Assembly: GCA_002748755.1 (NCBI GenBank)
Contig: PDTD01000011.1
Span: 55,274 to 119,273, forward strand
DNA from: Desulfobulbus propionicus
GTDB taxonomy: Bacteria > Desulfobacterota > Desulfobulbia > Desulfobulbales > Desulfobulbaceae
Length of the DNA: 64,000 nt
Direction of reading: 5' to 3'
Under the pieces are notes generated by a model. It was given only the letters and a program-made list of their open reading frames with translations, had not been told where the DNA came from and made no database searches. Position 1 is the stretch's first letter; each line of letters starts with the position of its first letter. This document shows, piece by piece, positions 1 through 64,000 of the stretch. A program made the position numbers and the translations under genes.

Positions 1-314
1 ATATTGGCATCTCGACCGCTTTGGGTTGTGGCCTCTTTCGAGGCACTGGCGGTTTCGTTGATTAGCACGGTGACGATGTCACCCACTGCACGAGCCCTGA
101 TATCTCCCAGCCAGTTACCTTCGTCTCCTGTCCACAAAGAGCCCGGAGACATTGGGGTCAGTTCTGTGACCACGGGTTCCTCCAGTGGTTCGGGAACAGG
201 CATCACCGCCTGTTCTTTGCTACTGCAGCCAGTGCACAGAAGCAGAGAGAGCACCGCAATTTTGGAATATCCGTTTGCGGGCCAGCGGCCCTTGGTTTTC
301 TGCTCTTTTTGCAT
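1..314 (-). CDS. flgH: Flagellar L-ring protein FlgH, partial (N-terminal part)
   Basis: FlgH forms the outer-membrane L-ring bushing around the flagellar rod. Only about the first 104 codons are in the window; the gene runs off the left edge. The translation begins MQKEQKTKGRW, has a hydrophobic stretch (IAVLSLLLCTGCSS) ending in a lipobox-like cysteine, then SLWTGDEGNWLGDIRARAVG followed by DIVTVLINETASASKEATT, which is the conserved FlgH core (SLW, GDxRAxxVGDIVTVxI). The ATG is 2 bases after the flgA stop, so the two genes are almost certainly co-transcribed. Codons and position after flgF-flgG-flgA fit the usual order. Confident on family; the C-terminus cannot be judged. Confidence 0.9.
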   Translation of the reverse strand, partial: MQKEQKTKGRWPANGYSKIAVLSLLLCTGCSSKEQAVMPVPEPLEEPVVTELTPMSPGSLWTGDEGNWLGDIRARAVGDIVTVLINETASASKEATTQSGRDAN

Positions 315-316
315 GG

Positions 317-1294
317 TCAAAACTCCACTGTCACTATACCTGGACCCTGTATTCTGGCATAGATTAGTTTATTGGAATTGATGTTTTTTACCTTGATTAT
401 GTCGCCTTTGCCACCAGAAGACCTGGCCACTCCGTTGGTCGATAAACGCATTTTTCCCTTCTGGGCGATGATCTTGACATATTGACCTTCCCGCACCACA
501 GGGGCTGGCGCACAATCCCCTTCTCGAAGCGGTCTCCCGGCGGAAAGGGTCCGTTTGGCGACCATACCGATCACCTGGTCGATTTTGGTATAGGGATGCT
601 CAATGGGCAAGATATTTCTTGTGCGAAGCTCAAGGTGTTCTGCCAGTATTTCTTCACCTCTGCGGATGGTTTTCGTGGGAGAGACTATTTCCGAAAAAAG
701 CTCCATTTTTCCACGCACGATGCAGTGTTGTACGGGTTTACCATCCACATGAAAAAAAATGGAAAACATCGAACTCTGCAACAGGTCTGATCTGGAAGGG
801 GTGACTTGCCAACTCATTTTACCGTAGGGCAGGATCAGGCTGGAAGGTGCACGAAAGGAAGTAAAACGTATTTCTCCAGAAGGAAGGGCATCTGCCTGGC
901 TTTCCAGGTATTTGGAAATAATTTGTTCCAGTTGTTCCCGCTCGATCACTCTGCCTTTTCTGAGTACGCTCACCACCGGACTACCCAGCCAATGGACATT
1001 TCGGGTTTCTGGTCGGTGGCGTAAGGCCGCGATTATGGATGCGGCCTGCAGTTGTTTGGATGTCCCGGGCGCAGGTGCCGAGCCCACCACCAGTTCACGC
1101 AGGGTCTTGGTACTGTCATCCTGGGGCTGTATTTGCGCAATATGGGCCAGGGTGAGCGTACTGTCCAGAACAAGGGCCTCCTCCACAAAGGTAGCCGTGG
1201 TCACAGCATATGACTGGGTCGCTGTAAGCACAAAAAAAGCGCAAAAGAGCAGGGCAGGAACCAATGGTATACCAATACGCCTGAGAGCCTTCAT
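317..1294 (-). CDS. flgA: Flagellar P-ring assembly chaperone FlgA
   Basis: FlgA is a periplasmic chaperone needed for assembly of the FlgI P-ring. The protein (325 residues) starts with a clear signal peptide (MKALRRIGIPLVPALLFCAF, cleavage after SYA near residue 30). The C-terminal third carries the SAF/FlgA core: RRGEEILAEHLELRTR, then GMVAKRTLSAGRPLREGD, VVREGQYVKIIAQKGKMRL and ARIQGPGIVTVEF. It is longer than the typical 220-240 residue enterobacterial FlgA; the extra length lies in the N-terminal domain, as in other long FlgA proteins. It lies 6 bases after flgG and 2 bases before flgH, in one rod/ring transcript. Confidence 0.9.
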   Translation of the reverse strand: MKALRRIGIPLVPALLFCAFFVLTATQSYAVTTATFVEEALVLDSTLTLAHIAQIQPQDDSTKTLRELVVGSAPAPGTSKQLQAASIIAALRHRPETRNVHWLGSPVVSVLRKGRVIEREQLEQIISKYLESQADALPSGEIRFTSFRAPSSLILPYGKMSWQVTPSRSDLLQSSMFSIFFHVDGKPVQHCIVRGKMELFSEIVSPTKTIRRGEEILAEHLELRTRNILPIEHPYTKIDQVIGMVAKRTLSAGRPLREGDCAPAPVVREGQYVKIIAQKGKMRLSTNGVARSSGGKGDIIKVKNINSNKLIYARIQGPGIVTVEF

Positions 1295-1300
1295 GGTTCG

Positions 1301-2083
1301 TTAGCCAAGCTGCACCACAGTCTGCATCATCTCGTCGGATGTTGAGACCACATTGGAATTGATTTCAAAGGCCCTTTGGGTGGTGATCATCTGGGCCATT
1401 TCTTCGACCATGTTGACATTGGATTGTTCCACAAAGCCCTGTAAAAGGCTGCCGTACCCGTTATTTCCAGGAACACCGACAGCAGGCGTTCCAGAAGACT
1501 CCGTTTCCCGAAACAGATTGCGGCCAACTGCCAGTAGTCCAGAATCATTGACGAAAATCGCAAGATCAATGTTGCCGATCTCGGTAGATTCCGTGTCGTC
1601 ACCGATCAAGGCGCTGACCACGCCGGTCTCACTGATGGTGACCTGAACAGCATCCTGGGGAATAACTATTTCCGGTTGAATCGGGTACCCGTCGGAAGTG
1701 GTTATGCGACCATCTCCGTCAAGTTTCAGGTTACCGGCCCTGGTGTAGCCCACGTTACCGTCCGGCATGGAGACCTGAAGGAATCCTGCCCCTTCAATAG
1801 CTATGTCCAGTTCGTTACTTGTCTGCACCAGGTCACCTTCGGTAAAAACCTTGCTGACTGCTGCCGGTTTGACGCCAAGGCCGACCTGTATGCCTGTGGG
1901 CGATCTGGTATCGGCTGAAGTGGGACTGCCTGGAACCTTCATAATCTGATAGAGCAGATCCTGGAAGTCCGCACGACTCCGTTTAAATCCTGAGGTGGAA
2001 ACATTGGCCAGGTTGTTGGCAAGGACATCCATGTTCAGGTTTTGAGCAGACATGCCGGTTACTGATGTCCATAGTGATCGCAT
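1301..2083 (-). CDS. flgG: Flagellar distal rod protein FlgG
   Basis: FlgG builds the distal rod. The true start is the ATG at 2083 (MRSLWTSVTGMSAQNLNMDV), preceded by an AGAGGAA ribosome binding site; the open frame extends 56 codons further upstream without support. The 260-residue protein has the N-terminal rod motif LANNLANVSTSGFKRSRADF, the central GDLVQTSNELDIAIEGAGF block, and the C-terminal VEQSNVNMVEEMAQMITTQR motif with a coiled-coil end. Length and all three blocks match FlgG of other bacteria. It lies between flgF and flgA in the rod/ring gene group. Confidence 0.95.
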   Translation of the reverse strand: MRSLWTSVTGMSAQNLNMDVLANNLANVSTSGFKRSRADFQDLLYQIMKVPGSPTSADTRSPTGIQVGLGVKPAAVSKVFTEGDLVQTSNELDIAIEGAGFLQVSMPDGNVGYTRAGNLKLDGDGRITTSDGYPIQPEIVIPQDAVQVTISETGVVSALIGDDTESTEIGNIDLAIFVNDSGLLAVGRNLFRETESSGTPAVGVPGNNGYGSLLQGFVEQSNVNMVEEMAQMITTQRAFEINSNVVSTSDEMMQTVVQLG

Positions 2084-2159
2084 ACGTTCCTCTTTTTGTT
2101 TGTGTTCTGTTCCCCCTGGAGAGGGGAACCGGGTAAACCGGTGTAATGAGTAGTTTGAG

Positions 2160-2894
2160 TTATCCGACGGAACCAAGCTCGTCCTGTTTATCTCCAAGAG
2201 TGGAGTATCTGTCCAGCACCTTGAGATGCGCTTCGAATTTTCGTTGTGCACTGATCATGTGAGCCATCTCTTCCATCATGTTGACATTCGAGGTTTCCAG
2301 ACTGCCTTGGGTGATCAGGGCATTATCATCAGTTTGATCGCCGCCCTGTTGGAGTTGGAACCGGCTGTTTCCTACCTGTTTGAGTTGTCCTTTTTCCGCA
2401 ACGGTGAAAACCTGCAGCCTTACCCCGCTGTCTACCCCGTCTACAGAAATCCCTCCGGCTTCGTTGATGAGGATAGTCTTTCCTCTTGCTTCGAGGAGTT
2501 GCAATGGCTGGTTGGAGCGGTCTAAGACATTGCAACCGTCGGAGGTTTTCATCATGCCATCCTCATCCAGCATGAAGTGACCGGCCCTGGTATACATGAC
2601 ATCGTTACCTTTGCGGATTTTAAAAAAACCATCGCCGTTGATAGCCACATCGAGGGAACGGCCGGTTTTCTGCATGGCACCTTGGCTGAAATCTGTTTCA
2701 ATGGCACGAATACGAGCGTAATTAATACCGTCTGCATGCGTGATCTGTTGGTTCCCGCGCAGGATGGCTTCAAAGCTGATTCTGTTTTTTTTGAACCCGG
2801 TTGTGTGTACGTTGGCCAGGTTGGCAGCAATGTTGCTCATGGCCTGTTCCCGCGACACCGCTCCACTCAGAGCACTATATTTTCCTGAGACCAT
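2160..2894 (-). CDS. flgF: Flagellar proximal rod protein FlgF
   Basis: FlgF is a proximal rod subunit. I start it at the ATG at 2894 (MVSGKYSALSGAVSREQAMS), which has an AAGGAA Shine-Dalgarno; the frame opens seven codons earlier. The protein has the rod N-terminal motif ANLANVHTTGFKKNRISFEA, the AMQKTGRSLDVAINGDGFF block and the C-terminal LETSNVNMMEEMAHMISAQR motif. It resembles FlgG but is shorter (245 residues) and directly precedes it, which is the standard flgF-flgG order. Upstream lies 387 bases that include a copy of the dispersed repeat, so it may be a new transcription start or a read-through from the fliA operon. Confidence 0.9.
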   Translation of the reverse strand: MVSGKYSALSGAVSREQAMSNIAANLANVHTTGFKKNRISFEAILRGNQQITHADGINYARIRAIETDFSQGAMQKTGRSLDVAINGDGFFKIRKGNDVMYTRAGHFMLDEDGMMKTSDGCNVLDRSNQPLQLLEARGKTILINEAGGISVDGVDSGVRLQVFTVAEKGQLKQVGNSRFQLQQGGDQTDDNALITQGSLETSNVNMMEEMAHMISAQRKFEAHLKVLDRYSTLGDKQDELGSVG

Positions 2895-3031
2895 GTTTTT
2901 CCTTTCTTTTTCCAAGGTATCTGTTTATTGGGCATTTCCCACTCCGGTTGCCCCTGCTGGCAGGCTGACCGGAAAGCCGATACAGGGTCATATCTGTCTT
3001 TATTTTTCGGTCCTGTTGCTAAGATTCTTAA

Positions 3032-3240
3032 CCCGAATTTCTCAAGAATATTTTGGGTGTATTGAAAAATATAATATAAAAACAGTTAGTTAAAAATAAT
3101 TGATTCGTGGCCAATGACTCCAGCATGTGCACCCAAGAACCGCATAATCGGCACCATCTTCGGCGGTGTTGTAACAGCACATTGGGGGGCTTCCGTGCCC
3201 GGCTAAGAATCTTTGCATTTGGCATTGCGCATCAGTGTTG
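3032..3240 (+). repeat. Dispersed repeat copy 1 (left-arm variant II)
   Basis: This copy occupies much of the 387-base gap between flgF and the SwrB-like gene. It begins CCCGAATTTCTCAAGAA and contains the family-wide block CACCATCTTCGGCGGTGTTG; its right end is eroded (GGCATTGCGCATCAG). The AT-rich left arm (ATTGAAAAATATAATATAAA) is shared with the copies at 25082 and 63291 but not with the others. No coding potential is seen. The rest of the gap holds the flgF ribosome binding site and nothing else I recognise. Confidence 0.75.
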
Positions 3241-3281
3241 GCCTTTCTGCCGCCTGGTTCTCCTGAAACGGACGGCCCTGC

Positions 3282-3698
3282 TCAAGCGCTGCGGCCTGAT
3301 TGAGCCATGTTTTTCAGAGTGATCAACTGGGTTACTTCGGTGATGGAAATATCCAGGATCCCGGCTATCTCTTCCGGCTGCATCCCCTGGGAAACCAATT
3401 TTGCCAGGATTGTATATTTTTCAGGCGTCCGGGTATGCGCGTGACACTGGGTGCGTATCCTGGGGATCTGTAATCCGGTGGTTAGGGAGGCTTTTTCCAA
3501 AGAGTGCTCAAAGGTTTTTTTGGGTGCAATGGCCTCTTCGGTCTCCAGCGCGCTGTCTATCTTTGTCAGTATTCTCTTGAGACGCTTGGCTGCAGGGTGT
3601 TGATGTCGGGTACGTACTTTGTGTGCCAGAAGAAAGGTGATCAGACTGAGGCAAAAACCCAATAGTGTGCTGCAAAGGACAAGTATCAAATCATACAT
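3282..3698 (-). CDS. Small membrane-anchored HTH-like protein, SwrB/DUF2802-like
   Basis: This 138-residue protein has one N-terminal transmembrane segment (LILVLCSTLLGFCLSLITFL, residues 4-23), a basic linker and a C-terminal helix-turn-helix-like stretch EKYTILAKLVSQGMQPEEIA followed by GILDISITEVTQL. The layout (membrane anchor plus HTH-like tail, directly downstream of the flagellar sigma factor) matches SwrB/YlxL of Bacillus and the DUF2802/DUF6115-type proteins of proteobacterial flagellar clusters. SwrB promotes flagellar export apparatus assembly; a similar role here is inference. It lies 111 bases after fliA. The family call is moderate; the function is not established by the sequence. 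Confidence 0.6.
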   Translation of the reverse strand: MYDLILVLCSTLLGFCLSLITFLLAHKVRTRHQHPAAKRLKRILTKIDSALETEEAIAPKKTFEHSLEKASLTTGLQIPRIRTQCHAHTRTPEKYTILAKLVSQGMQPEEIAGILDISITEVTQLITLKNMAQSGRSA

Positions 3699-3809
3699 CT
3701 GAACACCCTCCCCAGGCTTTTTTCATCAAGGTCGGATTCTCACCGCTCACGGTCATCACATTCATCTGTTTTTTCTCAAATGAGACCCAATGGTCATGGA
3801 AAATTCGGT

Positions 3810-4541
3810 CTACTCGTACATCTCTGCATTAATCAACTTGACCCGGAGTTTCAACAGGGCTTGGCTATGCAGTTGGGACACCCGCCCTTCGGATACACTG
3901 AGTACTTCGGCGATCTCCTTTTGGGTCAGTTCTTCGTAATAGTACAGTGCTATGACCACTCGCTCTTTTTCAGAGAGTTCCTCCAACACTTCGGCAAGGA
4001 TATAGGTCATTTCCTGCTCTTCGATCAGCTCTGTGGGCGTCGGACCGTTGACATCTTCCAGGGAGTCGAGAAAGCTTCTCCCCTCTTCGCTGTGATCTAA
4101 GGTCTCGTGCAGACTGACGCATCCCAGGTGCGACACCTCTGTCAGGAGGCGTCTGTATTCGTCAAGGCTGAGGTGCATAGCCTCGGCCATCTCAATTTCT
4201 TCAGGCGAACGTCCAAGTTGCCTTTCCAGGTTGAGCATCGTTTGGGTGAGGTTGTTTTGCTTGTCGCGCATGGTGCGTGAAAACCAGTCCATTTTTCGCA
4301 TTTCATCAAAAATCGCCCCGCGCATACGATACTCGGCAAAGGTTTTGAACTGGACACCTTTTGCACTGTCAAACCTGTTTGCTGCATCAATGAGCCCCAT
4401 CATGGCCGCACTGGTCATGTCGTCCCTGGTCATAAATGAGGGGACCTGTGGAACCATTCGCTGAACAAGGAGATCGACCAGGGGAAGATGGTCCTGGATC
4501 AGTTGTGAACGATTATCGAGTGGTGGTACAGGTGGATACAT
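3810..4541 (-). CDS. fliA: Flagellar sigma factor sigma-28 (FliA)
   Basis: FliA directs RNA polymerase to late flagellar and chemotaxis promoters. The 243-residue protein has region 2 (DDMTSAAMMGLIDAANRFD, FKTFAEYRMRGAIFDEMRKM, then DWFSR), region 3 and region 4 with a HTH (LTQKEIAEVLSVSEGRVSQL). DWFSR and GAIFDEMR are typical of sigma-28. The gene is 21 bases downstream of flhG, in the flhF-flhG-fliA order common in polar flagellates. Its activity would normally be held back by FlgM, which is not in this window but could lie beyond flgH. Confidence 0.95.
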   Translation of the reverse strand: MYPPVPPLDNRSQLIQDHLPLVDLLVQRMVPQVPSFMTRDDMTSAAMMGLIDAANRFDSAKGVQFKTFAEYRMRGAIFDEMRKMDWFSRTMRDKQNNLTQTMLNLERQLGRSPEEIEMAEAMHLSLDEYRRLLTEVSHLGCVSLHETLDHSEEGRSFLDSLEDVNGPTPTELIEEQEMTYILAEVLEELSEKERVVIALYYYEELTQKEIAEVLSVSEGRVSQLHSQALLKLRVKLINAEMYE

Positions 4542-4562
4542 GGCCTGAGTACTCTAGGGAGA

Positions 4563-5468
4563 CTATTTGTTACCGAAATCAAGAAGCCTTTTCCAAAAAA
4601 ACTGAACGGAACCCTTAGGTTCAAGAGACTGGGGTTCTTGGATCATGGTTCGCGCCAGGGCTGCAAATGCGGCGCTTGTTTTTGACTCCGGGTACAGCTC
4701 AACAAGTACCTGTTGTTTGCGTATGGAGTCGATCATCAGTTTGTCGCGCGGAATGGAACCAATATAATCAATGGAGATATCAAGGTACCTGTTCGCGACC
4801 ATGGTCAGTTTTCGATAGACGTCAAGTGCCTCTTCCTCGTTACGAATAAAGTTGACTATTAGGTTGAAGTGTTTTTCGTGATATTGATTGGAAAGCAGTT
4901 TCATGAGCGCATACGCATCTGTAATGGCCGTAGGCTCAGGCGATGTGACCACCAGTATTTCTTGCGCCGCTGTATTGAAATAGGTGACATTTTCAGAAAT
5001 TCCAGCCTCGGTGTCGATGAGTACGAAATCAAAGTCATTGTGCATTTTGTCCAGAGCTTCCAGCAGACGCATCTTTTCATGGGTGTCCAGGCGGGTGAAG
5101 CGCTGCACACCTGAACCCGCAGGCAGAATTTTTATGCCTTGGGGACCCTCGACAAGAATGGCTCTTAGGTCCTGCTCGTCTGAGAAAAAATGGTTCAGGT
5201 TGTATTGGGGCGCAAGTCCGAATACAACGTCGATATTGGCCAAACCAAGGTCTGCGTCAAGGATGAGAACACGCTTACCCATCCCGGCAAGCAGAACGGC
5301 CGTATTGGCCACGACAGCGGTTTTACCCACGCCGCCTTTGCCGCTGGTGACGGCAAAAACACGTGTTGCCGAAAAGGAGTGTTCCAGCGTGCCTGTTTCC
5401 GCTTCCTTGGGATTCATGGTTCGCAAGGTATCAGCTTGGTCTGAAATACGATTTGCATAATCAGCCAT
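4563..5468 (-). CDS. flhG: Flagellar number regulator FlhG (FleN), MinD-like ATPase
   Basis: FlhG is a ParA/MinD-type ATPase that limits flagellar number and stimulates the GTPase of FlhF. The 301-residue protein carries the deviant Walker A motif KGGVGKT at residues 44-50 and a second signature LILDADLGLANID at about 68-80. The N-terminal DQADTLR (residues 10-16) matches the activator helix that FlhG uses to contact FlhF. The C-terminal region ends with a basic segment that could serve as the membrane-targeting helix (VQFFWKRLLDFGNK). It overlaps flhF by 8 bases and precedes fliA by 21, so the three are translationally linked. Confidence 0.93.
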   Translation of the reverse strand: MADYANRISDQADTLRTMNPKEAETGTLEHSFSATRVFAVTSGKGGVGKTAVVANTAVLLAGMGKRVLILDADLGLANIDVVFGLAPQYNLNHFFSDEQDLRAILVEGPQGIKILPAGSGVQRFTRLDTHEKMRLLEALDKMHNDFDFVLIDTEAGISENVTYFNTAAQEILVVTSPEPTAITDAYALMKLLSNQYHEKHFNLIVNFIRNEEEALDVYRKLTMVANRYLDISIDYIGSIPRDKLMIDSIRKQQVLVELYPESKTSAAFAALARTMIQEPQSLEPKGSVQFFWKRLLDFGNK

Positions 5469-6717
5469 TCTTTTGGGTCCTGTGATCGTTCATGATATAG
5501 TCCGCCATGACCTTTGGGTTCGGGGAGATGATGTCTTCCGGGACCCTCTGGCCGTTGGTGAGAAAAGAAATAGGGGTGTTGTTATGAATATGGGTATTGA
5601 GAATGACCCCTAAACGTTCGCATTCATCGACCTTGCTGAAAATAAAGGTCTTAATGGGCAATATACTGAATTGTTTTATAATGTCCTGTATCTCGCGCTC
5701 TCTGGTTGTCGCTGAAAGTACGAGGTGGTGTTGGATATTGAACCTGGGACGCATGAAGGCTGCCATATCTTCGAGTTCCTGTCTGTTGCTGGGGCTGCGC
5801 CCAGCGGTATCAATCAGAATCAGATCATAGTGCTCGAACCTGGCCAGGGCCTGTTCCAGTTCTTCCGGTTTCAGGACCACTGCTACCGGCAGCCCCATGA
5901 TTTCACCATAGACCTTAAGCTGTTCAACGGCTGCTATCCGAAAGGTATCAATGGTGATAAGAGCGATCTTGCCGCCAAACCTGCACAGGTAGTTTGCCGC
6001 CAGCTTGGCAATGGTGGTGGTCTTGCCAACCCCGGTGGGACCAATCAGGCTGAGGCGCTGCTGGCAGGGGGCCTTCTGTTGCAGTACTTTTTCGGTGGTC
6101 ATCATATGGGCGATGGCGGCCCCTGCAAGAGATCGTATTGGAGAAGGTGATGTGCGGCTGGTATAGCCCAAACTCTCCCGGGCGTACCATGCTGCTCTCC
6201 CCGCTGCCGCTAGGTTGACGTCATAGGTCTGCAGCAACTGGATGATTTGGTCGTCTTCCTGACCAGTATCTGAGGAGAGAGGTTCTCGATAGGGAGGGGG
6301 GACCGGCTGCCGGTCCGGCTGGAGTTCAGCGATCTGCCTGCTCAGGGTTTTGATAATACCGCGAAGTTCTCCAAGCTCGTCCTGTACACCTTTGTCAAGT
6401 GGTGCCGTGGACGTGGAATCCGAGGTGATGAGGGACTCATCTTCTTTCCAGAGTTTTTCATAGCTAAGAGACTCTTTGGGCACCGTAGGCCGAGGAGCAT
6501 ATTGTTGCGCGCTCCTTCGTTTGTTTTTCGGTGGTTTACTTGGTTTCCAGGACGTATCAATGGCTGCTGTAATTTCCAGGACAGGCTTGCTCATGAGGCC
6601 GAGTTTCCCTTGCCGAATGGTCTTGGTGGAAAGAATCAGGGCATCGGGACCAAAGGTCTCCTTTACTTTTTTCAGGCCTGATGCCATGTCTGGTGCTTCG
6701 AAAACCCTAACTTGCAT
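5461..6717 (-). CDS. flhF: Flagellar placement GTPase FlhF (SRP family)
   Basis: FlhF is an SRP-type GTPase that marks the site of flagellar assembly, usually the pole. The 418-residue protein has a basic N-terminal domain starting MQVRVFEAPDMASGLKKV, a Pro/Ser-rich linker, and the NG domain: P-loop GPTGVGKTTTIAKLAANYL (about residues 228-246), TFRIAAVEQLKVYGEI, DTAGRSP and the base-binding FSKVDECERLG. It overlaps flhA at its start by 11 bases and flhG at its end by 8 bases. The FlhF-FlhG pair predicts polar or otherwise number-controlled flagella; this is family knowledge, not visible directly. Confidence 0.94.
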   Translation of the reverse strand: MQVRVFEAPDMASGLKKVKETFGPDALILSTKTIRQGKLGLMSKPVLEITAAIDTSWKPSKPPKNKRRSAQQYAPRPTVPKESLSYEKLWKEDESLITSDSTSTAPLDKGVQDELGELRGIIKTLSRQIAELQPDRQPVPPPYREPLSSDTGQEDDQIIQLLQTYDVNLAAAGRAAWYARESLGYTSRTSPSPIRSLAGAAIAHMMTTEKVLQQKAPCQQRLSLIGPTGVGKTTTIAKLAANYLCRFGGKIALITIDTFRIAAVEQLKVYGEIMGLPVAVVLKPEELEQALARFEHYDLILIDTAGRSPSNRQELEDMAAFMRPRFNIQHHLVLSATTREREIQDIIKQFSILPIKTFIFSKVDECERLGVILNTHIHNNTPISFLTNGQRVPEDIISPNPKVMADYIMNDHRTQKNG

Positions 6718-8812
6718 TGCTGGTTACCGTGCCGACGGATTGAATATTGACATTGGTTGCTATTTCATTGTGGGATAGAACCGCCAGGGTCGGGAAGTAT
6801 CGCTCGACCAGACGACGGACATGGGGTCTAATCTGGGGAATGACCAGAAGAACAGGCTGCGCTCCGCCACGATAGTCGGCGATAAAGGAGCTGAGACTGT
6901 CGAGTATTTTTTGTGCTGTTTTTGGGTCGAGGGCCAGATAACTGCCATGTTCTCGGTGCTGGATCGCCGTCTGAATCGTGTCTTCAACCCTGCGGTCCAT
7001 GGTTAGGACTTGTATGGAACCATCCGGCATGGTGTACATGGCGGATATGGAGCGGGCCAGAGCATGCCGTACGTATTCGGTCAGGACATCTGTATCCTGG
7101 GTCATGGGGATATAATCAGCCATGGTTTCGAGAATGGTTCTCAGATCACGAATGGAAACGCCTTCTCGCAGCAGGTTTTGGAGTACGCGCATGATAGTGC
7201 CCAAATTGAGCAGGTTGGGCACCAGCTCTTCCACCAGCTTGGGATAGGTCTTGGCAAGGTTGTCGATCAGGTTTTGGGCCTCCTGGCGGCCAAGCAGTTC
7301 GTGAGCATGCTGCTTTATGATTTCACTGATGTGGGTGGCCATGACCGTGGTGCAGTCCACCACCGTATATCCGCCAATCTGGGCTTGCTCGCGTTTGTCA
7401 TCCGTAATCCAGATGGCTGGCAGTTGAAAGGCCGGCTCTATAGTGGGGATACCCTTTATGGTTTCGGTAACCATACCCGGGTCCATGGCCATGGAGTACC
7501 CGGGCATCATCTCGGCTGTGGCGATCTGAACACCTTTGAGACTGAGGGTGTATTGATTGGGATTGAGCTGCAGGTTGTCCTTGATGTGTACTGGTGGTAC
7601 GATGAATCCATTGGACATGGCAAACTGTTTCCGAATGGATTGAATTCTGGTCAACAGCTCGCCATCCTGAGCGGCATCCACAAAGGGGATTAACCCATAG
7701 CCGACTTCCAGTTCGATGAGATCCACTGTGAGCATACGTTCGTAGTCTTCCTCGGGTTTGGCTTGAGGTTGAGCCGGATGTTCGATGAGACTTTCCGTCG
7801 CCAGGCGTGCTTTTTCAGCCTGATCAAGTTTATAAGCCACAAAGGCCAGGCAGACGGCGAGTAACAGAAAGGGAATAAACGGTAGGCCGGGGATCAGGGC
7901 AAATCCAAGCAGAATGGCTGAGACAACCCACAGTGCCTTGGAGTATCGCGTGAATTGGGCCTTGAGTTCCGAGCCAAAGTCTTCACGCCCTGCTGAACGG
8001 GTCACCAGCATGCCCGCAGCGGTGGAGATGATCAGAGCGGGAATCTGTCCGACCAGACCATCGCCGATGGTGAGGATGGTATAGTTTTCAGCCGCCTCGG
8101 CCATGGGCATACCTTTCTGGAGAACCCCGATGATAAATCCAGCACCGATATTGATCAGGGTGATAATGATACCGGCAATGGCATCACCGCGTACAAATTT
8201 AGAAGCACCATCCATGGCGCCATGGAAATTGGCCTCGTTGGCTATCTCCTCACGCCTGTTTCTAGCTGTTGTTTCGTCGATGAGTCCTGCATTGAGATCG
8301 GCATCGATGGCCATCTGTTTTCCTGGCATGGCATCCAGGGTGAAACGGGCGGCGACCTCGGCAATGCGGCCGGCGCCTTTGGTGATGACGATGAAGTTGA
8401 TAATCACCAGAATGACGAAAACAACCAGGCCGACCATGTAGGAACCGCCGACGACAAACTGCCCGAACGCCTGGATGACTGAGCCGGCTGCATGCATGCC
8501 CTCGTTGCCGTGCAGAAGGATCAGACGAGTCGAAGCGACGTTGAGGGAGAGGCGAAAAAGAGTGGTGGCAAGGAGAATGGAAGGGAAAATGGAGAACTCC
8601 ACAGCCTTTTCTGTATACAGGCTGATAATAAGTATCAGCATGGCCGAGGTGATGTTCAAGGCAAGACATATATCCAGGATCATGGAAGGCAGTGGAATGA
8701 TCATCAACATAAGGATACCGACCAGACCCAGTGAGGCCAGTATATCACTGCGCAGGAGCATGTCGGTAATCCGATCGCGGTTGAGTATGCCTGGTGTTTT
8801 TGCTGCTTCCAT
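6707..8812 (-). CDS. flhA: Flagellar export gate protein FlhA
   Basis: FlhA forms the nonameric ring of the flagellar type III export gate. The 701-residue protein has a membrane N-terminal half with about eight hydrophobic segments, the FHIPEP signature region (ITKGAGRIAEVAARFTLDAM followed by PGKQMAIDADLNAG, residues about 140-175), and a cytoplasmic domain from about residue 340 with the conserved ERYFPTLAVLSHNEIATNV tail. Length is normal. It starts 2 bases after the flhB stop, and its end overlaps flhF, so flhB-flhA-flhF-flhG-fliA form a tight block. Confidence 0.97.
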   Translation of the reverse strand: MEAAKTPGILNRDRITDMLLRSDILASLGLVGILMLMIIPLPSMILDICLALNITSAMLILIISLYTEKAVEFSIFPSILLATTLFRLSLNVASTRLILLHGNEGMHAAGSVIQAFGQFVVGGSYMVGLVVFVILVIINFIVITKGAGRIAEVAARFTLDAMPGKQMAIDADLNAGLIDETTARNRREEIANEANFHGAMDGASKFVRGDAIAGIIITLINIGAGFIIGVLQKGMPMAEAAENYTILTIGDGLVGQIPALIISTAAGMLVTRSAGREDFGSELKAQFTRYSKALWVVSAILLGFALIPGLPFIPFLLLAVCLAFVAYKLDQAEKARLATESLIEHPAQPQAKPEEDYERMLTVDLIELEVGYGLIPFVDAAQDGELLTRIQSIRKQFAMSNGFIVPPVHIKDNLQLNPNQYTLSLKGVQIATAEMMPGYSMAMDPGMVTETIKGIPTIEPAFQLPAIWITDDKREQAQIGGYTVVDCTTVMATHISEIIKQHAHELLGRQEAQNLIDNLAKTYPKLVEELVPNLLNLGTIMRVLQNLLREGVSIRDLRTILETMADYIPMTQDTDVLTEYVRHALARSISAMYTMPDGSIQVLTMDRRVEDTIQTAIQHREHGSYLALDPKTAQKILDSLSSFIADYRGGAQPVLLVIPQIRPHVRRLVERYFPTLAVLSHNEIATNVNIQSVGTVTSNAS

Positions 8813-8814
8813 GG

Positions 8815-9882
8815 TTATGGTGTGTTTTTGAGTGAATAAACGTAGGCGAGTATTTCTGCTACTGCTCGGAATAATTCCTCGGGAATAGCTTGTCCCACCT
8901 CAACCTTCGAATGCAATAATCTTGCCACTGGCGGGTTTTCTACCAGTGGAACATCGTTTTCCCGGGCAAGCGTACGGATTGCTTGGGCAACTAGCTCCTG
9001 CCCTTTGGCCACAACTTCAGGAGCCTGCATCTGTGCTGAGTCATATTTGAGGGCCACGGCTATATGGGTGGGATTGGTAATGACAACGTCGGCTTCCGGG
9101 ACGGCGGCCATCATGCGGCTTCTCGCCATCTGTTGTTGTATGGAACGAATTTTTGACTTGATGTGGGGATCACCTTCGGTTTCCTTCATCTCTTCTTTCT
9201 GTTCCTGTTTGGTCATCTTTAGTTTCTCTTCCATTTCATACCGCACAAAGCCATAGTCGACAGCGGCGAGAAAAAGCATGATCGCGACAACCTTGAGCAT
9301 GACCAAAACAATGGTTTGTCCCAGATAATGTAGAGTTTCTCGAATATCCATCAAGCCGAGCACCAGGGCTTCGTCAAAGCGGTCCTCTGCGGTCTTGTAA
9401 GCGACCCAGCCAATGAGCAGAACCTTGAGTAGCGATTTGATTAGCTCGACCAGGGAGCGTTTGGAAATGAATTTGGCTATCCCCTTGATCGGATTAAGCT
9501 TAGTGAGATCAGGCGTCAGAGGGTGGGTGGTGAACAACCAGCCAATCTGTATGAGCGTCGAAGAACACCCGGAAAAGAGTATGAGCGCGAAAAGTGGGGC
9601 CATGAGAAGCCCCAGGTGTTTACAGAGAAAAAAGGCAAGTTGCATCACTGAAGGCGGGGAGACCATGAAGGTACCTGCATCTTTCCACACCGCTACCAAA
9701 AGGTTTTCTATGCGTCCGATAAAAAAGGAGGCATAAAAAAGCCAGAAAAGCAGCATGAGAGTAAAGAGCAGGGCTGTTTGCACTTCCCGGCTTTGCGCGA
9801 CCTGACCTTTTTCCCTGAAATCGGCCCGCCGTTTCGCCGACGGGGCTTCGGTACGTTCACCGGAAGAGCTCTCTTCAGCCAT
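8815..9882 (-). CDS. flhB: Flagellar export switch protein FlhB
   Basis: FlhB switches export specificity from rod/hook to filament substrates after self-cleavage. The protein has four hydrophobic segments, a cytoplasmic linker (KMTKQEQKEEMKETEGDPHI) and the autocleavage motif NPTH in DVVITNPTHIAVALKY. I prefer the ATG at 9882 (MAEESSSGERTEAPSAKRR), which matches the family start and has AGGTG just upstream; a GTG two codons earlier is the alternative. Upstream, between flhB and fliR, sits a full repeat copy. Length (355 residues) is normal. Confidence 0.96.
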   Translation of the reverse strand: MAEESSSGERTEAPSAKRRADFREKGQVAQSREVQTALLFTLMLLFWLFYASFFIGRIENLLVAVWKDAGTFMVSPPSVMQLAFFLCKHLGLLMAPLFALILFSGCSSTLIQIGWLFTTHPLTPDLTKLNPIKGIAKFISKRSLVELIKSLLKVLLIGWVAYKTAEDRFDEALVLGLMDIRETLHYLGQTIVLVMLKVVAIMLFLAAVDYGFVRYEMEEKLKMTKQEQKEEMKETEGDPHIKSKIRSIQQQMARSRMMAAVPEADVVITNPTHIAVALKYDSAQMQAPEVVAKGQELVAQAIRTLARENDVPLVENPPVARLLHSKVEVGQAIPEELFRAVAEILAYVYSLKNTP

Positions 9883-9995
9883 GGGCACCTGGGGGTTGAG
9901 TTAGCCTGATGATCGTGTCCAGTTGAACAAAGAGGCCTTGTCCCTCTCTGTTGGATGCAAATGTATGCCCACCCTTCATGCAAATCACGCACCTG

Positions 9996-10217
9996 CCCCG
10001 ATATTCTCATGAACATTGGGTTTTTTTTGAGAAAAAACTCATAAAAATAGATGGATATATTATTCACCAGCCGGCTCAGATTTCGACAAAGTGCCCACCC
10101 AGGCCCAGCCCCGGCGGTCTCACCTTCGGCCGTGTTTTGGCAACACCTATACCCAGGTATACTGAGGTACCACAGACTATCGAACCTGGCACCGCCAGGG
10201 CTGATGAGAAACCCGGA
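9996..10217 (+). repeat. Dispersed repeat copy 2, flush with the fliR stop codon
   Basis: A full-length 222-bp copy between fliR and flhB. Left end CCCCGATATTCTCATGAAC, right end GCTGATGAGAAACCCGGA; the next three bases (10218-10220, CTA) are the fliR stop TAG on the minus strand. It carries the shared internal blocks CAGCCCCGGCGGTCTCACC, TTTTGGCAACACCTATACCC and GAACCTGGCACCGCC. It has no reading frame that resembles a protein. It must be transcribed if fliR and flhB share a transcript. Confidence 0.9.
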
Positions 10218-11003
10218 CTATTGATCAGGGGCGAGCAGAGTGAAAAAATCCAGGAAGGTGTATCCTAACGTGTCGAATTCTTGACGCAAGATGAGCAGGG
10301 TGGCGTTGAGTGTTAAGCCAATAACCAGGAAACTAATACCGATGTTTATCGGAAAAGAAAGCATGAAGACGTTGAGCTGGGGAAAAACTCTTGCAAGAAT
10401 ACCCAGGACCATATTTGAGATCAGCAGGAGCACCAGAACCGGAGCGCTGAATTTGACGCCCAGGATAAACATGTGGCTCGTCAGTTCCATGAGTCTGGGA
10501 ACGGCATTGCCACTGAAATTCAAATAACCGGGCGGTAGGAGTTGGTAGGACTCAAGAATGGTATGTATATACAGGTGATGCATGTCCAGGGCAAGGAAAA
10601 TCAGGATAGAAAAGACATTGATAAACTGGCTCATGAGGGAAAGCTGTTGGGTTGTCTGGGGATCGAAAATATTGGCTGCCGCAAAACCCATCTGGTATCC
10701 GATCACAGTGCCACCGAAATTTACTCCTGTGAAAATAAGCTGGGTTATCAGTCCCAGCAGGGAGCCCAGCAAGATTTCATTGAATAGCAGGATCCCCATT
10801 TCCGGGACTGAGGTGATAACCGGCGTGTAGGGTGACATAAGCGGGAATAGCAGCATGGCCGTGCCGAACCCGAGGCCTATTTTAAATCGCAGGGCAACCC
10901 GACTTCCTGCAAAGACTGGTATGGCGGCAATAAGGCCCAGTACACGGGAGAGGCAGAAGAGAAAATTCTGGAACTGTTCCAGGGGAACGAGCTGGAGGTT
11001 CAT
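10218..11003 (-). CDS. fliR: Flagellar export gate protein FliR
   Basis: FliR is a core subunit of the FliPQR export channel. The 261-residue protein is strongly hydrophobic with several membrane segments: VLGLIAAIPVFAGSRVALRF near the N-terminus, the conserved EILLGSLLGLITQLIF and GFAAANIFDP segments in the middle, and a C-terminal VFMLSFPINIGISFLVIGL. Length is typical. Both its flanks are dispersed-repeat copies: one ends exactly at its stop codon and the other begins 15 bases upstream of its ATG. So fliR is a gene enclosed between two repeats in an operon. Confidence 0.95.
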   Translation of the reverse strand: MNLQLVPLEQFQNFLFCLSRVLGLIAAIPVFAGSRVALRFKIGLGFGTAMLLFPLMSPYTPVITSVPEMGILLFNEILLGSLLGLITQLIFTGVNFGGTVIGYQMGFAAANIFDPQTTQQLSLMSQFINVFSILIFLALDMHHLYIHTILESYQLLPPGYLNFSGNAVPRLMELTSHMFILGVKFSAPVLVLLLISNMVLGILARVFPQLNVFMLSFPINIGISFLVIGLTLNATLLILRQEFDTLGYTFLDFFTLLAPDQ

Positions 11004-11018
11004 GGAAAGCCAAGTTAG

Positions 11019-11238
11019 CCCGGATTTCTCATCAACTCAGGCGGTGCCAGGTATGGTCGCTTGTGGTACCTCATTTTACAGGGGTATATGTGTGAGTAAA
11101 CTACCGCCGAAGATGGGACCGCCTGGGCTGAGCGTTGGTGAACAGTTTGTCGGAATGTAAGCCGACTCATGGATATCATATCTACTTGTTTCTATATATT
11201 TTTCTCAAGTAAAACCCTCTGCTCATGAGCAATTTGGG
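11019..11238 (-). repeat. Dispersed repeat copy 3, flush with the fliQ stop codon
   Basis: A full-length 220-bp copy in reverse orientation that fills the gap between fliQ and fliR. It begins CCCGGATTTCTCATCAACTC, continues AGGCGGTGCCAGG, contains GAAGATGGGACCGCCTGGGC, and ends GCTCATGAGCAATTTGGG at 11238. The next bases TTA (11239-11241) are the fliQ stop TAA on the minus strand. The left end is preceded by TTAG, so a TA dinucleotide borders both ends. Confidence 0.9.
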
Positions 11239-11511
11239 TTAGTGCCCGATTGTCGCTATATCACTGATTATGCCGAAGGTAAAGGTGATGAGCAGATTCA
11301 TAATCCAGGGCCCGAAAATAAGCATGGTAATAAAGACAGCGACAATTTTTGGAATAAAGGTCATGGTCTGCTCATTGATTTGGGTTGCGGCCTGGAAGAT
11401 AGATATGATCAGTCCAACCACTAAGGCTGCAAGGAGCATGGGAGCTGATGTCAGGAGGATGGTTTCCACTGCTTTTCTGCCGATATTCACCACCGTTTCA
11501 GGTGTCAGCAT
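11239..11511 (-). CDS. fliQ: Flagellar export gate protein FliQ
   Basis: FliQ is the small two-helix subunit of the FliPQR channel. The 90-residue protein starts MLTPETVVNIGRKAVETILL, followed by two transmembrane hairpins: PMLLAALVVGLIISIFQAAT and IVAVFITMLIFGPWIMNLL. The motif QAATQINEQTMTFIPKI is the FliQ signature. Length is exactly that of the family. It follows fliP by 99 bases; its stop codon abuts a repeat copy. Confidence 0.96.
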   Translation of the reverse strand: MLTPETVVNIGRKAVETILLTSAPMLLAALVVGLIISIFQAATQINEQTMTFIPKIVAVFITMLIFGPWIMNLLITFTFGIISDIATIGH

Positions 11512-11610
11512 AGTCCTTTCTCCTTAACCGATTGCAGTGTCGGCTGTGCGTGTTTTTTTCTCTTTGTACTGTCTTTCTGTTCATTTGCTTGCCTTCCTTG
11601 GGGCGATGTT

Positions 11611-12360
11611 TTAGGCAAAACTCTTCATCAGTGAGCCCACCACTAATTGCCAGCCGTCCACAAGAACAAAAAGCAGCAGTTTAAAAGGCAGGGAAATGAT
11701 AATGGGCGGCAGCATCATCATCCCCATGGACATGAGCACCGAGGCGACCAGCATGTCGATGACCAGGAAGGGAACATAGATCAAGAATCCCATTTGGAAG
11801 GCCTGTTTTAACTCTGAGAGCATAAATGCCGGGATAAGGACCATGGTGGCGACCTCTTGGGCATTTTCAGGCTGCTCTTCCCCGGTGATATCCATGAAGA
11901 GCTGCAGCTCTCCTTCCTGTACCTGGCTGAACATGAATTCGCGCATGACCTGTACCGACTGTTCCAGGGCCTGCTGCTGGGTGATGGCTTCATCAAGGTA
12001 GGGCTGCAGAGCGGTCTCGTTTATGGTGTTCAGGCTTGGAGCCATGATAAAAAAGGTAAGAAAAAGGGACAAACCAACAATGACTTGGTTGGGTGGGGTG
12101 TTTTGGGTACCCATGGCTTGCCGTACAAAGCCCAGTACAATGACTATCCGGGTAAACGCCGTTGTCATCAGCAGGATGGCAGGCGCCACCGACAGGATAG
12201 TCAGGAGAAAAAGAATCTGTAATCCTGTTGAAACTTCCTGGGGAGTGGCCGCTTCGCTAACCCCAATATTGATATTGGGAAGCGTCACAGCCAGACAGGG
12301 GGGGGCACATACCAGTAAACCTGTTGTGATTCCCAAGAGGAGAGAAAGAGTCCGGTTCAT
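11611..12360 (-). CDS. fliP: Flagellar export gate protein FliP
   Basis: FliP forms most of the export channel. The 249-residue protein has a cleavable signal (MNRTLSLLLGITTGLLVCAP ... CLA), then the conserved LLTILSVAPAILLMTTAFTR followed by IVIVLGFVRQAMGTQNTPPN, and the C-terminal LIPAFMLSELKQAFQMGF and MGMMMLPPIIISLPFKLLL motifs. All family signatures are present at normal spacing. It overlaps fliO by 4 bases, indicating translational coupling. Confidence 0.97.
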   Translation of the reverse strand: MNRTLSLLLGITTGLLVCAPPCLAVTLPNINIGVSEAATPQEVSTGLQILFLLTILSVAPAILLMTTAFTRIVIVLGFVRQAMGTQNTPPNQVIVGLSLFLTFFIMAPSLNTINETALQPYLDEAITQQQALEQSVQVMREFMFSQVQEGELQLFMDITGEEQPENAQEVATMVLIPAFMLSELKQAFQMGFLIYVPFLVIDMLVASVLMSMGMMMLPPIIISLPFKLLLFVLVDGWQLVVGSLMKSFA

Positions 12361-12728
12361 TGTTCCTGGTCAAGCAGCTGGGCGAAAGTGGGCGGCGCTG
12401 GCTTGCTGTCAAGTTTGGTCAGCGTTTGAATTCCTTGGGGAGAAACGGCAAGGAGGAGTTCAGTATTGTGCACCTTGATCAGGGCCAGGCTGGTTTTATG
12501 CATCATGGGACGTACCTCCAGGATTTGGATATGTTGGCCTGCTTTCTGGTTGGGCAGAAATTTTTTTGCCGCCAATGCGTACACCAGCAGAATCAGGCCC
12601 ACTACGATGAGCAGGGCACAGCCCATTTTCAGGGTCATGGCAGCCATGGAATAGTTTTCGGCACAGTATCCAGATCCGGCAGGGAGCAAAACGCTCCAGA
12701 AAACAATGAACGGCAGAAATTCGCGCAT
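12357..12728 (-). CDS. fliO: Flagellar export accessory protein FliO
   Basis: FliO helps FliP assemble. The 123-residue protein has an N-terminal signal-like segment, a single strong transmembrane segment (MGCALLIVVGLILLVYALA, about residues 35-53) and a cytoplasmic tail with the FliO pattern IQILEVRPMMHKTSLALIKV followed by HNTELLLAVSPQGIQTL. Sequence conservation of FliO is low, so the call rests on architecture, the LEVRPMMHKTSLALIKV pattern and its position between fliN and fliP with 4-base junctions on both sides. Confidence 0.85.
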   Translation of the reverse strand: MREFLPFIVFWSVLLPAGSGYCAENYSMAAMTLKMGCALLIVVGLILLVYALAAKKFLPNQKAGQHIQILEVRPMMHKTSLALIKVHNTELLLAVSPQGIQTLTKLDSKPAPPTFAQLLDQEQ

Positions 12729-12732
12729 GGCT

Positions 12733-13122
12733 TCATCTCAGGTTTTCCAGCCGATCGGACTGGCTGATTATTTCGGTTAATTTGATGCCGAATTTTTCCC
12801 CGACTTTAACCGCTTCACCTCGAGCAATGAGCCGAGAGTTGACATACAGATCCAGAGGCTCTCCAGCCAGTTTGTCCAGCTCCACCACATAGCCTTCGCC
12901 CATTTGTAACAGATCTTTGAGCAGGATTCTCGCTCTGCCTACTTCCACCGAAACCTGCAAGGGGATATCGAACAGAAAGTCCAGTTCTCGGCTGGTTTTA
13001 TGCCCAGACTGGGCAGGAGCCAAACTCGACGGCTGATCGGTCTCTTCCAGAAGCTCGGCTGTTTCCTCTGGATTCAGGGTGTTCTGGGGGCTTGGTGGTG
13101 TATTGGTTTCAGGTGTTGCCAT
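12733..13122 (-). CDS. fliN: Flagellar C-ring switch protein FliN
   Basis: FliN forms the lower part of the C-ring and binds export cargo complexes and CheY-P. The 129-residue protein has an acidic, Pro/Ser-rich N-terminus (about 45 residues) and a C-terminal SpoA domain: FDIPLQVSVEVGRARILLKD, LDKLAGEPLDLYVNSRLIAR and GEAVKVGEKFGIKLTEII. These match FliN, not the longer FliY, since no CheC domain is present. Its start overlaps fliM by 14 bases. Confidence 0.95.
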   Translation of the reverse strand: MATPETNTPPSPQNTLNPEETAELLEETDQPSSLAPAQSGHKTSRELDFLFDIPLQVSVEVGRARILLKDLLQMGEGYVVELDKLAGEPLDLYVNSRLIARGEAVKVGEKFGIKLTEIISQSDRLENLR

Positions 13123-14134
13123 AGTGTGTACCTGCTGAGTTGGTTTTGGTCGTGCCGATTATGTGGAATGCTTTTTTTCCGTTCCTTTCCCCTGGGTCGG
13201 CCATGAATTTAGGTTGATCTTCCACAACGATGGTGATCGGCTGCGTGGGGTCATATCCCAGATCTATGACATCACCCGAACGTAGTTCAAGAATTTGACC
13301 AATACTCATTTCCACGAGTCCTGATCGGGCAACAACCATGCACTCCATTTCCAGGGCTTCTTTGGTGATGATTTTGCTCCAATTGGATGAAGCTTGGGCT
13401 ACAGTCACGATTTCTCTGAAAGCTTCACGGAACGGCTCTATGGTAAGATAGGGGATGATGAATCGCATCTGGCCAGCCTTCTCGCTCCCAATTGAAAGAT
13501 TAAAGGTGGCAACCAGAACCTCGGTTTCGGCATCAACAATATTGACAAGACGGAAATTGTTTTCAATTTTTGTCAGGCTGGGGTTCAATTTAACAATGGG
13601 TTGAAAGGCCTTACGCATATCATTGCTTATGCCATCCATGGTACTCTTCAAAATGCTTATTTCGATGGTGGTGAGGTTCCGGGCAATATTGACAGGCTCA
13701 CCGGATGTCGAACCCAGCATGATCTCAAGCAGTGTAAAGGCCATAAAGGTGTCGAAATGGAACAGGCATCCATATTTAAGGGGAGCTGTATTGAATATAG
13801 CGACGGCGCCTTGGTTGTTGAGAGCCTGAATACTCTGTTGGAAAGTCAAGGAACGAATGTCCTGACGCTCAACCAAAAAGGTCTTTTGCAAAGTGTTTGT
13901 TAAAGTGGTGCTGAAGTTACGGGCCAACATATCGATGATGATGTCAAAGTTGGGGATGCGCATCTCACCGGTGGCGCCACCTTGCTGGTAGGTACGGAAA
14001 AGATCTATCTCTTCGGCCAGCAGGAAACGGGGTGCCTGTACAGGTTGATCGTCACTCAGATCTGTAGAGACGTAACCGGCTTTAATCGCAGATAAAAGAT
14101 CTGCTATCTCCGCTTTCGTGAGTATCGGTTCCAT
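13109..14134 (-). CDS. fliM: Flagellar C-ring switch protein FliM
   Basis: FliM links the chemotaxis signal to the motor. The 341-residue protein begins MEPILTKAEIADLLSAI, which corresponds to the CheY-P-binding peptide (xILTxxEIxxLL). The middle CheC-like domain contains FHFDTFMAFTLLEIMLGS and MDGISNDMRKAFQPI; the C-terminal SpoA domain has LELRSGDVIDLGYDPTQPI and FMADPGERNGKKAFHI. Length and domains are normal. It is 5 bases after fliL. Confidence 0.95.
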   Translation of the reverse strand: MEPILTKAEIADLLSAIKAGYVSTDLSDDQPVQAPRFLLAEEIDLFRTYQQGGATGEMRIPNFDIIIDMLARNFSTTLTNTLQKTFLVERQDIRSLTFQQSIQALNNQGAVAIFNTAPLKYGCLFHFDTFMAFTLLEIMLGSTSGEPVNIARNLTTIEISILKSTMDGISNDMRKAFQPIVKLNPSLTKIENNFRLVNIVDAETEVLVATFNLSIGSEKAGQMRFIIPYLTIEPFREAFREIVTVAQASSNWSKIITKEALEMECMVVARSGLVEMSIGQILELRSGDVIDLGYDPTQPITIVVEDQPKFMADPGERNGKKAFHIIGTTKTNSAGTHYGNT

Positions 14135-14139
14135 CTGTT

Positions 14140-14649
14140 TTACTGCACCACAAAATCTGTTAGAAAAATGTTTTTCACCTTGCCGTTTTTTAAGAAGGAA
14201 TTGATCTTACTTTTCAGTTCTGCCTTGAGCTGTTTTTTCCCCTGCAGATCCTGGAGTTCTTCAAAGGTTTTGTTGCCGATGAGAAGAAGGACGGTGTCGC
14301 GTATTTGGGGCATACGTTTATTAGCCTCCTTCACCACGGCCTCGTTGTTCATTTCCAGGGTCATGGATGATTTAACATAGTGTGGCTCACCTTCACCGAT
14401 AATATTGACGATAAATTCCTCAATATTCACCATTGGGCCGATTTCTGAATCATCCAGAGTCGGCTGTATCATTTCCACCTGCTCATTCGTTTCTTCTTCC
14501 CCAGGTGGGGGAACTTTTTTGAGAAACAGGAAGTAGGCCGCAATTCCTGTTCCAAACAGAAGTACCAGCAGCGCTGCTCCGATGATGATGATCAATTTCT
14601 TTTTTCCACCACCTTTTCCCTCTTCTTCCGGGACGTTTTGTTCAGCCAT
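14140..14649 (-). CDS. fliL: Flagellar basal-body protein FliL
   Basis: FliL is a membrane protein near the stator that supports torque. I start at the ATG at 14649 (MAEQNVPEEEGKGGGKK), preceded by AAGGAA; the frame opens five codons earlier. It has one transmembrane segment (LIIIIGAALLVLLFGTGIAA), a linker and a periplasmic domain with VNIEEFIVNIIGEGEPHYVK and MPQIRDTVLLLIGNKTFEEL, ending KNIFLTDFVVQ, the family's terminal motif. It lies 223 bases after motB. Confidence 0.93.
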   Translation of the reverse strand: MAEQNVPEEEGKGGGKKKLIIIIGAALLVLLFGTGIAAYFLFLKKVPPPGEEETNEQVEMIQPTLDDSEIGPMVNIEEFIVNIIGEGEPHYVKSSMTLEMNNEAVVKEANKRMPQIRDTVLLLIGNKTFEELQDLQGKKQLKAELKSKINSFLKNGKVKNIFLTDFVVQ

Positions 14650-14872
14650 GTAGGTTCCTTGCAATTGTTAGTAGGTATATATTGGGCAATGACATTTCCA
14701 GGCCCGTGTCCACCGAACACAGGGCGCTCAGGGGCTGCCAAAAAGAATCTGACCATCCCGCCTTCTGCCTGCATTGTTCATCCATATTTTATTGTATTGG
14801 CAAACAAAAGGTTACTACGCACAGGACTTGTGCCCTGTTTATTGCACGTCAGCATGGTAAGCCCCGTACCGA
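14650..14872. other. motB-fliL intergenic spacer without repeat
   Basis: This 223-base gap contains no copy of the dispersed repeat and no credible gene. It holds an imperfect hairpin (CCCGTGT ... ACACAGGG around 14702-14724) and an AT-rich stretch near 14785. It might carry a promoter for fliL and the downstream export genes, but I cannot point to a convincing -35/-10, sigma-28 or sigma-54 site. Confidence 0.3.
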
Positions 14873-15619
14873 TTAAAAGGGGATGACTGGTTTGGTCCGG
14901 TTACTGACCTCAGGCCTGCGGTTACTGCGCAGGATGAAGTCAACTCGTCGATTTTTGCTTCGGTTTTCCTCGCTGGAGTTGCTGACCACGGGCCTGGTTG
15001 ATCCATATCCCACTGCTGCCATACGATCAACGGAGAAAAGCTTACCTCTGTTATAAAAGCGCATGACTGAAACCGCCCTGGCAGCAGAAACGTCCCAGTT
15101 GGACATGGATGCAAAGACAACCGGACTATCATCGGTGTGTCCTTCAATACGCATGCTCATGGGCAAGGGACGGACTATATCTGCTATTTTTCTGAGTAAT
15201 GGGTAAGAGCTGGGGTTCAGAGTTGTTTTTCCCTTGTCAAACAGAATGGAATCGTTTATCCGCAGCACAATGGAACCATCATCCCGTTCTATTGCCTCAA
15301 TCTGGTCCATCAGTTTCGTCATCTTGAGATCATTCTGGATTTTTTTGAAATACTGCATTTTTGTCTCCCTGGGAATGGGAGTGAATGTAGACTTGGGAGG
15401 TGATGGAAGTATAGGAATACTGTATCGTTTCGGGGCAGCAGTCGTCCGCCAGCCGAAGGAGTCCTTGATGGAGGTTTTGGCCTGGAGGAATTTCACCGGA
15501 TCCATGCTCGCCATGGAAAGGAGCAAAACAAAAAAGGTCAGCAACAAGGTAACCAGGTCGCTAAAGGTGGTCATCCATAAGGGGGCACCGGGCGGACATT
15601 CTTCCTGTTTCTTAGCCAT
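14873..15619 (-). CDS. motB: Flagellar stator protein MotB (OmpA-like domain)
   Basis: MotB anchors the stator to peptidoglycan and carries the ion-binding aspartate. The 248-residue protein has one N-terminal transmembrane segment containing that Asp (MTTFSDLVTLLLTFFVLLLS, Asp about residue 21), a plug region, and a C-terminal OmpA-like domain: LRIEGHTDDSPVVFASMSNW, DVSAARAVSVMRFY and NRSKNRRVDFIL. The segment TFSDLVTLLLTFFVLLLS is closer to the PomB (sodium type) pattern than to the E. coli MotB pattern; sodium coupling is an inference. It lies 12 bases after motA. Confidence 0.93.
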   Translation of the reverse strand: MAKKQEECPPGAPLWMTTFSDLVTLLLTFFVLLLSMASMDPVKFLQAKTSIKDSFGWRTTAAPKRYSIPILPSPPKSTFTPIPRETKMQYFKKIQNDLKMTKLMDQIEAIERDDGSIVLRINDSILFDKGKTTLNPSSYPLLRKIADIVRPLPMSMRIEGHTDDSPVVFASMSNWDVSAARAVSVMRFYNRGKLFSVDRMAAVGYGSTRPVVSNSSEENRSKNRRVDFILRSNRRPEVSNRTKPVIPF

Positions 15620-15631
15620 GGGTGTTCCTGG

Positions 15632-16396
15632 TTATTTGAAGACGGATTCACGCTGTTTCGGAGCGATATATGCGTGCAGCTTCTGCTCCATCACCCGGGG
15701 ATTTTCACCGGAAAGAATGGATTCCATACCCTCAACAATAACTGTTTTTTGCAGTAACTCGGTTTTGGATCTGGTTTTCAGCTTACCCGCCATGGGATTA
15801 AAGAGAATGTTTGCCAGGACCGCGCCGTAAAAGGTGGTCAGCAGAGCAACAGCCATTGCAGGACCGATGGCGGAAGGGTCACTCATATTCTGCAGCATCT
15901 GCACAAGACCGATAAGAGTGCCAACCATGCCCATGGCTGGGGAGATCATACCAAGGGAAATAAATATTTCCGCACCGCCACTATGTCTTTCGGAAATATA
16001 ATCGATTTCCGTATTGAGCATGGCCTTGAGGTCTTCAGGCTCCTGCCCGTCCACAGCCATTTGTAGTGCTTTGACCAAAAAATCGTCGTCTACCGTGTCA
16101 ATGGAACCCTGGAGCGAGAGGATGCCTTCTTTTCGGGCTTTATTGGCAAAGTCCATTAACTGGCTAATGAGATCGTTGGTATTGGCCTCCTTGATAAGGA
16201 TTGTTTTTTTAGCAACCCCTATGGCGGCGGTAACGTCAGCAAGAGGAAAATTAATCAGGGCTACGCCTGCGGTGCCGCCGAAAACAATGAGCATGGAGGG
16301 CACATCTATAAACATGCCAATGCCGCCACCCTGCAAAATGGCCATAAGCATGAGCCCAAAAGCGGCTACGGTACCTATAAGGGTTGCTATATCCAC
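15632..16396 (-). CDS. motA: Flagellar stator protein MotA
   Basis: MotA forms the pentamer around MotB and exerts torque on FliG. The 254-residue protein has four membrane segments (start MDIATLIGTVAAFGLMLMAI; MLIVFGGTAGVALINFPLA; ISLGMISPAMGMVGTLIGLV; AVALLTTFYGAVLANILFNP). The cytoplasmic loop between segments 2 and 3 carries the charged torque face. Length and the TTFYGAVLAN motif resemble PomA-like stators. It precedes motB by 12 bases and follows a 382-base spacer after flgE that contains a short repeat copy. Confidence 0.93.
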   Translation of the reverse strand: MDIATLIGTVAAFGLMLMAILQGGGIGMFIDVPSMLIVFGGTAGVALINFPLADVTAAIGVAKKTILIKEANTNDLISQLMDFANKARKEGILSLQGSIDTVDDDFLVKALQMAVDGQEPEDLKAMLNTEIDYISERHSGGAEIFISLGMISPAMGMVGTLIGLVQMLQNMSDPSAIGPAMAVALLTTFYGAVLANILFNPMAGKLKTRSKTELLQKTVIVEGMESILSGENPRVMEQKLHAYIAPKQRESVFK

Positions 16397-16639
16397 ATGA
16401 TGCTCCTTGAGCGTTGTACTGCTGCCTTTTCCCAGGGATGATTTCCCTGTTCCCGGTCGTGCAAGGCCTTGGAATCATACTGACGATGCACATCAGAATA
16501 CCTGAAAAATGGTCTAAAAACAATAATGCAATTATGGTGCCAATGGAAACAAAATGCAAGCTGGAAAGAGAGGATGGAGGGACGTTTTTTCAGGGAGATA
16601 GAAAAAACAGCGCTGATTGTTACAGCCTGGATGGTTTAT
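16397..16639. other. flgE-motA spacer, non-repeat part
   Basis: The motA-proximal half of the 382-base gap between flgE and motA. It contains the motA ribosome binding site (AAGGAG just upstream of the ATG at 16396) but no recognisable gene. It may hold a motAB promoter, but no clear consensus is visible. The rest of the gap is the short repeat copy at 16640-16753. Confidence 0.4.
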
Positions 16640-16753
16640 CCCGGAATGCTCATGAACCTTTTGTCTCTTTTGAGAAAACATACAGAAAAACAAAAGAGGC
16701 TGACTGCCGTGAGCAGGCTTGACATGCGACAAAATGGTTGTGAGAATTCCGGG
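16640..16753 (+). repeat. Dispersed repeat copy 4 (short form)
   Basis: A 114-bp copy that has both terminal inverted repeats (CCCGGAATGCTCATGAAC and TGAGAATTCCGGG) and the left-arm hairpin segment TTGTCTCTTTTGAGAAAACA but lacks the central GGCGGT...GGCACCGCC part. It is an internally deleted form, as expected for MITE-like elements. It lies between flgE and motA. Confidence 0.8.
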
Positions 16754-16778
16754 CTGGGGTCAGAAAAATGACAGCGCC

Positions 16779-18029
16779 TTATCTTTTGAGGTTGATGAGT
16801 TCGCCAAGCATCTCATCAATCGTGGATATAATTTTCGAGTTGGCTTGAAAGCCTCTTTGGGTCGCGATCATTTTAACGAATTCCTGGCCCATGTCCACAT
16901 TGGATTGTTCCAAGGAGTTGCTATAGATACGGCCTAGCTCTGGTCCGGCGAGACCGATACGTATCTGTCCAGCATCTTCCGTATATTCATACTGATTGGA
17001 ACCGACAAGGTTGAGTCCTCCAGGGTTTTGAAATTTAGCCAGTACCAGCTGGGCGATATAGACGGCCTCACCGTTGGAGTATGTGGCGATAACGATACCT
17101 GCATCACCAATGCCCACATTGGTTAATTCACCGGATGCGTAGCCATTCTGATCCTCACCGATGACCACCGATTCGCTGTCATATTGGGTACAGTCAAAGG
17201 TGATGGCTAGAGGTTGGTTTACTGCAGAGCCGTTTCCCCAGTCCGCGATAACGACATTGTTGACCACCTTTGCGGGCAGGTTACCGTCTGGATCAAAGAC
17301 CATGTTGGGCAGGGCGGTGAATGAGGCCGCATCGGCGTCAAGGGTATACCCCGATGCCCAGGTATTGGTGGTCGCGTCCACCAGCCGCCAATACACGGTG
17401 ACCAAATGGTCTTTCCCGAGACTGTCAAATATGGTACTGGTAGCGGAATAATTATAGGAGTCTACATTATCGGGGTCGATATCTGCGGCTGCCCCCCCCA
17501 GCTGCTCCGAGGCTGCATCCAGATTGGTGGTAAAGGTGAGTTCTGAGGTGGCGTTCGCTTCTATCAGACCAACATCTTCAACCCGTATGTTTCCAGGATC
17601 TGCGGGCAGCAGTTCACCGTTTTCATCAAATCCTTTGCCTTGGACAACGTATCCCTCGGGATTCACCATGTAGCCCTCTTCATCAAAACGAAAGGAGCCT
17701 GCCCTGGTATAATACATGGTGTCGTTGGAAAGCTCACTGACAATGAAAAAGCCCTCACCTTCAATGGCCACATCCGTATCCAGGGTAGTGGTTTCAAAGG
17801 TGCCCTGACTGAAGATATTGTCAACCGTTGAAAGACCAACACCTCTTCCCACCTGGGAGGTTCCTCCTGATCCGAAAACAGAACTGGAGAGCAAATCGGA
17901 GAAAACGGTTCGCGAGCCCTTAAAACCGATCGTATTGGTGTTCGCAAGATTGTTGCCGATGACGTTCATTGCCTGCGAGTTGGTATTGAGCCCGCTGACA
18001 CCGCTATACATTGCACTTTGAATACCCAT
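16779..18029 (-). CDS. flgE: Flagellar hook protein FlgE
   Basis: FlgE builds the hook. The 416-residue protein has the axial-protein N-terminus (MGIQSAMYSGVSGLNTNSQA, then GNNLANTNTIGFKGSRTVF), the block FETTTLDTDVAIEGEGFFIV, a variable middle region that forms the surface D1/D2 domains, and the C-terminus LEQSNVDMGQEFVKMIATQR followed by FQANSKIISTIDEMLGELI. Length is close to the enterobacterial FlgE. It lies 50 bases after flgD, the hook cap gene, as usual. Confidence 0.95.
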   Translation of the reverse strand: MGIQSAMYSGVSGLNTNSQAMNVIGNNLANTNTIGFKGSRTVFSDLLSSSVFGSGGTSQVGRGVGLSTVDNIFSQGTFETTTLDTDVAIEGEGFFIVSELSNDTMYYTRAGSFRFDEEGYMVNPEGYVVQGKGFDENGELLPADPGNIRVEDVGLIEANATSELTFTTNLDAASEQLGGAAADIDPDNVDSYNYSATSTIFDSLGKDHLVTVYWRLVDATTNTWASGYTLDADAASFTALPNMVFDPDGNLPAKVVNNVVIADWGNGSAVNQPLAITFDCTQYDSESVVIGEDQNGYASGELTNVGIGDAGIVIATYSNGEAVYIAQLVLAKFQNPGGLNLVGSNQYEYTEDAGQIRIGLAGPELGRIYSNSLEQSNVDMGQEFVKMIATQRGFQANSKIISTIDEMLGELINLKR

Positions 18030-18079
18030 TCGTACCTCCTCAGTGGGTTATCCAGTGGATAATTGATTGGTTTGAGTCC

Positions 18080-18892
18080 TTACACAGAGCTCTCCTGCAG
18101 AGCATCAACTACGTTTTCAATTATCCCCGCGCCGTCCGTTGCCGCAGAGAAAGCGTCCTCTGGTGTTTTTTCACCACCTGCTTCGTCGTCCTCTGACATT
18201 GCAGTATAGGTTGCATTGCCGGAGCCCTGATATGCTCCATGCACCTCATTGATGGAGTATGCGCCGCTCACCGTGACCAGGAGGGGCTCAAGGCCGTTCA
18301 GGTCCACCTCGGTGACTGTGCCTCTAACCAGGGGTGATACTGTAGTGCCGGTGGCGTCTCCATCTGTTGTGGCTTCGATGACCAAGGTGTAGGTTCCAGG
18401 TTCGACCTCCTCGCCTGAGTGGTCCTTGCCGTCCCAGGTCAGGAAGTGGGTCCCTTCTGAAGTGTCGAGGGCGCTCAGCGTGGTCACTGTCGTACCGAAC
18501 TGATCCTTGACGATAACTTCGGCGTCGGTGACTACTCCTTCCACGGAGTACCCGAGTTCAACGGGTTCCCCCTGGTACCTGAATTCCGAACCCTCTGCCA
18601 GAACCTCCTTGCCGATCAGAGAGAGAGCAGATATCCTCTGCGCATTGTTCTGGGCCGCAGCCAGTCCATCCATGGAGTCGTTCAGGTTAAAGAGTTGTTC
18701 CAACTCGCTGTATTGTGCCAGCTGGGAGGTGAATTCCGTCGCATCGGCCGGGTTTAGGGGATCCTGGTTCTGCAGCTGGGCCACCAGAAGGGTCAGGAAA
18801 TCTTCCTGTCCAAGGGTGTTGGTGCTGGTTCCGTGTGCCTGAGCGGTGCTCGTCGAAGAAGTCTGCTGGCTGATGGAGGAAATGTCTGTCAT
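18080..18892 (-). CDS. flgD: Flagellar hook cap protein FlgD
   Basis: FlgD caps the growing hook. The 270-residue protein has the N-terminal export/assembly motif LGQEDFLTLLVAQLQNQDPL followed by NPADATEFTSQLAQYSELEQ, and a C-terminal FlgD Ig-like and Tudor-like region (EYRYQG-type start, TFLTWDGKDHSGEEVEPGTY pattern). The last 50 residues (acidic, Gly/Ala-rich) extend beyond the usual end. It lies 13 bases after fliK and 50 before flgE. Confidence 0.93.
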   Translation of the reverse strand: MTDISSISQQTSSTSTAQAHGTSTNTLGQEDFLTLLVAQLQNQDPLNPADATEFTSQLAQYSELEQLFNLNDSMDGLAAAQNNAQRISALSLIGKEVLAEGSEFRYQGEPVELGYSVEGVVTDAEVIVKDQFGTTVTTLSALDTSEGTHFLTWDGKDHSGEEVEPGTYTLVIEATTDGDATGTTVSPLVRGTVTEVDLNGLEPLLVTVSGAYSINEVHGAYQGSGNATYTAMSEDDEAGGEKTPEDAFSAATDGAGIIENVVDALQESSV

Positions 18893-18905
18893 GATCCTGT
18901 CCTGT

Positions 18906-20639
18906 TTATGCTTTCACACTCAGAGTCTGATTCGAGGTCCACAGGGTCTCTTCTTCTTCCTCATGCAGGCTGAATACAGCCTGCCTGGAGGGTGAACGGT
19001 ATTCTTTCCCCAATTGATGACGGCCTTCATTGTGCTGGAAATGACTGCCATCGTATTGGCTATTGGCGGCAATGGTTATTTCGACCTCATGGAGAAAAAG
19101 TCCCTGCTGCTCCAGGGCTTCTCTCAGTCTGGGCAGATGTTTGTCCAGCGCCTCCTGTGCCTGGGGCGTCTGGGTGACGATGTGCGCACGGATAGTATCT
19201 TGATCCACCTTGATTTCCATACGCAGTGCACCCAGTTCTCTGGGATGCAGGCTCAAGGTAACAGAACCGCTTTCCAGGTGCCTGTTGGTGGTGAAAAAAT
19301 GGATGACCTGGTCCATGGCTGCATTTTCCGGGACAGTCGCTCCGGAAGGAAGACGCATCATGGCCGCTGTGTCCACCGGTACCCGCGTGGAGGCAAACGA
19401 GGATGCAGCGGATGATTCAAAGCTTAATAGCGTATATGGCGTGTTGTCGCTGAAAGGAGAATCTGCTTTGGTCAAGGGTTCTCCTGTGGCAGGTTTTCCC
19501 GTCTCTTTCTGGTTTGCCGTGTCGTTGGCAAGCTGTCCTTCCGAATCGGCCAGGACAGTTTTGGTTGGCTCATTGGGTAGGTTTGAATGGATGTATTTGC
19601 TGGTGGTGTCATGGTAGCGACCGCTTGGATCGGTAGTGGGCAGCGGGCCAGAGCCGATATGCTGGGTGGCGACTTCCTCCACCACAGAGCTTTGATACAC
19701 CGTAATGACCTGTCCCTCTTCCGTTTGGGTCACCATACCAGGGGTGGGGGAAATCTGACCATTGATGAGGTCGTTGCCGTTGGACCCGATGTTGCTCTTG
19801 AATCCTGCGAGGTGCAGTACTTTGGCCGCCCGAGCATGTTGGGGAGCAAGGTCGGAAAAGGTGGCTGACCACTGCATCATGGAATCCTGTCGGAAGGCTT
19901 CATCGGTTTGACTGTCTTGGGGAGCCGAGGTGGCAGCGCCAGAGAAGAACTTGGCGTTGCTCAGGACCTGCTGGAGCTGGGTTGCGGTCAGGGTGGGCTG
20001 CTGTGCTTTGATTTGGGTAACAGTTCCCTGGAGGTTCTGCTGTTTTGCTTCAGTCAACGCTTGGTGCTGCAGGGTTTCCGTGCTGGACCCAATCGCAGAT
20101 TGGGCTGTCTTTTGCTGGTGCTGATGGTCGCTGGATACTGTGGTTTGGGTGGATTTGAAAAGGGGATTGTCGTCAGTATCGTTTTCGGTCAGGATATCTT
20201 GGAGTATCTGTATGGGCGCTGTCTCAGCCTTGGGCAGAGGGTAGGCGGCTGCCTGTACAGAGGTTAGTACAACTGTTGTATCATTTGTTGCTGCCCATGC
20301 TGTCAGAGCGGGCCCGGCGGTCAAGGGAGAAGAGATGTTTGGCTGGGATGCCGTCCCTGGTCCTGCAGCAGTTGTTGACGGATCGAAACTGCTGGATTCT
20401 TCTGCAGTTTCCTGGCTGTCGGTTTCCGGGTTGACAGCGTTCGGGTTGACAGCGTTCGGGTTGACAGCGTTCGGGTTGGCAGCGTTCGGGTTGTTGGATT
20501 GTTTGGTTGTCTGGGCGGCAAGGTGGGAGGCAAAGGAACGCTCACTGATGCCCCCATCTTGCATGCTTTCAACGGGAGCCGTACCCACCGCACCGGTCGG
20601 GGCTATTGGATCACAAGCTGAAAAGGCAAACGTCTGCAT
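18906..20639 (-). CDS. fliK: Flagellar hook-length control protein FliK
   Basis: FliK measures hook length and triggers the FlhB switch. The 577-residue protein has a long, low-complexity N-terminal two-thirds rich in Gln, Thr, Ser and Ala and a conserved C-terminal domain (about residues 445-530): ESGSVTLSLHPRELGALRME, IRAHIVTQTPQAQEALDKHL and LREALEQQGLFLHEVEITIA. The N-terminal ruler contains a tandem NPNAV repeat (see separate feature). Long variable FliK rulers are normal. It is 9 bases after the motE-like gene and 13 before flgD. Confidence 0.9.
   Translation of the reverse strand: MQTFAFSACDPIAPTGAVGTAPVESMQDGGISERSFASHLAAQTTKQSNNPNAANPNAVNPNAVNPNAVNPETDSQETAEESSSFDPSTTAAGPGTASQPNISSPLTAGPALTAWAATNDTTVVLTSVQAAAYPLPKAETAPIQILQDILTENDTDDNPLFKSTQTTVSSDHQHQQKTAQSAIGSSTETLQHQALTEAKQQNLQGTVTQIKAQQPTLTATQLQQVLSNAKFFSGAATSAPQDSQTDEAFRQDSMMQWSATFSDLAPQHARAAKVLHLAGFKSNIGSNGNDLINGQISPTPGMVTQTEEGQVITVYQSSVVEEVATQHIGSGPLPTTDPSGRYHDTTSKYIHSNLPNEPTKTVLADSEGQLANDTANQKETGKPATGEPLTKADSPFSDNTPYTLLSFESSAASSFASTRVPVDTAAMMRLPSGATVPENAAMDQVIHFFTTNRHLESGSVTLSLHPRELGALRMEIKVDQDTIRAHIVTQTPQAQEALDKHLPRLREALEQQGLFLHEVEITIAANSQYDGSHFQHNEGRHQLGKEYRSPSRQAVFSLHEEEEETLWTSNQTLSVKA
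20427..20492 (-). repeat. 15-bp tandem repeat inside fliK (NPNAV units)
   Basis: About 4.4 copies of a 15-bp unit read on the plus strand as CGGGTTGACAGCGTT (first copy with GGCAGCG). On the coding strand they give NPNAA followed by three NPNAV units and NPE at residues 50-71 of FliK. The copies are almost identical at DNA level, which suggests recent expansion by slippage. Each unit gain or loss keeps the frame. Confidence 0.9.
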
Positions 20640-20648
20640 AAGAAGAGG

Positions 20649-21164
20649 CTACCGGGTTTCGTCAAGAGTTGAAAAGGCGGTGGTCAAGGCCGCAGCTTTT
20701 TCACGGCTCAGGTTATTCATTATTTTGGCTGCTGTTTTGATCTTCATCTGTTTCAGTAGGGAAACCGCCAGGTTCTGGTCCAGGCTGTCAAAAATCTTGG
20801 CCGCTTTTTCCGCTGACATTTTTTCGTACACCTTGCTGAGTTCATTGATGCGCTGCTGCTCCACAGCGTCTTTTTCCGCAAGAAGCTTTTCCAGGGCCTC
20901 TCGCTGCTGTCGGAGCTGGCTGAGTTTCTTATCGACCTCGGTTTCTAATCTCTTTAGTTCCTTTTTTTTGTTTTCAACAGCCAACCGTTCTTGTTCAAAG
21001 GTGCTTCGCTCTTGCTCCAGGGCTGTGAGTAACCTTCGCTCCTCAACCGACGAGTATTGCGGCTCCTGCTCGGTTGCATAGGCGGAGGCTTGCAGCCAAG
21101 GCAGATAGAGGGTGAGTCCCAGGCTCAAGAGAGCTATCAGTGGACGGATCATAGGGTGCATCAT
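20649..21164 (-). CDS. MotE-like flagellar chaperone (signal peptide, coiled coil, MgtE-N-like domain)
   Basis: The protein (about 171 residues from the ATG at 21164, 4 bases after the fliJ stop) has a signal or membrane segment (MIRPLIALLSLGLTLYLPWL), a long coiled coil rich in Glu, Lys and Gln (LLTALEQERSTFEQERLAVE onwards), and a C-terminal helical domain KVYEKMSAEKAAKIFDSLDQ, AVSLLKQMKIKTAAKIMNNL. This matches the MotE family, which stabilises MotC or other stator/flagellar partners, and its MgtE-N/FliG-like C-terminus. The open frame extends 24 codons upstream, overlapping fliJ, without support. Function by analogy. Confidence 0.75.
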   Translation of the reverse strand: MMHPMIRPLIALLSLGLTLYLPWLQASAYATEQEPQYSSVEERRLLTALEQERSTFEQERLAVENKKKELKRLETEVDKKLSQLRQQREALEKLLAEKDAVEQQRINELSKVYEKMSAEKAAKIFDSLDQNLAVSLLKQMKIKTAAKIMNNLSREKAAALTTAFSTLDETR

Positions 21165-21168
21165 AGGC

Positions 21169-21609
21169 TTACCGGTCAGGAATTTTATGGAAGAGCACAG
21201 CAAGTTCATCAAGCATGAGCCGTTCCTTTTTATCAAGATGCCGTTTGTAGGCGCTATTTTGTTGCTCCTTCATTTTTTCCATGATTGTACGATCTGTACT
21301 GGTTTGAAGTAGCTTGTTTCTGCAGGAAACGGTGCGGAGGTGGAGGTCGGAGAGATTTTGTTCAGCTTTTTTGATATTGCCCTTGACCACCGCGATCCAG
21401 TTCTCAATGAGTTCAAGCTGGTGAACCGAAATGCCTTGGCCATACAATGTCTGCAACTGCTGATAGAGTCCTGTGAGTTCCTGCTTGTGGTCTGCAAGAA
21501 TCTGCTTTGCCTGCTGTTCTTTTTCCAGGGCAGCGAAAAGGGCCTGCCGGGCTGTGTCTTCAGCCTGCTGTCTGATTTTGAGGACTGTATCCAGTCTAAA
21601 AGGGCGCAT
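21169..21609 (-). CDS. fliJ: Flagellar export chaperone FliJ
   Basis: FliJ is a coiled-coil component of the export ATPase complex, located in the FliI ring and contacting FlhA. The 146-residue protein is almost entirely helical: MRPFRLDTVLKIRQQAEDTA, ALFAALEKEQQAKQILADHK, and a second helix with RTIMEKMKEQQNSAYKRHLD. This is the standard antiparallel coiled coil start (F-LDTVLKIR-Q) of FliJ. Family identity is also supported by its position between fliI and the motE-like gene. A degenerate repeat copy separates it from fliI. Confidence 0.88.
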   Translation of the reverse strand: MRPFRLDTVLKIRQQAEDTARQALFAALEKEQQAKQILADHKQELTGLYQQLQTLYGQGISVHQLELIENWIAVVKGNIKKAEQNLSDLHLRTVSCRNKLLQTSTDRTIMEKMKEQQNSAYKRHLDKKERLMLDELAVLFHKIPDR

Positions 21610-21644
21610 AGAGGAGGCGTATAACCTTGGTTGGAGTTTTTTTG

Positions 21645-21766
21645 CCCGAATTTTTCATCAGGGCTGACCTTTGGTGCACATTTTCCTGAAATGTGCACAT
21701 GAACAGTACATATATCTGTTTTTGCCTGTTTTTTCAATGAGACAGAATATCCATGAGAAAGTCAGA
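21645..21766 (-). repeat. Dispersed repeat copy 5 (degenerate), flush with the fliI stop codon
   Basis: A remnant of about 122 bp between fliI and fliJ. It begins CCCGAATTTTTCATCA, and its right part reads ATATCTGTTTTTGCCTG then TTTTTTCAATGAGACAGAAT and CCATGAGAAAGTCAGA, matching the end of reverse-orientation copies. The next bases TTA (21767-21769) are the fliI stop TAA on the minus strand. The centre is replaced by a perfect palindrome (next feature). Confidence 0.75.
21674..21698. promoter_or_regulatory. Perfect 10-bp inverted repeat in the fliI-fliJ gap
   Basis: GTGCACATTT, loop TCCTG, AAATGTGCAC: a perfect 10-bp stem with a 5-base loop. No uridine run follows on either strand, so it is not a standard terminator. 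It could be an RNA processing site, an operator or simply part of a degraded repeat. Other repeat copies do not have it. Confidence 0.6.
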
Positions 21767-23173
21767 TTAGTGATTGGATCTTTTCTTCCTGCGTTCAATG
21801 GAGCGTCTGCCCGGTTTTCGCCTGTCCGTGCCTGTCCGGTCGCTGACCAGTTCACCCAGTGCCTGAATGGAATCATCCAGGGAACAGGCCTCATCCATGC
21901 CTTGATTGAGAAACGCATTTATGGCATCAATTCGCTTGATGGCATAATCGATCTGGGGGTTGCTTCCGGCGGCATAGGCGCCAATATTGATCAGGTCCTC
22001 CGACTCGTTGTAAACAGCCATGACCCCACGTGTACGACCCGCCAGTTCAAGATGCCGGGGACTGACAATGTCTCGCATCACGCGGCTGGTGGACATCATA
22101 ACATCAATGGCCGGGTAGTGGTTCTTGGCAGCCAGTGACCGGGAAAGAACAATGTGCCCGTCCAGTATGGAACGAACGGAATCAGCGACCGGTTCTGTCA
22201 GGTCGTCCCCGTCCACCAGAACCGTGTAGAGGCCGGTGATAGAGCCCTGGCTTTTGAATTTTCCCGCTCGTTCAAGCAGTTTTGGCAGGGTGGCGAAGAC
22301 AGAGGGCGTATAGCCTTTGGTGGTGGGAGGTTCACCAATGGCCAGGCCTATCTCTCGCATGGCCATGGCGAAACGGGTGACCGAATCCATCATCAAGAGG
22401 ACATTCTGCTGCTGGGCGCAGAAGTACTCTGCGATTGCCGTTGCCAGGTAGGCTCCGCGCATCCGTAACAGGGGCGGCTGGTCAGATGTGACGGCAATGA
22501 TTACAGAACGGGACAGTCCCTCGCTGCCCAGATCTCGCTCGATGAACTCGCGGACTTCGCGTCCACGTTCACCGATCAGGGCGATGACATTGATGTCGGT
22601 CTTGGCATACTTTGCCATCATACCAAGGAGCACACTCTTTCCTACCCCGGATCCTGCCATGATGCCCATACGCTGACCTATCCCGCAGGTGATCATGCCG
22701 TTAATCGCCCGGACACCGAGGTCAAGAGGCGTTTCTATGGTGTCTCGGAGCATGGGGCCGGGGGGAGAGGCATACAGGGGGTGCTGGTGTTGCAGGTGCA
22801 GGGGAGGACCGTCATCTACCGGTTCACCCATTCCATCTATGACCCGGCCTAAAAGATTGTGACCAACATGGATCGAAGCATGCTGGGATTTTACTCGGAT
22901 CAGTGACCCCGGCCCCAGCCCTCGAATTTCACCTAAAGGCATGAACTGTGCCTGGTTGTTGGTATAACCAACTATTTCAGCGTTGATGGGTTCTCCCCCA
23001 TGAAGGGGGGAAATTTCACAGAGTGATCCAATGGAAGAAATATCGCAGGTCCCTTCAATGACCAAGCCGACGATCCGGGTTACTTTACCATAGACGTCGA
23101 GGGGAGAAAAATTATCCAGGATGGTGGGGTTGGGTAAAACCATGTCGGCGTGGCTCTCCTGTTGTTGATGCAT
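21767..23173 (-). CDS. fliI: Flagellum-specific ATP synthase FliI
   Basis: FliI is the ATPase of the export apparatus. The 468-residue protein has an F1-beta-like fold with P-loop GIMAGSGVGKSVLLGMM (about residues 169-185), VIALIGERGREVREFIERDL, LLMMDSVTRFAMAMREIGLA and the PPTTKGYTPSVFATLPKLLE segment. The C-terminus has an extra basic tail (RKPGRRSIERRKKRSNH). The first ATG (23173) lacks a good ribosome binding site; an alternative at 23143 (MVLPNPTILD) has AGGAG 12 bases upstream. It is 12 bases after fliH, and its stop abuts a repeat remnant. Confidence 0.95.
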   Translation of the reverse strand: MHQQQESHADMVLPNPTILDNFSPLDVYGKVTRIVGLVIEGTCDISSIGSLCEISPLHGGEPINAEIVGYTNNQAQFMPLGEIRGLGPGSLIRVKSQHASIHVGHNLLGRVIDGMGEPVDDGPPLHLQHQHPLYASPPGPMLRDTIETPLDLGVRAINGMITCGIGQRMGIMAGSGVGKSVLLGMMAKYAKTDINVIALIGERGREVREFIERDLGSEGLSRSVIIAVTSDQPPLLRMRGAYLATAIAEYFCAQQQNVLLMMDSVTRFAMAMREIGLAIGEPPTTKGYTPSVFATLPKLLERAGKFKSQGSITGLYTVLVDGDDLTEPVADSVRSILDGHIVLSRSLAAKNHYPAIDVMMSTSRVMRDIVSPRHLELAGRTRGVMAVYNESEDLINIGAYAAGSNPQIDYAIKRIDAINAFLNQGMDEACSLDDSIQALGELVSDRTGTDRRKPGRRSIERRKKRSNH

Positions 23174-23185
23174 GACCGAGACAAT

Positions 23186-24004
23186 TTACCGATCGTCTCG
23201 GTCGGTCTCCAGTCCTTGTCCCAGCGGTGGTGTCTCTTCAAGGAGAAACTTTTTGGCCTTTTCCAGTTGTGCGGCCACGGTTGCATCCACCAGACAGGTT
23301 TTGGAATCAAGGAGACAACCTCCTCGTTCTATGGTGTTGTCGGGTTTCAATATAATATGCTGCAGCTCACTCGTTCTGCTCAACAGACCAGGCAGCATCT
23401 CCTCTATTGTCTGTATGTCTTCAGGGTGCAGACTGATGATGTACTCCTCACTCTCGATGGCTTTTTCTATGGCCATTTCCACCGTATGAGCGATGAGGTT
23501 ACGGCCTGTATCCAACTCCATGTCAACAATTTTTTGGGTCAGATTGATGGCGGTATTGATAATTTCTTCCCGGCATTGGATGAGGAGTGTCGTCCGGAGT
23601 GTGTCGATTTTTTGACAGGCGGTCTCCAGTGCTTGGACGGTTGCGGCAAATCGACTTTGGAAATGCTGACGGGCATCAGCGGCACCTTGATTGTAGGACT
23701 CTTCCTTAACCGCTTCAATATCAACCGCAGGTTCGGGGGGTACATGGTCATCAGAGGCAGGGGCAGGTGAAGAGAGCATCGGTTCCTGCGGCTTTGGTGG
23801 CTGCCCAGGGGCGACTGTATCAAGGGGAGAGGGCATGGGTTCTTCTTCGCATGCTTCTGTTTCCTGTTTGGCTTCTGTGGTATCAGTATCCGGCTCTTCG
23901 TGGTCATCAGACGACCATGGTGGGACTATTTCTTTTCTGACCAGATTGGTTGGCTGAAAAAAAGAGTCGTTATGAAATATTTTAGACGAGCTCATCAGCA
24001 CCAC
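23186..24004 (-). CDS. fliH: Flagellar export regulator FliH
   Basis: FliH holds FliI in check and tethers it to the C-ring. The 272-residue protein has an N-terminal FliN-binding stretch with Trp/Pro, an acidic Pro/Glu-rich linker, and the FliH/YscL C-terminal domain: QGAADARQHFQSRFAATVQA, LLIQCREEIINTAINLTQKI, DTGRNLIAHTVEMAIEKAIE and IERGGCLLDSKTCLVDATVA, the last being the typical FliH motif. The start overlaps fliG by 23 bases; a start three codons later (MSSSKIF, 23995) is equally possible. Confidence 0.88.
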   Translation of the reverse strand: MVLMSSSKIFHNDSFFQPTNLVRKEIVPPWSSDDHEEPDTDTTEAKQETEACEEEPMPSPLDTVAPGQPPKPQEPMLSSPAPASDDHVPPEPAVDIEAVKEESYNQGAADARQHFQSRFAATVQALETACQKIDTLRTTLLIQCREEIINTAINLTQKIVDMELDTGRNLIAHTVEMAIEKAIESEEYIISLHPEDIQTIEEMLPGLLSRTSELQHIILKPDNTIERGGCLLDSKTCLVDATVAAQLEKAKKFLLEETPPLGQGLETDRDDR

Positions 24005-24995
24005 CCCTACCCAGGACCAGTTTTCCCTCTTCTTCCATTTTCATAGCTATCTTGACAATGGTCTGCTGCATTGCTTCTACTTCAGAAAGACGCACAGGCC
24101 CCATGGTCTCCAGGTCGTCTTTGATCATGTCGGCTGCCCGCGCCGACATGTTGGAGAAAATTTTGTCTTTCAAGTCTTCGGAGGCGGTTTTCAAGGCCAT
24201 GGTGAGGGAGTCATTGTTCACCTCTCGCAGAATCATCTGCATGGACCGGCCGTCCAAGGCACAAAGGTCTTCAAAGGTGAACATAAGCTTACGGATATCC
24301 TCCACCATGTCCGGGTCAATTTCTTCCAGGTTTTCAAGGATGTCGGAGTCCAGGTTGTCGGCCATATTATCGAGGATATCGACTACTCTGGAGATCCCGC
24401 CCACCTGCCGTTGATCCTGGTCACCCACGACGACACCAACCTCCCGGTTCAAGGCTTCCTCTATCCGATCAATGACGTTTGGCGATACCGTGTCCAGGTT
24501 GGCAATACGGTACACGACATCGGCTCGCATCTCTTCAGGCAGGAGACCTATTATGGCGCTGGCATGTTCCGGCGTTTGGGTTGAAAGGACCAGGGCAACC
24601 GTCTGGGGGTGCTCCCGCTCCAGAAGCCCGGCAACCATCGTCGGCTGCATTTTGGCGACTGTTTCCAGGGGCCTGCCCTCTGTCCCTGAGACGAATTGTT
24701 TCATCAAGTTGGCGACGCGATCTTGGTCGCCAGAGCCGGCGATGGTTTTTTTGGCGAATTCCTGTCCTCGAACCACAAGGCCAGCCTGGGATTCGGTGGC
24801 CAGTTCGAAATCTTCGAGAACGCGCTGTTTGATATGTTCAGGGATATGTTCCACTGTGGCCATATAGCGGGTGAGCCGGAACACCTCTTCATCGGTGAGT
24901 TCCCGCATGATTGTTGTCGCTATTTCCTCTCCCAGACACATAAGGAGTATTGCTGCTTTCTTTACACCGTCGAGTTGTCTTTCTGCTGTGGCCAT
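23982..24995 (-). CDS. fliG: Flagellar motor switch protein FliG
   Basis: FliG is the rotor protein that interacts with MotA. The 337-residue protein has the N-terminal QLDGVKKAAILLMCLGEEIA, the middle EHPQ motif (LLEREHPQTVALVLSTQ, about residue 128) and the C-terminal torque domain with MFTFEDLCALDGRSMQMILR and the charged-ridge region SARAADMIKDDLETMGPVRL. Length is typical. Upstream, a 307-base gap to fliF contains a full repeat copy, so the fliF-fliG transcript crosses it or a new promoter is present. Confidence 0.96.
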   Translation of the reverse strand: MATAERQLDGVKKAAILLMCLGEEIATTIMRELTDEEVFRLTRYMATVEHIPEHIKQRVLEDFELATESQAGLVVRGQEFAKKTIAGSGDQDRVANLMKQFVSGTEGRPLETVAKMQPTMVAGLLEREHPQTVALVLSTQTPEHASAIIGLLPEEMRADVVYRIANLDTVSPNVIDRIEEALNREVGVVVGDQDQRQVGGISRVVDILDNMADNLDSDILENLEEIDPDMVEDIRKLMFTFEDLCALDGRSMQMILREVNNDSLTMALKTASEDLKDKIFSNMSARAADMIKDDLETMGPVRLSEVEAMQQTIVKIAMKMEEEGKLVLGRGGADELV

Positions 24996-25081
24996 ATGTA
25001 TGTGGTTAAACTTTGCTGTTGAATGGGCTGTCGAATGGACGAGATCTGCTGTTGAACATGCACAGTGTCAGACGACAATGC

Positions 25082-25302
25082 ACTCGAATTTTTCAAGATT
25101 CTTTTGGGGAAATTGAAAAATATAGCATAAAAATATTTTGTTGGAAAAGAAATGGTGTAGAGACAGTCTCTCCAATATGTTCCCTTAAGATCAGTGCATC
25201 CAGTACCATCTTCGGCAGCATTTTGGCAACACAGCCTCTCAAGGATAATGAGGTCCCAAAACTACCGAACCAGGCGCCGCCTGAGCTGATGAGAAATCCG
25301 GA
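25082..25302 (+). repeat. Dispersed repeat copy 6, flush with the fliF stop codon (variant II)
   Basis: A 221-bp copy between fliF and fliG. Left end CTCGAATTTTTCAAG, internal blocks ACCATCTTCGGCAGCATTTT and GAACCAGGCGCCGCC, right end GATGAGAAATCCGGA at 25302. The following TTA (25303-25305) is the fliF stop TAA on the minus strand. The left arm has the AT-rich variant (AATTGAAAAATATAGCATAA) shared with the copies at 3032 and 63291. Confidence 0.9.
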
Positions 25303-26907
25303 TTAGCGTTCATGTATCCAGGTTTTTAGAATGTGTGCGCTGAAGACCGGATTTTCAGCCACCGTTCTCCGAACCCTCAGGACCGGGTCGTGCATGATGA
25401 TTTCCTCTAATTCCTGTTCTGCGGTTATTTTTTCTTGTTCTTCCTGCTCGGTTTCCAGCTCCTCAACGGTTTTCATGTGCCTTTCTTCGGCTTCCCCCTG
25501 CAGGGTTTTTATCATCGGGCGGACCAGGAGGAAATAGGCCACCAGTCCTGCAAGGAAGAGCAGTCCCCAACGAATGAGCGGCATGAATTGATACAGGGTA
25601 GAAGCGAACTGATTGTGCGCATCGTCAAAGTCAGGCGGTGCTATGAAAGGCATTGAGGTGACTTCAATGCTGTCACCCCTGGAGGCATCAATTCCCAGAG
25701 CCGAGGCCACCATTTTCTCCACCGCAGCCAGCTCTGCCTCTGTCCAGGGTCGTTTTTGTTCAGGTTGGTCATCCTTTGCCGGGATAATTTTCTCGGCGAC
25801 CAGGACCGATACTGAGATTTTTTGTATTGTTCCTACAGGGTTGACGGTTTTTGAGACGACCTTACTGATTTCGTAATTCGTGGTTCGCTGGGACCTGGAA
25901 GTGGGGGGCGTGGCTCCGGTAACCTGGGTGTCGTTTCCCTGGAGGTTGGATTGTACACCAGGTATGCCGCCAACGATTTCCGAGCCTGATTTCTCTTCAA
26001 CCATTTGCTCACTGCGAATGACGGGTTCTTCGGGGTCAAAAACCTCTTCGGTTTTTTCGGTGTGAGCAAAGTCCAGGGTAGCCGTAACCCGTACCATGGA
26101 GTTGGTCTGTCCCAGGGCTTTGTCCAGCAGGGCCTGAGCACGCTCCTCCAGGTGCTGCTCTACCTGCAACTGAAATTGGAGCATATCTGGGGACAGGCTT
26201 CCTGCCATAGAGGGATCGCTGGTTCGGGTCAGAATAGTGCCGTTTTGGTCGATGATCGTAACACGCTCCTGGCTCAGGCCTTCTATGGAGCTTGCTACCA
26301 GGTGGACAATACCGTCGACCTGTTGTTCACCAAGCCTTTTTCCCACCCCGAGCTTTATGATGACTGAGGCTGTGGCCGGTTTTTGTTGATTTTTGAACAG
26401 TCTTTTTTCCGGGAGAACCAGGTGGACCCTGGCATTTTCAACCGGACCCAGGGTGGCAATGGTCCTGGCCAGTTCTCCCTGCAATGCTCTTACATAGTTC
26501 ACCTTCTGTACAAAATCGGTCAAGGCAAAGGATTGTTTGTCAAATATCTCAAATCCCACCCCACCCCCTTGGGGCAATCCAGAAGAGGCGAGACTGAGCC
26601 TGGTTTCATGGACGAACTCACTGGGTATGAGAATGTTTTTGCCGTTATTGGCCAGTTGATAGTTTATATTTTGCCCTTTGAGCCATTCGACCATTGCGCC
26701 GGCGTCAGTTTCATTGAGGTTACCATACAGCAACTGGTAGTTGGACGAGCGTGCCTGGATGATCAGAAGAGCAAACAGAGCAATGGAAATCGCTGCCATG
26801 GCTCCAAGGGCAATCTTGCGTGGTAAGGGCCAGCTTTTGATGGAGGTGACCAGATTCTGCAGGCCGCTTTGTGAAGGCGGTGTGTTTGCTGTGGTTTCTT
26901 CTGCCAT
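25303..26907 (-). CDS. fliF: Flagellar MS-ring protein FliF
   Basis: FliF forms the MS-ring that founds the basal body. The 534-residue protein has a first transmembrane segment (KIALGAMAAISIALFALLII), the ring-building motif region NYQLLYGNLNETDAGAMVEW, VNYVRALQGELARTIATLGP and VENARVHLVLPEKRLF, a long periplasmic domain, a second transmembrane segment (LIRWGLLFLAGLVAYFLLV), and a cytoplasmic tail that binds FliG, ending VFSAHILKTWIHER. All expected parts are present. It is 34 bases after fliE. The repeat begins directly after its stop. Confidence 0.96.
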   Translation of the reverse strand: MAEETTANTPPSQSGLQNLVTSIKSWPLPRKIALGAMAAISIALFALLIIQARSSNYQLLYGNLNETDAGAMVEWLKGQNINYQLANNGKNILIPSEFVHETRLSLASSGLPQGGGVGFEIFDKQSFALTDFVQKVNYVRALQGELARTIATLGPVENARVHLVLPEKRLFKNQQKPATASVIIKLGVGKRLGEQQVDGIVHLVASSIEGLSQERVTIIDQNGTILTRTSDPSMAGSLSPDMLQFQLQVEQHLEERAQALLDKALGQTNSMVRVTATLDFAHTEKTEEVFDPEEPVIRSEQMVEEKSGSEIVGGIPGVQSNLQGNDTQVTGATPPTSRSQRTTNYEISKVVSKTVNPVGTIQKISVSVLVAEKIIPAKDDQPEQKRPWTEAELAAVEKMVASALGIDASRGDSIEVTSMPFIAPPDFDDAHNQFASTLYQFMPLIRWGLLFLAGLVAYFLLVRPMIKTLQGEAEERHMKTVEELETEQEEQEKITAEQELEEIIMHDPVLRVRRTVAENPVFSAHILKTWIHER

Positions 26908-26941
26908 GAATTGACCTTGCTGTTCGTCGTTGTGCTACAGG

Positions 26942-27241
26942 TTACACCTGCATCTGCATAATACTCTGATAGGCTTCAAGCGCTTTATTACGTACCTCGA
27001 CAAGATAGCGCAAACTAATATCAGCCTGTTCCATGAGGATCATGGCCTCATGCAGGTTTTTCTCTTCGCCGGTATGCAGTTTCTGCATAGCCAGGTCAGC
27101 CTGCTGTTCCTGAGCGGAAACGTCGCTGATGAGATCGCCGAGCATGTCCTGAAAGGTTTCTGCTGCCTGCGATGCCTCAGAAGCTGACTGTTCCGGTTGG
27201 CTGGGCGAAAGGGGCAGAGGGGGGAGGGCTGGAATCTGCAT
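26942..27241 (-). CDS. fliE: Flagellar MS-ring/rod junction protein FliE
   Basis: FliE joins the MS-ring to the rod. The 99-residue protein has a Pro/Ser-rich N-terminus and the helical C-terminus of the family: ETFQDMLGDLISDVSAQEQQ, LHTGEEKNLHEAMILMEQAD and ISLRYLVEVRNKALEAYQSI followed by MQMQV. The pattern Ax..L..EVRNKxxEAYxxIM is diagnostic. It is 7 bases after flgC and 34 before fliF. Confidence 0.93.
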   Translation of the reverse strand: MQIPALPPLPLSPSQPEQSASEASQAAETFQDMLGDLISDVSAQEQQADLAMQKLHTGEEKNLHEAMILMEQADISLRYLVEVRNKALEAYQSIMQMQV

Positions 27242-27248
27242 AGTTTAC

Positions 27249-27680
27249 TTAACTCCCAATATCCAGTGCTTTTAACGCCATGCGTTTGGCTGACTGTATG
27301 GTTGTGGTGTTGGCCTCATAGGAGCGGGTTGCTGACATCATATCAACTATTTCCTGGATCACGCTGACATTGGGCATGGCCACATAGCCGTTTTCGTCCG
27401 CATCCGGGTGTGATGGATTGTAAATTTGCTGGGGCGGATCATTGTCTTCCAGTATTCGAGTGACCTTGACCCCTTGGGCATGGCGGTTCATGACACGGTT
27501 GAGCTGGTTTTTGAACGAGACCAGTTCTGATTGAAAAAGCACGGATTTTTTCTTGTATGGTCCGCCTTCCGGGGTGGATGTGGTCTCTGCGTTGGCGAGG
27601 TTGGAGCTGATGGTGTTGAGCCTTGTCCGTTGGGCGCTTAAGCCGGAGGCTGCGATATCAAAAGTGGTAAATATATTCAT
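27249..27680 (-). CDS. flgC: Flagellar proximal rod protein FlgC
   Basis: FlgC is a proximal rod subunit. The 143-residue protein has the N-terminus FTTFDIAASGLSAQRTRLNT followed by ISSNLANAETT, the middle GVKVTRILEDNDPPQQIYNP and SHPDADENGYVAMPNVSVIQ, and the C-terminal MMSATRSYEANTTTIQSAK, all family signatures. It lies 45 bases after flgB and 7 before fliE. Confidence 0.96.
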   Translation of the reverse strand: MNIFTTFDIAASGLSAQRTRLNTISSNLANAETTSTPEGGPYKKKSVLFQSELVSFKNQLNRVMNRHAQGVKVTRILEDNDPPQQIYNPSHPDADENGYVAMPNVSVIQEIVDMMSATRSYEANTTTIQSAKRMALKALDIGS

Positions 27681-27725
27681 GGCACGTCCTTCTTTATGGT
27701 GGTAGTCTGGTATTGTTCATGCAAT

Positions 27726-28139
27726 TTATGAGCCACTGTTTATGGCGTATTTGATCCAGGATAACTTTTTTTTCAGCATGGTCACTGCTGTTTCATACAG
27801 GATTTCGTTTGTGGACAGTTTGACCATTTCCTGATCCACGCTGACAGAATTTTCATCACCCAGACCTGTCTTATCCCTCGTATACACCAGGTTCCCTTCT
27901 ACCTGCGACAGACTGGCAGGCGCATTGGGAATGTGCGCGGGATGAGTGGACACAGGCTGCATACTGCCATCGGACAGGGCAGATTGCAGCTGTTCTTCAA
28001 ACTCAAGAGATTTGACCGAGTACCCCGGTGTTTCCGCATTGGCTATGTTTGAACTGATAACCTGCTGGTTTTTGGCCCTGAGATCCAGGACCTTGCTCAG
28101 CAGCTGGATGGTGGTGTCTGTCTGCCGAATATCTGCCAT
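27726..28139 (-). CDS. flgB: Flagellar proximal rod protein FlgB
   Basis: FlgB is the innermost rod subunit. The 137-residue protein carries LSKVLDLRAKNQQVISSNIA followed by NAETPGYSVKSLEFEEQL, and the C-terminal NSVSVDQEMVKLSTNEILYE motif. Length is normal. It lies 22 bases after a TPR protein gene, which seems to be the first gene of this operon. Confidence 0.95.
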   Translation of the reverse strand: MADIRQTDTTIQLLSKVLDLRAKNQQVISSNIANAETPGYSVKSLEFEEQLQSALSDGSMQPVSTHPAHIPNAPASLSQVEGNLVYTRDKTGLGDENSVSVDQEMVKLSTNEILYETAVTMLKKKLSWIKYAINSGS

Positions 28140-28161
28140 GATATGACTTCCTGCCTATTGG

Positions 28162-30615
28162 TTACAGATTCATAATCGCAATTTCTTCTTGGGCCAGCTT
28201 TTTCCACAGAGGGTTGTTTCCTTTTTCGGCAATTTCCCCAAACAATTTTAGGGCTTCCTCCTTTCTGTTTTCGGCTTGAGCAATCTGTGCCAGCCTAAAA
28301 CGAGCCTGGTCGTTTTCTTCGTTCCCGTCGACAACAAAATGGAAAAAAAGCTGCGCCGCCTCTGGTTGTCCATTTTGGTAATAGGCCTCAGCCAACATGA
28401 GGGCTTTTTCCTGGTCAGTTTCTACCTGCGAAGAGAGTGCTTTTTCCGTCAGGTGCAGGATAACTTCAGGCCATCGCTGGAGTTCGTAGTATGTCTTGAC
28501 GGCAAACTCTTCTATTTCCTCGGAGGTGGGCCTGTGCTCCTGATCAAGCAGCCTGGCTGCCTGTTCTGTTTTGCCCTGTGCAGCCATGGCTTTGAGTTGA
28601 AGAAGAAAGACAGGGGCGCGTAGCGTTGACTTGGGATAACGGAAACTAAAACGATCAGCGTAATCTTCCATGGTCTTGTACTGACCGTCAAAATAGAGTG
28701 ATTTCATCAGGGGGAGATAGATTTGTTCCTGTTGAGTTCCTGAGGAAACATCAAAAAGATACTGATATGTCCGTGCCGCACGGTCAAAAAAACCCACATG
28801 GTTGTACGCTTTTGCCAGATCATAGAGCATGTTTCCCGATAACCAGCCGCGGGCGAAGAGGGTACGATTTTGCTGGGCCAGAACAAGAGCCTCAATATAG
28901 CGCTGCCCGGCGACCATGTCTGCGAGAACATCTTCGAGCATCTGGATGATCAGTGCCTGGGCCTCGGTTTTCAAGGAACCTGACTGAAATTCGCGCAGCA
29001 AAAGCATGCATTGGCGTATGCTTTTTTCTTTTTCACCTTCCAGGTGATGGACGAGAGCAATTTTAAAGGTCGCTTCCTCTCGCAAAGCAATGGTATTTGC
29101 CACCAGGCGAAGATGTTGATAGATATCAATGGCTTCTTGTGCCGGGATGGTTTTATCCTGGTAATCCATATCAGCCTGTTTCATGGTCGCCCGATAAGCG
29201 CCTTCTGTGTCTGGAAACGCCTCCCGTAGCTGGTGTAATTCCGTTGTGGTTTGGTGCTTGGGCGCTCCGGCGTGCATACGACTTATAATGAGTCTGAACA
29301 GGCCCAGTTCCTTGTCTGGCTTCCCTTCCAGCATGGCAAGAAGTCTTTTGTAGAGGTGCTGGGCTTTTTCATATTCCCCGTGGGTATACAATAGGTCACA
29401 GAACCTGTTCAGTGAATCTGGGTATGTATCTATAATATCGTATTTTTCTTCCACCTGCAGATAGGAAACCAAAGCTTTTATGTCTTCGTCTTGCAGATAC
29501 CATGCATCGCCCAGGCGCATACGTCTGATTGCATTGGCCTTGGCGTGGAAGGCGATATCGTCTCTGTTGAGGAATGTCTCGGCTGTACCCAGCTTGCCTA
29601 TATCCAGGGCTAATTCCGCCAGCAGCAGAGTAAACCAGGAATTGTATGGTGTTTTTTGGGCCAAGGGCGCGACCGCCTTTTGAAGCTCGAAAAAAACCAG
29701 GTAGTCTTTTTCGTGCAAAGTACGCAGGTACACAAATAGAAAATTGGCCATGTCTGCCATCAGGGTGTCGGGGTGCCTCTGTATCAGCTCCTGGAGAAGG
29801 GCGTGCGGCCTTTTATATGCCCCTGTACGAACCATGACCTCGGTATAGGTGAACAGCAGCAGTTCACGTTTAAAGGCGTCGTGTTCCGCTGCGATGCGTT
29901 CACCAAGCTGATACATGGCCAGTTCCCATTGGCCTTGATCTGTCAGTTGCATGATGGCATCAGGCAGCCATTCTTCTCTGAGCATGCTCCCGTCAAGTGT
30001 CGTGGCTAAAGGGAATGGAGGCAGAGTATAGGTCGCTGGCAGAGAAAGGACTACCGGTGTTTCATACTTCTGGAAAAAGGTGGGCCAATCCGATGCATAG
30101 GGTGAAATGTTAACTGGGTTGGTGTAGTCTATGCTTTCCCGATCCAGTTGGGTTATGCCGTGGAGTTTCTGAGATAGATCAGGGTACAGGGCAGAAAATT
30201 CGTTACCCAAAAGAATGTCCAGCATCAAGGAGGCTGGGTCAGCTCGAGTGTTTTTGGTAACAGATTGGGGACTGTAGCGAAAAAAGAGGGTCAATATGGT
30301 TTTTTCCGTCTCTTCCTTTATCAACATTTTTATGAGTCGGTCATCGGGAGGGATAGCTTCCATGGACGGATTCGTCAAGGTGTCGTGCAGGATGAGATCT
30401 ATCCGCTTGCCGTTTTGCACCAGCTCATATTCGGGTAAGGTATTGAAACGAAGATAGAGTTGCAGACTGGCCGTTTCATCGGTTCGGTGCAACGATTGTA
30501 TACGATGAGCAGCCAGGCAGGTACCGACCTGGTGGAGGAGCAGGCTGCACGTAAGCAGAGTAATACCTAGCTGTGGGGGTAGAGGTGTTTTGTTCTGTAT
30601 GCTCCGTAGTTTCAT
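28162..30615 (-). CDS. Secreted TPR-repeat protein leading the flagellar operon
   Basis: An 817-residue protein with a signal peptide (hydrophobic LGITLLTCSLLLHQVGTCLA, residues about 17-36), an AMIN-like beta domain (residues about 40-150: SLQLYLRFNTLPEYELVQNG, RIDLILHD), and then an array of helical repeats of TPR type (for example DTYPDSLNRFCDLLYTHGEY, YEKAQHLYKRLLAM, VLHLTEKALSSQVETDQEKA and EENDQARFRLAQIAQAENRK). It is probably periplasmic. The gene ends 22 bases before flgB, so it heads the flgB-to-fliA gene string. Large TPR proteins in this position occur in other deltaproteobacterial flagellar clusters; a role in flagellum assembly or placement is only inferred from position. Confidence 0.75.
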   Translation of the reverse strand: MKLRSIQNKTPLPPQLGITLLTCSLLLHQVGTCLAAHRIQSLHRTDETASLQLYLRFNTLPEYELVQNGKRIDLILHDTLTNPSMEAIPPDDRLIKMLIKEETEKTILTLFFRYSPQSVTKNTRADPASLMLDILLGNEFSALYPDLSQKLHGITQLDRESIDYTNPVNISPYASDWPTFFQKYETPVVLSLPATYTLPPFPLATTLDGSMLREEWLPDAIMQLTDQGQWELAMYQLGERIAAEHDAFKRELLLFTYTEVMVRTGAYKRPHALLQELIQRHPDTLMADMANFLFVYLRTLHEKDYLVFFELQKAVAPLAQKTPYNSWFTLLLAELALDIGKLGTAETFLNRDDIAFHAKANAIRRMRLGDAWYLQDEDIKALVSYLQVEEKYDIIDTYPDSLNRFCDLLYTHGEYEKAQHLYKRLLAMLEGKPDKELGLFRLIISRMHAGAPKHQTTTELHQLREAFPDTEGAYRATMKQADMDYQDKTIPAQEAIDIYQHLRLVANTIALREEATFKIALVHHLEGEKEKSIRQCMLLLREFQSGSLKTEAQALIIQMLEDVLADMVAGQRYIEALVLAQQNRTLFARGWLSGNMLYDLAKAYNHVGFFDRAARTYQYLFDVSSGTQQEQIYLPLMKSLYFDGQYKTMEDYADRFSFRYPKSTLRAPVFLLQLKAMAAQGKTEQAARLLDQEHRPTSEEIEEFAVKTYYELQRWPEVILHLTEKALSSQVETDQEKALMLAEAYYQNGQPEAAQLFFHFVVDGNEENDQARFRLAQIAQAENRKEEALKLFGEIAEKGNNPLWKKLAQEEIAIMNL

Positions 30616-30645
30616 GCCAGTGACTTTGCAATAATTGATCCATCA

Positions 30646-30865
30646 TCCGGGTTTTTCATCCGATCAGACGCTTCCAGATTGGGTAGGTATTGGTTTCTCA
30701 TTCTACCTGGGTAAATGTGTTGCCAAAATACGGCCGAAGATGGGAGCCGATGGGCTGTGCTTAGGTGTATCTTTTGTCGAAATATGAGCCTACTTGTAAA
30801 CATCACGGCCACTTGTTTTTGGGTTATTTTTTCAAATAAGACAACATGTTCCTGAGGCGTCCGGG
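30646..30865 (-). repeat. Dispersed repeat copy 7, upstream of the flagellar operon
   Basis: A 220-bp copy in reverse orientation directly upstream of the TPR gene. It begins TCCGGGTTTTTCATCC, contains CTACCTGGGTAAATGTGTTG followed by CCAAAATACGGCCGAAGATG, and ends TTCCTGAGGCGTCCGGG. It lies between the operon's first gene and any upstream promoter, so the mRNA leader may include it. Confidence 0.85.
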
Positions 30866-31476
30866 CCAAAGGAGCTTTCCTGCTGCTGGAAAGGATAAGG
30901 TGCATGGCTCTCTTTAAAAAAACGTTTGATCTTTTTCCCGCATTGCTCATGCCTGTGGTGCTTTGGGAGCTGCTCAGGTCACCCACCGCTGTGCTCTGAT
31001 TGGCGAAAATTTTTATGCACAACAATGCTGGTGCGAGAAGGGTTCGAGAGAGATGCTTTTGCTTTGCATTCAAAGAGTTTTTTGTTTTCGTTGATGACAA
31101 AAAAATGTCACAGGATCTGATTTTGTCACCGTCTGCCCGCAGAAGAGGAGAGTGGTTTAGGGGTACCTGCCTGAACCTTCTGGCTTTTAGGTCGGAGATA
31201 AAAGATGTCAGCTTGAGAATTATTTGAAAAACAGCCTTTGTTTTCTCTATAATAAAATATCTCTGAAACCGTTACGGGTTCAGGAGAGTCCCAAAAAAAA
31301 AGAACAGACCGGAAAAATTATATTTTAGAGAAGATAATTTGCTTTTCTGGATGTTGAGTTGCTATGATACAACTCATTAAGTAAGGGGAGTCAGGTTGTT
31401 GGTATGCGCCTGCGCACAGTAAAGAAGATGACATGCATCACACTTATAACACCAGACCCGTTGGGAGGTATGAAGG
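30866..31476. other. Divergent regulatory region between the flagellar operon and cheY
   Basis: This 611-base region separates the leftward flagellar operon from the rightward cheY cluster. A frame on the minus strand (30612-31100) has no recognisable product and spans the repeat, so I do not call a gene. It should hold the flagellar operon promoter, but I did not find a convincing sigma-54 (GGCAC-N5-TTGC) or sigma-28 site. A sigma-70-like promoter pointing to cheY is listed separately. The region 31262-31290 also holds an imperfect hairpin (CTGAAACC ... GGGTTCAG) followed by a run of nine A. Confidence 0.4.
31224..31253 (+). promoter_or_regulatory. Sigma-70-type promoter candidate for the cheY-cheX cluster
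   Basis: TTGAAA at 31224-31229, an 18-base spacer, and a perfect TATAAT at 31248-31253. It points toward cheY, whose ATG lies about 215 bases downstream, so the transcript would have a long leader. Consensus match is good, but a match of this kind can occur by chance in an AT-rich spacer. Confidence 0.5.
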
Positions 31477-31848
31477 ATGGCAAAAAATATCCTGCTTGTT
31501 GATGACTCAAGCACCATGCGTAAAATTATTAGTCGGTCCCTGAGACAGGCCGGATTGGAGTTTGGAGATATTTTCGAGGCCAGTGACGGTGTGGAAGCAC
31601 TCGAAGTATTGGAAAAGGAATCCATTGATATCGTGCTCAGTGATATCAATATGCCTAATATGAATGGCATCGAGTTTTTGCGAGAGAAATCGGGGCGAGA
31701 CGCAATAAAGGATATACCCGTCTTTATGATCTCCACTGAAACTGGTGAGGACATTATTGGCGAGGCAAAGAATTTAGGGGCCGTAGGGGCGCTGAAAAAA
31801 CCGTTCACCCCGGAAAAAGTTAATGAAACACTTGGCCCTCTCATGTGA
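31477..31848 (+). CDS. cheY: Chemotaxis response regulator CheY
   Basis: CheY is the diffusible regulator that binds the flagellar switch when phosphorylated. The 123-residue protein is a single receiver domain with all key residues: the acidic pair in NILLVDDSST, the phospho-acceptor Asp in DIVLSDINMPNMNGIEF, the Ser/Thr in VFMISTE and the Lys in GALKKPF. The ATG is preceded by GGGAGG. It is followed by two CheX proteins and a tandem CheC-like protein, so this CheY is probably their substrate. Its end carries an 18-bp tandem duplication that includes the stop codon. Confidence 0.9.
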   Translation: MAKNILLVDDSSTMRKIISRSLRQAGLEFGDIFEASDGVEALEVLEKESIDIVLSDINMPNMNGIEFLREKSGRDAIKDIPVFMISTETGEDIIGEAKNLGAVGALKKPFTPEKVNETLGPLM

Positions 31849-31867
31849 GTTGGCCCTCTCATGTGAG
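31832..31867 (+). repeat. Perfect 18-bp tandem duplication across the cheY stop
   Basis: TTGGCCCTCTCATGTGAG occurs twice in direct succession (31832-31849 and 31850-31867). The first copy contains the last codons of cheY and its TGA stop; the second copy repeats them beyond the stop. Identity is complete, which suggests a recent duplication. Confidence 0.95.
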
Positions 31868-31949
31868 CGCGGGGAAGATTGTCCGCTATAGCAAACAAGA
31901 GCCCGGCTGACGAGTATCGTTGGCCGGAGACAATCCAGGAGGCAGAAGG

Positions 31950-32417
31950 TTGAGCAATTTAGAGGATGTCACTGAGCAGTTAGCCGAATCCACCGTAGAA
32001 ATTTTTACCGGCATGGTAATGATGGAGATCGAGCTAACCGACAAAATAATGGACAGTATGGACCCATTACAGGAATCCATTACCGGAATGGTCGGGCTTG
32101 CAGGGACGCATAAGGGGCTTCTGGCTGTACATGTTCCCAAGGCAGTGGCCACGGCAATTACCGGTAATTTTTTAGGCGTTGAAGTTGACGAGATTAACGA
32201 AGATGTTGAAGATGCCATTGGCGAGATTGCCAATATGCTGGGTGGGAACCTCAAGTCTATTCTCTCCGACAAGGGGAAGGATATTAAGTTGTCATTGCCT
32301 TCCACTATTTCTGGAGAATCATATAATTTTAAGTCCCAGGCAGATGTTGAAACGCTCGTTCTTGAGTTCAAGACGTCCGTTGGAAAGTTTTATGTGGACG
32401 TGGAGCTGGAGAGCTAA
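31950..32417 (+). CDS. cheX: CheX-type CheY-P phosphatase, TTG start
   Basis: CheX proteins dephosphorylate CheY-P. I set the start at TTG 31950 (protein from LSNLEDVTEQLAESTVEIF), because AGGAGG lies 7 bases upstream; the frame opens ten codons earlier at another TTG without such a site. The 155-residue protein has the CheX pattern: FTGMVMMEIEL, GMVGLAGTHKGLLAVHVPKA, and the phosphatase helix EDAIGEIANMLGGNLKS with the D-x3-E-x2-N active-site motif. It ends 2 bases before the next CheX. Confidence 0.85.
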   Translation: MSNLEDVTEQLAESTVEIFTGMVMMEIELTDKIMDSMDPLQESITGMVGLAGTHKGLLAVHVPKAVATAITGNFLGVEVDEINEDVEDAIGEIANMLGGNLKSILSDKGKDIKLSLPSTISGESYNFKSQADVETLVLEFKTSVGKFYVDVELES

Positions 32418-32419
32418 CA

Positions 32420-32917
32420 ATGCAGCCAGAATTGCCATGCGGCGTGAACATTGATCTTTCCAGATGGGCGACCTTGGTGCTCGCTGCCACACAGGATGTC
32501 TTTGCATCTATGATCTTTTTGGACCTAAAACCAGGGAACCCTGTTGAGGGGAAGGATGCCTCCTTTGATTCCAGCTTAAGCAGTATGATTGGTCTGGCAG
32601 GGGATTTGAAAGGTCTGCTGGCTGTGCATTGCACCAGGGAGACGGCTTTGAGTATAACGTCTTCCATGCTGGGAATGGAGGTTGATGAGCTGGATGAAGA
32701 TGTAAAAGATGCCATTGGCGAAGTTGCCAACATGGTGGCCGGCGGCATAAAGGCCAGCCTTACGGATTATAAGGTCAATATTGAGCTGGCTATTCCCTCC
32801 GTCGCCGTTGGCAAAGGTATTCGTGTCAGCTCAATAAGTAAAGGCTGCAGAGTACTGTTGCCTTTTACAATCCCTGCTGGTACCTTCGGGATTGAGTTCC
32901 AGTATGTCTGTACGTGA
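32420..32917 (+). CDS. Second CheX-type CheY-P phosphatase
   Basis: A paralogue of the preceding gene, 165 residues, starting 2 bases after it. The same pattern is visible: SSMIGLAGDLKGLLAVHCTR, MEVDELDEDVKDAIGEVANM and VAGGIKASLTDYKV. The D-x3-E-x2-N motif (DAIGEVAN) is intact. The N-terminal 30 residues and the C-terminal strand differ from its neighbour, so the pair is not a recent duplicate. CheX proteins usually work as dimers; these two could form a heterodimer, which is inference. Confidence 0.8.
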   Translation: MQPELPCGVNIDLSRWATLVLAATQDVFASMIFLDLKPGNPVEGKDASFDSSLSSMIGLAGDLKGLLAVHCTRETALSITSSMLGMEVDELDEDVKDAIGEVANMVAGGIKASLTDYKVNIELAIPSVAVGKGIRVSSISKGCRVLLPFTIPAGTFGIEFQYVCT

Positions 32918-33070
32918 CAGCGACTCTCAGACTGATATGGGGCATGGAAACTGTGGGGCGGCCTCTGCGAGCAGCACAATTTCTGGCGTATAGCCAGGGA
33001 TGCTATTGTAGGTAAAGAGTGCGAGTTCTCCTGCCGAATTAGTGATAGAGTATTGCCGGTGACCGGGTCA

Positions 33071-33087
33071 GGTATGCCACGCATACC
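33071..33087. other. Small perfect hairpin between cheX and the tandem CheC-like gene
   Basis: GGTATGC, loop CAC, GCATACC, in the 209-base gap after the second CheX. The 3' side is A-rich, not U-rich, on the plus strand, so it is not a typical terminator. I see no gene in the gap. Confidence 0.4.
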
Positions 33088-33126
33088 GGAAAAAACGAAA
33101 AAAATGTTTTTCTAGATGACCGCTGA

Positions 33127-34959
33127 ATGAAAGTCCGCGACCGAGTAGATAAAATAATCCATTCCTGCCAACAGAGAATACAGGAGGAAGTATCCACACT
33201 TCTGGGTAAGAATATCGTTATTGGCACACCGCAGATGACAGTAACCAGCCAGGAAGCATGCCTTGAAAATCTGGTTGGGTCAACGGTTCTCGCACACCTG
33301 AGTTTTGATGGCGAAATAGTAGGGCACGGCGGCATCCTTGTTAGCGTGCAGGATGCTATCCGCATAGGGGGAACCCTGATTATGCTCCCTGACTCAGAAC
33401 TGCAGAGCGCCATCGCTGACGAAAAGTATTCTGAAGAACTGCAGGATTCCTATGGTGAAATAGCCAATATTATCGCTGGTTCACTCACGACGGAATTTCA
33501 AGAACAATTTCCCAAACATTTTAGAATTATCCGCACCCGGCAGGAAGTGATCTCTCCTGCAAAGGAAGGCTTCGAATCAGACCAGCCTTTCCCACCCTGT
33601 GAGTATCACCATAGCTTGTTTCCAATGTCCATGGCAGGCGCAGAAATGGGGCACCTGCATCTGATTTTGGAGGCAGAGTCTCTGGGACTGCTTGGTGAGA
33701 GCGATGAACAAGCCGAGCCAGCAGCCGATCAGTCTGCTACCCGGACAGAAAAAGCAGCGGCAGTTCCGTTCTTGGAGGACGGGGAAGAGCAGGCGGGGGG
33801 ACAACGAGAATCCTCGAGTTCAAGGGCTCCGGTAGCGCCAGCGAAAATTAATCTTGAAAAACAGAAAAAGCTCATTGATGGTCTGCTGGAGCTTTGTGCT
33901 GAGAAGGTTGGGGAAGAAGTTACCGCGTTGATTGGCGATCAGCTCAAACTGAACAATCTCACACACAATATTTACACCAAAGAAGAACTGTTCAATGTCT
34001 CCCAGGGCAAGCAAATACTAACCAGAATGGATATTCGGGGTGGGGCAACAGGTGAAGCCTACCTGCTCCTGCAACCTGCTCCTGCCGTTTTTATGGGCGG
34101 CTCCCTGATAATGCTGCCGGAAAAAGAACTGGAGGAGGCCGTTCGTAGCGAGGAGTTTGGGGAAGATTCTCAAGATGCATTCGGCGAAGTTGCCAATATT
34201 ATTTCAGGGGTCTATACCGCTGTTTTTGAAGAACAGTATAGAGGAAAAATCGGTTTTGTCAAAACGAACATGGAAACCATTCTTCCGGCCACCATTGATC
34301 CAGAAACCAATGAGATCCTACCCAATATTCTCTATTATGCATCTGTGGGAGAGATTGTATTTGCCGGTCGAGATATGGGGACCTTTATGGTTGTCTTTCC
34401 GGCATCCATTTTTATGCTGGAAGGATTGGCAGGTGGAAATGAGCCTGAGGCTGTGCCTGCTGCCGCCGGTGCTGCCGACTCAGACACCGCCCAGGTGTCT
34501 TCGGAGAGAAGAGAGCAGAAAACGCCGGCTGAAGCAACAGGCGGCATAACCGGAAAGCGGGAACCTACCCAGATTCTTCAAGAACCTACTGTACCGCCCG
34601 ATATCTTGATTTTTAGCGATGATTCTGAGGAAAGCAGTACCTTGGCCTCCGCTCTCTGCCGATTAGGGTATCACGGCAAGGTACTGCCATATAAAAGCTC
34701 GGTAACAGCCAACATGAACAATGCAATCCGGTTGGTGGTGATCGTAATGAAAGAGGTCAGCGAGCAGGGATTTGGTGTCGCTATTAAGGTGAATGCTGCC
34801 GGATATCAGGCCCCCTTGATAGTTGCTGGTCCAGCTTGGACCAGGACTCTGGTAATCAAAGCGGTCAAGTATGGTGCTGACGACATCCTGGTAACGCCCG
34901 CAACGCAGGAGGATGTGCAGGAGAAAATTGAAATGAACCTGAGGAAACGAGCGGCCTGA
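33127..34959 (+). CDS. Tandem CheC/CheX-like phosphatase domains fused to a degenerate receiver
   Basis: A 610-residue protein with three parts. Domain 1 (about residues 10-185) contains IGGTLIMLPDSELQSAI and the phosphatase motif DSYGEIANIIAG. After a low-complexity linker rich in Ala, Glu, Ser and Gln, domain 2 (about 245-440) contains MGGSLIMLPEKELEEAV and the motif DAFGEVANIISG. Both keep D-x3-E-x2-N. A second linker leads to a receiver-like domain (about 490-610): PPDILIFSDDSEESS keeps the acidic pair, but the phospho-acceptor position lies in RLVVIVMKEV without Asp and the Lys position reads ILVTP. So it is a pseudo-receiver. Soluble, no signal peptide. Probable role: CheY-P dephosphorylation, perhaps with regulation by the C-terminal domain. 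Confidence 0.75.
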   Translation: MKVRDRVDKIIHSCQQRIQEEVSTLLGKNIVIGTPQMTVTSQEACLENLVGSTVLAHLSFDGEIVGHGGILVSVQDAIRIGGTLIMLPDSELQSAIADEKYSEELQDSYGEIANIIAGSLTTEFQEQFPKHFRIIRTRQEVISPAKEGFESDQPFPPCEYHHSLFPMSMAGAEMGHLHLILEAESLGLLGESDEQAEPAADQSATRTEKAAAVPFLEDGEEQAGGQRESSSSRAPVAPAKINLEKQKKLIDGLLELCAEKVGEEVTALIGDQLKLNNLTHNIYTKEELFNVSQGKQILTRMDIRGGATGEAYLLLQPAPAVFMGGSLIMLPEKELEEAVRSEEFGEDSQDAFGEVANIISGVYTAVFEEQYRGKIGFVKTNMETILPATIDPETNEILPNILYYASVGEIVFAGRDMGTFMVVFPASIFMLEGLAGGNEPEAVPAAAGAADSDTAQVSSERREQKTPAEATGGITGKREPTQILQEPTVPPDILIFSDDSEESSTLASALCRLGYHGKVLPYKSSVTANMNNAIRLVVIVMKEVSEQGFGVAIKVNAAGYQAPLIVAGPAWTRTLVIKAVKYGADDILVTPATQEDVQEKIEMNLRKRAA

Positions 34960-35108
34960 GTCTCCCCTTCTGGATTCTGCTCAACCGCCTTGTACATCCT
35001 GCGTTCCACCTTTTCACAGAGCAGCGGCTTGCCAATGCAGTCATGCAGCCGACAAGGCTGGTGACGGCATGAGCCGACAGGAGAGGACTTTGTTTAGGTG
35101 CTTGTCAG

Positions 35109-35217
35109 CCCGGATTTCTCATGAACAGTTTGTATCATTTGAGAGAAAATCTGGAAAAACAGATGGATGTGATGTGCCCTCCGAACCTGGCCCCACCTGA
35201 GCTAATGAGAAATCCGC
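35109..35217 (+). repeat. Dispersed repeat copy 8 (internally deleted)
   Basis: A 109-bp copy with both ends intact: CCCGGATTTCTCATGAAC at the left and GAGCTAATGAGAAATCCG at the right. The left arm (GTATCATTTGAGAGAAAATC ... GATGGATGTGATGTG) joins directly to CCGAACCTGGCCCCACC, so about 110 central bases are missing. Located between the convergent 610-residue protein gene and the sigma-54 activator gene. Confidence 0.85.
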
Positions 35218-35242
35218 GTCCCCTCCCAGCCCTCAGGGAGGA

Positions 35243-36331
35243 CTACCTTTCCTCTTTCCAGTTGGCCTGCAGTTCTTTTTTCTTTATCTTTTCTAAGAGT
35301 GTGGTTCTTTTTAAATTGAGAATCCGGGCCGCTTCTTTTTTGTTCCCCTGCGTCATCTTCAAAGCCTGAACGATAAGCTGGGTTTCATAATCGTTCACCA
35401 GGGCATTAAAATCAATACCTTCTTCAGGCCAGGCTTTCGGTGACAGGTGGTTCTGAGGGGTGGAAAACAGGAGAAGCTGTTCAGGTGAAGTTTGCACCTG
35501 TTCTCCTGTCAGCTCATTGCCAAGGGGGGGGATTGAGACAGCGGTGTTGCGGACTTCTTCAAGGCGATATTTTTCCGGCAACTCATTGTATCCTACCCGC
35601 TGTCCACTATAGAGAATGGTCATATGCTGGACAAGATTTTCCAACTCGCGTACGTTGCCTTTCCAATGCAGATGGGCCAGCGTCTGCATTGCCGCTAAAT
35701 CAAAACCCAGAAGACTTTTATTGCGTCTTTTTTCTAGACTTTGAATAAAGTATTCGATAAGCAAGGGGATATCTTCCCTTCGTTCACGAAGAGGTGGTAT
35801 AGAAACCGGGATGACACTGAGCCGGTAGTAGAGGTCTTCACGAAAGGTGCCTTCTGCAACCATTTTTTCAAGGTTCCTGTGGGTAGCAGCGATAACCCGA
35901 ACATTCACGGGAACCGGCTTTAACCCGCCGACAGGCTCGAACTCCCTTTCCTGCAGCACTCTCAACAGTTTGGCCTGCAATGCGGGCTTCATGTCTCCTA
36001 TTTCATCAAGAAAAAGAGAGCCGCCGTTGGCAAATTCGATTCTGCCGATTTTCGTAGAAGTTGCTCCGGTGAAGGCTCCTTTGGCGTAGCCGAATAATTC
36101 ACTTTCCAGGAGATCTTCCGGGATGGCGGCGCAGTTCACGGGGACAAAGTTGTTTTTACCCCGGGGGCTGTGATTATGAATGGCTTTGGCGACAAGTTCT
36201 TTTCCTGTGCCCGATTCTCCCTGAATGAGTACAGTGCTGAGATCATCTTCTGCAAGCTTCGCAATCAGATGAAAGAGCCTTTGCATACAGTCACTTCGAC
36301 CAATGATGCCGTAAAATGAGTCCGTTGCCAT
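35243..36331 (-). CDS. Sigma-54-dependent activator without sensor domain (AAA+ plus Fis HTH)
   Basis: The 362-residue protein starts straight into the AAA+ domain: [20 protein letters not shown], Walker A GESGTGKE (about residue 38-45), the sigma-54 contact loop [13 protein letters not shown], Walker [13 protein letters not shown] and the R-finger region [20 protein letters not shown] followed by [12 protein letters not shown]. The C-terminus has a Fis-type HTH ([20 protein letters not shown]). It has no receiver, GAF or FleQ domain, so it resembles PspF in layout. It lies 7 bases after a cyclic-nucleotide-binding protein, likely in one operon. A role as flagellar master activator (FleQ/FlrA-like) is suggested by position next to the flagellar cluster only. 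Confidence 0.85.
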
Positions 36332-36338
36332 AAAAGGA

Positions 36339-36830
36339 TCAGAGTGGGGTTATATCTGCAAGTTTGCTGGTCGTACGCCTCATATTCAAACTAAGCAACC
36401 GCATAATTTTTTTGAGTAAAGTGATACTGAGAGTGGGGTATTGGCCGGTGAGGATATCAAAACCCTTTTTGGTCAACAGAATGACCACAGTCGGTTGTCT
36501 GGCCACAACGCTGGCTGATCTGGGAGAGTTATCGACGATGGACATCTCGCCAATGGTATTTCCCTTGCCGAGCCTTGCCACGACACGGTAGTCACCGTTA
36601 TTGGTTTTTTTTAAAACATCAAGCAGGCCGCGGACAACAAAGCACATGTAATTCCCTTTATCCCCTTCGGTGAAAAGATAACTGCCTCGCATAATTTCCA
36701 TGTAGTTCATGTGCTTGGAAAGAATATCCAGCTCATCCATCTTAAAAGAATCAAAAAGGGGAAGCGTTAGAATGAAGTCTCTGGTTTTTTCCTCATTTAC
36801 CGTCAGGTTCTGGTCAGCGATGAAATCCAC
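36339..36830 (-). CDS. Stand-alone cyclic-nucleotide-binding domain protein
   Basis: The 163-residue protein is a CRP-type cyclic nucleotide-binding domain: [20 protein letters not shown], then the phosphate-binding cassette [18 protein letters not shown], with the key Glu and Arg present, and a C-terminal helix ([20 protein letters not shown]). It lacks the DNA-binding HTH of CRP/FNR proteins, so it must act through a partner. The sigma-54 activator starts 7 bases downstream and has no sensor domain of its own, which makes it the obvious candidate. Which nucleotide it binds cannot be told from sequence. Confidence 0.85.
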
Positions 36831-37258
36831 GATATGAACTATCTCCAGATTTTATGAGCTGAAGGGATGCCTCCAAACACGCTACTTTATTGAACGGTCC
36901 CTACAGGATGCTCCCATTTTTGTACGAACGCTCTTGTCGGCGTAGATGGGTATCGGAGTCTGTGAGTACCAGCGGCTACGCATGCACGCCGGAATTTGAG
37001 ACGCATCTATGAGGCTACAGTATCACGGTTGCAAGTATTAAAAGCTGTATATCCTATGAGTGGGGGTCATGATTTTAGAATATCAAATATGTATAATGAT
37101 AGCATACTTATAAGGAGAAAAACAAGGTGCTATATAAAAAAGTGTCATTTTCTTGACAAGAAGAAGGGGCGTCCGGAAACGCCTGTTTTGGTGCACCTCA
37201 AAGTATGCCATGATCAGTTGAATATACTTCATATACTTGAACGGGAGGAAAAAATAAA
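36831..37258. other. Divergent intergenic region, cNMP gene / nuclease gene
   Basis: A 428-base spacer between two divergent genes. It holds a TATAAT at 37092-37097 with no good -35 at the right distance, and an AAGGAG at about 37112 followed by a nine-codon frame starting GTG, too short to call. The nuclease ribosome binding site GGGAGG lies at its end. A frame spanning 36996-37460 overlaps the nuclease gene and shows no family features, so I do not call it. Confidence 0.3.
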
Positions 37259-37780
37259 ATGCACAAAAAAGAAAAAACGTCTTGTTCCCTTCTCAAGGTA
37301 TTGGCTAGAGGGCGAGTCTGGCTATGGACAGTATTGTTTCTGTTGGTGGGCATGGCAACGGCTGAGGCCTGGACTGGCTATGTTTTGTACGTCCTGGACG
37401 GTGATTCCATGTTGGTGCAAAAAGAAGGCGCTCGTGTTGAGATCCGGCTGTATGGAATAGATGCACCAGAATACAACCAACCGTACGGGAGCGCTGCCGG
37501 CAGGTTTGCCAGAACAGAGGTACAGGGGAAAAAAGTGACTGTCATCCCCGTGGATACTGATCGTTATGGGCGTACCGTTGCCTGGGTTCGATGCGGCGGC
37601 AGGCTGCTGAACCAAGAGCTGGTGCAACATGGATACGCATGGGTGTACACCAGGTACTGTCTTGACAAAAAAGAATGCGGACAACTAAAAAAGCTCGAAC
37701 GTGCAGCCAAGAGAGCGGGCAGGGGACTTTGGAAAAAGAAAAATCCTTTGCCTCCTTGGAGATGGAAAACACGTTCCTAA
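37259..37780 (+). CDS. Secreted thermonuclease (SNase family)
   Basis: A staphylococcal-nuclease-type endonuclease. The 173-residue protein has an N-terminal hydrophobic signal (VWLWTVLFLLVGMATAEA, cleavage near residue 36), then the SNase fold: YVLDGDSMLVQKEGARVEIR, LYGIDAPEYNQPYG, VDTDRYGRTVAWVRCGGRLL and NQELVQHGYAWVYTRYC. The catalytic Arg of VEIRLYGID, Asp and the second Arg in DRYGRTVA are present. It is expected in the periplasm or outside the cell. Good ribosome binding site. Its stop codon TAA is followed directly by a repeat copy. Confidence 0.9.
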   Translation: MHKKEKTSCSLLKVLARGRVWLWTVLFLLVGMATAEAWTGYVLYVLDGDSMLVQKEGARVEIRLYGIDAPEYNQPYGSAAGRFARTEVQGKKVTVIPVDTDRYGRTVAWVRCGGRLLNQELVQHGYAWVYTRYCLDKKECGQLKKLERAAKRAGRGLWKKKNPLPPWRWKTRS

Positions 37781-37985
37781 GCCGGATTTCTCATGAACAT
37801 GTATCCAGGCGAACCCAAATGTCTTCTGAAGCATGCAATGCAAGCCCTTAACCGGAACCTACTGCCTTTGTGTAAACAATTTCACCCCAATGTGCAGCAG
37901 CGCCCTGCACTGGCAGGCCAATCTTCGGCAGTATTATGACCGTCGACTGTTTTCCTGAACCTCAGGCCATGCGAATTGAGCTTCT
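37781..37985 (+). repeat. Dispersed repeat copy 9 (degenerate), flush with the nuclease stop codon
   Basis: Starts GCCGGATTTCTCATGAAC directly after the TAA (37778-37780) of the nuclease gene. The internal block CAATCTTCGGCAGTATTATG and the right part CTGAACCTCAGGCCATGC are recognisable, but the copy is diverged and the right end is unclear (approximate end). Confidence 0.65.
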
Positions 37986-38025
37986 CGCTTCTCATGAGTT
38001 CAGGTCGCTGATGGTCCTCCATGGC

Positions 38026-39456
38026 TTATTCGTCAGAAAAAAAGGTCACCGCATGGGCGGGTTCGAGAGATAACGACGGCAGTGGGGGCAAGGTTTTTGT
38101 CTTTTCAGGGATTCTGGTCGTCTCTACTGATCCTCTTCCTTGCCAGGGATCAGCTTTGTACCCTAGCTGCTGCCAGTTCATATGACCTGCGCTGCCATGG
38201 CAGTCCATGCACCCCAGCGCCTGCGTGCTCGCTGCCACACCATGATGTATCCTGTTGTAACTCACCGTGGTGACTGGCTCTATGTGGCCGCTAAAGGGGA
38301 GGCGCAGGCGCAGCATACCTTCTTTGGCAGCCAGGGTCCAGTCTTGCTGAAAAGGAGAGAGCCTGCCCTTTTGGTCAAGGACAGGAGAGATAAGATAGCG
38401 GTATTTCCGGTCCATGAACTGGATGCCGAACGATAGTGCAAAAGGGCGTATTTTGGACGATATGGTCCGTTTCCCCGGCTTGAGGAGGACAACAGGCTCG
38501 TTTCGACCAATTTTTTCCCCGCGCTGATAGTATTGGTCAGAACCGTCGTCCCAGAGATAAATGGGCTGCAGGTTGCCTGCCTGGAGCAGACCCTGGGGTG
38601 CGACTAGGTTTTCGGGAGGGGTGTCGTTCTTCTGGAAAAGCTGGATAGAAGCCTGATACGGCCAGATCCATCCAAAAAGCTCGGGTTCCGGTCGACCGTA
38701 GACAGGGATGTGACAGGTTGCACAGCCTATCATCTCGGCATGTGCATTGATCCGTTGCTGCCGGTGAGGCGTGTTGGTATGACAGGCTTCGCAGCCCGTG
38801 GCTTGCCGAGGGCCGGTGTCTGATATAAGTTTTCTGGTGAATGCATGCTGTCCGTTCGAGGGATGGCATGTGCTGCAGTCGAAATGGGCCCCGGATGCGT
38901 GCAGGTGTATATCGGTCTGGATACTCCCATGCAGTTTCTGACGAGTTGCTATTGGCGCTGTCCCATGACAGGTCAGGCAGTTTTGTACTGTTGGCTTGCC
39001 GACCTGTTGTGCAAGGAACGCCAGGTCCTGCTCCGGTTTTGGTTTGCCGTGTTCACGTTTGTAGGACCCAGTGGTGTCGTGGCAGACTAGACAGTCGATA
39101 TTCTGTGCTGAGGTTGGGTCAAAGCCTTGGTCCAGCAGGTTGCCACTTATATGGCAGGTCAGACACTGAAGGGGATGCGCTTCTGCTACAAGCCCAAAGG
39201 TTGTGAGTCCGTTTTTTTTGCTGAATTCCTTGTTGCCGTCCTCAGTCTTTCTCTTCCGTTTCCAGGTCCAGTGACTGCTGTGGAGGATGGCATCTCCCTG
39301 ATCTGGGTGGCAGGAAAGACAATGGGCTGTCACCTCGAAGAGAGCTGTGTATGGCCCTGTCAACTGTACGTGTTCCGGTGTTGCTGCCTGGGTGCTGGAA
39401 CTACTGAGAAGTGCTGTCAGGAGGAGCACGGCAAAAACATGTGGTTTTGTTTGCAT
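38026..39456 (-). CDS. Octaheme cytochrome c, tetrathionate-reductase (OTR) family
   Basis: The protein (about 476 residues from the ATG at 39456; a TTG nine codons upstream is the alternative) has a signal peptide (MQTKPHVFAVLLLTALLSSS) and eight CxxCH haem motifs: CLSCH, CLTCH, CLVCH, CLTCH, CSTCH, CEACH, CATCH and CMDCH. The start of the mature protein (TGPYTALFEVTAHCLSCH followed by SSHWTWKRK) matches the octaheme tetrathionate reductase family, in which one haem is unusual. It is a periplasmic electron-transfer or reductase enzyme; family members reduce tetrathionate, nitrite or hydroxylamine in vitro, but the real substrate is unknown. Confidence 0.85.
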   Translation of the reverse strand: MQTKPHVFAVLLLTALLSSSSTQAATPEHVQLTGPYTALFEVTAHCLSCHPDQGDAILHSSHWTWKRKRKTEDGNKEFSKKNGLTTFGLVAEAHPLQCLTCHISGNLLDQGFDPTSAQNIDCLVCHDTTGSYKREHGKPKPEQDLAFLAQQVGKPTVQNCLTCHGTAPIATRQKLHGSIQTDIHLHASGAHFDCSTCHPSNGQHAFTRKLISDTGPRQATGCEACHTNTPHRQQRINAHAEMIGCATCHIPVYGRPEPELFGWIWPYQASIQLFQKNDTPPENLVAPQGLLQAGNLQPIYLWDDGSDQYYQRGEKIGRNEPVVLLKPGKRTISSKIRPFALSFGIQFMDRKYRYLISPVLDQKGRLSPFQQDWTLAAKEGMLRLRLPFSGHIEPVTTVSYNRIHHGVAASTQALGCMDCHGSAGHMNWQQLGYKADPWQGRGSVETTRIPEKTKTLPPLPSLSLEPAHAVTFFSDE

Positions 39457-39761
39457 GGTATTTGTACTGATGGTGCAGGACAAGTTGCTGTTGTTCTACC
39501 TGTCTGGTTGTGCAGTGCGTTGCCGCCTGAATCTAGGCTGGGTGGGGTTTAAACAGTGCAGTATGTGCCCTCTCTTTCTTGGTGTGAAATCCAGGGAGGT
39601 ACCGTCATGGGTTTTGGTACCACAAGAGGTTGAACAGGTAAATTCAATAAAAAAGTAGTAAAAACAAAGGGTAACCGTCATTGTCCTCTTCACTGCCCCT
39701 ATGGCCTGGTGTCCTGCTTTTCGCAGGCTGTGAGGAAAAGAGTGCTATCCACCCTGGGCAG
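39457..39761. other. Spacer upstream of the octaheme cytochrome gene
   Basis: About 305 bases between the small membrane protein gene and the cytochrome gene, both leftward. No repeat copy and no credible gene. A small CCTGC-TTTTC-GCAGG stem occurs near 39714; it has no uridine run. A cytochrome promoter may lie here. Confidence 0.3.
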
Positions 39762-40160
39762 CTATATCACTCGATGGTGATAGATGGAGTAGTAGCGAAA
39801 ATTTGCCGGGGCATGTGAGGAGACTCCGGATAAGATAATGAGCATAAGCACGAACCACTTCTTAGGGATCTGGGTGTGTGCCAAGAGTCCTAAAACAAGT
39901 AATTTTAACAGAACGGCAAGGCCACGATTCTGGAGAAGCCATTTCCCGTTACCGTAGGTGTCAAGGCCCATCAGCCCAATGCCACTCATGGCTGTCAGTA
40001 GGTACCAGGGAAGAAGCTTCGAGTGGGCCATCTCAAAATAGAGGCCACCGCTGTACACAGACAGGCCTGCCAGGTGCAAGCAGCGGAGGATGATATTGCC
40101 CCAGCGTTTTCCTGGGAAATGTCGTGATTCCTCAGGGAAAAGGATTTTTTTCAGCAGCAT
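39762..40160 (-). CDS. Small multi-pass membrane protein of unknown function
   Basis: From the ATG at 40160 (MLLKKILFPEESRHFPGKRW) the protein has 132 residues; the frame opens 19 codons further upstream without a better start. Four hydrophobic segments are visible (ILRCLHLAGLSVYSGGLYF; LLPWYLLTAMSGIGLMGLD; GLAVLLKLLVLGLLAHT; WFVLMLIILSGVSSHAPANF). His, Tyr and Arg residues are concentrated near the ends, for example SSHAPANFRYYSIYHHRVI. I do not recognise the family. It lies upstream of the octaheme cytochrome gene on the same strand, so an electron-transfer role is possible but not shown. Confidence 0.55.
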   Translation of the reverse strand: MLLKKILFPEESRHFPGKRWGNIILRCLHLAGLSVYSGGLYFEMAHSKLLPWYLLTAMSGIGLMGLDTYGNGKWLLQNRGLAVLLKLLVLGLLAHTQIPKKWFVLMLIILSGVSSHAPANFRYYSIYHHRVI

Positions 40161-40567
40161 GATATCCGTTTTATACAATGAATGGTATGAGTTACAACCC
40201 CCGGCGTGTACAGTCAAAAAACACTTGGAAAAACCCCAGTGCCCTATGTCTTGGCAGGGCTAAATACGCTGGGGTGGATACTGTATATACGGATTCACCT
40301 CATGTCGTCAATGGCTACCTTCCATTGGTTTCCAGAGGCAAAAAAATAATGGGCAATAGTGGAAGGAGACTTTTTCGATATTGCTTTGTTGCCGGGAACA
40401 GAATTGTCGAGTATAGAACACTCTGAACATATCTTCTCTCCCCGGTGCGTGATTACAGGTTTTTTTTATAAGAAATGCGGGGGTCCATCCGTGCGGGTTC
40501 AGGGCGAACCCATGAGCGTTTCCATTGTGGCATTAACGTGTGTTTGGTGCCGATGACAGGTGTTGAT
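40161..40567. other. Divergent intergenic region, membrane protein / pentapeptide protein
   Basis: A 407-base spacer between two divergent genes. It contains AT-rich stretches (for example ACTGTATATACGG near 40280 and GAGTATAGAAC near 40410) that could be promoter -10 regions, but I find no convincing pair. A frame starting at 40475 reads into the pentapeptide gene; its first 31 codons have no signal or family features. Confidence 0.3.
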
Positions 40568-42079
40568 ATGAAAGCTTTAGTTCTTTATGCCGGGTGCCTG
40601 GCGCTGTTGTTGTGCTTTTATCTGGAGGCAGGTTACACCGCTCAATCAGGGTCTCCGCGAGCCGAAGTACAGAAAAATTTTGAACAACTTGTGCGATCTA
40701 AGAGTTGCCCAGGCTGTGATTTGGCAGGAGCTGTTTTGATCCGTCTGGACCTCCGGGGTGCGAACCTGGAAGGGGCAAATTTGGCTGGAGCCAAGTTGCA
40801 GTTGGCTGATCTGTCAGGGGCAAACCTGCGTAACGTAAATCTGCAGGGCGCCAGGCTTGGGGGTGCTGATTTTGCCAAAGCTGATTTGCGGGGTGCAAAT
40901 CTGACCGGAGCGGTATTGGAGGGAGCTTTTACAGCCACTGCCATAATTGATGGAGATATTATTACCAGGGCACCGGATGCGCATGATGCCTTTTCTGGAT
41001 CAGGTGAAACCGTACATGTACCTTTAGCTTCAACCCCTAAAAACGTTCCTTATACCGAAGACATTACTGTAGGAAAGCGGGTGGATCTGGAGTCTCCCCC
41101 ACCAGAGGTCCGGTCTGTTCAACCTGCAACCAGTGACGAGGTTGTTGCCCCTGTTCAGGAGGTCGTTGTCCTTTCCGAAACCAATAAATTGGCAAAGAGC
41201 ACGGCCTCAGATGTTACCCCAAGGAAAGAAAGGGCAGCCGCACTGGAACCTGGCGCAGCAGGAACCTCCAAAAAACTCTCTCCCATGGCAGATTTACATT
41301 TGCCCGCTACAGTGGCATCGGGGCTGCAGGAAAAAGAGGGGGCAGCCCTGGAGCCACATGCTGTGCAAGCTACTGCTACTAAGCAGCCGGTCAGGCCTGC
41401 AAACAGTATTGTGGCTGCTAAGCGTAAAAAGGTTGTCAAGTCAGGAGTTCCGATAGATGAGGGATGGCCTGTGCTTAAGGAAAATAGCAAACACAAGCCT
41501 GCACAGAAGGCTGTTTCAGGGGTCCGCTTCGCTCCTGCAGGTGAGCAACCGGTGCCGACTGTACCTCTGCAAGCAGGAGAGCAACAACAGCCCGGGGCAT
41601 CAAGGTCAAGGGAAGAGGGCGCGTCAGAGGCAGTCTCTGAATCACCAGCAGAGGTATCTGGAGAAGTATCGAAAATGGTGCCCGAGGCCACTTTTGACCA
41701 GGGGCGGTTGGACCTCGCCCAGAAACCGGCAGAAGCCTTGAAAAAACAGCAGGATCAGGTCGAACGGATGTGGGATGCGAAAAGGTGTGTGTCCTGTGAT
41801 TTGAGCGGACTGGACTTCTCAGGCAAAGGACTGCAGGGATATGATCTTGAACGATCGGATTTTTCCGGGAGCAAGTTGGTCGAGACAGATCTTCGTGGCG
41901 CTAACCTGAAAGGATCGGTTTTTCATGGTGCTGATTTGCGTGAGGCCGATCTTCGTAAGGCAGACTTGTATAAGGCTGATTTTACAGGTGCTGACTTGAC
42001 CGGTGCTCGGCTGGAAGGGGCTTTGAAAGATTCTGTTCACTTTTCCGGTGCACGCGGCCTACAGCTCGAAAAAGAGTAA
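40568..42079 (+). CDS. Exported two-block pentapeptide-repeat protein with CxxC motifs
   Basis: The 503-residue protein from the ATG at 40568 starts with a signal peptide (MKALVLYAGCLALLLCFYLE). Two pentapeptide blocks of the A(D/N)LxG type lie at each end: residues about 47-130, introduced by SKSCPGCDLAGAVL, and about 407-495, introduced by AKRCVSCDLSGLDF. Each block thus begins with CxxCDL(A/S)G. Between them is a low-complexity linker of about 270 residues rich in Pro, Ala, Glu and Lys. The pentapeptide parts should form right-handed quadrilateral beta-helices. The CxxC pairs could bind metal or form disulphides. Function unknown; it is probably periplasmic. Confidence 0.75.
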   Translation: MKALVLYAGCLALLLCFYLEAGYTAQSGSPRAEVQKNFEQLVRSKSCPGCDLAGAVLIRLDLRGANLEGANLAGAKLQLADLSGANLRNVNLQGARLGGADFAKADLRGANLTGAVLEGAFTATAIIDGDIITRAPDAHDAFSGSGETVHVPLASTPKNVPYTEDITVGKRVDLESPPPEVRSVQPATSDEVVAPVQEVVVLSETNKLAKSTASDVTPRKERAAALEPGAAGTSKKLSPMADLHLPATVASGLQEKEGAALEPHAVQATATKQPVRPANSIVAAKRKKVVKSGVPIDEGWPVLKENSKHKPAQKAVSGVRFAPAGEQPVPTVPLQAGEQQQPGASRSREEGASEAVSESPAEVSGEVSKMVPEATFDQGRLDLAQKPAEALKKQQDQVERMWDAKRCVSCDLSGLDFSGKGLQGYDLERSDFSGSKLVETDLRGANLKGSVFHGADLREADLRKADLYKADFTGADLTGARLEGALKDSVHFSGARGLQLEKE

Positions 42080-42103
42080 AAAACTGCGCACATCATATAT
42101 CGA

Positions 42104-42132
42104 TTGACAGGTACGTTGTTTCTTGTTATTAA
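42104..42132 (+). promoter_or_regulatory. Sigma-70 promoter of rpsT
   Basis: A perfect TTGACA at 42104-42109, a 17-base spacer, and TATTAA at 42127-42132. It lies about 64 bases before the rpsT ATG. A strong promoter is expected for a ribosomal protein gene. Confidence 0.65.
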
Positions 42133-42195
42133 TAAAAGGTTATATTGGAAATAATATTATTGATATTCTTATGTATAAGGAGTTAGGAGTACTTC

Positions 42196-42468
42196 ATGGC
42201 CAATCACAAGTCAGCCCTTAAAAGGGACCGCCAGTCCAAGGTCCGCCGCTTGCGTAACCGCATGAATAAGTCAACAATGAAAACTGCTGTTCGCAGAGTT
42301 GAAGAAGCCCTTGTTGCCGGATCTGAAGAGCAGGCACGTGAAGCGCTTCAGTCTGCAATACCGGTCATTCAGAAAACTGCCAGAAAGGGTACGATTCATC
42401 AGAATACAGCATCTCGTAAGATTTCGCGTCTGACCAGACGTGTCAATAAAATGCAGCCTCTTGGGTGA
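42196..42468 (+). CDS. rpsT: 30S ribosomal protein S20
   Basis: S20 binds 16S rRNA in the small subunit. The 90-residue, strongly basic protein begins MANHKSALKRDRQSKVRRLR followed by NRMNKSTMKTAVRRVEEAL and ends with KISRLTRRVNKMQPLG. The pattern ANxKSAxKR...R and ...NxxxRxKSRLxxxxN is the S20 family. Length is typical. Monocistronic: own promoter upstream and terminator downstream. Confidence 0.97.
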   Translation: MANHKSALKRDRQSKVRRLRNRMNKSTMKTAVRRVEEALVAGSEEQAREALQSAIPVIQKTARKGTIHQNTASRKISRLTRRVNKMQPLG

Positions 42469-42518
42469 GATGGAATGGTACTCTTGTTGAGTACGTTCCC
42501 TGACCCCCGAATGCGTAC

Positions 42519-42554
42519 AGCCATGAAAGCAAAACGGCTTTCATGGCTTTTTTT
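42519..42554 (+). terminator. Rho-independent terminator of rpsT
   Basis: A perfect 12-bp stem, AGCCATGAAAGC with GCTTTCATGGCT, a 6-base loop (AAAACG), then TTTTTT. It is about 50 bases after the rpsT stop. The best terminator visible in the window. Confidence 0.92.
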
Positions 42555-42650
42555 AGTTTTGGTGCCTGCATGCAACACAACTGTATGTTTTGGTGTCGGC
42601 CTTATGCGGGGCGGCACAGCACATGATTTGTCGTCGGAGTTCCCTTTTTT

Positions 42651-43325
42651 ATGATGAGTAATCAGAGAGTACGGGTGAAAATTTGCGGGATCACAAGGTT
42701 GGAGGATGCCGTGACAGCAGTGCGGGCAGGTGTTGATGCCCTTGGTTTTGTTTTTCATGAACAGAATCCTCGTTATATTGACCCAGAGGGAGCAAAAGCC
42801 ATTTTGGAAGAATTGCCTCCTTTTGTCGATACGGTAGGGGTGTTTGTCGATAAGAAGCGAAAGGAAGCTGAAGAGATCATCGCGTACTGCAGGCTTGATT
42901 ATGTGCAGCTACACGGCGAAGAATCGCCTAAATACTGTGAACGGCTGGCTCGTTTTTCCTCTCCCTGCGCGCTTTTGAAGGCCTTTCGTGGAGGACCTGA
43001 ATTCAGGCCGGAAAGCATGGCTGACTATGCTCCGTTTGTGAAAGGGTTTCTGCTTGATATCTCTACAAACATGGAAAAAAGGGGAGGCGGAGAGGTCTTT
43101 GACAAGTCAGCGATGGCATCGCTGAGTACGCTGAGACCATGCTTGCTCGCCGGCAGTCTGGACGTGTCGAATATCACCCAGGCATTGAAAACTTTTCAAC
43201 CTTTTGGTGTGGATGCCAATGTCGGCATTGAGAAAAAGCCTGGGGTCAAGGATTATCAGCTTATGGACGCTTTTCTACAAAAAATACGGCTTTTCGAGCA
43301 GCAAAAACTCATGCAGCAGGAGTAA
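42651..43325 (+). CDS. trpF: Phosphoribosylanthranilate isomerase
   Basis: TrpF converts N-(5-phosphoribosyl)anthranilate to CdRP in tryptophan synthesis. The 224-residue TIM-barrel protein has VKICGITRLEDAVTAVRAGV, DALGFVFHEQNPRYI, VGVFVDKKRKEA, LDYVQLHGEESPKYCERLA, LLAGSLDVSNITQAL and the phosphate-binding C-terminus VDANVGIEKKPGVKD. The usual DVxSGVE reads DANVGIE here, with the Ser of the SGVE motif replaced. The catalytic Cys (KICG) and Asp (QLHGEE region, DALGF) are present. It stands alone, without other trp genes in view, and converges with rlpA. Confidence 0.92.
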   Translation: MMSNQRVRVKICGITRLEDAVTAVRAGVDALGFVFHEQNPRYIDPEGAKAILEELPPFVDTVGVFVDKKRKEAEEIIAYCRLDYVQLHGEESPKYCERLARFSSPCALLKAFRGGPEFRPESMADYAPFVKGFLLDISTNMEKRGGGEVFDKSAMASLSTLRPCLLAGSLDVSNITQALKTFQPFGVDANVGIEKKPGVKDYQLMDAFLQKIRLFEQQKLMQQE

Positions 43326-43345
43326 ACTAAACCCACACCATTGTC

Positions 43346-44137
43346 TTACCTGGCTAACACCAGCGCATAGGGAAAACCGTTCAGCTCGAGATATCGTTCA
43401 TAGGCTCTAGCCTTGGCCAAGGTGTTCCCTGCATGCACCAGTACCCTGTAGAGGTCCATGCCTGCAGCAGGGTATTGCTGGATAGTGACGTCCCTCCCCT
43501 TGGCGGCAAAGACGTGGGCCAATTTCCTGGCCCGATCCAGCTGGACAAATGCTCCGGTCTGGACATAAAAATTTCCCTGTTCAAATTGGTTTGTCGGAGA
43601 GAGTGCCCGCTTTGCACTGGGCGGGGATGGAGTAGAAGAGGCATATTTTTTTTTGCTCAGGGCTACAATTTCCACCGGGTCGGTACCGTTGTGGATCATA
43701 CCTATCTTTTCAGCAGCGGTATAGGTCAGGTCAATAATCCTGTTTTTGACAAACGGTCCACGATCATTGACACGGACCACGCATGTTTTCTTGTTGCGCA
43801 GGTTTTTTACCAGAAGCATGGTGCCCATGGGCAGGGTTTTGTGGGCAGCGGTTGCCCCATACATATCATATGTTTCACCGTTGGCTGTCGTGCGCCCATG
43901 AAATTTTTTGCCATACCAGGAGGCATACCCCTGCTGGCGAAATCCTTCAGCCGTGGGGATGGGATAGTACTTGATACCATTGATAATATATGGTCGTTGA
44001 GTTGGCTCGCTGGAGGTGGTATTGGGTTGCGGTCCAGGGAAAGACTGTGGCGCTGGGGTTGAGGTGTACGTGCTGCAGGTGGGAAGCACGCTGACCAGCA
44101 GAATAAGTGCGAGCAGTACTGTTGTGCGCTGTGTCAT
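43346..44137 (-). CDS. rlpA: Septal ring lytic transglycosylase-like lipoprotein RlpA (DPBB plus SPOR)
   Basis: RlpA cleaves naked glycan strands at the division site. The 263-residue protein has a lipobox-like signal (LILLVSVLPTCSTY), the double-psi beta-barrel motif GYASWYGKKFHGRTTANGE, then HKTLPMGTMLLVKNLRNKKT, VVRVNDRGPFVKNRIIDLTY (NDRGPF is diagnostic), and a C-terminal SPOR domain (GNFYVQTGAFVQLDRARKLA). The signature catalytic Asp in NDRGPF is present. It lies 5 bases after the nonaheme cytochrome gene on the same strand. Confidence 0.9.
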   Translation of the reverse strand: MTQRTTVLLALILLVSVLPTCSTYTSTPAPQSFPGPQPNTTSSEPTQRPYIINGIKYYPIPTAEGFRQQGYASWYGKKFHGRTTANGETYDMYGATAAHKTLPMGTMLLVKNLRNKKTCVVRVNDRGPFVKNRIIDLTYTAAEKIGMIHNGTDPVEIVALSKKKYASSTPSPPSAKRALSPTNQFEQGNFYVQTGAFVQLDRARKLAHVFAAKGRDVTIQQYPAAGMDLYRVLVHAGNTLAKARAYERYLELNGFPYALVLAR

Positions 44138-44142
44138 GGAGG

Positions 44143-45630
44143 TTACGGTTGTTTGTGTCCAGGAATGGATGACATGTCTGCCTCCAGGAGATGTTCAAAT
44201 CGAGTACGAAAGAACAGTCCAGCCGGGCCTGTCGTGTGCGGAGTGTATGGCTTATAGACGCTCCCTGTCCCGGTGATATTATCAAAAAGGACCTGTTCCT
44301 CATCGTTAACCATGGAAAGTCTCAGGTCAAGAATGGGACGGAAAATTTTGATCATCCCATCGGTATCACGGGCTATATGCATGTTTTCCCATCGCCTTTG
44401 CCCATATCCTTTGAACCAAACACCAGGCGTAGCTTTCCCTGTAATACCGTCACGCATGTTATTTTCCAGCTCTTCCTCATCGGAAAACAGGTTGTGCTCC
44501 AGCAGGGTTTCAATTTCAGAGCTTCCTTGTACGGTGAGTCTCTCCCACATATCCCAGTTTTCTGAAGTAGAACGGAGCAGGTATACAGGAGCGTCGTTAA
44601 AGACCCACTGTGCATGGCATACCTGGCAGGTCACCTGGCCGCCATAGTGTTCATGGGCAGGATGGTGTAAGGTGGGTATGGGATGCTTGTTTCCCGCAGC
44701 AGACAGCAGTACCAGTTGATCATTTTCGGCCCTCAATCCTTGCAGTGGCGGCAGGGATGTTCCCGGCTGCCACTGGTGGCAGTCACGGCATTGAACGGTT
44801 GTTGCAGGGCCATGTCCTGTGTGATAGTGACAGTCTGTGCATGTCAGCGAACGCTGTTGGTGGATATCGCTGCTCAAGTTCAGGTATTCAATGCCATATA
44901 ATCTGCCGTGTGTGTTCTGTGTGATATAAGGTGTACGGTATTCCCAATTAAAATCATTTTCAAATCGGCCTTGATAATCACTGCCGACATAGTTGCCGTA
45001 ATGACAGCTGGTACAGTTTTGAACCGTAGGTTTTCGAAACACATGCGATTGTAGTTTTTGGTTTTCAAATGTAAGATGGCAGCTTGCACAGCCCGTCCCA
45101 TGGTGGACAAGCGAATAGGAATCTCCGGCACTGTAAGGATGGCACCGCAGGCATCTCTTGCGGAGCAAATCATCGCAGAGCTCCAGAGGGGTGCCCAGGG
45201 TTTGCGCCTGCGGGACCTCCAGCAGTCCAGTAAGGGCAGTTGTGGCCCCAAAATGGTACCGAACCTGGTTTATTTTGTTTTTCAGGGTGAAATGGAGACT
45301 GTCCAGGGCGCCTGTGACCTGTTTTGGATGGCACTCCCCGCAGGTTTGCTGCATGTGATCAGGATGGGCTGGCTGAGTGCGGAGCCCCTGGTGGGCAATA
45401 TCCTTTTCGTTGGTGTGGTTCTCGCCCTTGTGACATTGTGTACATAGCAGGGTATGATGCCAGTCGTCGAGGACAACCTCTTGATGACATCCCCTACAGC
45501 CGGGATCAACCTCCGGAGGGGGAAGAGCTGTGGCGACAATGGGCTGCGGTCCTTGTGCAGATGGGTTTTCAGAGCGGCAACCTGCCAGAGAGGCAAAAAT
45601 TATGAGCAGAATGATGAAATTGAGTTGCAT
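44143..45630 (-). CDS. Nonaheme c-type cytochrome lipoprotein
   Basis: From the ATG at 45630 (MQLNFIILLIIFASLAGCRS) the 495-residue protein has a lipoprotein signal with lipobox LAGC, so it should be anchored to the outer or inner membrane. It has nine CxxCH motifs: CRGCH, CTQCH, CGECH, CLRCH, CASCH, CTSCH, CTDCH, CRDCH and CQVCH, all in the first two-thirds. The C-terminal 160 residues have no haem motif and carry many aromatic and acidic residues. Likely role: electron transfer at the cell surface or periplasm. I do not recognise a named family. It is co-directional with rlpA. Confidence 0.8.
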   Translation of the reverse strand: MQLNFIILLIIFASLAGCRSENPSAQGPQPIVATALPPPEVDPGCRGCHQEVVLDDWHHTLLCTQCHKGENHTNEKDIAHQGLRTQPAHPDHMQQTCGECHPKQVTGALDSLHFTLKNKINQVRYHFGATTALTGLLEVPQAQTLGTPLELCDDLLRKRCLRCHPYSAGDSYSLVHHGTGCASCHLTFENQKLQSHVFRKPTVQNCTSCHYGNYVGSDYQGRFENDFNWEYRTPYITQNTHGRLYGIEYLNLSSDIHQQRSLTCTDCHYHTGHGPATTVQCRDCHQWQPGTSLPPLQGLRAENDQLVLLSAAGNKHPIPTLHHPAHEHYGGQVTCQVCHAQWVFNDAPVYLLRSTSENWDMWERLTVQGSSEIETLLEHNLFSDEEELENNMRDGITGKATPGVWFKGYGQRRWENMHIARDTDGMIKIFRPILDLRLSMVNDEEQVLFDNITGTGSVYKPYTPHTTGPAGLFFRTRFEHLLEADMSSIPGHKQP

Positions 45631-45634
45631 AAAC

Positions 45635-45663
45635 TTGACACTATACCATAAAATTGCTACATC
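45635..45663 (+). promoter_or_regulatory. Promoter candidate for tRNA-Thr
   Basis: TTGACA at 45635-45640, a 17-base spacer and TACATC at 45658-45663, which is a poor -10. It is the best match upstream of the tRNA gene (45 bases before it). It also lies just outside the start of the divergent cytochrome gene. Confidence 0.35.
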
Positions 45664-45707
45664 AATAAACCTCAAAACGAACCACAATGTATGTGTGTAG
45701 GCTCAGG

Positions 45708-45784
45708 GCCGATATAGCTCAGTTTGGTAGAGCGGCTGATTCGTAATCAGTAGGTCACCGGTTCAAGTCCGGTTATCGGCTCCA
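45708..45784 (+). tRNA. tRNA-Thr (anticodon CGT)
   Basis: A 77-base cloverleaf with encoded CCA. Acceptor stem GCCGATA / TATCGGC, D-arm AGCTCAGTTTGGTAGAGC, anticodon stem GCTGA / TCAGT with loop TTCGTAA (anticodon CGT, reads ACG), TpsiC arm CCGGTTCAAGTCCGG. All stems pair (one G-U in the anticodon stem). Confidence 0.97.
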
Positions 45785-46261
45785 GTTCTTTCATATAAGT
45801 ATGCCCTCTTCTTCATTTTTTTCGCTTTGTAGCCCCAGCTTTTCGAGCATGAATAATACATACCTCCTGATCATATCCAGGATATTGATAGTACCGCACA
45901 TTTTGCTGGTCAAGAGGCAAGGACGCCCAGGAAAAGAACAGGGGCTACTGTAGCACTTTTCAGGTGTTCCTGACTTGGAGAGACGCAACTTTTCGATCCA
46001 GAAGACCTGGTGGGCCCATTATGTTCGGGGCAAAATGTGGCAAAGAGGGGGTGCATTAATAGGAGGATAGAGTCTGATGGCGGTGGCATTGTCACCGACT
46101 CAGGAAAAAGAGAATGGAATATGCCTGCCTCAAGTGGAGCGTCCAGAGGCAACTGGCTCTGCAATGCCCAGCAGAGAGCAGTTTGCAGATGATTGATGAA
46201 CGGGTCGTCTTATACTCGTGTGGACGGCCATATTGTACAGATAACACATAGGAGATATATT
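45785..46261. other. Non-coding gap after tRNA-Thr
   Basis: A 477-base region between the tRNA and the DUF4242 gene. Short frames (for example 45791-45988 minus) show no family features or ribosome binding sites. I see no integrase gene, no duplicated tRNA 3' end and no repeat copy. The end has the GGAGA ribosome binding site for the next gene. Confidence 0.4.
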
Positions 46262-46546
46262 ATGCCTAGATATGTAATTGAACGTGACATTCCAGACATT
46301 GGATCAGCAGAAATCGCCGCTTATCGAGAAGCTGCCAAAACATCGAATGGTGTACTTGCTGAGATGAAGGCGGAAAAAAAGAATATTCAATGGGCCCACT
46401 CGTATGTGGTCGATAATAAGACATTCTGTATATATATAGCAGACAACGAAGATCTTATTCACGAACACGCGGAACGCAGTGGCTTTCCAGCATCAAAAAT
46501 ATCCAAAGTGTGCACAATGATTGATCCCGTAACGGCGGAAGAATAA
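46262..46546 (+). CDS. DUF4242 (SCO4226-like) small protein
   Basis: The 94-residue protein from the ATG at 46262, with GGAGA nine bases upstream, reads MPRYVIERDIPDIGSAEIAA, then IQWAHSYVVDNKTFCIYIAD and EDLIHEHAERSGFPASKISK. This is the DUF4242 family, a small ferredoxin-like alpha/beta fold; the Streptomyces member SCO4226 binds nickel. Conserved features seen are the ERDIP start, the W-HSYV strand, the CIY strand and IHEHAERSGFP. Function is unknown. The frame opens 23 codons upstream without support. Confidence 0.85.
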   Translation: MPRYVIERDIPDIGSAEIAAYREAAKTSNGVLAEMKAEKKNIQWAHSYVVDNKTFCIYIADNEDLIHEHAERSGFPASKISKVCTMIDPVTAEE

Positions 46547-46566
46547 GGAACTTGTTTCCTTCGTTG

Positions 46567-46776
46567 TCACTCAGGCGGTGCCAGGTTCGGGAGTTTTTGG
46601 TGCCTCACTCTACTTGGGTATATGTGTTGCCCAAAGACGGCCGAAGATGCTACCGCCTGGGCCGATTTTTGGTGAGCAGTTTGTCGAGATTTAGGCTGAC
46701 TCACTAACACCACATGTATCTATCGTTTTTGCTCATTGTTTCTTAAATGAGACAAAATATTCATGAGGTATTCGGG
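46567..46776 (-). repeat. Dispersed repeat copy 11
   Basis: A 210-bp copy in reverse orientation. The left terminal repeat is lost: it starts CACTCAGGCGGTGCCAGG. It has CTACTTGGGTATATGTGTTG followed by CCCAAAGACGGCCGAAGATG, then GCAGTTTGTCGAGATTTAGG and TTTCTTAAATGAGACAAAAT, ending TTCATGAGGTATTCGGG. It lies between DUF4242 and the orphan AT-rich gene. Confidence 0.88.
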
Positions 46777-46820
46777 CTGAGCATCTCCAGGCCTTGGTTG
46801 CATCTGCTGTACGTTGCTCT

Positions 46821-48110
46821 TCATACATTGCTTGGACCAAGGACCAGTTGCTCGGCCATTCTTCTGATGAGAGGTATATACCGGGCTAACATGACCGTAT
46901 TTGTGGGTGTGGGTAGAAGCATGCTGTTTTGTTTCCAGTCCCGGACAGAGATTATGGCGTTTTGTATATCTGTCAACTGATCATAGAGTGCTGGCATCCA
47001 CATGGTTTCCCATGCTTTTGGGGTTGTATCTTCGGAAATAAGCGGCTTGATGGTCAACCCGCCGTCATATCTCTGCTGGGTAGTGAAAAAATCAAGATCA
47101 TATTCAATTTCTTTCCAGAGGACTGCAGGGTCACAACAATCCTTGAGTACCTTTTTAATGACAATGTCATGACTTCGGCTGAATTCAGATAAAGTCGCAA
47201 AGAACGCAGTGTCACTCTGTGTCCCGCTTTCTGTGTTGACAGGATGTTGCAGATAGTCGGTGAGCTGCTGTTTTGCAGCTTTTTCTCTATAAGCGTATCC
47301 CGCGTATTCAATTATCTGGTAATAATAGAGAAAAGCAAATCTGGGTTTGCTCTCTCTTGCAACTTCAATCAGTTTCAATGGTATCTCATCAACAGGTTGA
47401 GAAACCAGTTTTTCTGGGAAAAAGTCTCTCACGTATCGAACAGATGATTTATGTTCAATAGCCGCAGCTTGTACATCTGATTTAATAGTAATTATCGGCG
47501 TTTTCCTGTCATGGTAATACGCCAATAAATTGATCTGTCTGGTAAGTTTTTCAAACTCATCCAAATCTATTCTTTGTTCACTTTGTACAAAAAAAGATCG
47601 AGCTACCTTGTTTTTAAAGTATTCTTGTATTTTATCACTCTTTTTTTCCAGTTCTTGGGCATCTTTAAAAGGGATAATTTGTGGTACTGATTTCAAACGA
47701 ACGGATGGATCTTTTTTTTCAAATCTCGCAGCTATTTTAAAAAGCCTTTTAGATGGCTCTTTAAAATAGCATTTATACTTATCCCCTTTATGCTCAATTG
47801 TAAATTTTCTATCCAATATATCTTTATTGGATAGAATTCTTGGATCAAGGTAAGAATAAATAAACTCTGCAGTATTTGTATCCATATGAAATATGGCATC
47901 GAATCGTGAACTGAACTTGATGTTATTAATTATTGATATAAAATCAGCATCATCTGTAGAAAATTTTAAAAAAACATCTTTTCTCATCCATGGATTATCT
48001 ATAAAGATATTATAATCGTCTACTGAAACTTCAGCGTGGGGATTATATTTAAGGAAATTTGTCAGATATTGCTGGGCAAATGATTTTGTTTCGATTTTGT
48101 TCTTGTTCAT
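46821..48110 (-). CDS. Orphan AT-rich protein, possible degenerate HEPN domain at the C-terminus
   Basis: A 429-residue soluble protein with no recognised family. Codon use is visibly richer in A and T than in its neighbours, suggesting horizontal acquisition. The last third (about residues 265-425) is all-helical: RFAFLYYYQIIEYAGYAYRE, then near the end DIQNAIISVRDW and NTVMLARYIPLIRRMAEQLV. This resembles the layout of Apea-type HEPN domains, where a FLxxYQxxEY helix is followed by an RNxxxH ribonuclease motif; here the motif position reads QNAIIS, lacking both Arg and His. If HEPN, it is catalytically dead. The N-terminal 260 residues are unassigned. Function unknown. Confidence 0.55.
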   Translation of the reverse strand: MNKNKIETKSFAQQYLTNFLKYNPHAEVSVDDYNIFIDNPWMRKDVFLKFSTDDADFISIINNIKFSSRFDAIFHMDTNTAEFIYSYLDPRILSNKDILDRKFTIEHKGDKYKCYFKEPSKRLFKIAARFEKKDPSVRLKSVPQIIPFKDAQELEKKSDKIQEYFKNKVARSFFVQSEQRIDLDEFEKLTRQINLLAYYHDRKTPIITIKSDVQAAAIEHKSSVRYVRDFFPEKLVSQPVDEIPLKLIEVARESKPRFAFLYYYQIIEYAGYAYREKAAKQQLTDYLQHPVNTESGTQSDTAFFATLSEFSRSHDIVIKKVLKDCCDPAVLWKEIEYDLDFFTTQQRYDGGLTIKPLISEDTTPKAWETMWMPALYDQLTDIQNAIISVRDWKQNSMLLPTPTNTVMLARYIPLIRRMAEQLVLGPSNV

Positions 48111-48194
48111 TGTATTTGTTCATGCGAGATTTTTATTTTTTCTTTCTTTTAAAGAAATATATATAGGTTTCGCTGGTACAAGTGAAAAAATCCA

Positions 48195-49382
48195 TTAGTG
48201 ATCATCTGTATTACGTGGTAATCCCTTTATATAAATATCCTGTTTGGTATAGGGTATTTCAATTTTTTCTTCATTAAATTTTTTATAAATCTTGGTGTTC
48301 ATTGCATGCACCACCTTGCCGCGCTCTTCTGGTTTTCGTACCCAGAAGAGCAGCTCAAAATCAAGACTTGAAGGGCCAAAGACACGAAAACGCACCCTAG
48401 GTTGGGGTATCCTACAAACCTGTGGGTCGTTGTTGGCAATAGTGTTTAGAATTCCAGTTACCTTGTCAATGTCTGAGCCGTAGGCCACCCCTATGGGCAG
48501 GCGTATTCGCATTTTCTCATACGGCCCTCCGGATTGATTAATGATGGTGGTGTTACCGATGATCGAGTTGGGCACAGTCACTTCGATGTCATCTCTGGTC
48601 AGTATTCTGGTGCTGCGGAGCCCGATGGAGGTGACTTTACCTCGTCCAATTTTGTCCAGAACGACATAGTCTCCAACTTTGTATGGGGCGTCAACTATAA
48701 TAAAGACACCACTAAAAAGGTTGGAAAGGGTGTCTTTTGCAGCAAAGCCAACAGCAATACCGGCGATACCGGCTGATGCCAGCCAGGCTGTCATGTCGAT
48801 GTTCCAGATAACAAAAACACAATACAGCCCGGCGCCAAAGACAATAACTTTGGCAATATTGTTAAAAACCGTGACCGTTCTGGGTTGAATAAACGTATAT
48901 CTGTTTCTAAGGATCGCCAGACGTTGTAAAACCAGGGAGCTGAGCCTGATAGAAAAAATGACATACACAAAGACCGTCAGGGTGCGAATGGTTCGGTGCA
49001 GAACCATGTGGGTTTGCTCAGACAGCGGCATGAGGGTAATACCGGCTGATATTCCCGCAGCAACAAGGAGATAATAGATGGCGGGTTGGAGGAGACGGAC
49101 AATATGGTCATCCAGAGTAATGGTCGTTTTGGTGGTGACTCGCTTGAGAATTCGAAACAGTATCCAGGTCGTCAGAGAAGCCAGGATAAAAGTGATCAGA
49201 ACAACACAGAGCCCCTGTACCCATTGGTTGGCTGAAAAAAAGGCGATGGCCGGCACCAGGACTTGGTGGATAACCGATTCGATACGACTGGCCGGAGAAC
49301 CATTAGCAGCATAACTGAGTCTGGATGGGAAGATGATAATGGTGCTGCATACATAAACAGCCCATCTGGTTATAAAACGCAT
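48195..49382 (-). CDS. MscS-family mechanosensitive channel
   Basis: Small-conductance mechanosensitive channel that releases solutes upon osmotic downshock. From the ATG at 49382 (AGAGG upstream) the protein has 395 residues, a signal peptide (TRWAVYVCSTIIIFPSRLSY), several membrane segments, and the pore helix with Gly/Ala pattern AWLASAGIAGIAVGFAAKDT, followed by the beta domain motif VGDYVVLDKIGRGKVTSIGL, RSTRILTRDDIEVTVPNSII. The C-terminal vestibule domain follows. It might work with the proVWX osmolyte system 10 kb away, but that is only thematic. Confidence 0.92.
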   Translation of the reverse strand: MRFITRWAVYVCSTIIIFPSRLSYAANGSPASRIESVIHQVLVPAIAFFSANQWVQGLCVVLITFILASLTTWILFRILKRVTTKTTITLDDHIVRLLQPAIYYLLVAAGISAGITLMPLSEQTHMVLHRTIRTLTVFVYVIFSIRLSSLVLQRLAILRNRYTFIQPRTVTVFNNIAKVIVFGAGLYCVFVIWNIDMTAWLASAGIAGIAVGFAAKDTLSNLFSGVFIIVDAPYKVGDYVVLDKIGRGKVTSIGLRSTRILTRDDIEVTVPNSIIGNTTIINQSGGPYEKMRIRLPIGVAYGSDIDKVTGILNTIANNDPQVCRIPQPRVRFRVFGPSSLDFELLFWVRKPEERGKVVHAMNTKIYKKFNEEKIEIPYTKQDIYIKGLPRNTDDH

Positions 49383-49455
49383 GGTGAGATGCCTCTTGTT
49401 TCCAGCTTCAGAGGATCGTTTCTTGGAAGGTTTCAATGGCGAGAATGTGGCTGGT

Positions 49456-50061
49456 TTAATAACTTTTTTTTGCAGCTTCTAAACATTTGGGGCAGTAACT
49501 ATGGGAAAAGCGGGCTCCTGTTTGGGTCCCAAGATACTGCTCAACCTGCTGCCAGTACCCTGTGTCGTCGCGTATTTTTTTACAGCAGGAGCAGATGGGA
49601 ATGATCCCTTGCAAGGTTCTGATTTCTGTCAGCGCCTGTTCAAGTTTTTTGTTTTTGTCCAAGAGGTCACGGTTGAGTTGCTGGATGGCCAGTTGGGTGG
49701 CTATGCGGGCCAACACTTCCTCGTTTTGGAAAGGTTTTATGATATAGTCGACACCACCAACCTGAAAGCCGCGCACCTTGTCTTTCAGATGCCCTAAAGA
49801 TGTCATGAAAATAATTGGAATGTCTTGGAGTAAGGTGTCCTTTTTTATTCTCCGGCAGGTTTCAAACCCATCCATACCCGGGAGTATGACATCCAGCAGA
49901 ATCATATCGGGACGTTTTGCCGCTATTTGTTTTAGTCCCTCTGTGCCGTTTTTTGCAAGTTGTGTCGTGTAGCCGACTTTTACAAGCATTGAACTAATCA
50001 GTTTCTGGTTGACAGGATTGTCCTCAATGATCTGTATGATTTTTTTACTGCAATTGTACAT
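49456..50061 (-). CDS. Response regulator with C-terminal cysteine motif
   Basis: From the ATG at 50061 (MYNCSKKIIQIIEDNPVNQK; AGAGG upstream) the 201-residue protein has a full receiver: IIEDNP acidic pair, phospho-Asp in MILLDVILPGMDGFE, the Thr in IFMTS and Lys in YIIKPF. After a coiled-coil linker comes IPICSCCKKIRDDTGYWQQV and RFSHSYCPKCLEAAKK, a small motif found at the end of many signalling proteins (pattern PICxxCKKIRDxxGYW ... FSHxxCPxC). The four Cys suggest metal binding. It lies 86 bases after another response regulator gene and an MCP gene. Confidence 0.88.
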   Translation of the reverse strand: MYNCSKKIIQIIEDNPVNQKLISSMLVKVGYTTQLAKNGTEGLKQIAAKRPDMILLDVILPGMDGFETCRRIKKDTLLQDIPIIFMTSLGHLKDKVRGFQVGGVDYIIKPFQNEEVLARIATQLAIQQLNRDLLDKNKKLEQALTEIRTLQGIIPICSCCKKIRDDTGYWQQVEQYLGTQTGARFSHSYCPKCLEAAKKSY

Positions 50062-50147
50062 TGTCTTAAGAGACCTCTCATATGGGCTTTGGCCATGCAA
50101 GAGGCTTGTACTCCTTCTATCTGAGATGCCTCAGTGGGGTGGCAGCA

Positions 50148-50510
50148 TTAGGTATGCGCAATATGCTCCAGAAGCTCACTGAAATTTATAGGTTTTCCCA
50201 ACACTGCCAGAACTTCTTTCATCCCCCGTAATTCATCGGCAACCACCTTTTGAAAATAACCGCTGACCACGATGAAGGTACTCTCGGGTTTTACCAGGAG
50301 TATAGCCTTGATGGAGTCAACTCCATTCCATTCTGGCATGTACAGATCACAAATGACGCAGTCGTAAGCATGGGTCACCGCTTTCCGAAAACCGTTTCTG
50401 CCGTTTTCCGCCACATCCACCTGGTGACCATGCTTTTGGAGCACCTCTCTGAATAACTCTAAGACAGGTTGTTCATCATCCACGACCAATAATTTTTTCC
50501 TTGTTGACAT
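50148..50510 (-). CDS. Single-domain response regulator
   Basis: A 120-residue CheY-like receiver with no output domain. Key residues are present: acidic pair in LLVVDDEQPV, phospho-Asp in DCVICDLYMPEWNGVDS, the Ser in IVVSGYF and Lys in AVLGKPINF. It starts 3 bases after the stop of the MCP gene, so both are translated from one mRNA. It could receive phosphate from the CheA serving this MCP or from another histidine kinase; none is in view. Confidence 0.9.
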   Translation of the reverse strand: MSTRKKLLVVDDEQPVLELFREVLQKHGHQVDVAENGRNGFRKAVTHAYDCVICDLYMPEWNGVDSIKAILLVKPESTFIVVSGYFQKVVADELRGMKEVLAVLGKPINFSELLEHIAHT

Positions 50511-50513
50511 AGG

Positions 50514-52529
50514 TCATGTCTCCTCAACAAGCTCGCTTTCCCTGGTCCAGATAGTCTCGTCCTCTTCTTCTGGTTCCTTTTGCGCTTGCATGGTTCCAGG
50601 AGTTTCTTCAAACTCACGCAGTTTCAGTTGCAGCCTGGTGGAAAGCTGTTCTGTTTGTTCTGAGAGCTTGTCCGTTTCATCCGCAACGGTGTTCGCTACC
50701 TTTGTCATTTCATGTATTTCCACATTGGCATCACCCAGGCCGGCCTTTACCCGGCCAATCCCTTCGGCCTGGGCGCTTGATGCCTGTGCAATTTCATCCG
50801 TTAAGTCGGTCACGCCGGCTACACTCTCCAGTATATCGCTGAGCGCGTCAGCCGTCTGAGCGGCCAACTCAGTGCCTGCACTGACATTACGTTCAGATTC
50901 CTGGAGAAGCTGTGAGGTTTCCTTAACCGATTCAGAGGATCGTCTGGCCAGTTCTTTGACTTCCTGGGCCACCACGGCAAAGCCTTTTCCTGCCTCACCG
51001 GCTCTGGCTGCTTCAATGGTCGCATTCAGGGCAAGCAGATTGGTCTGACCAGCAATATCTTCCAATACTTCCAGAATGCGAGAAATTTTATCGCTGGAGT
51101 CACTGATACCGTTCATGGCAGTAATCATTTCCTGCATTTTTAGGTTCCCGTTTTCAGCAGCTTCTCTTGCACTGCGGGTTATATCAATAGCCTGTTCGGC
51201 GTTGCGGGCATTTTGCACGGAGTTCTGATCAACGGTATCCATCTGGCCAGAGATATTTGTAATGACCTCTGCCTGGGCAACCAATAATTTTGAAAGGGTG
51301 GCTGTTGTGGTGGAAACATCTTTGGAAGAGTGAGCCACTTCTTCTGATGATTCTCCAACCATAGATAGAATTTCATTTTGCACCCGGACTCTGAGCTCAA
51401 CGGCTTTTCGGTTTTCTATCATCTGGTTTCGGCTTTCTATTAAGCTCTGTGTCATGACCTCAAGAGATGATTGTAAGCTGCCTTTCTCTACATTGCTATG
51501 GTCAAACACAATATCGAGATTACCTTGGGCAATTGCTTCTGTCATTTTTACCATATCATGCGGTTCCCCCCCGAGCATTTTAAGGATAGAGTTGGCATTA
51601 AACAGGAGAATGAGGAAGATAGCAACAATGCACAGTCCGTTTCCGATAAGAACGGTCAGCTGAATCGTCCTGGAGGTGTGCCGATTGTTATCCAATATGC
51701 GGGTGCGGGATTTTGCTGCATTTTGAGAACTTTTCTCGGTAAACTGCTCAAGGCTTTCGCTAAGGCTGGTGGTAATTTTATTCGTTTCCCTATGCAGAAG
51801 GGAATTGATGGCCTTGGCCTCATTGTCAGCCATAGTCTTCAGTTCAAGAGACATCTGTTGGGTGACCATTTCAACGGAGCTAAGGTTGATGGCCAGTTTC
51901 AAGAGCCCAACTTCTTTGCCGCCAAAAAGAATGGGTACGGTTTTAACGAGAGCTTTGGGATCATCTGCAGCCTTCTCAATCAGTTTTTCAATGTCGATTC
52001 TCCCTTTTGAAAAACCGTATTCTACAATTCTTTCATGTTGACGATTAACAAAGCGTGAGAGTGGTTTCCCCTGTGCATCCAGAAAGAAGGTGAAAATTAC
52101 ATCTGGGTGGGAATTGGCTGCCCTGACAAAGGTATTAATGAGGATTAGGTTTCTCTCATTGACTGCACTACCGGAAACCTGAGAAAGGATGAGGAGGAGA
52201 GCATCGGCATTTTGTGTATGAAGCGAATAAAAGTTTTCTTCTAAAATCTTCTGGCTCTCGGTAATGGATGTGTTGCTGCTTGTAAAGAGTTCTTCAATGG
52301 TTGTTTGAGACATTTTTTCTAAAGAATCATTGATCTGTTCTCCCAAAGATACCATGTTGTCATGCATAAGTGTACTTGTTTCTTCAAAAGAAACATCAAC
52401 CATCTGGCCAAGTTTGCTGCTGCCATCCTTTTGTTTGCTGATAATAACACCAACAAGCAAGAGGATACAGACAAGGACCGTTAAGATTACCGGTACAATC
52501 AAACGAAGTTTAATACTGTTTGTAAACAT
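50514..52529 (-). CDS. Methyl-accepting chemotaxis protein
   Basis: From the ATG at 52529 ([20 protein letters not shown]) the receptor has 671 residues: a first transmembrane segment near residues 8-30, a large periplasmic helical domain (about 30-310), a second segment ([20 protein letters not shown]), a HAMP region, and the signalling domain with the hairpin tip [20 protein letters not shown] followed by [20 protein letters not shown]. No C-terminal CheR-binding pentapeptide. The frame opens 43 codons upstream. It follows the PhnD-like binding protein gene by 217 bases, and a receiver gene follows at 3 bases. Confidence 0.93.
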
Positions 52530-52746
52530 TTTTTTTCTCTGAAATAGTATTGATATCCCATTTCCTTTTGTTGACTCTCTACTGTTTCTGGAAAGGGGCC
52601 AAGAAGCCCGGACTAACCATGTAGTGAGTACACGACAACAAGGTAACATGGTAAGCAAGGGGGCTTGGCGATCACTGGGTAAAAGTATGGAATGAGCTAT
52701 GGCTTGTTCAAGGGGCCGGGCTGCACGCTCATTACAGTGGAAGCAC

Positions 52747-53643
52747 TCACTGTTCTTTGGTATACGCCCCCACGGAGAGTGCCTTTTGTAGCTCTTCGAC
52801 CCCTGTGTAGTTCATGGGGGGGGCCCATCCTTTTATTTGTGCAGTTTTTGCAGCCTTATCATCTGCGGTGAGAGCCCTGAGGGCAGCGCCTATTTTTTCA
52901 GCAAGCCTGGGATCAGTGGCTTGAATTTTTGCCAGGGGCCATTCAGGATAGAGCTTGGTCGAACGGAGAAAGGGGAAATCGTCCCCGGCCTTTGGACCTA
53001 TTACTTTGAAGTCTTCCATGGCAATGGTACCATTGGCAGCCATCCGCTCCAGGGTGTCGGTCCGTACTGTTCCCCCTTCAAATTCTTCATTTTGGACGGC
53101 CAGAACGACATGGTCGTGTTTTCCCACAAAGGTAACCGAGGAAAAATCCTTAAACGGGTCAATATTGCTGTCAATAAATTCTTTATAGGCCATCTGCCAG
53201 CCACCAAAGGAATTCTTTTTAACAGCGGCAAACGACTTCCCTTTCAAGTCCTCAAACGAGTTTATATTGTCATTGTATGCCGATGTCAGCACAACGCCGC
53301 CAAAAGAATCCAATGCCTTATCCAAGCGGGAATTGATCATTGTCGCTACAGCCGAGGCTCCATGTTTGATGTGCATGGTGATGTACATTGAAGAATTGGC
53401 AAGAAAAAAATCTACCTCTCCTGCAGCCACAGCAGGAGCGACTTTGTCAAAATCCAAAGGAATAATACGAACATCTTCTCCCATTTTTTCTGTGAGATAT
53501 TCTCCATGCGCTGACCATTTTTTCAATGTTTTCCCCGGCCCGTTTTTTGCCAGAACACCGATTGTGATCTCCGCCTGGACCGATCCTGTGAAGCACAAAA
53601 GACCATAGACAGCAACGGCCAGAAAAGGTATAAAGCGATTCAT
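52747..53643 (-). CDS. PhnD-like periplasmic phosphonate/phosphate-type binding protein
   Basis: From the ATG at 53643 (AGGAGA seven bases upstream) the 298-residue protein has a signal peptide ([20 protein letters not shown] ... VQA) and the PhnD-type binding fold: [78 protein letters not shown] and [20 protein letters not shown]. No ABC permease or ATPase is next to it; an MCP is. So it may deliver a ligand signal to the receptor rather than feed a transporter. The ligand is unknown; inference from context. Confidence 0.85.
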
Positions 53644-53859
53644 GAGTAATCTCCTGAAAGTATAAATATAATTTCTACAGCCGTACGTGCTAAAACATGT
53701 CTTTTGACGGCTTGCACCGCGTTCCGCTACCACTTCTGGTGGAACGGTTCTTGTTTCTTGTTGTGTGGATAGAATGCGTTAAGAAAAACCAGGCTTTCCA
53801 TCAGAAAGGATACAGGTATTTATAAAAAATATCTGTATCCTCAGTTCAAGTATAGTTTC

Positions 53860-54045
53860 TCATGGAGTAATAAAACTTGTCAAGGGATGCTGAAAAAATA
53901 CTGGTTATGCAGCGATCCTCTCCACAGCGCATCATGTTGGGAGGCGTCAGATTTGGTTGATTTTTCATAAGGCCGTATAGTTGAAACTCTGTGTCGTCAA
54001 GAGAGTACTGAATCTGGCACCACCAGTGCTGATGAACAACCCCAG
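53860..54045 (+). repeat. Dispersed repeat copy 10 (degenerate), flush with the marR stop codon
   Basis: A diverged copy. The left end is only weakly recognisable (AGTTTCTCATGGAG near 53865), but the right end reads GAATCTGGCACCACCAGTG followed by CTGATGAACAACCCCAG, and the next CTA (54046-54048) is the marR stop TAG on the minus strand. The remaining 53644-53859 region holds the PhnD gene's ribosome binding site and no recognised gene. Confidence 0.6.
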
Positions 54046-54528
54046 CTAATTGTGCTTTGGTACCGGCTTTATGCAGGCTTCCTGCTCTCCAAAATGAAGG
54101 GTCTCAATCAGTAGCTGCAAGCTGGTTTCAAGCGCCATAAGCTGGTGACCTGACAGTTTTAAGAGGGTGTTACTGAGCTGACTTTGAGGCGGGGAAGGAG
54201 TTTTTTTCAGGAGCGTTTTGCCCTGGCTGGTAATGTAGATATGGACAGAGCGCTGATCGGATGTGCTTCTGTCGCGGTAAATAAGGCCTTTTTTTTCAAG
54301 TTTATCCAGCATGTTGGAGCTTGTGGAACGATGAATGGATAGAGTTGCGGCCAGTTCAGAGACTTTTATACCTTCAGAGCAGGACACTTCATGCAGCATG
54401 CACAGTTGAGCGCTGCTCAGACCACATGTTTTCTCAACCCTCTTGGAATGGGCCTGGATAGCCCTGTACAACAGGCGTACCTGCTGTGTTATAGTTGTTA
54501 TTTGGATTTCCCGATTATCCACTCTCAC
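54046..54528 (-). CDS. MarR-family transcriptional regulator
   Basis: A 160-residue winged-helix regulator: VRLLYRAIQAHSKRVEKTCG, LSSAQLCMLHEVSCSEGIKV, SELAATLSIHRSTSSNMLDK, LEKKGLIYRDRSTSDQRSVH (the wing with the conserved D-x-R pair) and a C-terminal dimer helix. MarR proteins bind palindromes and often respond to small ligands. The proVWX operon, with palindromic operator-like sites upstream of proV, lies beyond the IS21 element on the same strand. A control role over proVWX, as for GbsR or EctR-type MarR proteins, is plausible but not shown. Confidence 0.9.
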   Translation of the reverse strand: MRVDNREIQITTITQQVRLLYRAIQAHSKRVEKTCGLSSAQLCMLHEVSCSEGIKVSELAATLSIHRSTSSNMLDKLEKKGLIYRDRSTSDQRSVHIYITSQGKTLLKKTPSPPQSQLSNTLLKLSGHQLMALETSLQLLIETLHFGEQEACIKPVPKHN

Positions 54529-54800
54529 AATTCCTTGTAAAAAAATAATCTCACGATGTTCTTTGTCTCCATCACTGCAACCTACCTGCTCATGGGCAAT
54601 AGCCTCTATTCATTTGAATGCAGCCCCCACCTGCATTTCGTTTGACCTTCCTGAAGAATAGTTGAATTTCGTCTGTAGACGAGAAGCACAGTATACTGGC
54701 CTAATTCGGACTTCTCATCAGCACAAGCGTTCCATACGCAGTAGGTTTGTTAAAGCAGATAGGACCACAGACAGGGCCCTGAAGACCCTGGTATCCCCGT
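54529..54800. other. Spacer between marR and the IS21 remnant
   Basis: About 272 bases without a recognised gene. Around 54701-54720 the sequence CTAATTCGGACTTCTCATCA resembles one terminal repeat of the dispersed family, but the rest of the element is missing. The IS21 insertion may have disrupted it. Confidence 0.3.
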
Positions 54801-54859
54801 TGTATGGTGGCTGCGTATTCCAGTGGTCCCGACCACCCAGTCCAGGGGATTCCGGCCAG

Positions 54860-55605
54860 GCCGTCGGAGCGTAGCGACGCCACACTTTCCTTCTTACTCT
54901 GAGGGTGGTTTTTACGTCAAGTGTGCTTTTTTTTCTCATGGATTCTCCATCACCTTCTCTTTTATGGGCGGTGTGGATCCGGCGGTCGAGGATGGCGTCA
55001 GCCAGGGTTGGATCGCCGATCTGTTCATGCCAATGCTTTACAGGTAACTGGCTGGTAACAGGGGTTGCCTTAAAGGTTGTGCCGATCTTTGAAAATCACC
55101 AGGAGATGGTGCCGCTGCTCCTGATGACGGGTTACCAGGCCAGAGTCATCAAGAATCAAGAGATCTGTTTTTTGGTAAGCAGTCAACAGCTTGAGGTAAC
55201 GGCCAGCACCTTTGACCAGAGCCAGGTCTTCAAAGAGCTTGCTCATTGGGAAGTAGAGAGCACTGCAGCCTTCCCTGCTGGTCTTCTGAGCAAAGGCACA
55301 GGTAAGACTTGCCAACTTAGGTGGGACCAGTGATAATCAGATTGGTGTGATCATCTCTCCAATGGCAATCCGCCAGGCTGACGACCAGAGATTTGTCCAG
55401 CTTACTGACGCAGCATGATTTTCTTGAGTCTGGTCTGCATCTTCCTAGTTTCCCTGACAGCCTGTTCCCGGTCGACTAACAGTCCCAATCCTTGTGCAAA
55501 GCTGAGGCTGTCGGTAATATCCATCTCCATTTGCTCCTGGAGTGCTGTGGCCATGCCGGTACAGCGAAGGCTGTGCAGTTATTCAATGGTTGGATGTCCG
55601 AGCAT
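54860..55605 (-). pseudogene. istB: IstB ATPase pseudogene (IS21)
   Basis: The helper ATPase of IS21 transposition. The reading starts MLGHPTIE at 55605, with an early stop at the next codon, then LRCTGMATALQEQMEMDITD and LSFAQGLGLLVDREQAVRET, a stop near 55405, and the P-loop GPTxVGKSYL in which the Gly codon is replaced by TAA. A second frame gives ALYFPMSKLFEDLALVKGAG and TDLLILDDSGL (Walker B), and a third part [20 protein letters not shown] followed by [17 protein letters not shown]. At least three stops or frameshifts. The end is approximate. Confidence 0.85.
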
Positions 55606-55634
55606 TTGTAAGTACTCCTTTTCGTTTCAGTTGG

Positions 55635-56963
55635 TTATACCTGACGAGAGCCTATAATAGGCCGTCCCAAGAATAGTATACCCAGCAGAGTGCGATAGGC
55701 CTGTTGGGGATGGTCTCGTTGAACAAGCAGCGTTTGAACCGCTCTGGTGTCCACTCCAGGTATTTCCTGGGGGCTTCGGGCATCTGTTCCCGGACCGTGG
55801 TATGACAACCACGTTTTGCACTTCGTCGATGACTGGCAACACCTTTGTCACGGTAGAAGCATGCAACCACCCTATTGGTAGAGCGGGTCTCGATCTTCTT
55901 TTTCACCAAGTGGTTCAGGACTGAATAATAATGGCCTTCGACCTCCCCATGGTAATCGATGTGGACAGTGGCCTTTTTCCAGTAGGAAAGCTCGTACGGT
56001 ACATCGGGAAGTGGTTGTAAGGCGGGTTTATCCAGTTCTTCAAAACAGCTCTTCCTGCTTCCAGGCAGTTTTTTTAAAGGGTTTGTTGTTGAGTTGCTCA
56101 AGGAGCTGCGGTTCAATTCAGCAAGGCTGAAAAAGGTGTGTTTTCTGAGCCTGGCCCGAATCCAACGCTTTACGAGTAATACCCCTGCTTCCGCCTTGGC
56201 CTTATCTCTTGGCTTACGAACCCTGGGGGGGGAAGCACCACGGTCTGATAAAAATTGGTCATGTCGCGAGAGATGGGATGTATGTTTGGCTCATACCTGC
56301 AGGCTTTGCTGATACCGCTTTTCAGCTTTGTCAGGGATAACCAATTCGGGTACCCCCTTGAAGAAAGCAAAGGCTTGCACATGGGCAACGATTCAGTCTT
56401 CCAGCTGCTGACAGGCTATGGGATCAGTATAGGTGTAGTTCTGGCACCAAGAACCGCTTCAAAAATCTGAACCGATCTTCGCCGGTATGGCGAACTCTAA
56501 TATCAACCGTCTGCCCGGCATAGTCAACGAAGAGCTTCTCTCCGGCCCGATGTTGGTGAGGCATAACCAGATCCAGCTTGCCAGTCCAGTTCCGGTAATG
56601 CTCACAAAACCAGCTGCATTGGTACCCCTCAGGCTGTCGTTCTTTATACTCCTGCCACAGCAGGTTCAGGCTGACGTGTTTCCTGGATTTGAGCTCCTGG
56701 TGAACCTCTGCAAAATCAGGCATCATTCGCGCTGTGCCTGTCGGGAGGTGGGGAGGAAACAGGGCTTCTTCCAGTGCCTGTTCGCTTAACGCCTCATGTG
56801 GAGGCCATACAATCCCTGCCCGTTTTGCTCGTTGCAGATAATCATTGACCGTGCTTCTGCCAATACCGCAGCTTCTTGATATCGTAGGGTTACTTTGACC
56901 CTGTTCAAATTTGAGGCGGAACACCTCTTTTATTTTGCGTATAGATAACCTTTTGTGGGGCAT
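55635..56963 (-). pseudogene. istA: IstA transposase pseudogene (IS21)
   Basis: The N-terminus is intact (MPHKRLSIRKIKEVFRLKFE, HTH SRSCGIGRSTVNDYL, then EGYQCSWFCEHYRNWTGKLD and HRAGEKLFVDYAGQTVDI, which holds the first catalytic Asp of the DDE domain). After VPELHLY the frame shifts; the middle part reads YTDPIACQQLED, then TGA where Trp is expected, then IVAHVQAFAFFKGVPELVIP. The C-terminal part [35 protein letters not shown] is in a third frame, with a further shift before [13 protein letters not shown]. The gene is dead. Confidence 0.88.
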
Positions 56964-57188
56964 GAGATCCTCCTTGAATGCTTTTCAAAAAGGACCTCTC
57001 TACCAGTTGTTTCTCTGCGTCGCTATCTCCAAAATCAGGGTGGCCGGATTCGTCTGGAATCACTGGCCGGAATGGTCTGGAATACTCATGGTGGCATGGT
57101 AACTGTCTGGAGAAGGTTGCTCTGTGAGCAGTAGCAGAACATGCTGCCCACGTCCTGCATACGTCCTGACGCCCAGATCATAAAAGGG

Positions 57189-58217
57189 TTACTTGGCCGC
57201 AGATCGTGCTTCGGCAAGCCAGCCATCCCAAACCGCCTTGTGCGCAGCTATCCATTCATCAGCATGACGCTCAATGTCTTTCTGATTTTTTTCTCCTTCA
57301 TTCATCTTTGTGTTCTGCCCGTTGATATCGTCCAACGAGAGGGTGAACAGCTCAAAGAACCTGGCGGCAGCCGGATTCTGTTTGAGAAATTTTTTATTAG
57401 CCACCACGCGGATATCAGAAACAACAAAGCCAAGTTTTACAGGGTCAGAAACGGCGCCAGTGACACCACTGACCACCATACTGTCTTTGTCTGCCATCTG
57501 CGATTCTTTTGGTATGATTTTGGGGACGTTGATCCAGAGAACGTCTTTTCCTGGTTTAAGCTTGAAAACAGTCCAGTTGGGTGACCAGGTGTAAAAGAAG
57601 ATCGGCTCTCCATTCTTATACTCGGCAAGTGTTGAGGCCATGCCTGCCTCATAAGAAGCTTTCACGGGGTTGATGGCCTCATCAAGATCATAGACCTGCA
57701 TGTGATGGGCAATGACGGTTTCGCATCCCCAACCAGGAGGACATGCTGTAAGATCCGCCTTGCCGTCGCCATTCTTGTCAAACGCCTTTTTTACCTCTTC
57801 ACGCTTAAAGTCATCAAGAGAGGTTATGTTATATTTTTCCACCTCTTTTTTAGAAACCAGATACCCCTGGAGTGCCCCAGCTTTCACCACATAGCCTACC
57901 ATATCAGCTTTCTCGTGAAAATCTTTTGGCAACTGTGCATTATGGAGAGGGAACCAACCATTGGTCCAGTAATCGACATCCCCCAGAGTTACAGACTTGT
58001 AAAAAATAGGGTTGGGCAGATCTTTTGCTTTTTTTACCGTATAGCCTAGCTCTTCCAATCCTTTACGGACAATGGCTTCTTGAAAAAAACCAGTATTCCA
58101 GGTTGCTCGGCCAGGCTGCAGAGTCTTACCCTTTCCTGGTTTGTCGGCGTCTGCGTACCCAGTGCTTGCAAAGATCAGAGAAGCGAAGAGTACTGCCAGT
58201 AAGAGGTTTTTCAACAT
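57189..58217 (-). CDS. proX: Glycine betaine/proline-betaine binding protein ProX
   Basis: Periplasmic substrate-binding protein of the ProU-type transporter. The 342-residue protein has a signal peptide (MLKNLLLAVLFASLIFASTG) and the ProX pattern: LQPGRATWNTGFFQEAIVRK, GLEELGYTVKKAKDL, VDYWTNGWFPLHNAQLP, LTACPPGWGCETVIAHHMQV and FFYTWSPNWTVFKLKPGKDV. The Trp residues that cage the betaine headgroup are present (WTNGW, YTWSPNW). A GGAGAA site is just upstream of its ATG. It is 14 bases after proW. Confidence 0.95.
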   Translation of the reverse strand: MLKNLLLAVLFASLIFASTGYADADKPGKGKTLQPGRATWNTGFFQEAIVRKGLEELGYTVKKAKDLPNPIFYKSVTLGDVDYWTNGWFPLHNAQLPKDFHEKADMVGYVVKAGALQGYLVSKKEVEKYNITSLDDFKREEVKKAFDKNGDGKADLTACPPGWGCETVIAHHMQVYDLDEAINPVKASYEAGMASTLAEYKNGEPIFFYTWSPNWTVFKLKPGKDVLWINVPKIIPKESQMADKDSMVVSGVTGAVSDPVKLGFVVSDIRVVANKKFLKQNPAAARFFELFTLSLDDINGQNTKMNEGEKNQKDIERHADEWIAAHKAVWDGWLAEARSAAK

Positions 58218-58231
58218 AATAATTCTCCTGA

Positions 58232-59071
58232 TTATTTGTTTGTGGAACCCAGTGACTGGGTGATTCTATCCAAAACGATAGCAATAAGTACGATAGCAAT
58301 ACCACCGATTGTAGCCAGGCCGATATCCAGGGTGTTCAGGCCAAGCACAACAGGGGCACCCAGTCCTCCGGCGCCAATAAGTGCGGCAATGACAACCATG
58401 GAAAGGGCCATCATCATTGTTTGATTGAGCCCTGCCATGATTGTTGGCATGGCCAGCGGTATTTGTACTTTCAAAAGAACCTGGGTCCCTGTGGCGCCAA
58501 AAGCGAGAGCAGCTTCGATTAGTTCGGGATGTACCTGACGGATACCAAGAGCCGTAAGCCGGGTGATGGGCGGTAGAGAAAAGATAATGGTGGCAAATAC
58601 GCCTGCCACGTTACCGATGGAAAAGAGCATGACAATAGGAACCAGATAGACAAAAGCGGGGGTCGTTTGCATGCCGTCCAGTAGAGGACGGAGAATAGCT
58701 TCAAACCTGTCACTGCGACCCGCCCATATCCCCAGAGGTACACCCACGATGGTACAAAAAACAACGGACGAAAAGACCATGGCAAGGGTCACCATGGTGT
58801 CTTCCCAGAAACCAAGTAAACCGATAAAGACCAGACTGGCCACGGTGAGCATGGCAAGCCTGATAGTTGCAGCTTTCCAGGCTATGAGGCCCATGATGGC
58901 AATAACCAACAGTGGTGGTAGGGATGTCAGTCCTTCCTCCAGGCTGGTGAGCGTCAGCTCAACCGGAATTTTGATACCTTGAAAAAGCCAGCGGTACCCT
59001 TCAACAAGCCAGTCTACAAATTGAGATATCCAGGTATCAAGAGGAATAAGTTTGTCTTCAAAACTGATCAT
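58232..59071 (-). CDS. proW: Glycine betaine ABC transporter permease ProW
   Basis: Inner-membrane permease. From the ATG at 59071 the 279-residue protein begins MISFEDKLIPLDTWISQFVD and has several transmembrane segments (for example LLVIAIMGLIAWKAATIRLA and FSSVVFCTIVGVPLGIWAG) and the ABC permease EAA-type loop (ELIEAALAFGATGTQVLLKV followed by QIPLAMPTIMAGLNQT). Length is typical of the short ProW/OpuAB type. It lies 51 bases after proV and 14 before proX. Confidence 0.95.
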   Translation of the reverse strand: MISFEDKLIPLDTWISQFVDWLVEGYRWLFQGIKIPVELTLTSLEEGLTSLPPLLVIAIMGLIAWKAATIRLAMLTVASLVFIGLLGFWEDTMVTLAMVFSSVVFCTIVGVPLGIWAGRSDRFEAILRPLLDGMQTTPAFVYLVPIVMLFSIGNVAGVFATIIFSLPPITRLTALGIRQVHPELIEAALAFGATGTQVLLKVQIPLAMPTIMAGLNQTMMMALSMVVIAALIGAGGLGAPVVLGLNTLDIGLATIGGIAIVLIAIVLDRITQSLGSTNK

Positions 59072-59122
59072 TTCTTTACCCTTGGTAAAAGAGTTAATAA
59101 TGAGCAAGAATACCGCGCGCTG

Positions 59123-60340
59123 TCATAATGCAGGGGCATTCTTATCAGCCCGGTACAGTGTATGTAAAAAACGATTTTTGGAGACAACGCCTTTGAAGCG
59201 GCTTTCTTCATCGATAACGGGTATGGGCCAGGCATGGGAAGCGACTTGCGGCAGGATGTCCTGGAGGCTTTCCGACTCTTCAACTGCGAGAGCTTCCTTG
59301 ATAAAGGCCTCTTCAATGTTCTTGCTCTCACCGTTTTGTTTGTCCAGCAGGTCTCGGAGGGAATCTGTTGAAACCACACCATAAAAACGACGTTCTGAAT
59401 CAAGAACATAGGCGTATTCGCGATCCCTGTTGCTGAGCATCTCCAATATGGCGCGGGGGCTGCCTTTCGGGGTGTGCCAGATAACGGTTGGCTGGGTATC
59501 GCGTACAATGTCACCGGCAGAAATAACTCCAGTGGGGTCAACACCACGGAAAAAAGCTCGAACATAATCATCTGCGGGATTTTGTAGAATTTCTTCCGGC
59601 GTTCCTACCTGAACAATCCGGCCGCCTTCCATGATCGCTATGCGGTCACCAATGCGAAGGGCCTCGTCCAGATCATGGGATATAAAAACAATGGTTCGTT
59701 CATGGCGGTCCTGGAGTTTAAGAAGTTCGTCCTGCATTTCCGTTCTGATGAGCGGGTCAAGGGCTGAAAATGCCTCATCCATAAGGAGGATATCAGAGCC
59801 CACGGCCAGGCCTCGGGCGAGTCCAACACGCTGCTGCATTCCGCCGCTTAATTCAGCGGGCATGGCATTCCCCCAGTTGTCCAGGCCAACCTGAGCCAAT
59901 GCATCCAGAGCGCGGTGTTTTCTTGTCTTTTTATCAACACAATCAAGAGTAAGACCAAAGGCCACGTTATCAATGACGTTGAGATGCGGCATCAAAGCAA
60001 ATGACTGGAAGACCATGCTCATTTTGTTGCGACGAAATGTAACAAGTTGATGCTTATCCATTTGGGTGATATCCTCACCGTCCACCATCACAGAACCACT
60101 CGTCGACTCTACCAGCCTGTTAATCATCCGTACCAATGTTGACTTCCCTGAACCTGAAAGTCCCATGACAACGAAGATTTCTCCTTTCTCTACTTTAAAA
60201 CTGGCATCCTGGACACCAACTGTCATTCCTGTTGCCTCATATATCTCTTCTTTGGTTTGTCCCTCTTTAAGAAGCGACAGCGCTTTTTCAGGTTTTTTTC
60301 CAAAAATTTTATAAAGATTTTTAATGACAATCTGGGACAT
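59123..60340 (-). CDS. proV: Glycine betaine ABC transporter ATPase ProV
   Basis: ATPase of the osmoprotectant transporter. From the ATG at 60340 (MSQIVIKNLYKIFGKKPEKA) it has 405 residues: Walker A GLSGSGKSTLVRMINRLVE, Q-loop VFQSFALMPHL, ABC signature LSGGMQQRVGLARGLA, Walker B ILLMDEAFSALDP and H-loop FISHDLDEALRIGDRIA. The C-terminal 130 residues carry two CBS domains (AYVLDSERRFYGVVSTDSL; WPIPVIDEESRFKGVVSKN), which in OpuA sense ionic strength. Palindromic operator-like sites lie 112-141 bases upstream. Confidence 0.96.
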   Translation of the reverse strand: MSQIVIKNLYKIFGKKPEKALSLLKEGQTKEEIYEATGMTVGVQDASFKVEKGEIFVVMGLSGSGKSTLVRMINRLVESTSGSVMVDGEDITQMDKHQLVTFRRNKMSMVFQSFALMPHLNVIDNVAFGLTLDCVDKKTRKHRALDALAQVGLDNWGNAMPAELSGGMQQRVGLARGLAVGSDILLMDEAFSALDPLIRTEMQDELLKLQDRHERTIVFISHDLDEALRIGDRIAIMEGGRIVQVGTPEEILQNPADDYVRAFFRGVDPTGVISAGDIVRDTQPTVIWHTPKGSPRAILEMLSNRDREYAYVLDSERRFYGVVSTDSLRDLLDKQNGESKNIEEAFIKEALAVEESESLQDILPQVASHAWPIPVIDEESRFKGVVSKNRFLHTLYRADKNAPAL

Positions 60341-60451
60341 GAGGATGCTCGGTTTTTTTGGGGTTATAAGGGATATTGGCAAGGAAAAATATTGGTAGAG
60401 AGCCTTGAAGGGATATTGGAACAGATCATTTGTATCAACAACAAGGTAGCA

Positions 60452-60481
60452 CACAATACAGTATTGTGCAATATAGTATTG
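60452..60481. promoter_or_regulatory. Two adjacent palindromes upstream of proV (operator candidate)
   Basis: CACAATACAGTATTGTG (60452-60468), a perfect 8-bp inverted repeat around one base, followed directly by CAATATAGTATTG (60469-60481), a 5-bp palindrome that repeats the same half-site. Similar half-site (CAATA/TATTG) in both suggests a dimeric regulator bound at two sites. The MarR protein at 54046 is the nearest candidate. Confidence 0.6.
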
Positions 60482-60523
60482 TTGCTAATATTTTGAGAGA
60501 GTTCTTCTTGAGGTTGTTTTTGA

Positions 60524-60740
60524 CCCGAATTTTTCATGAACCTTTTGTCTCAGTTGAGAAAAAAGATACAAAACCAGATGGATGTGATATCTGTGAGCGG
60601 TTTCACATTTCGACAAACTGTTCACCATCGCTTCGCCCTCTGGTACCATCTTCGACACTGGGGTAACAGCACAGTGGGGGGCTATACTGGACTGCAAACC
60701 ATTTGAATCTGGCATCGCCTGAGTTGATGAGAAATCCCGG
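60524..60740 (+). repeat. Dispersed repeat copy 12
   Basis: A 217-bp copy upstream of the proV promoter region. Left end CCCGAATTTTTCATGAACC, TTGTCTCAGTTGAGAAAAAA, GATGGATGTGATATCTGTG, TTTCGACAAACTGTTCACC, GGTACCATCTTCGACACTGG, then GAATCTGGCATCGCCTGAG and right end TTGATGAGAAATCCCGG. One of the best-preserved copies. Confidence 0.92.
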
Positions 60741-60801
60741 CCAAAAGGGGAGGCTGGAGGAAGGCCTTATATGGGGAGGAAGGACCATGCATGATAAAGC
60801 C

Positions 60802-60816
60802 CCCCTGAACCAGGGG
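60802..60816 (-). terminator. Weak hairpin downstream of the ChoX-like pseudogene
   Basis: CAGGGG pairs with CCCCTG with a 3-base loop; on the minus strand it is followed by GGCTTTATC, only a short U-rich tail. It lies about 20 bases after the stop of the pseudogene. A weak terminator at best. Confidence 0.3.
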
Positions 60817-60837
60817 CATAACTAAGGGTCACTGTTT

Positions 60838-61635
60838 TTATGGACGTTTTGTTTGGGTTGCCATACATTTGGTAAATACCGGGAGTGCCGGTTCACCTGA
60901 TCTGGTCGTTACCCCCTCGAGCAAGTGCGTATAGATTTCTGGATGTGTTTTCAGCCAGGACAGGGCTGCCGTAGGGTGCGAGAGCTTTTATCGTTGTGCA
61001 TGACGCTCATGATGGCGTTCATCATTCTGATGGAAAAGGAGACATTTTTAAGAAACTGGACGACATTAGGCTGTTCTTCAGGGAGTGCTGGCCTGACATT
61101 GGTATACACTGTCACCACGCCATTGTTTTCATCAAAGGTTTTTTCTGTACTCCCGGTGAGAGAGGTCATATCAATCATATCGTTCACATGATGCGGTGCC
61201 CAAGCAAGAAAGACAATCCATTTTTTTGGCATACGTCCGGACCAGGGAGAGCTTGATTAATCCACTGGTTTCGATCATGTTAAACCCTTTCAGATTGAAA
61301 TCACTCTGATCAATCATGGTCTGGATAGTTTTATCCCCGTCATTGCCAGGCTCAATACTATACATTTTGCCCTCCAGTTTATCTTTAAGTTTGGCGATAT
61401 CCTAACAATCTTTCAACCCTGCTTGGGCAACATACGTTGGTACTGCAAGCGTGTATTGCGCTCCTGTCATATAGGGTGCCAGTTGAACCTTGTTACTTGC
61501 CTTGTATCCAAGAACAGCAAGCTCGGTTTTTATGGTTACTCCTGTCCAGGGGATGCTGGCAAAACGGATCTCTTTGTCTTCTGCTGAAGCGACGTTCGGG
61601 GTGGGAAAACAGTTAAAAAGAAAGAGTAGGGTCAA
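60838..61635 (-). pseudogene. ChoX/OpuAC-like choline or betaine binding protein, decayed
   Basis: A periplasmic binding protein related to ChoX. From a TTG at 61635: signal (TLLFLFNCFPTPNVASAED), EIRFASIPWTGVTIKTELAV, LGYKASNKVQL, then directly APYMTGAQYTLAVPTYVAQA. Compared with the family, about 50 residues between these parts are missing. An in-frame TAG follows LKDC, then DIAKLKDKLEGK and MYSIEPGNDGDKTIQTMIDQ. The frame shifts in a run of seven A near 61225 (KKWIVFLAWAPHHVN), and again near 60985 (TAALSWLKTHPEIY). So there is one deletion, one nonsense codon and two frameshifts. Located on the same strand as proVWX and upstream of it. Confidence 0.8.
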
Positions 61636-61779
61636 TATCCTGCTAAGACATTGCCTTGAGTTCTCTTGGGGGAAAATTGAATGATGTTTTTGCTGCCTGC
61701 TGGAGGGGCAGTCGTTATCTTTGGTAAGCAGTTCCTCCTTACAGCGGCCCATTTTTTGAGTGGTTATATGGTTGCCCGT

Positions 61780-61863
61780 ATGTGAGCCTACATACGGACA
61801 TCGCATCCACATGTTTTCGTGTGTTTTTTCTCAAATGAGACACAATGTTCATGAGAAATCCGT
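61780..61863 (-). repeat. Dispersed repeat copy 13 (one-sided fragment)
   Basis: Only the right part of a reverse-orientation copy remains: TATGTGAGCCTACATACGG, ATCGCATCCACATG, TTTTTTCTCAAATGAGACAC and TTCATGAGAAATCCGTCC. It lies upstream of the ChoX-like pseudogene. Confidence 0.8.
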
Positions 61864-61935
61864 CCTAACTATGGAAAAGAAATGGTTGTTGCCCCACTCC
61901 TTTTTGTGAGGTTGTTTGGAAGGCAAGACCCTTTT

Positions 61936-63237
61936 TTATCGCGGTAATGAGGCATCCATGTCCCGTATTTTTGCATGATATGCCGTCAGCATTTCCTGTT
62001 CAAACTGGTCGTTGGACAGATAGCTGTATCCAAAGACCGGCTCCCAGAGATCAATAGATTCCATGCACATATAAAAAAACACATCACTTTTCCATGATTG
62101 GGGAAAAGCGGCATAGACGGTGCGGAACAGCTCTTGCTTTATAGAGAAGGGGTAGCTGAATTTTCCGGCACACTCCTCCATAGGCATCTGGAGGATGGAA
62201 CTTTCCAGCATTCGGCTGCGGATGCGTTTCAGCACTGATTTGATAAAGGTCAGGGTGCCCAGGGACACCATAACGACTTCTTCCGGGGCAAAGGTGTTGA
62301 CCAAGGTTTTGACCAGTGCCAGGTAATCTTCCTGCCAGCCCTCATACCAGACAATAGGATGAAAATGAAAACCAACAGGAATCTTGCGATCAGCGAGTTT
62401 TCTCGCACTTTGTATGCGAATTTCGAGAGTTGCGGTACCTTTTTCCTCATGAGCGATAACCACAGGGGGATTGAGAGACCAGGTACATACCACATTCGGG
62501 GGCGGATGGTTTTCAAGGAAATAGTTGATCCGGCCGCTTTTGGATTTCATCTCTAGGATGACGTTGGGATGTTGCCGGGCGAATCGGCAAAGAGTGTCCA
62601 GCAGGCCAAACCGGTTTCCCCACATAAGTGAGTCCGATGACTGACCTGTCCCAATATGGTAGAGGCGGGAGGCATCAATATCGAGGGCAGCCAGACGTTC
62701 GCCCAGGTTCTCCACAAAACGGACCTCACCGCCATGGTAAAAGGATTGAATAGAGCAGTAGCTGCAATCGAAACCACACTGTTGTACGGCATCAAGGGTG
62801 CGCAGTTTACAACAGCGCGTTTTTTCTGAGACCACGGGACAAAGCCCCATAATATTACCCTGTTGCTGTACTTGAACAATCTGGCGACCTGCGGGCTTCC
62901 ATTCTCTCGTCAAAGCATACTGTCTTTCTGGATATTTTTTTATCCCGTTTTTCAGTGATTCATAGCCGCTTCGGAACTGTTCAAAAAGGACGGTTACCTC
63001 TTTCTTATTTGAAATATCTCTGAGATGTTCCGGTTGATAGAATTGTTCCAGGGAACCGGCATGCCAGCAGTAGAGATCCACACTGTATTCGGTGAGCATC
63101 CGCAGTTGCTGAAAGGTGAAGGGATGTTTTTCCGCCACCATACGAAGAAATTGCTGTGATTGTTGCGGCAGGCGGGCAAATACGGAGATTTTGGACAAGG
63201 TATTTTTCGTCATCAGGATTGCATCCTGCCTGTCCAT
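61936..63237 (-). CDS. Spore photoproduct lyase-like radical SAM protein
   Basis: The 433-residue protein has a radical SAM cluster motif in QQCGFDCSYCSIQSFYHGG (Cx3Cx2C), preceded by CPVVSEKTRCCKLRTLDAV, and followed by RLYHIGTGQSSDSLMWGNRF, GLLDTLCRFARQHPNVILEM, KSKSGRINYFLENHPPPNVV, TWSLNPPVVIAHEEKGTATL and LADRKIPVGFHFHPIVWYEG. This matches the SplB/spore photolyase family, which repairs UV-induced thymine dimers. A start at 63213 (MTKNTLSKISVF) has AGGA 10 bases upstream and is the alternative. Members occur in many non-sporulating deltaproteobacteria; the substrate there is unproven. Confidence 0.83.
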   Translation of the reverse strand: MDRQDAILMTKNTLSKISVFARLPQQSQQFLRMVAEKHPFTFQQLRMLTEYSVDLYCWHAGSLEQFYQPEHLRDISNKKEVTVLFEQFRSGYESLKNGIKKYPERQYALTREWKPAGRQIVQVQQQGNIMGLCPVVSEKTRCCKLRTLDAVQQCGFDCSYCSIQSFYHGGEVRFVENLGERLAALDIDASRLYHIGTGQSSDSLMWGNRFGLLDTLCRFARQHPNVILEMKSKSGRINYFLENHPPPNVVCTWSLNPPVVIAHEEKGTATLEIRIQSARKLADRKIPVGFHFHPIVWYEGWQEDYLALVKTLVNTFAPEEVVMVSLGTLTFIKSVLKRIRSRMLESSILQMPMEECAGKFSYPFSIKQELFRTVYAAFPQSWKSDVFFYMCMESIDLWEPVFGYSYLSNDQFEQEMLTAYHAKIRDMDASLPR

Positions 63238-63290
63238 GTAATTCGTATGTATCTTTTTGTTTTATCGTTCATTTCGTATACTTTTTGGGG

Positions 63291-63506
63291 CCTGGATTTG
63301 TGATGAATAGGGGGAAAAATTATAAATATAACAGAAAAATAATCAGTTAAAAATAAATGCTTTGCAGTAAGTTTTTCCAGATGTGGATCAAGGATCAGCC
63401 CCGGCGGCACACGTTTCGGCAGTTTTTTGTCAACCAAGAGAGGGGACGCTCATGCACTGCCAACACATTTGCATCTGACACTGCCTGAACTGATAAGAAA
63501 TCCGGG
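63291..63506 (+). repeat. Dispersed repeat copy 14 (variant II)
   Basis: A 216-bp copy. Left end CCTGGATTTGTGATGAA, AT-rich left arm ATTATAAATATAACAGAAAA, GTTAAAAATAAATGCTTTG, central GATCAGCCCCGGCGGCACAC, then GCATCTGACACTGCCTGAAC and right end TGATAAGAAATCCGGG. It lies between the photolyase-like gene and vapC. Confidence 0.88.
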
Positions 63507-63578
63507 ATAGCTCTATGGAAAGAGGGACATGGTGCAAGACAACACTGAGTTCACCGGCGAGTGAAACGACTTGTTATG

Positions 63579-63977
63579 TCATCTTAGCAATTCAAACAAC
63601 TCATGTTTTGATGCTTTTTTATCGAAAGTATAGATCGTTTCACAACCAGAATTTCTGGTAGAATGTGCTATGAGTAAGTCAGATAAATCACATGTGCTAT
63701 TTCTTGCAACTCTAATGAATTTTTGAATAGCTTCCACATGTTCAAATTTCAAAATTGGCATGAGTAATAAATCACCTATGCAATCGAGTAATTCCTTTCT
63801 TCCAACAGAATAAACTGATTCCAAAACCCAAATGAGTTCTATGATAACTAAAAGAGGGACAAATAACTCCTCACTTTTCGATTCAGTCTCTTTGAATAAA
63901 GTATAAACAACTTGAGCCTGCTTTTTGCTATCGCCAACAAGAAAACGAACAAGGATATTTGTATCAATAGCTTTCAT
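63579..63977 (-). CDS. PIN-domain toxin, VapC-like
   Basis: A 132-residue PIN-domain ribonuclease: MKAIDTNILVRFLVGDSKKQ with the first acidic residue in DTN, VPLLVIIELIWVLESVYSVG with the Glu, CDLSDLLIAHSTRNSGCETI with the Asp cluster and TFDKKASKHELFELL with the last Asp. All four acidic positions are present. Its ATG overlaps the TGA of an upstream frame in ATGA, the usual antitoxin-toxin junction. Confidence 0.88.
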   Translation of the reverse strand: MKAIDTNILVRFLVGDSKKQAQVVYTLFKETESKSEELFVPLLVIIELIWVLESVYSVGRKELLDCIGDLLLMPILKFEHVEAIQKFIRVARNSTCDLSDLLIAHSTRNSGCETIYTFDKKASKHELFELLR

Positions 63978-64000
63978 TGAAATTTACTTCTCATTCGGTT
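63974..64000 (-). CDS. C-terminal end of a probable antitoxin (partial)
   Basis: The visible last eight codons read NRMRSKFQ followed by TGA, overlapping the vapC ATG by the shared ATGA. The rest lies outside the window, so the family (AbrB, RHH or other) cannot be told. Confidence 0.35.
   Translation of the reverse strand, partial: NRMRSKFQ

Follow-up and report, generated by a model that had tools for sequence, protein, structure and literature searches.

A dense MITE family with a likely IS1380-family partner in a small Desulfobulbus propionicus genome

The window analyzed here, a 64,000-nucleotide stretch of a Desulfobulbus propionicus genome, carries a dense family of short intergenic repeats. 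With a probability of roughly 85%, these are non-autonomous MITEs mobilized in trans by a transposase of the IS1380 family, with a fold that aids the element. We present this family together with its likely IS1380 partner and with sites that are empty in relatives. The predicted fold is kept between element lineages and decays once copies sit in a genome, a contrast that makes an old question testable, namely, whether bacterial MITEs require their hairpins for movement or carry them as by-products.

Copies in the window and in its genome

A profile built from copies in the window's genome (G000; 2.0 Mb, approximately 91% complete) recovered 15 elements in the window, establishing that the repeat family is real. 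All 14 positions given in the initial annotation were among them, those at 37781 and 53860 being badly decayed, and a 15th element at 3742–3811 was absent from that list. The same search found 107 elements in a 449-kb sample of the genome, or approximately one per 4.1 kb; a Markov-shuffled copy of the sample gave 0 matches. Extrapolation from the sample suggests roughly 480 copies in the 2.0-Mb genome. The two orientations were equally represented (55 and 55 of 110 pieces). The placement of all copies between genes, previously proposed from the window, was borne out with a home-made gene finder: 0 of the 110 pieces had over half of their length within a predicted gene, and 89 touched no predicted gene at all. 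The element, with a consensus length of 221 bp measured between its CCCGG ends, is short and without coding capacity.

Full-length copies in the window (all scores are from nhmmer) lie between flhB and fliR (9994–10219, − strand, 187.7 bits), between fliR and fliQ in the flagellar gene cluster (11017–11241, + strand, 192.5 bits), between fliG and fliF (25083–25302, − strand, 144.1 bits), and at 30647–30868 (+ strand, 164.7 bits) and 60521–60741 (− strand, 156.9 bits). Near full-length copies occur at 46570–46778 (+ strand, model 20–225, 172.1 bits) and, as a right-arm variant, at 63290–63506 (− strand, 98.5 bits), and the left end of the copy at 3029–3227 (− strand, model 26–226, 95.2 bits) is truncated or decayed. 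The element at 3742–3811 (+ strand, model 146–225, 41.1 bits) is a fragment of the right part; other fragments lie at 16637–16737 (− strand, model 126–226, 61.3 bits), at 21657–21769 between fliJ and the flagellar ATPase gene (+ strand, model 105–226, 66.0 bits), and at 61772–61862 (+ strand, model 131–221, 66.0 bits). An internal deletion has left two pieces at 35107–35216 (− strand, model 157–225 and 5–41, 51.2 and 25.9 bits). The badly decayed copy at 37781–37940 (− strand, 29.5 bits) retains a terminal repeat at 37781 together with internal sequence at 37876–37940. Finally, the decayed copy at 53937–54046 (+ strand, 37.5 and 31.9 bits) has a near-palindromic left arm that matches both strands (53937–54032 on the + strand, 53940–54046 on the − strand), and its outer part is barely recognizable, from about 53855. 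No transposase adjoined a copy among the part of the window's genes that was examined; IS1380 fragments and ends are present elsewhere in the window's genome.

Ends, target sites, and the IS1380 partner

The elements have inverted ends, CCCGGATTTCTCAT...ATGAGAAATCCGGG, and are flanked by a 4-bp target duplication. Among loci with both ends found, identical 4-bp flanks were present in 11 of 12 elements in the relative G002 (18 loci fetched), in 4 of 8 in G006 (9 fetched), and in 7 of 16 rows in G004 (20 fetched), 5 of these 7 being YTAR. In the window's genome, where 7 of 46 copies had exact 4-bp duplications and none had duplications of 2, 3, or 5–8 bp, the target duplications are eroded; within the window, the copy at 11017–11241 is flanked by TTAG/TTAG. 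A TA duplication of the IS630 type was rejected because the flanking tetranucleotides (CTAG, CTAA, TTAG) vary together as wholes on both sides.

At several orthologous positions, relatives lack the insertion. The site between fliR and fliQ is empty in G001, G003, and G005, and the insert at 35107 is absent from G001–G005. Clean empty sites were not found in G001 for two copies: at 3742 because the gap there is of similar size, and at 9994 (9996 in the initial annotation) because the gap is 285 bp in G001 versus 335 bp. The sequence model had no match at E ≤ 1e−4 in G001, G003, or G005 (150 candidates scored in each), and the end pattern had 9 matches in G001 and one in G005.

The initial annotation had proposed a search for an IS that shares the ends of the repeats, and an IS1380-family element of this kind was found in another genome, G118. 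This complete 1,711-bp copy is identical to the MITE at 14 of 14 positions at both ends and is flanked by CTAA/CTAA; the IS1380 loci L169 and L098 are both bounded by CTAA/CTAA, a duplication as long as that of the MITE. In the G118 copy, the first reading frame is a match to the IS1380 transposase of NCBIfam (E = 2.8e−66), and the transposase frame is broken; an intact transposase is encoded in G009 (E = 2.2e−112). In the window's own genome, the ends of IS1380 copies match the MITE end at all but one (contig C9) or two (contig C26) of 14 bases, these copies stop at contig edges, and the C26 fragment falls just under the Pfam cut-off. No complete IS1380 element with MITE-type ends was recovered in the window's genome or in G002. 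Elements of the IS1380 family (NCBIfam NF033539; Pfam PF13701) have the terminal 14 bp and the 4-bp duplication in common with the MITE, as seen in G118, but are 1.7 kb long and carry a transposase gene. The ends and the duplication form the only link between the two because the internal sequence is not convincingly common to both (best BLAST E = 0.58 for L098). From these ends and duplications, the empty sites, and the IS1380 copies whose ends are identical to those of the MITE or nearly so, we infer that an IS1380-family insertion sequence is the likely mobilizer of the MITE. Its transposase would recognize the 14-bp ends CCCGGATTTCTCAT and insert the element at 4-bp YTAR sites, which would become duplicated.

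Two groups of loci were not counted as IS1380. An element at a contig edge in G002 (L153, L154) was rejected since, at the related loci L160 and L161, an IS110-type gene adjoins this sequence, and the weak PF13701 matches L033 and L034 were left out of the evidence, L033 presumably resembling an rve-type integrase.

The predicted fold between lineages and within the genome

The MITE consensus is predicted to fold over its whole length into a three-way junction (−112.5 kcal/mol). Among 21 elements representing six genomes, 96.4% of the pair cells were paired. In these elements, 72 cells had changed on both sides, compared with 20.4 in shuffled alignments and 3–11 with slid partners, although these counts are inflated by the relatedness of the elements, and the structure, having been predicted from the same 21 sequences, is favored over its slid versions. 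The 21 elements were taken from 43 rows after removal of 3 duplicates, 10 copies bearing apex inserts, and 9 more copies from G004. When the consensus sequences of G004 and G002 were compared over 87 pairs, 58 were the same, 4 had changed on one side and were kept, 14 were broken, and 11 had changed on both sides and were kept, compared with 2.7 expected. What is unusual about the family is this large folded shape, which persists from one bacterial species to another despite sequence change.

Such paired changes could also arise if one arm of the palindrome served as the template for correcting the other during replication, with no selection on the fold, an explanation that we regard as possible but improbable. 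In elements of G002 and G006, apex segments occur in both orientations (for example, flipped in L114 relative to L121) and in one case as a tandem duplicate, which suggests strand switching within the MITE hairpin. However, correction of this kind should yield Watson–Crick pairs, both strands alike, and G·U cells outnumbered A·C cells in the 21 elements, at 58 to 10 for register-chosen pairs (20 versus 6 pairs, P = 0.009). This excess was weaker in a set of 41 (40 of the 43 rows plus the consensus of the window's genome), at 53 versus 17 cells and 11 versus 5 pairs (P = 0.21). For pairs predicted from both strands, the counts were 22 versus 9 (P = 0.03) in the 21 elements and 15 versus 13 in the 41, and a count of events gave no G·U excess (11 versus 12). 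Forward-strand prediction of pairs, which favors G·U, gave 122 versus 11 over all pairs in the 21 elements, 55 versus 11 over Watson–Crick-majority pairs, and 62 versus 20 as events; in the old copies of the window's genome, counts of the same kinds were 524 versus 301 and 325 versus 289 (P = 0.16). Because the pair sets disagree, the wobble asymmetry is retained only as a suggestion that the MITE may act as a single strand. It is doubtful that the MITE spreads via a strand-specific folded form, whether of a transcript or of one DNA strand, with selection on the fold of one strand; the three-way junction would then join both ends, despite the presumed DDE transposase partner of the IS1380 family.

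The copies within the window's genome have fared differently. In an alignment of 53 copies (52 of the 59 near-full copies from this genome and one from G004), 74.8% of cells were paired, versus 73.0% after shuffling. These decayed copies exceeded all 500 shuffles in cells paired, in two-sided changes (130 versus 95.7), and in covariation score; we read this excess as subfamily structure because slid versions gave 126–157 cells with two-sided changes. The copies of the window's genome lose the fold much as free decay predicts.

This near-independent decay of pairs led us to reject the proposition that the copies are structured non-coding sequences useful to the host, such as terminators or small RNAs, held by host selection. 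The copies are indeed intergenic and numerous, with a strong consensus fold, several lie within operons, and in gaps between genes of the same direction, 37 run opposite to the genes and 21 along them (P = 0.048). In contrast, RNAalifold found no shared fold among the copies of the window's genome, the individual copies had a mean z of −2.9 (31 of 53 below −2), and the empty orthologous sites and the lack of sequence-model matches in G001, G003, and G005 likewise make host use very unlikely. From the paired changes between lineages and the decay in old copies, it follows that the fold probably serves the moving element and not the host. The two hairpin arms that lie between the ends of the MITE let one strand fold into the three-way junction, and this fold probably helps the element to move or survive, rather than performing a host function at each site. 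Candidate roles include a protected folded strand, docking of the transposase, and a folded transcript that would make insertion into an operon harmless. The burst of MITE copies in the window's genome is old.

Relation to known repeat families

The repeats had been described as MITE-like or REP-like. The first term is upheld by the inverted ends, the 4-bp duplications, the empty sites, and the matching insertion sequence. REP or BIME families, dispersed by a RAYT (Y1) transposase, are also intergenic, palindromic, and high in copy number, and their GTAG foot is resembled by a CTAG-like foot here. That reading is hardly credible and was rejected, as the window's genome, approximately 91% complete, has 0 matches to the Y1 transposase (PF01797) at E ≤ 1e−3, IS1380 copies with the MITE's ends exist, and the repeat unit spans 221 bp, ends in terminal repeats, and duplicates a 4-bp target, unlike the 20–40 bp palindromic unit of REPs (PMC3733652).

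The earlier statement that the sequence belongs to no described family is consistent with our searches of Rfam, in which the only match in the window was a tRNA, and of the open-access literature, in which no tie of a MITE to IS1380, or of one to this group of bacteria, was found. The MITE is ordinary in kind and apparently new as a family. ERIC and Correia elements are not known to share the sequence of the present MITE. Both are likewise short MITEs that reach high copy numbers in bacteria (ERIC with as many as 711 copies in Photorhabdus; Correia with a length of 204 bp), and the review that describes them, in which the word IS1380 has 0 occurrences, links neither to the IS1380 family (PMC10969869).

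According to the same review, QMITE1 (about 400 bp) and QMITE2 (about 190 bp) of Coxiella burnetii are high-copy MITEs, IS1111 has inserted into QMITE2, partial copies abound, and a folding prediction for the QMITE2 transcript gives about −113 (PMC10969869). These features resemble those of the present MITE, but QMITE2 has 7–9 bp duplications and 23–29 bp terminal repeats, in contrast to the 4-bp duplications and 14-bp IS1380-type ends found here. The 235-bp Chunjie MITE of Geobacter uraniireducens (38 copies of 178–235 bp and 57 partial copies, one copy lying within an operon; PMC10969869) is similar, as compared by description, in size and operon placement, with fewer copies. To these the present family adds an example of high copy number in a genome that is small, at 2.0 Mb, compared with 4.8–5.8 Mb in three congeners scored as 100% complete.

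Abundance, ends and insertion sites of the MITEs

A profile built from genome copies recovered 15 elements of the gene-less intergenic repeat (hereafter MITE) in the window, including all 14 positions listed in the initial annotation. When a 449-kb sample of the host genome (G000), composed of the window and stretches L035–L054, was examined, 110 MITE pieces were found, 59 of them near full length. Merged, they form 107 elements, and they occupy 18,091 bases (4.0%) of the sample, whereas the shuffled sample gave no match to the MITE profile. Extrapolation from the element count gives approximately 477 MITEs in 2,001,158 bases, and a genome-wide search, as the initial annotation had advised, yielded at least 151 matches to the MITE sequence model, with 150 of the 1367 first-look candidates scored. 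The reported occurrence in both orientations was borne out by 55 pieces per strand, and the reported intergenic placement by the fact that no piece lay more than half within a gene predicted by a home-made gene finder. By the same gene finder, 60 of the 101 classable pieces lay in same-direction, 22 in convergent, and 19 in divergent gaps. A short tandem array with a 15-bp unit was also seen within a predicted gene at window positions 20405–20493.

The MITE consensus (54 copies) is 221 bp long, is bounded by CCCGGATTTCTCAT and ATGAGAAATCCGGG, and is flanked by a duplicated 4-bp sequence, mostly YTAR. Among elements with both ends recognised, 4-bp duplications were present in 11 of 12 elements of G002, 4 of 8 of G006, and 7 of 16 rows of G004, all three being genomes of the same genus. 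In G000, an exact 4-bp duplication was retained in 7 of 46 copies, and none of these copies had an exact duplication of 2, 3, 5, 6, 7, or 8 bp.

Two flagellar-region marker genes lie on a single contig in six of the seven genomes of the genus (on two contigs in G006), and the aligned region is collinear in the congeners G001–G005. The fliR–fliQ gap (Pfam PF01311 and PF01313) holds a 225-bp MITE in the window, compared with approximately 18–59 bp in G001, G003, and G005; in G002, the insert is another one, whose end resembles that of the MITE. The window insert at 35107 was not present in G001–G005, nor were those at 25083 and 21657 in G001. At 3742 and 9996, the corresponding gaps in G001 are about as long as those in the window, and neither place is a clean empty site.

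Insertion sequences sharing ends with, or apparently inserted into, the MITE

The probable partner of the MITE is an insertion sequence of the IS1380 family. A copy with the MITE's ends was found in G118, a single-contig genome from another family: a 1711-bp IS1380 element identical at 14 of 14 positions on both sides, with CTAA/CTAA flanks and a broken transposase frame. A complete element in G009 has CTAA on each side and an intact IS1380-type transposase (NF033539, E-value 2.2e-112), and blast detected no convincing similarity between it and the MITE interior. In G000, all matches to the IS1380 transposase (PF13701) are fragments. The fragment at the C26 contig edge represents the transposase N-terminus, slightly below the Pfam cut-off, and is preceded by the end TTAGCCTGCATTTCTCAT; both edges of contig C9 bear an end region 96% identical to that of C26. 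IS1380 is not mentioned in a review of prokaryotic MITEs (PMC10969869), and searches of an open-access library found nothing relevant on MITEs of this bacterial group. A study of Anabaena describes MITEs that do not evidently resemble the ends of the insertion sequences in that genome (PMC3542288).

In two genomes, the end of an IS110-type element sits in the MITE terminal repeat, adjoining its CTCAT/ATGAG part, as if the MITE were a landing site for this element. The junction in L159 (G004:C44, 1590–1660) is a short remnant with the gene absent, and that in L160 (G118:C1, about 1490–1522) is accompanied by the gene (NF033542, E-value 5.1e-64); related loci lie at G002 contig edges (L153 and L154). 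QMITE2, for which the review of prokaryotic MITEs gives a comparable folding energy, similarly contains an insertion sequence, IS1111 (PMC10969869).

Predicted fold of the MITE

The consensus is predicted to fold into a stem running from end to end, from which a long arm projects on the left and another arm on the right; the folding energy of the RNA is −112.5 kcal/mol, and a weaker −89.9 for the reverse strand. Among 21 elements from six genomes, 96.4% of pair cells were paired and 21 of 64 pairs had two-sided changes; 72 cells had changed on both sides, against 20.4 with shuffled and 3–11 with slid partners, for a structure predicted from that same alignment. Between the G004 and G002 consensuses, 11 of 87 pairs were kept through two-sided changes (2.7 expected) and 14 were broken. 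Among 53 copies, 52 of them from G000, 74.8% of pair cells were paired, compared with 73.0% with shuffled partners, and RNAalifold found no common fold. Because pairs are kept across the six genomes but are near the shuffled level in G000, the fold appears to matter during the spreading of the element.

The forward strand folded better in each of the 40 young copies and in the G000 consensus (mean −90 versus −71), as well as in 44 of 52 old copies. With register-chosen pair sets, wobble pairs outnumbered A·C mismatches 20 to 6 among the 21 elements (P = 0.009), but 11 to 5 among 41 elements (P = 0.21), and event counts for pairs predicted from both strands were 11 to 12. As the wobble excess is not significant in the larger set and is absent from the event counts, strand-specific selection on the fold is only suggested. 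In G002 and G006 elements (L114, L121, and L133), a segment of 17 bp at the apex of the hairpin is found in either orientation, and once in tandem, which suggests strand switching inside the folded MITE.

Distribution among relatives

Of 257 genomes from the order, 47 contained an 18-bp end pattern (≤1 mismatch), which takes in IS ends as well and so does not count MITEs; the reversed pattern, used as a control, had one match across all rows. Counts were highest in G002 (140), G000 (96), G118 (58), G004 (55), and G006 (46); the other congeners, G001, G005, and G003, had 9, 1, and 0. Matches per Mb were most numerous in two genomes that are small beside G001–G003 (4.8–5.8 Mb): G000, with 2.0 Mb at 91% completeness, and G004, with 1.3 Mb at 68% completeness. 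MITE spread and genome reduction may be linked, although G005 is also small (1.6 Mb, 68% complete) and nearly lacks the pattern. A strict 38-base pattern matched nine loci in named GTDB contigs, a set that may leave out entries close to the genome of the window, and all belonged to the MAG DOLJORAL78_47_9, labelled Desulfobulbus propionicus.

Full elements with the MITE fold occur in G043, G113, and G118. An element in G127 (L175, G127:C1:1585900-1586500, 207–434) has similar ends, a different interior sequence, and a similar two-arm predicted fold (−91.3 kcal/mol); hence, several families of MITE may share a single shape.
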